Of a stretch of DNA of 33,036 bases, positions 1 to 33,036 are shown in pieces. Made by a program: the position numbers and the translations under genes. Location: positions 1 through 33,036 of the forward strand of contig JAFWJS010000042.1 in the NCBI GenBank assembly GCA_017511535.1. Direction: 5' to 3'. The stretch comes from Eubacterium sp. GTDB taxonomy: Bacteria > Bacillota > Clostridia > Peptostreptococcales > Anaerovoracaceae. Under the pieces are notes generated by a model. That model searched no databases, had not been told where the DNA came from, and saw nothing but the letters and a program-made list of their open reading frames with translations. Numbering within the stretch: position 1 is the stretch's first letter; each line of letters begins with the position of its first letter.

Positions 1-540
1 AAGATGGGTATCCACGGTTCTTCAACAACAGAGCTTATCTTCCAGAACGTCAGGATCCCTAAGGACAGACTTCTCGGACAGGTTGGAAAAGGATTCAAAG
101 TAGCTATGTCCACACTGGACGGCGGCCGTATCGGTATCGCTTCACAGGCACTGGGAATCGCTGAAGGCGCTTACAACAAGACTGTTGAATACATGAAGCA
201 GAGAAAACAGTTTGGACGTAAGCTTTCACAGTTCGAAGGACTCCAGTTCTACATCGCAGACATGGCAACAAGAATCCATGCAGCTCAGAACCTCGTTTAT
301 GAGGCTGCAAGCAAGGTAGATGCAGGCGAGCCTTACGGCGAAGCTGCTGCTATGGCTAAACTGTATGCTGCAGAGACAGCAATGTATGTAACTACCAAGG
401 CTGTACAGCTCCACGGTGGTTATGGTTACACAGCTGATTATCCGGTAGAGAGAATGATGAGAGATGCCAAGATCACAGAGATCTACGAAGGTACCTCAGA
501 AGTTCAGAAGATGGTCATCGCGGCCAACGAACTGCGCTAA
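1..540 (+). CDS. bcd: Acyl-CoA dehydrogenase (butyryl-CoA dehydrogenase type), C-terminal part
   Basis: This is the C-terminal ~179 residues of an FAD-dependent acyl-CoA dehydrogenase; the open frame continues upstream of base 1, so the 5' end is missing. Family hallmarks visible are RKQFGRKLSQFE in the helical C-terminal domain, the QLHGGYGYT segment and IYEGTSEVQ near the end, which carries the catalytic Glu of the short/medium-chain enzymes. It is followed 16 bases later by etfB and then etfA. That order is typical of clostridial butyrate pathways, where Bcd-EtfAB reduces crotonyl-CoA to butyryl-CoA and in many species bifurcates electrons from NADH to ferredoxin. The butyryl-CoA assignment rests on this context; chain-length specificity cannot be read from the fragment. 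Confidence 0.93.
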   Translation, partial: KMGIHGSSTTELIFQNVRIPKDRLLGQVGKGFKVAMSTLDGGRIGIASQALGIAEGAYNKTVEYMKQRKQFGRKLSQFEGLQFYIADMATRIHAAQNLVYEAASKVDAGEPYGEAAAMAKLYAAETAMYVTTKAVQLHGGYGYTADYPVERMMRDAKITEIYEGTSEVQKMVIAANELR

Positions 541-556
541 GTCAAAGGAGGATAAT

Positions 557-1357
557 ATGGCATATAAAATTGTAGTGTGTGCAAAACAGGTTCCTGATAC
601 AAACGAGATCAGGATCAATCCTGAGACGGGTACTCTGATCAGAGACGGCGTTCCAAGCATCATGAACCCGGACGACGCCAATGCACTGGAAATGGCGCTG
701 GAACTCAAGGATAAGTACGATGACGTACATGTAACAGTAGTAACAATGGGACCTCCTCAGGCTAAGGACCTCCTCTTCGAAGCACTCGCAATGGGAGCTG
801 ACGAGGGCGTTCTCCTTACAGACAGAGCAGTAGGCGGATCCGATACATGGGCTACATCCAACGCAGTTGCTGCTGCTATCAAACACTGTGGCGACTTTGA
901 TATCCTCATCGGCGGCCGTCAGGCTATCGATGGAGATACAGCTCAGGTAGGACCACAGATCGCTGAGAAGCTGAATCTTCCTCAGGTAACATACGTTCAG
1001 AGCTATGAGTTCTCAGAGGACAGAAAGTCTGTAAGAGCTCAGAGACAGCTTGAGGATGGATATGAGACAGTAGAAGTCAAGCTTCCTTGCATGCTGACAT
1101 GCATCAAAGAGCTGAACACTCCGAGATACATGCACATGAGGGGTATCTTCGCCGACAAGACAGAGAGCATCAAAGTCCTGTCAGCAGCTGACGTAAACGT
1201 AGATCTTACGACAGTAGGCCTGAAGGCTTCTCCTACAAACGTATTCAAGTCATTCACACCGAAACCAAAGGGGAAGGGTGTTACAGTTGAAGGCGACACA
1301 GAGAAAGAACTCGCTGACAACCTGCTCATCGGCCTCAAAGGCAAACAGGTAATATAG
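557..1357 (+). CDS. etfB: Electron transfer flavoprotein beta subunit
   Basis: The product is a 266-residue EtfB starting [19 protein letters not shown], the normal length and N-terminus for the family. It forms a heterodimer with EtfA and passes electrons to or from the acyl-CoA dehydrogenase encoded just upstream; in the bifurcating clostridial enzymes this subunit also carries a flavin. Recognisable segments are [38 protein letters not shown], the [19 protein letters not shown] stretch and [16 protein letters not shown]. The start at 557 is chosen because AAAGGAGG at 544-551 sits five bases in front of it; the same frame is open further upstream but that part lies inside bcd. The gene is part of the bcd-etfB-etfA operon. 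Confidence 0.97.
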
Positions 1358-1370
1358 GGGAGGTATGAAC

Positions 1371-2480
1371 ATGGCAGAGAATTTTGAAGATTATAAAAAT
1401 GTTTGGGTCTTCGCGGAAGCGAGAGACGGCAAACTTATGAACGTTGCCCTTGAGCTTCTTGGCGAAGGTTCAAGACTTGCTCATGATATCGGCGGCGACG
1501 AAAAGCTGTGTGCAGTACTCGTAGGCGATGATGTCAAGGGTCTGGAGAAGGATTGCTTCGAAGCAGGCGCTGACATGATCTATGAGATCGAACATCCTCT
1601 TCTGAAGGATTACACGACAGACGCTTTCACAAAGGTAATGACTGACGCCATCAATCAGTACAAGCCGGAGATCGTTATCTACGGCGCCACACATATCGGA
1701 AGAGACCTGGCACCGAGAGTAGCTGCAAGACTGAACACAGGTCTTACAGCCGACTGTACTCACCTGGACGTTAAGATGGACAAGTACATCGCTTTCGCTA
1801 ACGAGAAGACGACTCTTGACACTTCCAAGCTTGATCCTAACAGCACAGACACAGGCCTCAAGATGACACGTCCTGCATTCGGCGGAAACCTGATGGCTAC
1901 TATCATCTGCCCGAAGCATCGTCCGCAGATGGCTACAGTAAGACCTGGCGTTATGCAGAAGCTCGAGCCAGAAGTTGGCAAGACAGGCGAAGTTATCAAG
2001 ATCGACGCTGAGCTTTCAGATGACGACATCAGAACAAAGATCATCGAGATCGTAAGAGAGACTAAGGAAGTCGTTTCCCTGACAGACGCAGACATCATCT
2101 GCTCCGGCGGACGTGGTCTCGGAAGCGCAGACGGATTCAAGCTCATCCAGGAATTCGCTGATAAAGTCGGCGGAGTCGTTGGAGCTTCCCGTGCTGCTGT
2201 AGACTCAGGCTGGATCGATCATTCACATCAGGTCGGCCAGACAGGAACGACAGTTAAGCCTAAGATCTACTTTGCCTGCGGTATTTCAGGAGCTATCCAG
2301 CACCTCGCAGGAATGCAGAACTCAGACATCATCGTAGCGATCAACAAGGATCCTGATGCTCCTATCTTCGAGGTAGCAGACTTCGGTATCGTTGGAGACC
2401 TTTACAAGGTAGTTCCGGAGATCATTGCTGAATGGGACAAGGCTGAAGCACTTTATGACGAAGTTCATAAAGAAGTATAA
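1371..2480 (+). CDS. etfA: Electron transfer flavoprotein alpha subunit
   Basis: The product is a 369-residue EtfA. The C-terminal FAD-binding domain is unmistakable: [15 protein letters not shown], then [37 protein letters not shown] and [20 protein letters not shown]. It partners with EtfB and the upstream acyl-CoA dehydrogenase in electron transfer during butyrate formation. Two in-frame ATGs compete. The one at 1365 is a single base after the GGGGAGG ribosome site (1357-1363), while 1371 has a seven-base spacer, so 1371 is preferred. The gene begins 13 bases after etfB and is followed by a strong intrinsic terminator, so it closes the operon. Confidence 0.97.
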
Positions 2481-2500
2481 AGCCGGTAATATGGATTCAA

Positions 2501-2539
2501 TACGCGGGAGCCTGTATACGGGTTCCCGCGTAGTTTTTT
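2501..2539 (+). terminator. Intrinsic terminator of the bcd-etfB-etfA operon
   Basis: A 12-base-pair inverted repeat (5' arm 2501-2512, 3' arm 2521-2532, one G-T wobble) encloses an eight-base loop and is followed by six Ts at 2534-2539. It starts 21 bases after the etfA stop codon. This is a textbook rho-independent terminator on the plus strand. Confidence 0.92.
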
Positions 2540-2564
2540 AAGAAGCAGCTCAGCGGGTACACAT

Positions 2565-3134
2565 ATGAACGAATCAGGCAGAAGAATAAGGTTTCTGGAT
2601 ATGGCGAAAGGCGTCGGGATACTCATGGTCACTTTCGGCCACATCACCGAGCTCGGAAATCCGGTGGATCAGTACATGTCGCTGTATAAGATCACCGTGT
2701 TCTATTTTATATCTGGTTATCTGATGTCATATCTGAACAGATACGAAAATACAGGATACAGCCATCATATCGATTTCAACCTGATGCGTTTCGGAGATAT
2801 TCCTGCGGTGTTCTTCATCGGAGGGATCTGCGGATCCGCAGGCCTTCTTCTGGTGCTTGAAGGACTTGAGCGTGTTTACGTGCCGGCGGTCCTGGAGTAT
2901 TTCGGAAAGAATTCACTGATCCTGATGTGCGCCCAGAGAGGGCTCCTCATCCTGAACATTATTACAGAAGGATGGGGCAGGGTATTCCGCCTGACTGACG
3001 TCGTATGCAAAAGATTCTATATAGAAAGGCTCTGCATCCTGGTGATACTGCTCGTCGCAGTATACGGGCTTACAGAGCTTATCGGCAGTTGTAAAAACAG
3101 ATTGTTCAGAAAACGTGGCTCCGACGCTGCGTGA
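2565..3134 (+). pseudogene. Acyltransferase-3 family remnant with internal deletion
   Basis: This 189-residue frame joins the two ends of a membrane acyltransferase-3 (OafA / fucose 4-O-acetylase-like) protein. The N-terminal motif RFLDMAKGVGILMVTFGHI followed by FYFISGYL is the family's first membrane segment and active-site region. The C-terminal part (DIPAVFFIGGICGSAG, EYFGKNSLILMCAQRGL) matches the last two or three membrane segments. Full-length relatives are about 330-350 residues, so roughly 150 residues with the middle membrane helices appear to be missing, with the join near residues 60-70. No good ribosome site precedes the ATG. It follows the etf terminator and ends convergently 23 bases from the minus-strand TagF gene. 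Most likely a decaying gene; a functional mini-protein is less likely. Confidence 0.6.
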
Positions 3135-3157
3135 CCGGTCAAAGTCCGCTCCGCGGA

Positions 3158-5065
3158 TCACTGTTTCAGAAGACTTCTTATCATGCTGTCCATGGAATCG
3201 CTTCCTTCGGCAGTCCTAAGGACAGATCTTTTAAACAGAGGCAGTATGGATCTGACGTACGCCTTATCATCATCATTCAAAGTGACCATCACATCCACAT
3301 AGCCGGACGCGAATCTTACCGCGTCCTTCAGGAATGTATTGCCGCTTTTCATTCCCCTTACCGCTTCAGAACTCACAGTAAGCATTACATGTTTTACCGG
3401 AGACAGGCAGAGCCCTATAACAGTCTCGGGATCGCATGAATCCATTATACAGATAAGGTCGATATCCGCGTTCCCGTACATCCTGCGGTAAGTCAGCGCA
3501 TACTCATGAGACAGGAAAGAGATCGCTTTCCTGAAAGAGAGCTTCCCTGAAAGATACAGTTCCTTAACAGGCGCGCCGACTGAAGAAAGCGGCTGTGAAG
3601 ACAGTGAAGCAAGAACGTTGACGTCATGCAGAAGCGGATAGGCATTCTCCTTATGCTCGTCTGTGATCTTCTCGTCACAGCCGACATAGACGTCATACGC
3701 GTCGTTGCCTTTATTCAGCGCAAGATCCCTGACCATATCTGTTTCAGGCTCAGAAATGAAGCCGTCGGTATACAGCAGCACAGCTGATCTTCCGGAACGC
3801 GGCGCGGGAGACAGCTCCAGGCCGCTTTCATCTCCGAGGAACAGCCCGCAGAGCTTCTCCGGATTCTCCGCGCTGTCGTATCTGTAGAATGAAGTCAGGT
3901 CTTCCTTTTCTCCGGATGCATCTTCATCATCCCGGGCTTTATTGCCTGTTCTCAGCTTTTCCAGAAGCTCTTCCTTACTGTGCGCCAGGTCAAGCGGGAG
4001 CTTCCGTATATCGAGATTTAGTCCCTGATTCTCGTTATATGTGTCAAGGTCAGGGATATACAGGATCACCTTGTTACCCGTTATCAGATAATCAAAGAAG
4101 ATGCTGGAATAATCTGATATCAGCACATCTGTAACGGAAAGCACCTGGTATGTATCCAGCTCCGGCGGGAATTTCCGTATGTGTCTGCATCCGTCCAGAT
4201 CCAGACAGTTGTTTCTGTGTCTGTAATGATGCAGGTTCACATACAGGACCTCATCGTCCGAAAGGCTGGTCTCCATGTACTCAAGCATAGGGCTGATCAT
4301 CTCTATGAAGTCGTCGTCATCCATATACTCGCGGAATGTAGGCGCGTAAGCGTATATCCTGCCGCCGCCGGGCGCAAGTTCGGATCTCAGCTTCTTCTTC
4401 TCTTCATCTGTGACCTTAAGGATGCCTGCTGTCCTCGGATATCCCATCATGAGAGCCTGACCGGGCAGTATCTGCGATATCTGATATGACCTGTACATCA
4501 CGTCCTTAGTGAAATCATTCGGGTACATCAGATAATCTGAGCTCAGGAAATTTTTCTGTATCTGAGCGTTGACATGACACTTGTCGCCGTTTATCAAAGC
4601 GCCGAGACGCTTGAGAGGAGTGCCGTGCCATATGTTTATGAGCGTCTGCTCAGGCCTTTTTATATACTGATATGGGAACCAGCTCTCTGTAAGGAGATAC
4701 CTGCATGTCTCCATCATCATGTCATATTTCTTCGGAACAGTCGCAGTCCTGTTCCAGCCGTATTCTTTTATATGTTCGTTGACAGAAGCGTCTGTCTGTT
4801 CCGCCGTGGTGCGGACGTATATACGGAAGCCCTCGAATCTGCTGCTGTGGTTCAGCTCGTCCAGTATGTATTTCAGACTTCCGTTTATGTTTCTTCCGAG
4901 ACCGCATAATAAAACAGTCTTCTCCTGAACGGGAAGATCATAATAGTGATCGGTCACAGATCTTCTGGCCTTGCTGAGGCCGTTCCTGTGAATGATCTTC
5001 GTGTACTGCTTCTTGAGAGACGCGTACCTGTTTCTGTTCAGTTGGAAAGACTTTCTCTGTCCCAT
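3158..5065 (-). CDS. CDP-glycerol glycerophosphotransferase (TagB/TagF family) with extra C-terminal Rossmann-like domain
   Basis: This 635-residue enzyme belongs to the GT-B-fold family that moves glycerol- or ribitol-phosphate from a CDP-donor onto teichoic-acid chains at the cytoplasmic membrane face. The canonical acceptor/active-site motif IWHGTPLKRLG is at residues 145-155. YAYAPTFRE follows at ~238-246, an NLHHYRHR segment at ~277-284, and the DYSS donor-site motif at 318-321. Residues ~425-635 are not part of the usual catalytic domain. They begin AVLLYTDGFISEPETDMVRDLAL and resemble the N-terminal half of GT4-type glycosyltransferases, without a second Rossmann half. The start is 11 bases after the maf stop with only a weak ribosome site, suggesting translational coupling in the minus-strand operon. 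Glycerol versus another alditol as substrate cannot be decided. Confidence 0.85.
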   Translation of the reverse strand: MGQRKSFQLNRNRYASLKKQYTKIIHRNGLSKARRSVTDHYYDLPVQEKTVLLCGLGRNINGSLKYILDELNHSSRFEGFRIYVRTTAEQTDASVNEHIKEYGWNRTATVPKKYDMMMETCRYLLTESWFPYQYIKRPEQTLINIWHGTPLKRLGALINGDKCHVNAQIQKNFLSSDYLMYPNDFTKDVMYRSYQISQILPGQALMMGYPRTAGILKVTDEEKKKLRSELAPGGGRIYAYAPTFREYMDDDDFIEMISPMLEYMETSLSDDEVLYVNLHHYRHRNNCLDLDGCRHIRKFPPELDTYQVLSVTDVLISDYSSIFFDYLITGNKVILYIPDLDTYNENQGLNLDIRKLPLDLAHSKEELLEKLRTGNKARDDEDASGEKEDLTSFYRYDSAENPEKLCGLFLGDESGLELSPAPRSGRSAVLLYTDGFISEPETDMVRDLALNKGNDAYDVYVGCDEKITDEHKENAYPLLHDVNVLASLSSQPLSSVGAPVKELYLSGKLSFRKAISFLSHEYALTYRRMYGNADIDLICIMDSCDPETVIGLCLSPVKHVMLTVSSEAVRGMKSGNTFLKDAVRFASGYVDVMVTLNDDDKAYVRSILPLFKRSVLRTAEGSDSMDSMIRSLLKQ

Positions 5066-5076
5066 GGTGATCTGCT

Positions 5077-5745
5077 TTATTTCTGTATGAGATGACTGTT
5101 TATTTCACGCATAAAGTGATCGAAAGGGAACCCTACTACGTTCTCATAGTCGCCCTCTATATGGTCTATGTATTTCCCGAAGCCAAGCTGTATCGCGTAA
5201 CCGCCGGCTTTGCCGAACGGCTCTCCTGAATCGATATACGCGTGAAGGTCCTCGTCGGATACGGCTTCCACATATACGACAGTCTCGTCGCAGAATGTGA
5301 TCTTCGGCGCCGTGAGGAGTCTTTGTTCACCGGAAATATCGATGACAGTGACTCCTGTTACGACTTTATGTGATGTGCCGCGGATAGAAGACAGCATCCT
5401 CCAGGCGTCTTCGCCATCTTTCGGCTTGCCCATGATGGTCCATTTCCCGCTTGTGATATCAAGAGCATACACTATAGTATCGGCTGATACTATAAGAGCA
5501 TGCTCATGCTCGCGCGGCGTCCCGGCGAAAGCTTCTTCTGCCGCAAGGCCTTTCTTGAGCGAAAGGAACATGACCGCGTCGTCAGCGGATATGCCTTGAG
5601 GAAGCGTCTCGTCTACATCCATCGGGGATATCGACGGCGCCAGTCCGTGCGCTTCGAATATCTCTTTCCGCCTTGCCGACCCTGATGCAAGTATGATATC
5701 AGTATTTTCTGATATGCATGATATTGTTGTCTCTTCTGAGTACAT
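5077..5745 (-). CDS. maf: Maf family nucleotide pyrophosphatase
   Basis: The 222-residue product is a Maf/HAM1-fold nucleoside triphosphate pyrophosphatase, a family that hydrolyses non-canonical or modified NTPs to monophosphates and has been linked to septum control. Family motifs are LASGSARRKEI (residues ~19-29), the VSADTIV segment with a catalytic Asp, GKPKDGEDAWRML, and GEPFGKAGGYAIQ followed by IEGDYENVVGFP. The protein has about 15 extra residues before the usual LASxSxRR start. The ATG at 5743-5745 is supported by AAAGG about ten bases upstream, and its first 47 bases overlap the end of the preceding propeller gene. It lies between a secreted protein and a TagF enzyme in a three-gene minus-strand operon. 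That placement is unusual, but Maf near cell-envelope genes is known. Confidence 0.93.
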   Translation of the reverse strand: MYSEETTISCISENTDIILASGSARRKEIFEAHGLAPSISPMDVDETLPQGISADDAVMFLSLKKGLAAEEAFAGTPREHEHALIVSADTIVYALDITSGKWTIMGKPKDGEDAWRMLSSIRGTSHKVVTGVTVIDISGEQRLLTAPKITFCDETVVYVEAVSDEDLHAYIDSGEPFGKAGGYAIQLGFGKYIDHIEGDYENVVGFPFDHFMREINSHLIQK

Positions 5746-6805
5746 AATATGCGACCTTTATTCTCTTACCGTGTCTTCTGACTCTCTTGTATTTCTTTTT
5801 ATAATATGACCTGTAGGTAGACGCGTACAGCTTCTTACCCACAAAGTAGATGCTTTCGATCTCGTAGCCGTAGCCGAGGCTTATCTTTTTGACGTAGTTT
5901 CCCGCGGTATCGAATACATAGACGATGTTGTTCGTGTACGGCTTTTTGTCAGCGCTGAACGACCGCATGATAAAACCTTTTCTTACGGTCATGCCCTGGC
6001 GCATGTAAGGATCCAGTTTGGGGACTTTGATCACACGAAGCGGCTTGAACTTAGGTGACAGCGCCATGTAGTGACGTGTTCCCTGTATCGAGACTATATA
6101 CTCATCCGCCTGTTCGTCGTAGCCTATCCCTGTTATCCCTTTGATCGACTTCACGAATTTCTCGCTGGCGCCGAACAGCCCGGCGGAAGGTATCTTCACA
6201 TTTACATGCTTTTTCTTCTTCAGTGTCTTCGCGCTTAAGACAGTGAGTCTCATCGGATGTTTTCCGTAGTGCACGCATATGATGATGTCTCTCTTGCTGT
6301 CGTATGTCAGGTCGTTGCCGTGGTCGAGAGGGTATATCGCAGAGACCCGTGTGACCTTGTGCGTCTTGAGTGAGACCTTGATCACGCGGCATCTCTGGTT
6401 GCGCCTGTTGTACAGGACGTGATAGCTGTATTTCTTACTGGCGCAGGCGCCCTGGAACGTGTCGTAGTGGTACATCCGCTGGTCAGCGAGGTGTCTGTAT
6501 TCATAGCGCTTATTCTTCTTGTTTCTGAGCCATCTGATGCCCGACTTGTTGTCTCCCTTCACGCCGAACCAGTCATATATCGGCGCCATAGGGTCGTCCG
6601 GAAGATCTTTCTGGAGCGAAAGCTTTCCTGTGACCGGGTCGATGTTCTCAAGTGCGGGGATATCAGGATCACTGTCAAAGTCCGCGGCGTCAGGTTTCTC
6701 GATGTCTCCAGGCTCTGCAGCATAAACAAAAGAAAGCGGCGTACAGAAAAACAATACTGCCACTGTGAACGTCGCAATAAGCGATTTTAACAAAACAGTC
6801 TTCAC
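5699..6805 (-). CDS. Secreted protein, probable beta-propeller-like domain, function unknown
   Basis: This 368-residue protein has a clear signal peptide (KTVLLKSLIATFTVAVLFF, cleaved after a YAAEP-like site). An acidic, Pro/Asp-rich stretch follows, then a basic, tyrosine-rich domain made of repeated beta-strand units such as GNDLTYDSKRDIIICVHYG, GITGIGYDEQADEYIVSIQG and YEIESIYFVGKKLYAST. Strand spacing suggests a propeller fold; no enzyme family is recognised and no catalytic residues can be named. The GTG at 6803-6805 is chosen because AAAAAGGAG (6816-6824) lies ten bases before it and the signal peptide begins right there; a farther upstream GTG at 6844 has no such support and lies ahead of the predicted transcription start. 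It is the first gene of the propeller-maf-tagF operon. Confidence 0.72.
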   Translation of the reverse strand: MKTVLLKSLIATFTVAVLFFCTPLSFVYAAEPGDIEKPDAADFDSDPDIPALENIDPVTGKLSLQKDLPDDPMAPIYDWFGVKGDNKSGIRWLRNKKNKRYEYRHLADQRMYHYDTFQGACASKKYSYHVLYNRRNQRCRVIKVSLKTHKVTRVSAIYPLDHGNDLTYDSKRDIIICVHYGKHPMRLTVLSAKTLKKKKHVNVKIPSAGLFGASEKFVKSIKGITGIGYDEQADEYIVSIQGTRHYMALSPKFKPLRVIKVPKLDPYMRQGMTVRKGFIMRSFSADKKPYTNNIVYVFDTAGNYVKKISLGYGYEIESIYFVGKKLYASTYRSYYKKKYKRVRRHGKRIKVAYYVLRRDNNIMHIRKY

Positions 6806-6834
6806 TGATCCCGATCTCCTTTTTAAACACTGTA

Positions 6835-6863
6835 ATTGTAACACCTTGAAAAGGCGTTTGCAA
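6835..6863 (-). promoter_or_regulatory. Sigma-A-type promoter for the propeller-maf-tagF operon
   Basis: On the minus strand TTGCAA (6858-6863) and TACAAT (6835-6840) are separated by exactly 17 bases. Transcription would begin near 6828 and give a leader of about 23 bases that contains the AAAAAGGAG ribosome site of the GTG-started gene. It is divergent from the promoter at 6887-6915. Confidence 0.7.
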
Positions 6864-6886
6864 ATGCCCGAAAACCCTTGAAAAAC

Positions 6887-6915
6887 TTGACATTGGGGCT
6901 ATATTTAGGTAATAT
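6887..6915 (+). promoter_or_regulatory. Sigma-A-type promoter for the beta-helix / MBOAT / TagF operon
   Basis: TTGACA at 6887-6892, a 17-base spacer and TAATAT at 6910-6915 form a near-consensus promoter. The start point would be near 6922, leaving a leader of about 77 bases before the ATG at 6999. The leader carries two GTATAC palindromes (6926-6931, 6943-6948). Confidence 0.78.
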
Positions 6916-6925
6916 TTTAAATGGA

Positions 6926-6948
6926 GTATACTGTACTTTGTGGTATAC
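6926..6948. repeat. Inverted repeat in the leader of the beta-helix gene
   Basis: Two GTATAC hexamers 11 bases apart form an inverted repeat immediately downstream of the predicted transcription start; the first is part of the 8-base palindrome AGTATACT. It could be an operator or a short leader hairpin. No regulator is identified. Confidence 0.35.
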
Positions 6949-6998
6949 GGAAAACAAGCGCTATTTACTGAAAAATTCTGAAATTTGAGAGGCTGGAA

Positions 6999-8669
6999 AT
7001 GAAAAGGACTATCATTGCTGTTTTGATGGCACTTACTGTTGTGTTTGCGTCGGTCTCTGTGGCTTCTGCAGCCACGAGCGATCCGACGACAGGACCGGAC
7101 AATAAAGTACTGACCGTTTATTCGATCGAGGAGCTGAGAACGACCATAATCGGTATGGAAGATGCCGTGGGATATACTGTAAAGCTGGCGTATAACGAGC
7201 AGGGCTTTGATCTTGATGAATCGCTCGACATAAGCGAAGGGATAACAGTTGACTTTGACGGCAACACGATCAGGAACACCAGCGGAAGTACTTACGCTGT
7301 GAGACTCAGCAAAGACGGCGCTTCTGTAACGAACGGCACGATAATAGAGGGCGGTATCGTGGTCGACTGTGATGACAGTAACGGCTCCATTACGAAGATG
7401 ACTCTTAAGAAGCCTCTGGGATATGCGATAAATGTGGATTCCGCCGGTATAGGAGATATTGCAGGCAATACCATAACAGGATGTAAAGACCATGGGATCC
7501 ATGTATGGTACGATGGAAAAACAGGCGACATAAAGAACAATACGATCACAGACTGTAAAGGTCACGGGATCACGGTCTACCGCGGTTCACATGTCGGCAA
7601 TATCACAAAAAACAAGCTCAAGAATATAGGCGGTAGATACTATGACGATTATGGAGATTACGGCATAACGATCAACGCGAACGACGGCAGCGAGACATAT
7701 GCCAAGTCGATAACATACAATACGGTTGAAAATGTAAAGAACGCCGGTATCGTTGTGTTTTCCAAGAAGAAAGGAACATCAGGGACAGCCGGCAGATACA
7801 AGGGATATGTCAAAGGTGACATAGCGAACAACACTGTGAAATACGCAGGTACTGTCGCGAAAAACGTAGACTTCGGAAAATCTGCCAAAGTTGAGAATCA
7901 GGGATCCATATACGTCGATTCATATGCGGTAGTAAAGGGGAATATCCACCACAACAAGATATACAATTCGTATGTTGACGGTATCAACGTTATCATGGGG
8001 TCCAAGGTAAAAAGTATCTACAACAATACGATAAGCAAGGCTGGATACGGCGGTATTTCGGTAAAGACTGAGTCTGTCGTTTCAGGCGACATAAAGAATA
8101 ACACAGTCAAAGCGGCGAGATATCAGGGAATATTCATTAACTCAAGCTCCAAGGTAAAGGGAAAGATCGCAAAGAACAAGATCGTAAGCTCCAAGCAGAA
8201 CGGTATCTTCGTCTGCAAGAAAGCTCTGGCCAATAATGTGACAGGGAATACGATCACCAACGCCAAACTGTACGGAGTCATCACAAGCGAGGGCGGCAAG
8301 ATCAATACGCTGAAAGGTAACACGATCTCCACCACCGACGCGAAGAACGGGATCTCGATCATCGCCAATACCAAGACTTATATCGGCAAGATCACAGGCA
8401 ACAAGATCTCGGGCAAGTACAGCTGCGGCATCAGAGTAAAGTCTCCGACTAAGAAAATGTACGTTACATCCAATGTGCTGAAGTGCGGCAACCCGAAAGG
8501 GAAGAGATCTTCCGGAGTATCGGTTGAATTTGCCAGGAAGGGTATCGTGATAAAGAAGAACAAGATAACCGGAAACGGCACAGGCATCGGTATATTCACC
8601 AAATCGAGCAAAGCCAGTGTTTCAGGCAACAAGCTGGTAAAGACAGGCGGAAAGATCGGACGCGCGTAG
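6999..8669 (+). CDS. Secreted right-handed parallel beta-helix protein (NosD/PbH1 repeats)
   Basis: The 556-residue product has a classic signal peptide (residues ~1-25, ending VASAA). The rest is almost entirely right-handed beta-helix coils: repeated GNTI, KNNTI and ITKNKL turns spaced about 20-25 residues, for example GNTITGCKDHGIHVWYDG and NNTITDCKGHGITVY. Such helices occur in polysaccharide lyases, C5-epimerases (AlgG type) and carbohydrate-binding surface proteins. No catalytic motif of a specific lyase or epimerase can be named. The protein is very lysine-rich, which suits binding to a polyanion such as teichoic acid. GAGAGG at 6987-6992 lies six bases before the ATG. The MBOAT acyltransferase gene starts 15 bases after it, echoing the epimerase plus acetylation layout of alginate clusters. 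No wall anchor is visible. Confidence 0.85.
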   Translation: MKRTIIAVLMALTVVFASVSVASAATSDPTTGPDNKVLTVYSIEELRTTIIGMEDAVGYTVKLAYNEQGFDLDESLDISEGITVDFDGNTIRNTSGSTYAVRLSKDGASVTNGTIIEGGIVVDCDDSNGSITKMTLKKPLGYAINVDSAGIGDIAGNTITGCKDHGIHVWYDGKTGDIKNNTITDCKGHGITVYRGSHVGNITKNKLKNIGGRYYDDYGDYGITINANDGSETYAKSITYNTVENVKNAGIVVFSKKKGTSGTAGRYKGYVKGDIANNTVKYAGTVAKNVDFGKSAKVENQGSIYVDSYAVVKGNIHHNKIYNSYVDGINVIMGSKVKSIYNNTISKAGYGGISVKTESVVSGDIKNNTVKAARYQGIFINSSSKVKGKIAKNKIVSSKQNGIFVCKKALANNVTGNTITNAKLYGVITSEGGKINTLKGNTISTTDAKNGISIIANTKTYIGKITGNKISGKYSCGIRVKSPTKKMYVTSNVLKCGNPKGKRSSGVSVEFARKGIVIKKNKITGNGTGIGIFTKSSKASVSGNKLVKTGGKIGRA

Positions 8670-8684
8670 ACAGGAAAATGGAAC

Positions 8685-10103
8685 ATGCTTTTTTCAAGTA
8701 ACATATTCATATTTGTATTTCTTCCCAGTGTAATACTGATTTATTATACTTTACTCAGATCGAGCAGGAATGCCCAGAACATATTTCTGTTCCTCGCAAG
8801 CATATTTTTCTATGCCTGGGGGGAACCGAAATTCGTGCTGGTGATGCTGCTTTCGATCACGGCGAGCTGGTTTTTCGGTCTTATGGTCGACAAGTACAGG
8901 GAGGATAAGCCCAAGGCTCATCTTTTCATAGTTGCCGACGTTGCGTTCAACCTGTTCGTCATTTTCATTTTCAAATACCTGATGTTCACAGCGGAGAACA
9001 TCAATTTTCTTTTCGGAAGAGATGTCATAAAGGTGCCGTATATAATGCTCCCGATAGGCATCTCGTTCTTCACATTCCAGGCGATGTCATATGTTATCGA
9101 CATATACAGGAAGGATGGTAAGGCGCAGAAGAGCATCATAAACGTAGGACTATACATAGCCTTCTTCCCGCAGCTGATCGCCGGACCTATCGTAAGATAC
9201 CAGACTGTATCAGAACAGATACAGGACAGGAAAGAGACGCTTGATGATTTCGCTGACGGTGTTACCAGGTTCATAATCGGCTTCTCCAAGAAAGTGCTGA
9301 TAGCCAACAATATGGCGGTGATAGCTGACCAGGCCTTTTCTACCGCCGGGGACAACTCGTTCCTAATGGCGTGGCTCGGGGCTGTTGCATATACGTTCCA
9401 GATCTATTTCGACTTCGGCGGCTATTCCGACATGGCGATCGGTCTCGGAAAGATGTTCGGCTTCCACTTCCTGGAGAACTTCAACTATCCGTATATTTCG
9501 AAGTCGGCGACCGAGTTCTGGCGCAGATGGCACATCTCCCTGAGTACATGGTTCAGAGATTATCTGTACATTCCTCTTGGCGGGAACCGCGTTGATTCGG
9601 CTGCGAGGCATATCTTCAATATATTCTTCGTCTGGCTGATGACCGGCATATGGCACGGCGCCAACTGGACTTTCATAGCATGGGGCCTCATGTGGTTCTG
9701 CCTGCTGATATTCGAGAAATACTCCGGCTTCGATATTAAAGACGAGAGCCACAGGTACGGCGTGCTCAGGCACGTATATCTCATGTTTTTCGCTATACTC
9801 GGCTGGGTGATATTCAGAGCAGACAACATAACCCAGGCGTTCGTGTACATGAAGAATATGTTCTTCATAGGGACCGCAGTCATAGACGATGCTTTCCTTG
9901 AGTACTTCAGGCAGTACGCGCTGCTGTTCATAATAGCGGCTGTCGCTTCCACGCCTGTCGTGAAGTGGATCGGAGAGAAGAAATGGTCCAGGACTCAGGC
10001 GGCAGGCCTTGCGGGCGCTGCTGTACTAGCGGTACTGTTCCTTGTATCAGTATCGTTCCTCGTAAAAGACGCATATAATCCATTCATATATTTCAATTTC
10101 TAG
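8685..10103 (+). CDS. MBOAT family O-acyltransferase (AlgI/DltB/PatA type)
   Basis: This 472-residue multi-pass membrane protein belongs to the MBOAT family, which moves acyl groups across the membrane for esterification of exported polymers. Visible signatures are an N-terminal membrane segment followed by FYAWGEPKF, PIGISFFTFQAMSYVID (~123-139), FPQLIAGPIVRY (~161-172), YFDFGGYSDMAIGLGKMFGF, EFWRRWHISLSTWFRDYLYIPLGG (~278-300) and GIWHGANWTF (~321-330), where His324 is the expected catalytic histidine. Length fits the AlgI group. It starts 15 bases after the beta-helix gene with an AGGA site. It is followed by a DHHW/AlgX-like gene, the usual extracytoplasmic partner of AlgI-type MBOAT proteins. 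The most probable job is O-acetylation of a wall or capsular polymer; the acyl group is inferred. Confidence 0.93.
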   Translation: MLFSSNIFIFVFLPSVILIYYTLLRSSRNAQNIFLFLASIFFYAWGEPKFVLVMLLSITASWFFGLMVDKYREDKPKAHLFIVADVAFNLFVIFIFKYLMFTAENINFLFGRDVIKVPYIMLPIGISFFTFQAMSYVIDIYRKDGKAQKSIINVGLYIAFFPQLIAGPIVRYQTVSEQIQDRKETLDDFADGVTRFIIGFSKKVLIANNMAVIADQAFSTAGDNSFLMAWLGAVAYTFQIYFDFGGYSDMAIGLGKMFGFHFLENFNYPYISKSATEFWRRWHISLSTWFRDYLYIPLGGNRVDSAARHIFNIFFVWLMTGIWHGANWTFIAWGLMWFCLLIFEKYSGFDIKDESHRYGVLRHVYLMFFAILGWVIFRADNITQAFVYMKNMFFIGTAVIDDAFLEYFRQYALLFIIAAVASTPVVKWIGEKKWSRTQAAGLAGAAVLAVLFLVSVSFLVKDAYNPFIYFNF

Positions 10104-10111
10104 GAGCAGGG

Positions 10112-10957
10112 ATGAGCAGGATAAGCAAAAGATTACTGATGATATTCTTCGTGGCGGCGATATTCGTCGTCGGCGTGGGGACTCTGATAAACGCCAGACA
10201 TGACATCATGGATGCGGTCAGGGACAATCCTGTCTCCAAGACTCCTGATGCCGTGGAGACTGTACTTCAGAACGACTTCATGAGCAGGAACAGCTGGGTC
10301 AATCTGAACGGACTTGCGCAGAAGGCTATGCTGAAGACCGTAGTGAAAGACCCGGGAAAGACAGTGTACAGGCTGAGGAACGGACAGGTGATGTACGGCC
10401 TTCCTAAGCGTGATATGAAGAAATACGCAGGAAAGCTGGAGGAATTCAATACGTGGCTCAGGAATGAAGGCGTAGGTTTCCTGTACGTCCAGATCCCCTT
10501 CAAGATCAAAGATGACAGCTATATGCCTCCGGGGACACATGCCAACGGAAACGCGAACGCCGATCAGCTTATGAAGCTGCTGGACGAGAAAAAGGTGAAT
10601 CATCTGGACTTACGGGATGAGATAGAGAAAGACGGCCTGGACTGGACGAGCCTGTTCTTCAATACCGACCATCACTGGCGTCCTGCCGCGGGGCTCTGGG
10701 CGTCAGGAAAGATAATGAAGCGTGTTTCTGATGATTTCGGCTTTGACGTGGACATGAGCCATTACGATAAAGACAACTATACGTCGAAATGGTACAGGAA
10801 CTTCATGCTTGGGGCTGTAGGCCGCAGAACAGGCTACTGGTACAGCGGTCTTGACGACTTTGAGCTCCTTACGCCTAAGTACAAGACAGATTACGACTTC
10901 TGGGGCAAGAGCAAAGACGGCATCAAAAAAGCCAAGGCGACTACACGAAAACAATGA
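10112..10957 (+). CDS. DHHW family (AlgX/AlgJ-like) acetyltransferase partner, N-terminal part of a frameshifted gene
   Basis: This 281-residue frame starts after AGGAG with a signal-anchor helix (residues ~8-27) and contains the family motif TDHHWRP (185-191), which supplies the Asp and His of the SGNH-type active site. Around the A6 run at 10925-10930 the frame leaves the family pattern, reads ~9 unrelated residues and hits TGA at 10955. The matching C-terminal third is open in the -1 frame from 10954. Adding one A to the run would give a continuous 388-residue protein, the normal size for the family. The gene follows the MBOAT gene and would act outside the membrane to place acyl groups on the polymer. 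As it stands, the catalytic Asp/His and Ser are on separate frames. Confidence 0.8.
   Translation: MSRISKRLLMIFFVAAIFVVGVGTLINARHDIMDAVRDNPVSKTPDAVETVLQNDFMSRNSWVNLNGLAQKAMLKTVVKDPGKTVYRLRNGQVMYGLPKRDMKKYAGKLEEFNTWLRNEGVGFLYVQIPFKIKDDSYMPPGTHANGNANADQLMKLLDEKKVNHLDLRDEIEKDGLDWTSLFFNTDHHWRPAAGLWASGKIMKRVSDDFGFDVDMSHYDKDNYTSKWYRNFMLGAVGRRTGYWYSGLDDFELLTPKYKTDYDFWGKSKDGIKKAKATTRKQ
10925..10930 (+). other. A6 homopolymer at the likely frameshift point
   Basis: Frame analysis places the loss of frame at or just after this run: ATC-AAA-AAA-GCC upstream, and coherent family sequence in the -1 frame directly downstream. A single added A restores one 388-residue reading frame. This fits a homopolymer indel, a phase-variable tract or an assembly error. 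Confidence 0.6.
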
Positions 10958-11277
10958 TAATGAAGGAGAACCTTGACAGCCGCGCCGACTTCGAGGTGAA
11001 CACCTACGCCACATATATAGGGAAGAATTTCGCGAGGAACGTGATCAGGAACCGTATATGTAAGAACGGACTCAGGGTACTCTGGTTCAGCGAATCATTC
11101 TCGGGCGTGCTTATTCCGTTCGTTTCGGCGGATGTCGAGGAAATAACGACTATAGACCTGAGGAGATTCAAGGAAAAGAGCATGAAGGACTTCATCAGGG
11201 AATATAAGCCGGATGTGGTGATAGTAGCGTACAATCCGTCTGCGTTCAGTATGAAGCAGTTCAAATTCCTGGGATAG
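10954..11277 (+). CDS. DHHW family protein, C-terminal part downstream of the frameshift
   Basis: This 107-residue frame is the missing end of the upstream DHHW protein. It contains the strand-serine element GLRVLWFSESFSGVLIPF, which carries the expected nucleophilic Ser, followed by EEITTIDLRRF and KPDVVIVAYNPSAF, all in the order seen in intact family members. Read back in the same frame to the A6 run, the protein is continuous and sensible (KTMIMKENLDSRADFEVNTY), which supports a one-base loss rather than a separate gene. The ATG at 10954 overlaps the upstream TGA as ATGA, so re-initiation is conceivable, but no Shine-Dalgarno sequence precedes it. Confidence 0.7.
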   Translation: MIMKENLDSRADFEVNTYATYIGKNFARNVIRNRICKNGLRVLWFSESFSGVLIPFVSADVEEITTIDLRRFKEKSMKDFIREYKPDVVIVAYNPSAFSMKQFKFLG

Positions 11278-11298
11278 AGATACATCAAGAGGAGGATC

Positions 11299-13848
11299 AT
11301 GGATAAACAGTTAAGCGTAGTGATAGTGATGGACCCGGAATCCATCGTATCAAAAGAGTCAGTCCTGTCGACCATAAAGACCATAGACAGCCATTACTCC
11401 GGAGAAAAAGACGAGCTGGAGTTTTTCTGCGCCGTGCCGGAAGCAAAGGCTGTTCAGGCAGAGAGCATATTCTCAAAGGTCAGGAAAAAGGTCAGCGGGA
11501 TCTGCAGCCCGAAGCTTGTTACAGAGAAAGTCATCAGCGGGAATGTGACAGGGGAATATGTTTTCATCCTCAAGCAGGGCGCTGTCATAACGTCCGGCGA
11601 TCTCGTCAGGATGATACACGCGGCCGAAGACAGCAGATGTCTCATACTTGAGCCGGAGAAGAACAAAAAAGAAAAGAGACCTTCGTCAGGATACATCTCG
11701 ATATATAACAGATATCAGTCTCTCCCGGAAGATCCTTACAATATACTGATCAGGATGTCGGAAGATATTGATCTCAGGCCGTTCGTCCTTCTGGATGAGG
11801 ACGCGAGAGAGCGCTTCATGGAGCTCATGATCAGAGACGAGGGTGTCTACTATTATAAAGGGGTCCAGATGGACTACATGGAAGCAGGATCCGGCTTTGA
11901 GGTCTCCGATGCAGATACCATGATAACGAAGCTTCTGGACTGCTCACGCCGTGAAAAAGGCTCGGTATGCAGATATGTACAGAACTACGTTCTTAAGCTT
12001 CTGCTTTCCAAAATGAAGGAGCATGCTCACGTAGACGGGCTTGAGAAGTATCTTCAGGATATTTCAGATGAAGCGATATGCCACAGCAAGGAACTTGATG
12101 TGCATCAGATCGTATATCTCCTCAGCAAGAAGTATGGCAAAGACGTAAGAGGCGACCTTTATGTCACAGATACAGGTCATCTCTGCATATATAATATCGA
12201 CATAGGAAACATCAACGCGGCGATACATATCAGAGTATCGATCTCGTCGATCAGAGATAAGAAGCTGATAATGGAAGGGATGACAGATCTTCCGTACCTG
12301 CTTTCGCCCGGATACAGGCTTCTGGCAAGCAACGGCTCAGGAGAAGACATCCCGGTCAAGGTCAGTCCGCTCAGGATAAACGATGAGGTCGGGTTCGACG
12401 GTGAGAAGTATTTCGAAGGACAGCAGTACAAGGTTGAGTTCCCGATAGAGAAGCCGGACGATTTCACATTCTATCTGCAGAAGGAGGACGGCTGGACATT
12501 AACGCTCAGCCCGAGAATGGGCGCATATTCCAGGCTCAATTCCAGGATCCAGGTCTCATACTTCAGCCTTAACGGCTATCTTGTCAAATGCAATCAGGGA
12601 GTGATACATGTTTCGCTGTACAGCAGGAAGCTGCACAGACAGTATGAGTGGAATTACATGAAAGCGCTCATACGTCTGAAGAAGCCGGCATGTGCGGTAT
12701 ACAGGCTGCTTTACTATATCGACAGCTTCTTCCAGAAAAAGCCGGTATGGCTCGTTATGGACAGGCCGCATCTTGCCAAGGATAACGGAGAGCATATGTT
12801 CAGATATCTTCAGACCACAGAAGCAGCGAAGAAGAACGATATATACTTCGTCCTGAAGAAGTCCAGCAGAGACTATGAGAGGCTGAAGAAAGTCGGAAAG
12901 GTACTGACGCATGATACGATAAGACACAGACTGAAGTTCCTCGAGGCGCAGGTCCTTATCGCTGCAGCGGCCAACAACCTTACTGTAAACGCTTTTGGTA
13001 AGAGAGGAGCCTATTACCGCGACCTGTATAATTTTGACTTCGTATATCTCCGCCACGGCGTATCGCATAACGACCAGAGCGAATGGCTGCACAGGCTGAA
13101 GAAGAACATGCGTATACTCGTCGCGACATGCAGGCCTGAATACGAGGGAATACTGCAGGGTGACTACGGCTATACAGAGCGTGAGGTGAAGCTCACGGGA
13201 CTCGCAAGATACGACAACCTCTACGACGATAAAAAGAAGATCATCGCGATACTTCCGACGTGGAGGCAGAACCTGGAAGGCGGTCTCGAATACAGATCGT
13301 CCAGGAGAGCATATATACCGGGGTTCAAAGATACTGATTATTTCAGATTCTATAACAGTCTGATCAACGACGAGAGACTTCTTTCCGTGATGAAGGAATA
13401 CGGATACACCGGAGTGTTCTATCTGCATCCTGTATTCGAAGCGCAGTTCCCTGACTTCAAGGGCAACGATACTATAACTGTCGGCAACGGAGTCGCGGAT
13501 TACCAGCAGGTGTTCAAGGAAAGCAGCCTGATGGTGACCGACTTCTCAAGCGTCGCCTTCGACTTCGCCTACCTGAAGAAGCCTGTGATATACTCACAGT
13601 TCGACGAGGAGACGTTCTACAAGTACCATACGTGGGGCAAGGGATACTTCACATACAGGACAGACGGATTCGGTCCGATAACCAACACGCTGGATGAGAC
13701 TGTCGATACGCTCATAGACTACATAAAGAACGGATGCATAATGAAGCCGGAATACGTCGAGAAAGTGGACAACTTCTTCGCATATACGGACAGAAACAAC
13801 TGTAAGAGAATTTATGAAGCTGTTGTTGAAGCCGAGAAGGACAGGTAA
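11299..13848 (+). CDS. CDP-glycerol glycerophosphotransferase family protein with N-terminal degenerate GT-A domain
   Basis: This 849-residue protein combines several parts. Residues 1-120 look like a GT2/GT-A domain (LSVVIVMDPE, GEYVFILKQGAVITSGDL), but the usual DxD-type acidic motif is replaced by LKQGA, so it is probably not an active sugar transferase. Residues ~130-285 are helical and ~286-430 a beta-rich accessory domain. Residues ~480-845 are the TagF-type GT-B domain, with YLRHGVSHNDQ (H586), ILPTWRQNL (651-659), YLHPVF (~708-713), DFSSVAFDFAYLKKPVIY (748-765) and a GYFTYRTDGFGPI segment. AGAGGAGG ends three bases before the ATG. It follows the DHHW gene by 21 bases and precedes two further TagF genes. 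It probably transfers an alditol-phosphate to a wall polymer; the donor is unknown. Confidence 0.85.
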   Translation: MDKQLSVVIVMDPESIVSKESVLSTIKTIDSHYSGEKDELEFFCAVPEAKAVQAESIFSKVRKKVSGICSPKLVTEKVISGNVTGEYVFILKQGAVITSGDLVRMIHAAEDSRCLILEPEKNKKEKRPSSGYISIYNRYQSLPEDPYNILIRMSEDIDLRPFVLLDEDARERFMELMIRDEGVYYYKGVQMDYMEAGSGFEVSDADTMITKLLDCSRREKGSVCRYVQNYVLKLLLSKMKEHAHVDGLEKYLQDISDEAICHSKELDVHQIVYLLSKKYGKDVRGDLYVTDTGHLCIYNIDIGNINAAIHIRVSISSIRDKKLIMEGMTDLPYLLSPGYRLLASNGSGEDIPVKVSPLRINDEVGFDGEKYFEGQQYKVEFPIEKPDDFTFYLQKEDGWTLTLSPRMGAYSRLNSRIQVSYFSLNGYLVKCNQGVIHVSLYSRKLHRQYEWNYMKALIRLKKPACAVYRLLYYIDSFFQKKPVWLVMDRPHLAKDNGEHMFRYLQTTEAAKKNDIYFVLKKSSRDYERLKKVGKVLTHDTIRHRLKFLEAQVLIAAAANNLTVNAFGKRGAYYRDLYNFDFVYLRHGVSHNDQSEWLHRLKKNMRILVATCRPEYEGILQGDYGYTEREVKLTGLARYDNLYDDKKKIIAILPTWRQNLEGGLEYRSSRRAYIPGFKDTDYFRFYNSLINDERLLSVMKEYGYTGVFYLHPVFEAQFPDFKGNDTITVGNGVADYQQVFKESSLMVTDFSSVAFDFAYLKKPVIYSQFDEETFYKYHTWGKGYFTYRTDGFGPITNTLDETVDTLIDYIKNGCIMKPEYVEKVDNFFAYTDRNNCKRIYEAVVEAEKDR

Positions 13849-13868
13849 CATAAGGAGATCGTGATCAA

Positions 13869-15503
13869 ATGGAAATCAACCGTATAGAAGAATTGAAAGA
13901 GTCACTTTACTTCGGACAGTGCAAACAGGCTGTAATAAAAGGCAGCGCTCTTACAGTGACAGCGGACTGTCCTGCGATGGGTAAGAAGTGGATCGGATTC
14001 GCGGTCAGCTACAACTACAAGATCGAAGACGATAAAGAGATATATCTGATCCGGAACAGTACAGTGAAAAGCGGTAAGAAGAACGTGCGCCTCACCACTT
14101 CCATCGACCTTGCCGCGTTCCCGTTCAGATACACACATTGGGCGGTCCTTGCCGTATATGAAGAAGACGGAGACTATTACGGAGTAAATCTGATCTACAA
14201 GCTGGTCAAGCCGTCGACGAAAGAATTTCTTTTCGGCCAGGACAGCTTCAGCAAAGGAAACGACATAGTCTTCTGCAACAGGATAAGAGGCGGCTACCTC
14301 GGTCTGACTTACAGAGAGCGCGGAAGATATGACGGAAGGCTGACAAGGCTGAAGGAATATATCGCGCTGTCAAAGTTCAACAGGCATAAAGACGAGTATA
14401 AGAAAAGAAAGATATATCTTATATACGAGAAGCTGTGCCAGAAGGCACAGGACAACGGCTATCATCTCTTCAGGTACTGCATGGAGAACAATATGGAAGA
14501 GTACCTGGACGCGGAGATCTATTACGTGATCGAGAAGGACTCAGTCGATATGAAGAAGCTGGCGCCGTATGCCGATCATGTGCTGGAATTCATGAGTCTG
14601 AAGTTCATGCTCGCGATCCTCGGAGCGAGTCTCCTCATCAGTCCTGACTCGAGGAACCACGCGTATATATGGCAGAACAATACAAGCCTCATAGCGCCGA
14701 AGCTTTCCAAGAAGAACCATATCTTCCTGGGGCACGGCGTGCTCGCGCTGAAAAGGCTGAACGACAGCTTTACCGCAAGATCCATGAAGTCAGTTCTCTG
14801 CACAGTGACTTCCGACAGCGAGGCCGCGGTCGTGAGAGACGAGCTCGGGTTCGAGCCTGACAGGATCGTCAATACAGGATACGCCAGGTTCGACGTCCTG
14901 CACGATACTTCCGGAGATTCGAAGAGGATACTCATGATGCCGACTCACAGAAGCTGGCTCTTCGGCGTAGAACGCGATGTCTTCACGGCAAGCGAGTACT
15001 ACAGGCGCTATATGAGCATCCTCAATTCAGACAGACTGATCAATTTGCTGGAAGAAAAAGATGCGTATCTGGACTTCTACGTACACCCGTCTATAAAAGA
15101 GCATACTGACGCCTTCAGCTCAGTGAGCGACAGGATCAGAGTAGTGCCGTACGGCGAGACGTCGCTCGACGACCTGATGATGCAGAGCAAGATGCTCATA
15201 ACAGACTACTCCAGCATCTGCTGGGATATGTACTATATGGACAAGCCGATACTGTTCTATCAGTATGACGTCGATAAATACCTCGAGACATGGGGAAGCT
15301 ACGTCGATCTGGAGAAAGACCTCCCGGGAGAGAGGACCGACGATACAGACAGGCTGATAGATATGATCGGCGAATACGCAGACGCAGGCTTCGCTATGAA
15401 GCCTGAATATGAAGAGGGAAGGAAAGACAGGTTCGCCTATATTGACGACCAGAACTGCTTCAGGATCTGCGAGGTACTAAGAAAGCGTAATTATGGCCTC
15501 TAA
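13869..15503 (+). CDS. CDP-glycerol glycerophosphotransferase family protein with N-terminal beta domain
   Basis: The 544-residue product has a beta-strand-rich N-terminal domain (~20-155, including GKKWIGFAVSYNY and YTHWAVLAVYEEDG) and a C-terminal TagF-type GT-B domain (~180-540). Catalytic-domain landmarks are QDNGYHLFRYCM (~194-205), FLGHGVLALKRL (~286-297), MMPTHRSW (356-363), YVHPSIK (~404-410), ITDYSSICWDM (~444-454) and GSYVDLEKDLPG (~476-487). It has the HG pair without the preceding Trp of canonical WHGT enzymes. The same architecture recurs in the second half of the next protein, so the two are close paralogues. AAGGAG lies 11 bases before the ATG and the 3' end overlaps the next gene by 11 bases. 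It is expected to be a cytoplasmic, membrane-associated polymer-building enzyme. Confidence 0.88.
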   Translation: MEINRIEELKESLYFGQCKQAVIKGSALTVTADCPAMGKKWIGFAVSYNYKIEDDKEIYLIRNSTVKSGKKNVRLTTSIDLAAFPFRYTHWAVLAVYEEDGDYYGVNLIYKLVKPSTKEFLFGQDSFSKGNDIVFCNRIRGGYLGLTYRERGRYDGRLTRLKEYIALSKFNRHKDEYKKRKIYLIYEKLCQKAQDNGYHLFRYCMENNMEEYLDAEIYYVIEKDSVDMKKLAPYADHVLEFMSLKFMLAILGASLLISPDSRNHAYIWQNNTSLIAPKLSKKNHIFLGHGVLALKRLNDSFTARSMKSVLCTVTSDSEAAVVRDELGFEPDRIVNTGYARFDVLHDTSGDSKRILMMPTHRSWLFGVERDVFTASEYYRRYMSILNSDRLINLLEEKDAYLDFYVHPSIKEHTDAFSSVSDRIRVVPYGETSLDDLMMQSKMLITDYSSICWDMYYMDKPILFYQYDVDKYLETWGSYVDLEKDLPGERTDDTDRLIDMIGEYADAGFAMKPEYEEGRKDRFAYIDDQNCFRICEVLRKRNYGL

Positions 15504-18500
15504 ACTCAGGAAAGTCTTTACAGTAAGTCATCACTTAAGGTATATATACGGCTTCCATCTGAAGCACAGCAGGATACGTGATGACCTGATCCTAGTGGAG
15601 TCATTTCATGGCAAGACCATCGGTGATTCCGGTCTTGTGCTGGCTAAGGAGATAAAGCGCCTGTATGGCGGCAGATACCACATCTGCTTTGCCACAGTTT
15701 CACCTGAAGAGCATAAAAAAGCGCTGAAAGATCTGGGACTGGATGCTGAGCCCGTGGACATCAGCACAGCAAGGTATGTGCAGGTACTCGCTACGGCAAA
15801 ATATATAATCTCCAACGCGTCCCTTCCGGCGTACTTCATAAGGAGACCCGGCCAGGAATATCTTCAGACCTGGCACGGGACGCCGCTCAAGACACTTGGC
15901 AGAAGCATGCGGTACGGGATAGAGTCCATGTACAATGTCCAGCATAACTTCCTTCAGGCTTCGTATATACTTCAGCCGAATGAGTATACCAGAGAAGTCA
16001 TAATGCGCGACTATTTCCTGGACGACCTTTATACCGGCAAAGTCATAATGGCAGGCTATCCGAGGAACCAGGTGCTTTTCGACAAAGATGAAGCCGACCG
16101 CCTGAAGAAAGAGTGGGGGCTCTCAGGAAAGACCGTGTACGCGTATATGCCTACGTGGAGAGGCAAGAGCAATCACACGATAGAAACAGACGAATATTTT
16201 TCCGAGCTTGGCGAGATCCTTGACGTGCTGGACGGCAGCATGTCGGACGATCAGGTCATGTTCGTGAATTTCCATCCTATAATCCGCGGCTCATTCTCGT
16301 TCAGCGGATACAGACATATAAGACCATTCCCGGAAAACACAGACACTTACAGCTTCCTCAGCCTTTCCGACGCGCTGATAACAGATTATTCAAGCGTCAT
16401 GTTCGACTATTCGATCACCGGAAAGCCTGTGGTGCTTTTCATGTACGACTATGAAAAGTACATGAGAGACAGAGATATGTATCTTGACGTGAGCGAGCTT
16501 CCGTTCAGGAAGATATACGATACAGAAAGCTTCGCCGAGTGCATACAGGAAGATCTCTGCCTGTCTGACACATATGACGATCCTATTTACACAGAAAAGT
16601 TCCTGGGATATGAGTCCATAGACAACCCGGAAAAGATAATAAGACTGCTTATCGAGAAAGACTCCGGCAGCCTGAAGGTCATAGACTACAGCTCCAATAA
16701 AGACAGGAAGTGGACTTTGTTCGCCCCGGCGAGGCTTGACCGTGAATCAGACTTCGCCGAGCTTGACGACCTCTGCCGGGATAACAAAGACCTTCTCGTG
16801 AGGCTGTATAAGAGGTGGTTCGCGGACGGAACGCTGAATGAGCTTCTGCATGACAGATATAAAGAACTCAGATACATCGTTACAGTAAACAAGCCGCCTC
16901 TGACATACGCGGATCAGCTTGGGAAAAAACTGGGGAGCAGGGCTGCGGCGGAAACGATACATAAGAACGACCTCATGAGGTGTATACCCGGCATTACCGT
17001 CGAGAAAGAGATACATTCCACAGGCGTCGCGGCCAGGCTCACGGCGCTCAGCTTAAGCGGCGGCAGGATCAGACTGAGGGCAGTAATACCCGGATTCAGC
17101 GAAGATCAGGTAAGATACGCAGCGCTTAAATACGTTTCAAAAGTCGAAGATACGGTGATACCGATGAAGTCCAGAGTGACGGGGACAGCGGAAGGCGCCG
17201 CGGTAGAGGCAGAGCTTGTGCTGTCAGATGATATCCCGCTGAAGCCGGTGTACTGGAACGTATGCATAGCGGTAGATTCCGCTGAGGGCGTATCATTCAT
17301 AAGGACAGGAAAAGCGCCTGACCATATAAGGCGCAGGATAAAATATACAGACGTTTCTGCAGAATGCGCGGGCGGATATATCATATTCCCGTTCTTCTCC
17401 AAATGGGGGAACCTTAAGTTCTGTTACAGAGAGAAGTCAGAATACGACAGCAGGGGAACCGCTCTGAGAGAAGCCGCTGCGCTGGCTCAATACAGGATAC
17501 GCGGCAGAGATCTGAGGAAGCAGGGGAATATCCTTATCTATGAGAAGTTCTGCCATACGGCGCAGGACAACGGGTACTATTTCTTCCTGTACTGCATGAA
17601 GAATCTGCCTGAAGAAGAGAAGAAGAGAGTATTCTATGTCATCGACAAGCGTGCTGATGACTACAGCAAGCTGAAAGAGTATGACAGCCATGTGATAGAC
17701 TTCATGAGCCTTAAGCACATGCTGTACGGCATGACTGCGAAGGCACTTGTTTCCACTGACTCGGTCACGCACTTCTACGCGTGGAAATGCAAGCCGAATC
17801 CTGTATACGACAGGATGAGGAAAGTCCCTGAGCTGTTCCTGCAGCACGGAGTGACCGCGATGAAGAGAGTCGCCAATCTTTTCGGCAGGAATTCGTCCAA
17901 CCCTATGACGTACTTCGTCGCGACGTCACAGAAAGAGCAGGACCTCATAGTCAGAGAATTCGGCTACGACAGAGAGAACGTTCCTGTCACCGGATTTACC
18001 AGGTGGGACGTGCTGAAAGATAAGCGTGATAAAGACGACAGATACATACTTATCATGCCGACGTGGAGGTCATGGCTTGAGGATGTGTCTGACGAGGAAT
18101 TCAGGAAGAGCGAATATTACGAAAGATATATGGATCTCATCACATCGGAGGGATTCAGACGTGTGCTTGAAAAACATGAACTGAGAGCAGTGCTGTACAT
18201 CCATCCGATCCTTGCCGGATATATCAGCAGCTTCAGCCCGTCAGAGCAGGACCGTATCACGTGTGTACCGTTCGGGAAGCAGCCTCTCAACGAGCTGATC
18301 ATGGGGGCGGAGATGCTTATAACAGACTATTCAAGCGTCTGCTGGGATATGCTGTACATAGACAAGCCTGTGATCTTCTATCAGTTCGACAGAGAAAGAT
18401 ACCTGAATGTACACGGATCATATATAGACCTTGAGAAAGATCTTCCGGGTGATAATGTTGAGACAGCTGAAGAAGTGATAAGCTCTCTTGAGCGCTGTGC

Positions 18501-18627
18501 CGAGGACGGGTTCCGCATCAGAGATGAGTACGCTGAGACGGCGGCGTCATTCTTCATGTACAGGGATGACAGGAACTGTGAAAGGACATACAGGTTCCTC
18601 AAGGGAAAGCTTGGCGGAAAGAAGTAA
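15493..18627 (+). CDS. Double-domain CDP-glycerol glycerophosphotransferase (two TagF catalytic modules)
   Basis: This 1044-residue protein carries two complete TagF-type GT-B domains joined by a beta-rich linker. Module 1 (~30-390) is of the canonical kind: TWHGTPLKTLGR (126-137), YAYMPTWRG (~216-224), NFHPIIRG (259-266), ITDYSSVMFDYS (296-307). Residues ~400-650 hold an accessory beta domain. Module 2 (~680-1040) is of the other kind seen in the preceding gene: FLQHGVTAMKRV (782-793), IMPTWRSWLED, YIHPILAG (902-909), ITDYSSVCWDM (943-953) and GSYIDLEKDLPG (975-986). Two active sites suggest either transfer of two different units or initiation plus extension by one protein, as seen in principle in bifunctional teichoic-acid polymerases. 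It begins inside the previous gene and ends five bases from the convergent LTA-synthase-like gene. Confidence 0.9.
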   Translation: MASKLRKVFTVSHHLRYIYGFHLKHSRIRDDLILVESFHGKTIGDSGLVLAKEIKRLYGGRYHICFATVSPEEHKKALKDLGLDAEPVDISTARYVQVLATAKYIISNASLPAYFIRRPGQEYLQTWHGTPLKTLGRSMRYGIESMYNVQHNFLQASYILQPNEYTREVIMRDYFLDDLYTGKVIMAGYPRNQVLFDKDEADRLKKEWGLSGKTVYAYMPTWRGKSNHTIETDEYFSELGEILDVLDGSMSDDQVMFVNFHPIIRGSFSFSGYRHIRPFPENTDTYSFLSLSDALITDYSSVMFDYSITGKPVVLFMYDYEKYMRDRDMYLDVSELPFRKIYDTESFAECIQEDLCLSDTYDDPIYTEKFLGYESIDNPEKIIRLLIEKDSGSLKVIDYSSNKDRKWTLFAPARLDRESDFAELDDLCRDNKDLLVRLYKRWFADGTLNELLHDRYKELRYIVTVNKPPLTYADQLGKKLGSRAAAETIHKNDLMRCIPGITVEKEIHSTGVAARLTALSLSGGRIRLRAVIPGFSEDQVRYAALKYVSKVEDTVIPMKSRVTGTAEGAAVEAELVLSDDIPLKPVYWNVCIAVDSAEGVSFIRTGKAPDHIRRRIKYTDVSAECAGGYIIFPFFSKWGNLKFCYREKSEYDSRGTALREAAALAQYRIRGRDLRKQGNILIYEKFCHTAQDNGYYFFLYCMKNLPEEEKKRVFYVIDKRADDYSKLKEYDSHVIDFMSLKHMLYGMTAKALVSTDSVTHFYAWKCKPNPVYDRMRKVPELFLQHGVTAMKRVANLFGRNSSNPMTYFVATSQKEQDLIVREFGYDRENVPVTGFTRWDVLKDKRDKDDRYILIMPTWRSWLEDVSDEEFRKSEYYERYMDLITSEGFRRVLEKHELRAVLYIHPILAGYISSFSPSEQDRITCVPFGKQPLNELIMGAEMLITDYSSVCWDMLYIDKPVIFYQFDRERYLNVHGSYIDLEKDLPGDNVETAEEVISSLERCAEDGFRIRDEYAETAASFFMYRDDRNCERTYRFLKGKLGGKK

Positions 18628-18632
18628 TACTG

Positions 18633-20729
18633 TCATTCAGCAAGCCTGAAGAAGCTGCCGACTGTATTCTTTTTGTCGGCGAGCTGATTGTACTGGACCT
18701 GCGCGTACTCGTTCAGGATATCGTCATATGGAGTCTTTGCGTCAGGCCTGTACAGTTTGCCGCCTTTATCCATCGTTGCGATGTTGCTCGTAACAGGGAG
18801 CTTTTCATACAGATCGATAAGATATTTCTGGAAGCCTGTCATAGGGCTTCCTGTTTTTTTGAGAAGATACGCGCCGAGGTAGTTCGCGCTGATATCGATG
18901 CCGCTTTCCTCTTTTATGTCGAAATTCGCCCAGATGAAGAAAGGCACGCGGTATTTCCTCTCGTGGTACAGAAGCTTGGACATCTTCCCGTGCCTCTTTG
19001 CGAGGACCTTGTAGAACGGATCCGGAAGGCGCGGCTGGTGGTCTCCGAAAAGCACGATAACAGTAGGCTCTTCTACGTTGCTGAAATAAGTGACAAGCTT
19101 CTCGATCTGCTGGTCGGAGATCTTGACAAGGTCAAGATAGTTGGACACCTCTTCATCCTCGAGCTTTTTATCCAGTATATTTATCTGATGCGGCCTGATC
19201 TCGCCGGTATCATCTGTGTAGCCGCCGTGGTTCTGGATCGTTACGTTGAACATGTACCACGGCTTTTTCTTTTCGGCGCTCCTGTATTTCTCATATTCAG
19301 CGATCACGCGCTCGTAGTCCGCTTCGTCTGAGATGAATTTCCTGATCCTCTTGACGCCCTTCATATCTTTCTGAGAAACAAAATCATTGAAGCCGAGCAG
19401 GGGATATGCGTTCACACGGTTGTAAGAACTAAGGCGCCCCGGATGCAGCGCCGTTATGCCTCCATACCCGCGCTGCTTATATGTCCACGCTATTGACGCT
19501 ACAGGGTCCTTCCGCATTATGCTCGTATAAGGTATGGAATTGAGAGGGAGGAACCTCTGCGTATTCCCCGTAAGGAACTCGAACTCAGATACGGCAGTAT
19601 GCGCTCCGTATATCGATGAATGCATGGTGCCGGATATGGTATTCTCTTTAAGACTGTTCGTGAACGGCATTATCTCCTCATCCGTCTTTATTTCGCCGAG
19701 GCGTTCCAGATCTGCGAATGATTCCACCATTACAGAAATGACGTTAGGAGTTTTCTCTGTCGTATCGGTGACTTTATCGACGCTGTCTGAAGGATACTTC
19801 CCGGCAAGCGCTCTGACGTTTGCCGGCGAATATCCGTCCGGCCTGCTTATTCTCGACTGTATGAAAGTGATCAGGAACGATATGTGATATCCGTTCTCAG
19901 CATATGATCTTCCCGGCTCCCAGCCCGACACCTTAAGGTTGTGCTCCTTCAGCGTGTCGCCGTTGAACAGGGCGTTGTAACTGAACGCGGTGATCACGGC
20001 GGCGGCGGCTATGACTGCTATGCGATGAGACAGTTTCATCCTCCATGTCTCTTCAAGAGACAGCGCGGCCGCAGTCCATACGAGAGAAAGTACTACGGCT
20101 GAAACGGATGTCCTGTCAAGGATGAAAGAATAATTCCCGGCCACCTGAAGAGCAGTTCCTACCTCCAGCACGTCGTTCGCCAGAAGAGGATCGCCCCTGA
20201 ATATGATGAGGAAATAGTTCATGAGTATGAACGCGAGGTTCAGCAGGGTGACGATAAGTATCGTGATACGCATGCGCCCTGTGACAGCGTACACGACCAG
20301 GAATATCAGCGCGATCACAGCAAGGTTCATCATGCCCGCGAATGTCCCGGCTTCAGTCAGAGCCTGAACAAAGCCGCGTCCGTTCACTCTGTTTGATATC
20401 ACAAGCAGGGTTACAGGCGTAGCGAAGAACATGAAAGTCAGGAGCCACATCTGAAGGTGCGGGCGGCCGTCGTCGTCACCGTAATCTCTGTCCTTCCGTC
20501 TGAATCCCATAAGGAGCACAAAAAGCGCGGAAGCCGCAAGGATCGCCGCGTAGATAACGGAGTATCTCATCGTGACGCCGCTGTACGGTATGCCGAATAC
20601 TGTTCCGTCTGTCCCTGACATGGCAGATATGACAAGTACCGCCGCAGCGAAGACAAGGAGAGCAGACATTACCGCTCCCGATATGCTGAGGCTGTATCTG
20701 GTTTTCTTTCCGTCCTGATCTTTCATCAT
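18633..20729 (-). CDS. LTA synthase / phosphoglycerol transferase family protein (sulfatase fold)
   Basis: The product (698 residues from the chosen start) has about seven membrane segments followed by an extracellular alkaline-phosphatase/sulfatase-type domain. Domain motifs are PNVISVMVESF (metal-ligand Glu, ~336), SSIYGAHTAVSEFEFLTG with the expected nucleophilic Thr (~378), FNVTIQNHGGY and VVLFGDHQPRLP. Relatives take glycerol-phosphate from phosphatidylglycerol to build lipoteichoic acid or decorate other polymers. The seven-helix N-terminus is longer than the five helices of classical LtaS. The start is uncertain: ATG-ATG at 20729/20726 lies 1-2 bases after the predicted transcription start, with no ribosome site, while an ATG at 20669 has GGGAG five bases upstream but would cut off the lysine-rich N-terminus. 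It is divergent from tagG. Confidence 0.9.
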   Translation of the reverse strand: MMKDQDGKKTRYSLSISGAVMSALLVFAAAVLVISAMSGTDGTVFGIPYSGVTMRYSVIYAAILAASALFVLLMGFRRKDRDYGDDDGRPHLQMWLLTFMFFATPVTLLVISNRVNGRGFVQALTEAGTFAGMMNLAVIALIFLVVYAVTGRMRITILIVTLLNLAFILMNYFLIIFRGDPLLANDVLEVGTALQVAGNYSFILDRTSVSAVVLSLVWTAAALSLEETWRMKLSHRIAVIAAAAVITAFSYNALFNGDTLKEHNLKVSGWEPGRSYAENGYHISFLITFIQSRISRPDGYSPANVRALAGKYPSDSVDKVTDTTEKTPNVISVMVESFADLERLGEIKTDEEIMPFTNSLKENTISGTMHSSIYGAHTAVSEFEFLTGNTQRFLPLNSIPYTSIMRKDPVASIAWTYKQRGYGGITALHPGRLSSYNRVNAYPLLGFNDFVSQKDMKGVKRIRKFISDEADYERVIAEYEKYRSAEKKKPWYMFNVTIQNHGGYTDDTGEIRPHQINILDKKLEDEEVSNYLDLVKISDQQIEKLVTYFSNVEEPTVIVLFGDHQPRLPDPFYKVLAKRHGKMSKLLYHERKYRVPFFIWANFDIKEESGIDISANYLGAYLLKKTGSPMTGFQKYLIDLYEKLPVTSNIATMDKGGKLYRPDAKTPYDDILNEYAQVQYNQLADKKNTVGSFFRLAE

Positions 20730-20736
20730 GTATTGC

Positions 20737-20765
20737 ATTATATGCCATAACCGCGGCGTTGTCCA
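20737..20765 (-). promoter_or_regulatory. Promoter of the LTA-synthase-like gene
   Basis: On the minus strand TGGACA (20760-20765) and a perfect TATAAT (20737-20742) are 17 bases apart. The start point falls at about 20730-20731, directly in front of the ATG-ATG at 20729/20726, so the message may have virtually no leader. It lies back to back with the tagG promoter. Confidence 0.7.
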
Positions 20766-20770
20766 ATGAG

Positions 20771-20799
20771 TTGATTTATAGGTGTATTTCAGATATAAT
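20771..20799 (+). promoter_or_regulatory. Promoter of the tagGH / LCP / rfb / tagF operon
   Basis: TTGATT at 20771-20776, a 17-base spacer and a perfect TATAAT at 20794-20799 form a strong sigma-A-type promoter. Transcription would start near 20806, which excludes the upstream ATG at 20782 as the tagG start. The -35 box is six bases from the divergent promoter's -35 box. Confidence 0.75.
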
Positions 20800-20844
20800 A
20801 CATTATGTATGAATATATTCATCCGAAGAGATGGAGGAGATCTT

Positions 20845-21654
20845 TTGGATACAATCAAGGAAATCATTTACGACCATATCCACTACCGCAAGCAGATACT
20901 GCAGCTCGCGAAATCGGATCTGATCAAGACATATACAGGCGCCGCGTTCGGCTGGGCGTGGGGCATAATCAAGCCGACTGTGACGATATTCGTTTTCTGG
21001 TTCGCATTCACTATCGGACTCAGACACGGCGATCCGCAGAACGGTTATCCTTTCTTCCTGTGGCTCATAGCAGGATTCATCCCATGGTTCTTCATGCGCG
21101 ATTCGATAACGTCAGGCGCGGGCTCGATAAGGAAATATAAATATCTGGTCCAGAGGATCAAATATCCGGTGGACACCATACCGACGTTCGTCGTACTGTC
21201 ACAGCTGTTCACCAATCTCGCGCTGACACTGATAATGATGGTCATATATATGGTCTTCGGCTTCATGCCGACCATATATTATCTGCAGATACCGCTGTTC
21301 TATCTTATGGCGCTGTTTTTCTTCACCTGCTGGGCTCTGTTCTCGGCGATGCTCTCATCTATGAGCAAAGACTTTTTCAACCTGGTGAAGTCGGCAGTGC
21401 CGCCTCTGTTCTGGCTCTCGGGGATACTGTACTCGCCGGAAAGAATAGAAAACCATCACACAATAAGGGCAATACTGATGTTCAATCCGGTGACGATAAT
21501 CGTGAACGGATTCAGGAACTCATTCGTATATCATAAGTGGTTCTGGGAAACACCTCTTCTTCTGCGCAATTATTGTATCGTGACTGTGATCATGATAGTG
21601 CTCGCGGTATGGGCTTACAGGAAGCTGAAGAAAGAGATCCCTGACGTACTTTAG
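20845..21654 (+). CDS. tagG: Teichoic acid / polysaccharide ABC exporter, permease subunit (TagG type)
   Basis: This 269-residue ABC-2 type membrane protein starts with the typical cytoplasmic lead-in (LAKSDLIKTYTGAAFGWAWGIIKP) followed by six membrane segments, including VTIFVFWFAFTIGL, GFIPWFFMRD and the conserved PPLFWLSGILYSPERI region. Together with the ATPase encoded next it would flip the finished undecaprenyl-linked polymer across the membrane. The TTG at 20845 is chosen because GGAGG (20833-20837) sits seven bases upstream. The frame is open further upstream to 20782, but those codons overlap the promoter or lack a ribosome site. It is the first gene of the long plus-strand operon, with tagH eight bases downstream. 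Confidence 0.9.
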   Translation: MDTIKEIIYDHIHYRKQILQLAKSDLIKTYTGAAFGWAWGIIKPTVTIFVFWFAFTIGLRHGDPQNGYPFFLWLIAGFIPWFFMRDSITSGAGSIRKYKYLVQRIKYPVDTIPTFVVLSQLFTNLALTLIMMVIYMVFGFMPTIYYLQIPLFYLMALFFFTCWALFSAMLSSMSKDFFNLVKSAVPPLFWLSGILYSPERIENHHTIRAILMFNPVTIIVNGFRNSFVYHKWFWETPLLLRNYCIVTVIMIVLAVWAYRKLKKEIPDVL

Positions 21655-21662
21655 GAGCGGAA

Positions 21663-22445
21663 ATGGAAAACGACATAGCTATTCAATTCAAGAATGTATC
21701 CAAGACATACAGGCTTTACAAGACCGATAAGCAGAGATTCCGCGCGATATTCAACAAGAATGTCGACTGCAAGATCGTCAACGCCGTCGATAACGTATCG
21801 CTGGATATTAAAAAAGGCGAGGCGGTCGCTTTGTTCGGAAGGAACGGTGCAGGCAAGTCTACGCTTCTGAAGATGATCACTCAGGTCACATATCCGACTA
21901 CCGGCGAGATCAACGTCAACGGACGCGTGAGCGCGCTTCTGGAGCTGACTGCGGGTTTTGATTCGGAATTCACGGGATATGAGAACATAGAGTTCAGAGG
22001 GCATCTGCTCGGACTGTCGGAAGAAGAGATCAAAGACCTCGTGCCGAAAGTCGAGGAGTTCGCAGAGCTTGGCGACTATATGGATCAGCCGGTCAGAACG
22101 TATTCAAGCGGTATGAAAGCAAGGCTGGGATTCGGGATCAATGTGAACATAGATCCTGAGATCCTGATCGTGGACGAAGCTCTTTCAGTGGGCGACGTTT
22201 CGTTCAAGCGGAAATGCCTTGAAAAAGTACGCGAGATGATAGATCAGGAAGGCATCACGTTCCTGTTCGTAACACACTCCACTTCTGTGGCGTCTGAATT
22301 CTGCAAGCGCGGGATCGTTATGAAAAAGGGCAAGATGAAATTTGACGGCGATATAGAAGATGCGGTGAAATACTACAGCGATATGATCGAGAAAGAAGAC
22401 GCGCTGAGGAAGAAAAAGAAGAAGCAGAAGGCTGTATTCAAATAG
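21663..22445 (+). CDS. tagH: Teichoic acid / polysaccharide ABC exporter, ATP-binding subunit (TagH type)
   Basis: The 260-residue ATPase has Walker A GRNGAGKS (59-66), signature YSSGM (147-151), Walker B ILIVDE (167-172) and the H-loop His in LFVTHSTS (~205). The N-terminal Y-loop-like NVSKTYRLY and the AVDNVSLDIKKGEAVALFG region are typical of polysaccharide and teichoic-acid exporters. It pairs with the preceding permease. Unlike Bacillus TagH it has no long C-terminal extension and no Wzt-like carbohydrate-binding domain; it ends in a lysine-rich tail (DALRKKKKKQK). AGGAG overlaps the tagG stop and lies five bases before the ATG, indicating tight coupling. Confidence 0.92.
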   Translation: MENDIAIQFKNVSKTYRLYKTDKQRFRAIFNKNVDCKIVNAVDNVSLDIKKGEAVALFGRNGAGKSTLLKMITQVTYPTTGEINVNGRVSALLELTAGFDSEFTGYENIEFRGHLLGLSEEEIKDLVPKVEEFAELGDYMDQPVRTYSSGMKARLGFGINVNIDPEILIVDEALSVGDVSFKRKCLEKVREMIDQEGITFLFVTHSTSVASEFCKRGIVMKKGKMKFDGDIEDAVKYYSDMIEKEDALRKKKKKQKAVFK

Positions 22446-22457
22446 AAGGGTGACCAT

Positions 22458-23774
22458 ATGCGAAGCAAAAAATACAGGGACAAGGTAAACAGTGCGCAGG
22501 CGTACACCGGAAAGAATCCGCTGAAGAAACTGAGCTTCTGGTTTGACAGTATCAAGACGTGGCAGCGTATAGCTGTCATCGTTGTCTTTCTTATCGTCCT
22601 GTTCGGCCTGTCATGCTACGCTGCATTCCAGCAGTACGTAGGTTCCGTTACCACGAAGATAAGAGACACCGAAGTCATAAAAGAGAACGACCTGTCATGC
22701 GTCGACGTTGAAGGATTCGTCAACATCGTTCTTCTCGGTGTGGACTCACGCGACATGTCCAAAGACGCGCTCAAGGCGGCGAACACAGACGCGATCATCG
22801 TAGTCAGCATGAACGAGAGGACCAAGGACGTGAACGTCATATCCGTATTCAGGGATACATATCTCAGGATGGGTGAGACGTCCACGTATGAGAAGATCAA
22901 CGCGGCGTATTTCTTCGGCGGCGCCCAGATGGCAATGAAGAGCCTGAACCAGGCGATGGACATCAATATCAAGAAGTATGTCCTGTTCAACTTCAAGATG
23001 GTAGCTGATCTTGTCGACGCTGTAGATGGAATAGAAGTGAACGTCAAAGAACGTGAGCTCGAGGAGCTCGATCACTATACAGGCGAGACCGCCAGATATC
23101 TCGGGATAAAGAAACAGAAGAGAATAAAAAAGGCCGGCAAGCAGAAACTCGACGGAGTTCAGGCCGTGGCGTACGGACGTATCCGTAAGGGAGTCGGCGA
23201 CGACTTCAGGCGTACCAGCCGTATGAGGACGGTCATCAAAAAAGTTACTGAGAAGCTGAAGCAGAAAAACCTGTTCCAGCTGAAGAGGATCATGGAGCTC
23301 TGTCTCGACGACTGCAAGACCAACCTGTCAGAACATGATATGATCGGTTTCGCGCAGAGGATGTCCAAGGTGAACTTCAACAAGAGCATCGGCTACCCGT
23401 ACACGGTCAAGACCGGCATGCTGAACGGAAGATCATATGTGTTCCCGGGCAACCTTGAGGAAAGCGCGAGAAAGCTCCATAAAGAAGTGTTCGAGGACGA
23501 GGACTACGAGCCGTCCGACACACTGCTTACGATATCAAACTACATCATATCTCAGGCCGGCTCTGGCGGAACAGATTCAAGCGAGCTCGGTAAATATCAG
23601 GAAGAGATAGAAGCAGAACAGAAGAAGAAACAAGAAGAGGAGGAGAGGAAGGCGAAGGAAGCTGCCATGTCCGACGAGGAGAAGGCAGGGCTTGAAGCGG
23701 CGAAGACCGCGGCTGAAGCGGCGGATTCACTTAAGGAATTCAAGCCGGCGAAGCCTTCCGGATCAGATTCATAA
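22458..23774 (+). CDS. LytR-CpsA-Psr (LCP) family glycopolymer-peptidoglycan ligase
   Basis: The 438-residue product has a basic cytoplasmic N-terminus, one membrane anchor (~38-56) and an extracellular LCP domain (~88-265). LCP signatures are NIVLLGVDSRD (89-99), AANTDAIIVVSM (107-118), VISVFRDTYL (127-136), the YEKINAAYFFGG segment and GVQAVAYGRIRKGVGDDFRRTSRMR (~233-257); the conserved Arg/Asp residues bind the prenyl-pyrophosphate head group and metal. Such enzymes move teichoic acid or capsule from the lipid carrier to peptidoglycan. Residues ~381-425 form a Glu/Lys/Ala-rich, probably coiled-coil tail that is not part of the catalytic fold. It follows tagH by 12 bases and its TAA abuts the rfbA ATG. 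This gene provides the last step after TagGH export. Confidence 0.93.
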   Translation: MRSKKYRDKVNSAQAYTGKNPLKKLSFWFDSIKTWQRIAVIVVFLIVLFGLSCYAAFQQYVGSVTTKIRDTEVIKENDLSCVDVEGFVNIVLLGVDSRDMSKDALKAANTDAIIVVSMNERTKDVNVISVFRDTYLRMGETSTYEKINAAYFFGGAQMAMKSLNQAMDINIKKYVLFNFKMVADLVDAVDGIEVNVKERELEELDHYTGETARYLGIKKQKRIKKAGKQKLDGVQAVAYGRIRKGVGDDFRRTSRMRTVIKKVTEKLKQKNLFQLKRIMELCLDDCKTNLSEHDMIGFAQRMSKVNFNKSIGYPYTVKTGMLNGRSYVFPGNLEESARKLHKEVFEDEDYEPSDTLLTISNYIISQAGSGGTDSSELGKYQEEIEAEQKKKQEEEERKAKEAAMSDEEKAGLEAAKTAAEAADSLKEFKPAKPSGSDS

Positions 23775-24662
23775 ATGAAAGGTATTATTCTTGCCGGCGG
23801 AAGCGGGACAAGGCTCTATCCTCTCACGAGCGTAACGAGCAAACAGCTTCTTCCGGTGTATGACAAGCCGATGATCTATTATCCATTGTCCACGCTCATG
23901 CTTGCGGGGGTCAGGGATATCCTGATCATTTCGACTCCGGAAGATACAGATAAGTTCCGGGCCCTGCTGGGTGACGGATCTCAGTTCGGGATCAGTCTTT
24001 CATATGCAGTGCAGCCTTCGCCTGACGGTCTTGCGCAGGCGTTCATCATCGGCGAGGAGTTCATTGCCGGCGACAGCTGCGCCATGATCCTCGGCGACAA
24101 TATCTTCTACGGGCACGGTCTTGTGGCAAGGCTGAAGAAAGCGGTCTCGATGGTCGAGGAGCAGGGTAAGGCTACAGTCTTCGGTTACCTGGTCGACGAT
24201 CCGGAAAGGTTCGGCGTAGTCGAGTTCGATGAGAACATGAACGCCGTGTCGATCGAGGAGAAACCGGAGCACCCGAAGTCGAACTTTGCTGTCACAGGAC
24301 TTTATTTCTATGACGGAAGAGTGTCAGAAATGGCGAAGAAGGTAAAGCCGAGCGCCAGAGGAGAGCTTGAGATAACAGACCTGAACAAGCTGTATCTTGA
24401 AGAGGGAAGGCTCTCTGTGCAGAATCTCGGGCGTGGATTCGCCTGGATGGACACAGGAACGATGGATTCCCTTCTGGAGGCGTCCGACTTCGTGAGGATG
24501 GTCGAACGAAATCAGGGCATAGTGATATCGGCGCCTGAAGAGATAGCGTACAATGAAGGCTGGATCAGCAGCGAAGACTTGAAAGACGCAATAAGTAAAT
24601 ATGGCAATTCGCTTTACGGCAAGCATCTGAAGAGGGTGCTTTCAGGCGCGAAATTCTGGTAG
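23775..24662 (+). CDS. rfbA: Glucose-1-phosphate thymidylyltransferase
   Basis: The 295-residue product makes dTDP-glucose from glucose-1-phosphate and dTTP. It has the nucleotide-binding motif [14 protein letters not shown] (~5-18), the [24 protein letters not shown] region, [45 protein letters not shown] and [18 protein letters not shown], all highly conserved in RmlA. Length matches the family. The ATG directly follows the LCP stop codon (TAA-ATG) and no Shine-Dalgarno sequence is seen, so translation is likely coupled. rfbB is next, but rfbC and rfbD are absent from the window. Confidence 0.96.
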
Positions 24663-24670
24663 AGGTGGAC

Positions 24671-25690
24671 ATGAACATACTTGTGACCGGAGCCGCAGGC
24701 TTCATAGGAAGCAACTTCACATATTATATGCTGGACAGGCATCCTGAGGACAGAATAGTCGCTCTGGATGCTTTAACATATGCAGGGAACCTGGAGACGC
24801 TGAAAGAGGCTTTTGATAATGAGAACTTCCGGTTCATGAAAGGCGACATATCAGACAGGGAAGCGGTATATAAACTGTTTGACGAAGAGAGATTCGACAT
24901 AGTCGTCAACTTCGCCGCGGAGACACATGTCGACAGGTCTATAGAAGACCCTGCGCTGTTCCTGAAGACCAATGTCCTCGGGACTCAGGTGCTTCTGGAC
25001 GCGGCAAGAGATCACGATGTGAAGAGGTTCCACCAGATCGGAACGGATGAAGTGTACGGCGACCTTCCTCTGGACAGGCCGGATCTGTTCTTTAAAGAGG
25101 ATATGCCGCTTAAGGCAAGCAGTCCTTATTCGGCAAGCAAGGCGTCGGCGGACCTGATCACGCTGGCATACCACAGAACGTACGGGCTTCCTGTTACGGT
25201 ATCAAGGTGTTCCAACAATTACGGGCCGTACCAGTTCCCGGAGAAACTCATCCCTCTTGTCATCTACCGCGCTGAGAACGACGAGACGATACCTGTATAC
25301 GGGACAGGGGAGAACGTCCGCGACTGGCTGTACGTGATGGATCACTGCCGCGCGGTCGACATGATCATGAGGGACGGCCGTGACGGCGAGATCTACAACA
25401 TAGGGGGGCACAACGAGCGCGACAATCTCACAGTGGTCAAAACCATCCTTAAGCATCTTGGAAAGCCGGAGAGCCTGATCACTTTCGTGACAGACAGGAA
25501 GGGCCACGATAAGAGATACGCGATCGACCCTGAGAAGGTAGGAAGAGAGCTGGGCTGGGAGCCTGAAACAGACTTCGACAGCGGTATCGCTGAGACTATA
25601 GACTGGTATATCGAACACAGAGACTGGTGGGAGCACATAGTCTCGGGAGACTACCAGAACTACTATCAGAAAATGTATGAGGGAAGGTAA
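24671..25690 (+). CDS. rfbB: dTDP-glucose 4,6-dehydratase
   Basis: This 339-residue extended short-chain dehydrogenase converts dTDP-glucose to dTDP-4-keto-6-deoxyglucose. The NAD-binding motif TGAAGFIGSN is at ~6-15, VNFAAETHVDRSIEDP at ~79-94, TDEVYG at ~125-130 and the catalytic YSASK at ~153-157, with NNYGPYQFPEKLIPL and YVMDHCRA further on. The ATG at 24671 is preferred to the in-frame GTG at 24665, because AGAGGTGG (24661-24668) acts as the ribosome site for the ATG. It lies between rfbA and a TagF-type gene. Without RfbC/RfbD here, the 4-keto sugar may be processed by the SDR at 29821-30882 or by enzymes outside the window. Confidence 0.96.
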   Translation: MNILVTGAAGFIGSNFTYYMLDRHPEDRIVALDALTYAGNLETLKEAFDNENFRFMKGDISDREAVYKLFDEERFDIVVNFAAETHVDRSIEDPALFLKTNVLGTQVLLDAARDHDVKRFHQIGTDEVYGDLPLDRPDLFFKEDMPLKASSPYSASKASADLITLAYHRTYGLPVTVSRCSNNYGPYQFPEKLIPLVIYRAENDETIPVYGTGENVRDWLYVMDHCRAVDMIMRDGRDGEIYNIGGHNERDNLTVVKTILKHLGKPESLITFVTDRKGHDKRYAIDPEKVGRELGWEPETDFDSGIAETIDWYIEHRDWWEHIVSGDYQNYYQKMYEGR

Positions 25691-25692
25691 CC

Positions 25693-27276
25693 TTGAGTCC
25701 GTACTTCACAGTTGAGAAAATGGAATGGCATAACATGTTCCTTCTGATCACCGTATCGTCAGACGCAGAAGGGGCGTGCTTTGAAGCCGCGCCAAGGCAG
25801 AGGCAGGGCGCCGTATATCCGGTGCCTTCTTCTGACGTGGAAGAGTCCTCAGGTTCATACCTCATAAAGCTGAATATTTCTGACACTGCGGAGAGATCGT
25901 TTCTCGGGAACGGCGAATGGGTGCTGAGAAGCACTGATGGAACAGAACTCAGAGCCTCATATGAGGCAGCGTATGCGTTCCGTGATCTGTCCAGAGTGTT
26001 CAGATATGCCGGCGGGAAAGCTTATGTACTGACGCCGGAAGTGGATACAGAAGCGGAAGACAGAGCGGACGGCACCGCGGGATTCTTCTTCTCCAGTACG
26101 TTCATGAAGGAAGATAACAGCTGGCAGGATAAATCCTCCGGCCTTAGGAATATCGTTTACAGGGCGCTGAGAGGCCTTTCAAGACGTGAGCATGCTCCCG
26201 GTAAGGGGCATGTCCTTTTCATGACAGAGACTAAAGATCACCTTACGGGGAATCTTAAGGCGGTCCACGATAAGATGCTTGAAAGAGGCATGGATAAAGA
26301 CTATGTCATATCGGTGTACGCGAGAAACGACGTGAACGGCGGACTGGGCGTGAAAGGACTGCTCAGGCTCCGAAGCATGATAGCAGATCAGGACTATATA
26401 TTCGTCGACGACTACGCGCCCCTGTTCACGTTCCTGGACCCGCCTGAGGGATCCAGATTCATCCAGCTGTGGCACGCAGCCGTCGGGTTCAAATCAGTAG
26501 GGTACAGCAGGTTCGGACGCGCCGGATCGCCGCACCCGTCGTGGTCATGCCACAGGAAATATACGGATGTCATCGTGCCGCATGAGGACCTGATCGACGT
26601 TTACCGTGAAGTGTTCGGCGTAGAGAGGGCAGCGTTCAGGGTATGCGGATCGCCCAGACTTGACGGATTCGGAGATCCGGACAGGATACAGAGCGCATGC
26701 CGGAATCTCAGAGAAGGATATCCGGTACTGGACGGGAAGCGTCTGATACTCTTTGCCCCTACGTTCAGAGGGCCGGGTGAGAAAGACGCGTACTACGATG
26801 AGAACAGGCTGGACCTTGCCAGACTGTATGAGTGCTGCGGGGAAGACACGGTGTTCGGCGTCAGGATGCACCCGTTCGTGAAGAAGAAGTTCAGCATACC
26901 CAAGGAGTATTCCGACAGGATACTGGACCTCAGCGGTCCTTCTGACATAAACGACCTTTACTATGCGGCGGATATCCTGATAACTGATTATTCCTCAGAC
27001 TATTTCGAGTTCGCACTCCTGAGGAAGCCTGTGCTCTTCTATACATACGACAGAGACATGTATCAGCTCGGACGGGGAGTCCATCGGGACATAAAGAAGA
27101 CTGCGCCGGGGAAGGTGTGCGATACGATGGACGAGCTTGTTGAAGCTTTGAAAAACAAGGACTTTGATACGGATAAGACTGAGAGGTTCGCGGACAGGTA
27201 CGAAAGTGTGCTTGGAAGATCCGCGGCTGATGAAGTGATAGACCAGATCATCTGTGGAAAGAAGGCGGTAGAGTGA
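25693..27276 (+). CDS. CDP-glycerol glycerophosphotransferase family protein (LWHA subgroup)
   Basis: The 527-residue product has an N-terminal beta domain (~1-110) and a TagF-type GT-B domain (~170-520). Landmarks are IQLWHAAVGFKSVGYSRFG (257-275), ILFAPTFRGPGEKDAYY (~352-368), VRMHPFVKKKFSIPKEYSDRI (390-410), ILITDYSSDYFEFALLRKP (428-446) and KVCDTMDEL. The first motif has WHA instead of WHG. It is a clear paralogue of the gene at 30889-32646, sharing also the N-terminal pattern of an acidic/basic residue, Trp and FLxI. The TTG start is supported by GGGAAGG five bases upstream and by that N-terminal match. It starts two bases after rfbB and its stop overlaps the next gene's GTG by four bases. 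The transferred alditol-phosphate is not known. Confidence 0.87.
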   Translation: MSPYFTVEKMEWHNMFLLITVSSDAEGACFEAAPRQRQGAVYPVPSSDVEESSGSYLIKLNISDTAERSFLGNGEWVLRSTDGTELRASYEAAYAFRDLSRVFRYAGGKAYVLTPEVDTEAEDRADGTAGFFFSSTFMKEDNSWQDKSSGLRNIVYRALRGLSRREHAPGKGHVLFMTETKDHLTGNLKAVHDKMLERGMDKDYVISVYARNDVNGGLGVKGLLRLRSMIADQDYIFVDDYAPLFTFLDPPEGSRFIQLWHAAVGFKSVGYSRFGRAGSPHPSWSCHRKYTDVIVPHEDLIDVYREVFGVERAAFRVCGSPRLDGFGDPDRIQSACRNLREGYPVLDGKRLILFAPTFRGPGEKDAYYDENRLDLARLYECCGEDTVFGVRMHPFVKKKFSIPKEYSDRILDLSGPSDINDLYYAADILITDYSSDYFEFALLRKPVLFYTYDRDMYQLGRGVHRDIKKTAPGKVCDTMDELVEALKNKDFDTDKTERFADRYESVLGRSAADEVIDQIICGKKAVE

Positions 27277-28025
27277 GTAAGAACATAGCTGTGATATTCG
27301 CCGGCGGATCCGGGATACGGATGGGAAGCGGTATGCCGAAGCAGTTCCTGAAGATAAACGGACAGCCGATAATCGTGTATACGCTTGAGATATTTGAAGA
27401 CAGCCCTGATATCGACGAGATATATATCGCGTGTAAGGAAGACTACATCGCCAAGCTGGAGAAATACATCACGAGATACCAGCTGAGCAAGGTGAAGAAG
27501 GTAGTCCCGGGCGGTGAGACAGCTCTCGATTCCATATACAACGGGCTAAAGGCGGCGTCGGAAGATAATGAAGACAGCTCGGTCGTTCTCATACATGACG
27601 GAGTAAGGCCGTTCATACCGCAAGAGCTGATAGCCAGGAACATAGAGTGCGTGGAAGAGCACGGAAGCGCGATAACGTGCACGCCGATGTTCGAAACGCC
27701 TGTAAGGAGCAACGGAGGCGAGATGATCGAGGAAGTCGTCCCGAGAGACGTGATGTTCACGGCGCAGGCTCCGCAGAGCTTCCGCCTTGGCGATATACTG
27801 GACGCATACGACACAGTACACAGTGAAAGCGGCTTCGGAGGGCTCGTGGATTCGTGCTCCATATACAAGAAGGCCGGCCACGACGTGGCTCTCGTCAGGG
27901 GCAACAGAGGCAATATCAAAGTCACTACGCCTGAAGACCTGTATCTTTTCAGAGGCCTTCTGAACTACAGAGAGACGCAGCAGACGATGGGATTTGCCGA
28001 CGGTGAAATGGACAGATTTATCTAG
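27273..28025 (+). CDS. IspD/TarI-like CDP-alditol cytidylyltransferase
   Basis: The 250-residue product belongs to the IspD/TarI cytidylyltransferase family. The CTP-binding loop FAGGSGIRMGSGMPKQFL is at ~9-26, with VVPGGETALDSIYNGL, VLIHDGVRPFI, TPMFETPV, TAQAPQSFRLGDIL and IKVTTPEDLYLFRGLL further on. IspD makes CDP-methylerythritol and TarI makes CDP-ribitol. The setting between TagF genes and just before tagD favours a teichoic-acid role. No TarJ-type reductase is adjacent, so ribitol is not established and another alditol-phosphate is possible. The GTG start overlaps the previous stop as GTGA and is preceded by an AAGG-like site. Confidence 0.88.
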   Translation: MSKNIAVIFAGGSGIRMGSGMPKQFLKINGQPIIVYTLEIFEDSPDIDEIYIACKEDYIAKLEKYITRYQLSKVKKVVPGGETALDSIYNGLKAASEDNEDSSVVLIHDGVRPFIPQELIARNIECVEEHGSAITCTPMFETPVRSNGGEMIEEVVPRDVMFTAQAPQSFRLGDILDAYDTVHSESGFGGLVDSCSIYKKAGHDVALVRGNRGNIKVTTPEDLYLFRGLLNYRETQQTMGFADGEMDRFI

Positions 28026-28037
28026 TGAGGTGTAGAT

Positions 28038-28427
28038 ATGAAAAGAGTTATTACTTATGGTACTTACGATCTTCTGCATTATGGACATGTCAACCTTCTC
28101 AGAAGAGCCAAGGAATACGGCGATTATCTGATCGTCGCTCTTTCGACTGACGAATTCAACTGGGAAAGCAAGCAGAAGAAATGCTACTTCAGCTATGAGA
28201 TCCGTAAACAGCTGGTCGAATCGATCAGATACGTGGACCTCGTTATCCCTGAAGAAAGCTGGGAACAGAAGATAAACGACATCAAGGAGTATCACGTCGA
28301 TACTTTCGTTATGGGAGACGACTGGAAGGGTAAGTTCGACTTCCTGAAAGATTACTGCGACGTAGTATACCTCCCGAGGACGCCGGAGATCTCAACTACG
28401 CAGATAAAGAAGGATCTCGGTAAATAG
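28038..28427 (+). CDS. tagD: Glycerol-3-phosphate cytidylyltransferase
   Basis: This 129-residue enzyme makes CDP-glycerol from CTP and glycerol-3-phosphate, the donor for the TagF-type transferases around it. The cytidylyltransferase signature is complete: VITYGTYDLLHYGHVNLLRRAK with HYGH at 14-17, then STDEFN, VMGDDWKGKFD and RTPEISTTQIKKDL (114-127), the RTxxISTT motif. Length equals Bacillus TagD. GAGG lies seven bases before the ATG, and the gene sits 12 bases after the IspD/TarI-like gene and two bases before the next TagF-like gene. Its codon use is closer to highly expressed genes than that of its neighbours, with many ATC and few ATA codons. Confidence 0.96.
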   Translation: MKRVITYGTYDLLHYGHVNLLRRAKEYGDYLIVALSTDEFNWESKQKKCYFSYEIRKQLVESIRYVDLVIPEESWEQKINDIKEYHVDTFVMGDDWKGKFDFLKDYCDVVYLPRTPEISTTQIKKDLGK

Positions 28428-28429
28428 AG

Positions 28430-29797
28430 ATGAGCGTAAAGGCGATACTCGGAAACATAAAGAAATACGGGATCCTGGAAACGTGGCGGATGCACCGTAA
28501 GAGAGACGCCGAGCGCAGGCTGGTAGTAAAGCGTGAGAAGACCTTCATAGAAAATGAGAAGGACGAGCTTGATCCTGAAGATCCTGATTACATGGAGTTC
28601 ATGGAGAGGCTCAGTGATCCTAAGGATTTCAAGAAGTATCTCCGCGAGCTCCACGACAGAGTCGTGAAAGACGAGCTTCCTCAGATCTATGAGGAATACT
28701 CCGGGCAGCCTGCTGAAGACAAGATCATCGTGATGGAGAGGGGGAACAGCCCCTCTCCTTCAAGTGCGCATCTTGCGGAAGTGCTGGAATCTCAGGGAAA
28801 GTACAGGATCATATATATGAGCCTCGGGATCAGAGAAGTCTCGATGCTTAAATACTATGAGAACGTCCGCGGGTTCATAAAGGAGATGGCGACAGCGAAA
28901 GCAGTGCTGATCTCCACGGCGAACGATTTCCTGAGCTTTATCGACGTACGTCCTGAGACTAAGATAATCCAGCTGTGGCACGGAGTCGGAATGTTCAAGA
29001 AAGTCGGCTACAGCACGCTGTCCAGCAAGGGGTTCGGGCTGAACAAGGAATACAGGGACGTCTTCGATCAGTATAAAAATTATTCATATGTCACGATAGC
29101 GTCTGAAGAACAGGCATGGATGTTCGAGGACGCGATGCATATAAGCAGGGACTCCGGGGTGCTTGCGCCGGTAGGCATTTCACGGACAGACCTGTTTTTT
29201 GATGAGAAATATAAGAAAGAAGCCAGAAGGCAGATGGAGGAGCTCTGCCCTGCGGTGAAGGGGAGAAAAATAATACTCTACGCTCCTACTTTCCGCGGCA
29301 CGGTGAACGCTCCGACGGCTCCCGATAAGCTTGATATCGACGCGTTCGGGGAGGCTCTCTCAGATGAGTACGTCCTCTTCATAAAACATCATTCCGTATG
29401 CGAGAACGTAAGGAAGGAGATCCCTGAGAAGTGGCGCGACAGCTTCTGCTACGACATGAACGCAAGGCCGGACCTTTCCATAGAGAAGCTCCTTATCCTG
29501 GCCGACGTGTGCATCACAGACTATTCGTCGATAGCGTTTGAGTATTCGATACTTGAGAGGCCGATGTTGTTCTTCGCGTATGACCTGGACGACTACCTGG
29601 ACGAGAGAGGGATGTATCTGGACTACGATGAAGTGACGCCGGGACCTGTATGCAGGACGAATCAGGAGATGATAAGCTGCATCAGGTCGCTCCCGGAGGG
29701 CTTTGACCGTGAAGAGGTGTCAGCGTTCCGTAAGAAATATGTAGGCATGTGCGACGGGCACGCGACAGAAAGAACGATAGAGCTGATAGAGAGCTGA
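28430..29797 (+). CDS. CDP-glycerol glycerophosphotransferase family protein (LWHG subgroup)
   Basis: The 455-residue product has a charged, helical N-terminus (~1-95) without the beta domain seen in its paralogues, followed by a TagF-type GT-B domain. Motifs are IIQLWHGVGMFKKVGYSTLSSKGFG (179-203, His184), IILYAPTFRGTVNAP (~281-295), FIKHHSV (~317-323), CITDYSSIAFEYSILERPMLFF (361-382) and a MYLDYDEVTPGPVC segment. It follows tagD by two bases with only a weak ribosome site, so translation is probably coupled to production of the CDP-glycerol-making enzyme. That makes it the best candidate here for a strictly CDP-glycerol-dependent transferase, though this is inferred from position only. Confidence 0.88.
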   Translation: MSVKAILGNIKKYGILETWRMHRKRDAERRLVVKREKTFIENEKDELDPEDPDYMEFMERLSDPKDFKKYLRELHDRVVKDELPQIYEEYSGQPAEDKIIVMERGNSPSPSSAHLAEVLESQGKYRIIYMSLGIREVSMLKYYENVRGFIKEMATAKAVLISTANDFLSFIDVRPETKIIQLWHGVGMFKKVGYSTLSSKGFGLNKEYRDVFDQYKNYSYVTIASEEQAWMFEDAMHISRDSGVLAPVGISRTDLFFDEKYKKEARRQMEELCPAVKGRKIILYAPTFRGTVNAPTAPDKLDIDAFGEALSDEYVLFIKHHSVCENVRKEIPEKWRDSFCYDMNARPDLSIEKLLILADVCITDYSSIAFEYSILERPMLFFAYDLDDYLDERGMYLDYDEVTPGPVCRTNQEMISCIRSLPEGFDREEVSAFRKKYVGMCDGHATERTIELIES

Positions 29798-29820
29798 TCT
29801 GGAAATACCGAGGTGTTGAT

Positions 29821-30882
29821 ATGAGAAGCAGCATAATCGAAGAGGACATAAGGCGGATCACCGCAAACGATCTGCCGTGGGACGTCTTCAGGAACAAGAC
29901 CATACTGATAACAGGAGCGAGCGGTATGATACCGTCGTATTTCCTGTACACTTTTCTCAGGCTGAACGATACGGCCGGTATGGGGATCAAAGTGATCGCG
30001 CTCGTAAGGAACAAAGAGAAAGCGGAGAAGATCCTCGGGGACGACCTTAAGCGTGACGATGTGGAGCTTGTCGTGCAGGACGTGTCAGAGCCGCTTTCGG
30101 TCACAGAGCATATAGACTATATCTTCCACGGAGGGAGCGCCGCAAGGCCTGCGGACCATAAGACTTCGCCGACTTCGACGATACGCGCGAACATCATAGG
30201 AACGTTCAATCTGCTCGACTACGCCGTGAAGACAGGCTCCGAGGCGTTCATTCTGATGTCTTCATCTGAGGTGTACGGGAAGCAGCCGGAAACGGAAAGC
30301 GGCACTGTCAAAGCGATAACCGAGGACGACTACGGAAAAGTGGATACGCTGGATCCAAGGTCATGCTATTCGGAGGGGAAGCGCGCTGCCGAAACGATCG
30401 GCGCATGTTACCAGGCTGAATTCGGTATCAGGTTCGTAAGCCCCAGGTTCGCGCATATCTACGGGCCCGGGCTCATGATGAACGACGGGAGAGTGCAGGC
30501 GGATTTCGCGGCCAATGTGTTCAGGGGCGAAGACATCGTTATGAACAGCGACGGCAGTTCGGTGAGAGCATATACGTATGTTGCCGACGCGTGCGCGGGG
30601 GTGTTCTACGCATTGCTGAAGGGCAGCGATACAGCATATAACGTGGCGGATAACGACAGCATCATATCCATCAGAGAGCTTGCGGAGGCTTTCGTCGCGG
30701 CCAGGCCTGAGAAAGGGCTCAAGGTCGTGATCAAAGCGCCTTCGGACGATTCCAGAAGCTACAATAAAGTCAGCTTCATAGGGCTGTCCGGAGACAAGCT
30801 CAAAGCGCTCGGATGGAAGCCGGAGATACACGCGGAAGAAGGCGTGAAGAGGATGATATCACACCTGGAGGAGACAGAGTAA
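29821..30882 (+). CDS. NAD-dependent epimerase/dehydratase (extended SDR)
   Basis: The 353-residue product is an extended short-chain dehydrogenase of the nucleotide-sugar epimerase/dehydratase type. The NAD-binding motif ILITGASGMIPSYFLY is at ~27-42, with DYIFHGGSAARPADHKTSP, LMSSSEVYGKQ and the catalytic YSEGKRAAE, then SPRFAHIYGPGLMM and YVADACAGVFYALL. The ATG at 29821 has GAGGTG five bases upstream; an in-frame upstream ATG lies inside the preceding gene and is rejected. The exact substrate is unknown: it may act on the dTDP-4-keto-6-deoxyglucose from RfbB, or on the product of the IspD/TarI-like enzyme. It sits between two TagF-type genes. Confidence 0.88.
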   Translation: MRSSIIEEDIRRITANDLPWDVFRNKTILITGASGMIPSYFLYTFLRLNDTAGMGIKVIALVRNKEKAEKILGDDLKRDDVELVVQDVSEPLSVTEHIDYIFHGGSAARPADHKTSPTSTIRANIIGTFNLLDYAVKTGSEAFILMSSSEVYGKQPETESGTVKAITEDDYGKVDTLDPRSCYSEGKRAAETIGACYQAEFGIRFVSPRFAHIYGPGLMMNDGRVQADFAANVFRGEDIVMNSDGSSVRAYTYVADACAGVFYALLKGSDTAYNVADNDSIISIRELAEAFVAARPEKGLKVVIKAPSDDSRSYNKVSFIGLSGDKLKALGWKPEIHAEEGVKRMISHLEETE

Positions 30883-30888
30883 GACGAT

Positions 30889-32646
30889 ATGTACACCGGA
30901 TGTGTTACTGACATAAAGTGGGAGCGTGTGTTCCTAACGATAAGCGGAACGGCTGAGAGGGTGTGCGGCGGGGACGAAGAAGAAAAGCTTCTCCGCAGAA
31001 GATATGCAGGCCTCTACGCCGACCGTGACAAAGGGCGCGCGGGAGCAGCGGATCTTTCATACGAGCAGATAGAGCGTACCTTCAGCGGGCACGCAGAGCA
31101 GCTTGCGGCGGCGGCAGGAGACGGGTACGACCCTGACAAGGCGTACTTTTTCCCGAGAAACGAGGACTATCTGAATTCATTCCTGTTGGAGGACTGCAGC
31201 TGCGCTGACGGAAGATTCAGCATCACGATCAACGTTACGACGTTCAGGGACAGGAAAGCTGTGCCTGAAGGCATCTACTATATCTCTGTGTTCCACGACG
31301 GTATCGATATGGAGCTTGGGATATCAATAGATCTCGCGGCGAGGAGCTTCGACATATCCCGGCCGTTCGTTTACGACAAGAGGAGGTCATGCTACCTTGT
31401 GAGCTTCTCGTCGACAAACGACGAGCAGGACCCGGTCTTCAGGACTCAGGTCATGATGCTCCAGACTAAGATCAAAAAGAAGTTTGACCTGAAGAGAGCC
31501 TGGCGTGAAGGCCGCGACTTACTGATCAAAAAGCTCATCGTCCTGTATTACAACATCCTGTATCACATCCTCCCGCATAATGGGAAACACATACTGTTCG
31601 CTACTGAATCGAGGGGAGATATACAGGGCAATCTCAAGGCTGTATACGACCGCATGAAAGAACGCGGTCTCGATAAGGAGTACAGGATAAGCCTGTCGGG
31701 GCGCCGCGCGGCAGGAGGGCACTCAAGCCGTGCGTCCTGGATCAGGACGGTATCGCTGTTTGCCGCTGCAGATATCATACTCATAGACGACTATGCTCCG
31801 ATGCTGACGTGGCTCAGACTGAAGAAGGGGACGACGCTGATCCAGCTCTGGCACGCCGGAGTCGGTTTCAAATCTGTTGGACTGTGCAGGTTCGGTGCAA
31901 ACGGCTCGCCTCATCTGAACAATGCGCACAGGCAGTATGACTATGCGGTCGTGGGGTCGCACAGTCTGAAGAAAGTGTATTCCGAGGTGTTCGGGATAGA
32001 AGAGGACGCTCTGATACCTACAGGGCTTCCAAGGATGGACAAAGTCATCGACAAGGGAGAGAATGACAAGCGCAGGACGGAGTTCTATGAGCTGTATCCG
32101 GATCTCAGGGACAGGAAGATCATCATGTTCGCTCCGACATTCCGCGGCGTCAACGCCAAAGAGGCGTATTATCCTTACGACAAGCTCGACATGAAGCGCA
32201 TATATGACATGTGCGGCGATGAATATGTCTTTATATTCAAGATGCATCCGTTCGTGAAAGACCGTCCGCCTATACCGGAGGAGTATTCTGACAGGATCAG
32301 AGATCTCAGCGGTGCGGGGGACGTGAACGCGATGCTCCCTGTCGTGGATGTGATGATAACTGACTATTCATCCATCATATATGAGTTCTCTACGTTCAGA
32401 AAGCCGATGCTGTTCTTCGCATTCGATGAGAAGAGCTATTCCGTCATAAGAGGTTTCCAGAGCGATTATGAGGATTTTGCTCCGGGAAAGATCTGCAGGA
32501 ACATGGATGAGCTCGAGGATGCCGTCAGGAACAGAGATTACGATATTGAGAAAGTCGACCGGTTCATAAGTGAGAACTTCGACTATCTTGACGCCGGATC
32601 CTCAGACAGATTCATAGACTGGCTGATACTGAAGAAGCCGCACTGA
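30889..32646 (+). CDS. CDP-glycerol glycerophosphotransferase family protein (LWHA subgroup, paralogue)
   Basis: The 585-residue product has an N-terminal beta domain (~1-190) and a TagF-type GT-B domain (~230-580). Key segments are IQLWHAGVGFKSVGLCRFG (318-336), IIMFAPTFRGVNAKEAYY (~411-428), FKMHPFVKDRPPIPEEYSDRI (450-470), MITDYSSIIYEFSTFRKPMLFF (489-510) and APGKICRNMDELEDAVRNRDYD. It is the closest relative in the window of the protein at 25693-27276, with the same WHA variant and the same order of motifs, so the two probably arose by duplication. The start is six bases after the SDR stop, without a strong ribosome site. It is the last gene before a long regulatory gap, so the operon may end here, although no convincing terminator is seen. 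Confidence 0.87.
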   Translation: MYTGCVTDIKWERVFLTISGTAERVCGGDEEEKLLRRRYAGLYADRDKGRAGAADLSYEQIERTFSGHAEQLAAAAGDGYDPDKAYFFPRNEDYLNSFLLEDCSCADGRFSITINVTTFRDRKAVPEGIYYISVFHDGIDMELGISIDLAARSFDISRPFVYDKRRSCYLVSFSSTNDEQDPVFRTQVMMLQTKIKKKFDLKRAWREGRDLLIKKLIVLYYNILYHILPHNGKHILFATESRGDIQGNLKAVYDRMKERGLDKEYRISLSGRRAAGGHSSRASWIRTVSLFAAADIILIDDYAPMLTWLRLKKGTTLIQLWHAGVGFKSVGLCRFGANGSPHLNNAHRQYDYAVVGSHSLKKVYSEVFGIEEDALIPTGLPRMDKVIDKGENDKRRTEFYELYPDLRDRKIIMFAPTFRGVNAKEAYYPYDKLDMKRIYDMCGDEYVFIFKMHPFVKDRPPIPEEYSDRIRDLSGAGDVNAMLPVVDVMITDYSSIIYEFSTFRKPMLFFAFDEKSYSVIRGFQSDYEDFAPGKICRNMDELEDAVRNRDYDIEKVDRFISENFDYLDAGSSDRFIDWLILKKPH

Positions 32647-32782
32647 CAGGGCGCGGTATGTCTGGAAATGCTGCAGTTTGCCCGGATCCGCCGGTCAGAT
32701 AAATTGTGGTCTTCAGGCGGCGGTCATACAACAGACTGTGTAGGAAGCGTTTCAGCGGCTGAAATAAATCGGCCCGGGCGAT

Positions 32783-32805
32783 ATTCTTAAGAAATAGTTA
32801 AGAAT
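32783..32805. promoter_or_regulatory. Upstream copy of a paired operator-like inverted repeat
   Basis: ATTCTTAA and TTAAGAAT form a perfect 8-base inverted repeat around a seven-base centre, just upstream of the promoter's -35 box. The half-sites equal those of the copy at 32833-32856. No regulator is recognised from the motif. Confidence 0.6.
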
Positions 32806-32820
32806 TTGAGCCTCGATCCG

Positions 32821-32849
32821 TTGACTTCATCGGATTCTTAATTTATATT
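32821..32849 (+). promoter_or_regulatory. Promoter of the secreted-protein gene at the window end
   Basis: TTGACT at 32821-32826, a 17-base spacer and TATATT at 32844-32849 make a good sigma-A-type promoter. Transcription would start near 32856 and give a leader of about 32 bases with GAGG (32876-32879) before the ATG at 32888. The -10 box lies inside an inverted repeat. Confidence 0.7.
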
Positions 32850-32856
32850 AAGAATC
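32833..32856. promoter_or_regulatory. Promoter-overlapping copy of the operator-like inverted repeat
   Basis: GATTCTTAA and TTAAGAATC form a perfect 9-base inverted repeat around a six-base centre. It covers the -10 box and the expected start of transcription, a position typical of a repressor site. Its centre lies about 50 bases (close to five helical turns) from that of the upstream copy. Confidence 0.65.
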
Positions 32857-32887
32857 GGGAGTATCAATGGGGATTGAGGTTTTTATT

Positions 32888-33036
32888 ATGTTTGGAAAAG
32901 AGATATACAGTTTCAGGATGAGGGCTTTGCTCGTTCTGATGATATCAGCCTCCGTAGTGATCATGTCATGCATGACCGCGGAGTTTTCTTTTGCTTCAGA
33001 CAGCAGGAACGGGGAGCGCGGCGAGACTGCGGCACC
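32888..33036 (+). CDS. Secreted protein, N-terminal part only
   Basis: The first 49 codons of a gene that runs off the window. The start shows a basic lead (GKEIYSFRMR), a hydrophobic core (ALLVLMISASVVIMSCMTAEF) and a likely cleavage region around SFASDS, i.e. a signal peptide. The mature part seen so far is short and hydrophilic (SRNGERGETAA) and does not identify a family. A Cys occurs inside the hydrophobic segment but without a convincing lipobox. GAGG lies about eight bases before the ATG. It is preceded by its own promoter with paired inverted repeats, so it is probably regulated separately from the upstream TagF operon. Confidence 0.7.
   Translation, partial: MFGKEIYSFRMRALLVLMISASVVIMSCMTAEFSFASDSRNGERGETAA

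Follow-up and report, generated by a model that had tools for sequence, protein, structure and literature searches.

On balance, our analysis favors a teichoic-acid-like wall polymer with two building blocks, glycerol phosphate and the phosphate of another alditol that is probably not ribitol, as the product of a Eubacterium sp. locus that carries eight TagF-type (PF04464) domains. The stretch of DNA analyzed, referred to here as the window, is a contig of 33,036 nucleotides from an assembly whose genome is 88% complete; the host bacterium is a relative of sheep- and goat-gut species. This mechanism is read from the genes that lie between the PF04464 genes, namely TagD, an IspD-family cytidylyltransferase (TarI') and an extended SDR resembling CDP-ketose reductases (Table 1). 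The initial annotation had proposed more than one alditol donor, and the presence of these three genes in one operon bears this out, with TagD and the IspD-family gene both scoring above their NCBIfam cut-offs.

Table 1. Features of the window. D1 and D2 are the first and second PF04464 modules of D.
Feature	Coordinates	Strand	Evidence
A, TagF-type GT-B domain (clade I, WHGTPLK) and C-terminal region of ~230 aa without Pfam match	3158..5065	-	
MBOAT O-acyltransferase, probable polymer modification	8685..10103	+	PF03062, 106 bits
AlgX/DHHW-like MBOAT partner, two ORFs (10112-10957, 10954-11277)	10112..11277	+	
B, clade II TagF-type domain (RHG) preceded by an N-terminus that is at most a diverged GT2-like region	11299..13848	+	
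C, clade II TagF-type enzyme (GHG; GSYVDLEKDLPG)	13869..15503	+	
D, bimodular: clade I module (TagF/Cps3D-like) followed by clade II module (QHG)	15493..18627	+	
LtaS/sulfatase-superfamily membrane protein	18633..20867	-	PF00884; 42.6 bits to LtaS, whose cut-off is 970 bits
TagG-like ABC exporter permease	20782..21654	+	Pfam; kept in relatives
TagH-like ABC exporter ATPase	21663..22445	+	Pfam; kept in relatives
LytR-CpsA-Psr (LCP) ligase, predicted to join polymer to peptidoglycan	22458..23774	+	PF03816, 120 bits
RmlA, glucose-1-phosphate thymidylyltransferase	23775..24662	+	470.9 bits, cut-off 360.65
RmlB, dTDP-glucose 4,6-dehydratase	24665..25690	+	479.7 bits, cut-off 365.1
E, TarL-like enzyme, clade going with IspD/SDR pair	25693..27276	+	
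TarI', IspD-family cytidylyltransferase	27273..28025	+	PF01128
TagD, glycerol-3-phosphate cytidylyltransferase	28038..28427	+	TIGR01518, 207.8 bits, cut-off 165.4
F, TagF-type enzyme, own clade, adjoins TagD	28430..29797	+	
Extended SDR, CDP-ketose-reductase-like partner of TarI'	29821..30882	+	PF01370; likely start ATG 29821
G, TarL-like enzyme, clade going with IspD/SDR pair	30889..32646	+	

Eight intact and anciently diverged TagF-type domains

The seven open reading frames lie at the coordinates and on the strands originally annotated, and each scores well above the 22.1-bit cut-off of PF04464 (A 176, B 131, C 139, D 357 in two stretches, E 226, F 216 and G 247 bits). A search of the whole 88%-complete assembly returned exactly these eight PF04464 domains, and internal stops occur in 0/8. 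All match the GT-B fold as TagF does, and the alignment retains both TagF catalytic histidine columns in 8/8 domains; the same columns are invariant in 11 clade II sequences, and PMC11666461 describes a catalytic role for these two conserved histidines in TagF. Eight domains are extreme for the class and ordinary for the genus: 16 genus mates carry 0-11, and in a class-wide sample of 243 genomes, the window's own included, 69 have any PF04464 domain with a maximum of five outside the genus, in a search that scored seven of nine candidates from the window genome, which leaves the count for that genome one short. The earlier statement that two to four such enzymes are typical thus needs this context.

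The three motif groups first proposed correspond to real clades in our trees, but two of them divide further. Clade I unites A (IWHGTPLK) and D1 (TWHGTPLK) and groups with TagF/Cps3D. Clade II, comprising B (LRHGVSHND), C (LGHGVLALK) and D2 (LQHGVTAMK), branches deeply on its own, has a TagF-like fold, and splits B, which carries GYFTYRTDGFGP, from C and D2, which share GSYxDLEKDLPG; it stands apart from the TagF/Cps3D/Bcs3 polymerases (3l7i, 8qoy, 8a0c) and, unlike them, is without the Trp of WHG. Clade III splits F (LWHGVGMFK) from E (LWHAAVGFK) and G (LWHAGVGFK), the latter two forming their own clade with support of 100/100 and joining the ribitol-phosphate polymerase TarL at 99/97. Over ~350 residues E and G are 32% and 38% identical to TarL (8va1), but neither they nor F reach the 1000-bit cut-off of the TarL equivalog NF041713 (E 277, G 325, F 180 bits).

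Judged by trees and pairwise identities, the eight domains are old paralogues in distinct groups and not recent copies of one specificity, in agreement with the initial annotation; the closest pairs within the window are E/G (45% identity) and C/D2 (42%). Recent tandem duplication of one enzyme was considered and rejected, as the trees place D1, D2, E, F and G closer to their respective counterparts in a related genome (G009) than to one another or to other window domains. The partner of A is an enzyme from another relative (G010), and C is without a separate counterpart in the tree set.

Co-occurrence of the TarL-like enzymes with TarI' and the SDR

In the window the PF01128 and PF01370 genes, TarI' and the SDR, are neighbors with TagD and F between them; a second IspD lies elsewhere in the genome, on contig C17. 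TarI' scores 185.7 bits against the ribitol-5-phosphate cytidylyltransferase subfamily NF001183 (cut-off 166), compared with 326.8 bits for a TarJ-paired TarI of the genus, and since it passes this cut-off ribitol must still be entertained as a product. TarJ has no match in the window genome (E<=1e-40; genome 88% complete), and 10 of 98 relatives have one. Among the best 80 of 474 named SDR matches, 65 have an IspD-like gene no more than 300 bp away and 75 have one on the flank examined, and PF04464 is found in 67 and TarJ in none; the window type of TarI' scores better than the TarJ-paired type at all 75 SDR loci with an IspD gene. By tblastn, window-type TarI' was present in 9/9 family genomes checked that have the SDR, and a different TarI type lay on the same stretch as TarJ in 9/9 TarJ genomes checked.

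The transferases follow a similar division. The twelve family rows of the E/G clade come from genomes with the SDR only (nine), both pairs (two) or neither (one), and from no TarJ-only genome; of the four remaining TarL-type rows, three belong to TarJ-only genomes and one to a dual genome. This association is significant by row (Fisher p=0.008), with two of the four TarL-type rows (G002 and G007) near-identical, and borderline by genome (8/9 vs 1/4, p=0.052). Co-occurrence and phylogeny thus suggest, at borderline strength by genome, that the IspD/SDR pair is accompanied by E/G enzymes, and TarI/TarJ by enzymes of the TarL type. Both pairs occur in G006, which has one E/G and one TarL-type enzyme, and in G012, which has an E/G row and no TarL-type row. 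G058 carries an E/G enzyme without SDR or TarJ, together with an IspD-like gene, a zinc alcohol dehydrogenase and a GatZ-like gene, and G015, without a TarJ match, holds a member of an otherwise TarJ-linked transferase clade. At 79 named loci, selected by the SDR, the 10 TagD-adjacent enzymes are six F, three other and one E/G, and the 56 enzymes adjacent to TarI'/SDR are 28 E/G, 13 clade II, 10 clade P (~380-aa PF04464 enzymes), five other and no F. The 13 clade II enzymes beside TarI'/SDR count against the favored reading. A limited literature search found no report tying an IspD/SDR pair to a TarL-like clade.

These data bear directly on an alternative that we regard as rather unlikely, in which the locus makes an ordinary glycerol/ribitol teichoic acid, TarI' and the SDR constitute another CDP-ribitol route, E and G act like TarL, and the extra copies reflect redundancy or strain variation. 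The grouping of E and G with TarL and the NF001183 score of TarI' are consistent with it, and PMC3511166 provides a precedent in Lactobacillus plantarum, where tag and tarIJKL genes stand together in one genome. Against it are the genome without a TarJ match, the two complete pairs of G006 and G012, which would be redundant, and the separate 100/100 clade of E and G, which goes with the IspD/SDR pair and not with TarI/TarJ.

Organization and conservation of the locus

The contig ends at 33036, which truncates the locus on the right; in the closest relative, one more PF04464 gene lies downstream of G. At the level of Pfam ABC and LCP families, and with conserved gene order, a TagGH exporter and an LCP ligase are present. 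In G009 the 3' half (TagGH-LCP-RmlAB-E-TarI'-TagD-F-SDR-G) is syntenic with the window and the 5' half is different. This contrast, and the deep separation of the clade II domains, could reflect two surface polymers made from one region, the first by TagD, TarI' and the SDR with E, F and G, and the second by the variable 5' half (A-D and MBOAT/AlgX). We consider this improbable, given a single TagGH pair and a single LCP ligase in the window and the D-type enzymes that stand beside the same operon in G009 as well.

Residues of the SDR

By sequence, the best solved match of the SDR is UDP-glucuronate decarboxylase (134 bits), with 92 bits to the solved HS5.17 (8v4g), which PMC10918830 identifies as a CDP-6-fructose reductase. 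At positions of cofactor and cytosine contact the SDR resembles HS5.17 in R56, K60 and D212, where the decarboxylase has D, T and N, and among the 16 loci compared out of 80, R56 and K60 are kept in all 16 and D212 in 15. E140, R164, Y167, K171, R208 and R233 are retained in the window SDR and are common to HS5.17 and the decarboxylase. Among the NADP(H)/CDP contacts of HS5.17 other than Y295, positions 34, 98, 100, 139, 195, 196, 226 and 227 differ in the window SDR, with 98, 100 and 139 holding the decarboxylase residues; Q196 of HS5.17, a contact to the C3'/C4' hydroxyls, is replaced by His both in the window and in 16/16 loci compared. That the SDR is instead a UDP-glucuronate decarboxylase or similar UDP-sugar enzyme, with TarI' acting alone and a polymer of a single extra alditol and UDP-pentose, agrees with this best match and with residues 98, 100 and 139, but is very doubtful in view of the IspD gene that so regularly accompanies the SDR, the HS5.17-like residues at 56, 60 and 212, and the lack of any matched sugar transferase in the window for UDP-pentose.

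According to PMC10918830, CDP-mannitol (Mnp1/Mnp2), CDP-glucitol (HS5.18/HS5.17) and CDP-arabinitol (Abp1/Abp2) are made by an IspD-family cytidylyltransferase and an extended SDR. The likeness to Mnp1/Mnp2 and Abp1/Abp2 is one of gene-family pairing, and the residue comparison is with HS5.17. What sets the window pair apart from those routes is its setting, a teichoic-acid-like operon that includes TarL-like enzymes.

Proposed pathway

The sequences themselves establish which domains, catalytic residues, clades and pathway gene families are present and which of them occur together; every substrate, the polymer and the alternation step set out here are predictions. In the favored glycerol/second-alditol pathway, TagD would supply CDP-glycerol, whose most likely users are F and, within clade I, A and D1. 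TarI' would couple a ketose phosphate with CTP to give a CDP-ketose, which the SDR would reduce with NADPH to the second CDP-alditol, reversing the order of TarJ and TarI. This alditol is probably not ribitol; candidates include arabinitol and hexitols. Its phosphate would be transferred or polymerized by E and G, the two enzymes that group with TarL. The clade II domains of B, C and D2 are intact GT-B phosphotransferase domains. The presence of D1 and D2 in one chain suggests alternating addition. The chain may be acylated by MBOAT/AlgX, and would be exported by TagGH and ligated to peptidoglycan by the LCP enzyme.

More tentatively, E and G could represent a family of TarL-like polymerases that act on the phosphate of an alditol other than ribitol (arabinitol or hexitol, from the IspD/SDR route) and that build, with F and the clade II enzymes, a glycerol-phosphate/second-alditol-phosphate copolymer on a lipid start without the TagA disaccharide; the genus would then vary its wall polymer through swaps of PF04464 genes. 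Given that IspD/SDR accompanies the E/G clade and TarI/TarJ the TarL-type enzymes, automated annotation may be mistaken where it assigns "ribitol" in such genomes. The locus offers a genetic handle on the wall polymers of gut Clostridia, many of which are represented here by MAGs only, and a small named set of enzymes that could supply new alditol-phosphate polymerases.

Relation to the canonical pathway and to sugars

With wall teichoic acid tag/tar loci the window shares TagD, PF04464 transferases/polymerases, TagGH, LCP and an IspD-family cytidylyltransferase; it differs in having no TarJ or TagA match, eight PF04464 domains, and the SDR replacing TarJ. TagA/WecG (PF03808) was found in 0/17 genus genomes, the window genome included, in a search whose control was positive in 7/14; 13 of the 17 genomes have a completeness of 90% or more and contamination no higher than 5%. 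A WecA-like protein on contig C39 scores 138 bits against a TagO/WecA-type cut-off of 326 bits.

The earlier observation that the window holds no complete sugar glycosyltransferase stands for the 22 window proteins scanned by Pfam, the N-terminus of B being at most a diverged GT2-like region, but a sugar-free polymer does not follow. We rejected this absence as proof of such a polymer in view of the cut contig and a possible outlet for RmlAB on contig C25, where a WecE-YfhO-GT2 cluster is located; the glycosyltransferase families searched genome-wide were PF00535, PF00534 and PF03808. The next match to RmlB in the genome is 32% identical, and the RmlA and RmlB of the window may feed the cluster on C25.

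Composition and copy number of the TagF-type domains

Our findings describe a real and unusually rich teichoic-acid-like locus, whose chief interest lies in two donor pathways interleaved with several TarL/TagF families rather than in its count of TagF domains. The seven PF04464 (TagF-type) ORFs reported in the initial annotation, here named A to G, were all found in place, every one far over the family cut-off, and the proposed total of eight domains holds for the contig, as D comprises two modules (D1 and D2). These eight are also the only PF04464 domains in the assembly (1,377,549 bases searched in 55 contigs, 88.4% complete), and they carry no internal stops. The motifs used to sort them are visible in an eight-domain alignment, and TagF's two conserved histidines, whose role is treated in PMC11666461, are present in all eight.

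A tree of 111 rows places A and D1 beside Cps3D in a clade adjoining TagF and gives F a clade of its own; E and G share a 20-row subclade close to TarL. B, C and D2 (clade II) occupy a deep, separate clade of 16 rows (SH-aLRT 100), in which B is partnered by enzymes from many Clostridia and Bacilli and C and D2 by those of G009 alone, the genome of the window's closest relative. A family-only tree (84 domains, 24 genomes) gives the same grouping. In a 48-row tree the E/G clade, with 26 rows, and the F clade, with 10, each have 100/100 support, and E/G and TarL share a 99/97 clade whose internal branching order is not resolved. The most similar pairs in the window, E/G and C/D2, are 45% and 42% identical. 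The tree-building check proposed in the initial annotation therefore shows that the eight domains are not recent copies of one specificity.

The genus is exceptionally rich in PF04464 domains and the window fits that pattern, since 16 genus mates carry 4, 8, 2, 2, 7, 7, 7, 2, 11, 3, 0, 5, 2, 7, 4 and 2 matches against a maximum of four in 43 family members outside the genus (split hits inflate a few of these counts). A class sample of 243 genomes, the window's included, has a match in 69; a second genome of the genus shows seven, the maximum elsewhere is five, and the window genome itself shows seven through the scoring of seven of nine candidates.

Features of the locus and of related stretches
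Feature	Sequence	Position	Remark
Acyltransferase-like ORF	window	2565-3134	189 aa
A	window	3158
Beta-helix protein	window	6999-8669	NosD-like match
AlgX/DHHW-like gene	window	10112-11277	two overlapping ORFs
B	window	11299
C	window	13869
D	window	15493	two modules
LtaS-like protein	window	18633	sulfatase superfamily
E	window	25693
TarI'	window	27273	IspD family
TagD	window	28038	above equivalog cut-off
F	window	28430
SDR	window	29821	3' of F; likely start ATG
G	window	30889
WecE/YfhO/GT2/MBOAT/AlgX cluster	L185 (window genome, contig C25)	6388-13817
E/G-type gene module	L183 (G058)	3979-8104
Possible supply module	L053 (G015)	10174-13767

A probable second CDP-alditol donor pathway

TarI' is probably not the isoprenoid enzyme, as a second IspD is encoded on contig C17 of the same genome. 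Together with the SDR it forms one unit. Among the best 80 of 474 matches retained from a scan with an SDR alignment, an IspD-like gene lies within 300 bp of the SDR in 65 and anywhere on the flank in 75, four of the five loci lacking one being on short contigs or near a contig end; window-type TarI' is the top-scoring IspD type in 75/75, a PF04464 domain occurs in 67 and TarJ in none. Within the family, window-type TarI' shares the stretch in 9/9 SDR genomes (G001, G003, G006, G009, G012, G014, G015, G020, G048) and the other TarI type stands alongside TarJ in 9/9 TarJ genomes (G002, G005, G006, G007, G008, G012, G026, G047, G056), counts that leave out G039, with its weaker matches to both reductases. 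Both pairs are complete in G006 and G012.

The best 80 of 474 also include loci from Lachnospiraceae, Erysipelotrichaceae, Streptomyces and Brachybacterium. Identity to the window SDR is 52-55% for those of Streptomyces and Brachybacterium and lower (38-46%) for the listed Lachnospiraceae ones, and in two loci from Actinomycetota (L072, L080) the SDR adjoins IspD and PF04464 genes, suggesting cross-phylum transfer.

Abp1/Abp2 is the CDP-arabinitol pair. PMC10918830 describes about 400 IspD and SDR pairs, gives Mnp1/Mnp2 (CDP-mannitol) as characterised and identifies HS5.17 as a Campylobacter CDP-6-fructose reductase. The window SDR scores 134 bits with UDP-glucuronate decarboxylase and 92 bits with HS5.17. 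At positions 56, 60 and 212 it carries the Arg, Lys and Asp of HS5.17, where the decarboxylase UXS1 has Asp, Thr and Asn; among 16 loci taken from the 80, R56/K60 are found in all and D212 in 15. All three proteins share E140, R164, Y167, K171, R208 and R233 (R233 in 15/16 loci). As counter-evidence, positions 98, 100 and 139 of the window SDR are UXS1 residues. It differs further from HS5.17 at Q196, which according to PMC10918830 touches the C3' and C4' hydroxyls of the alditol; the window SDR and 16/16 loci have His there.

Proposed matching of transferases to donors

On sequence evidence, one TarL/TagF enzyme family appears to track the non-TarJ CDP-alditol route, its substrates being putative. 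TarJ is found in 6/17 genus genomes and the SDR in 8/17, the window genome having the SDR only. The 12 E/G-clade rows of the family tree come from SDR-only genomes (9), dual genomes (2) and one with neither reductase (G058), with none from TarJ-only genomes, whereas the four other TarL-type rows are TarJ-only in three cases (G002, G007, G056; the first two near-identical) and dual in one. Dual genome G006 has one enzyme of each type and G012 only E/G. The association of E/G with the SDR gives p=0.008 by row (Fisher) and p=0.052 by genome (SDR in 8/9 versus 1/4).

Gene neighbourhoods were compared in 79 loci holding 133 PF04464 ORFs, with clade assigned by best hit and L062 omitted as the syntenic relative. 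Ten ORFs adjoin TagD (F 6, other 3, E/G 1; p=6e-6 for F) and 56 adjoin TarI' or the SDR (E/G 28, clade II 13, the ~380-aa clade P 10, other 5, F 0; p=0.0013 for E/G), in counts that ignore shared ancestry and come from loci picked by SDR. Taken together, the co-occurrence and neighbour counts support a putative assignment of F to glycerol and of E/G to the SDR product.

Two genomes are exceptions. In G058 an E/G-type enzyme accompanies IspD-like, zinc alcohol dehydrogenase and GatZ-like aldolase subunit genes, a possible third CDP-alditol module whose alditol we would guess to be galactitol-like; this gene set suggests that the E/G clade may serve several alditols. In G015 a TarJ-clade transferase lies near zinc alcohol dehydrogenase and ribulose-phosphate 3-epimerase genes. 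These two genes, which have PF04464 genes and an additional IspD-like stretch close by, may form another module that supplies an alditol phosphate.

Linkage unit, possible decoration and export

No TagA/WecG match was obtained in the window genome or in the genus as a whole (17 genomes, 13 being at least 90% complete), and TagGH, LCP and TarL-type genes nevertheless occur in several, so the genus linkage unit may differ from ManNAc-GlcNAc. A WecA-like candidate initiator is encoded on contig C39 and MraY on C43.

A genome-wide search for two further glycosyltransferase families, PF00535 and PF00534, returned one match to the former and three to the latter, one of these three being glycogen synthase. 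The GT2 is ArnC/PgfS-like, scoring under the cut-offs of both, and its neighbours are WecE (607.6 bits, cut-off 375), a YfhO protein (304.7 bits) and a second MBOAT/AlgX pair. Given these neighbours, and as the genome has no close second copy of the window RmlB, RmlA-RmlB-WecE-GT2-YfhO is a plausible route for lipid-linked amino-deoxyhexose decoration, in which the cluster could use the window's RmlA/RmlB product for extracytoplasmic glycosylation. The corresponding G009 stretch (loci L038-L040; six non-PF04464 and seven PF04464 ORFs scanned) gave no glycosyltransferase family match and a weak Polysacc_synt match.

For export, attachment and modification, the window carries TagG/TagH-like, LCP, MBOAT and AlgX-like genes, and its LtaS-like protein scores 42.6 bits against an LtaS cut-off of 970. 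The two AlgX/DHHW-like ORFs correspond to the N-terminal and C-terminal portions of longer related genes (L054, L042, L185), reflecting either a genuine frameshift or an assembly error. The acyltransferase-like ORF matches only the start of an acyltransferase family (PF01757, 30.1 vs 31 bits) and looks like a shortened copy, as its G009 counterpart has 360 aa. The right-handed beta-helix protein lies amid the polymer genes, and the same region of G009 holds a weakly similar counterpart.
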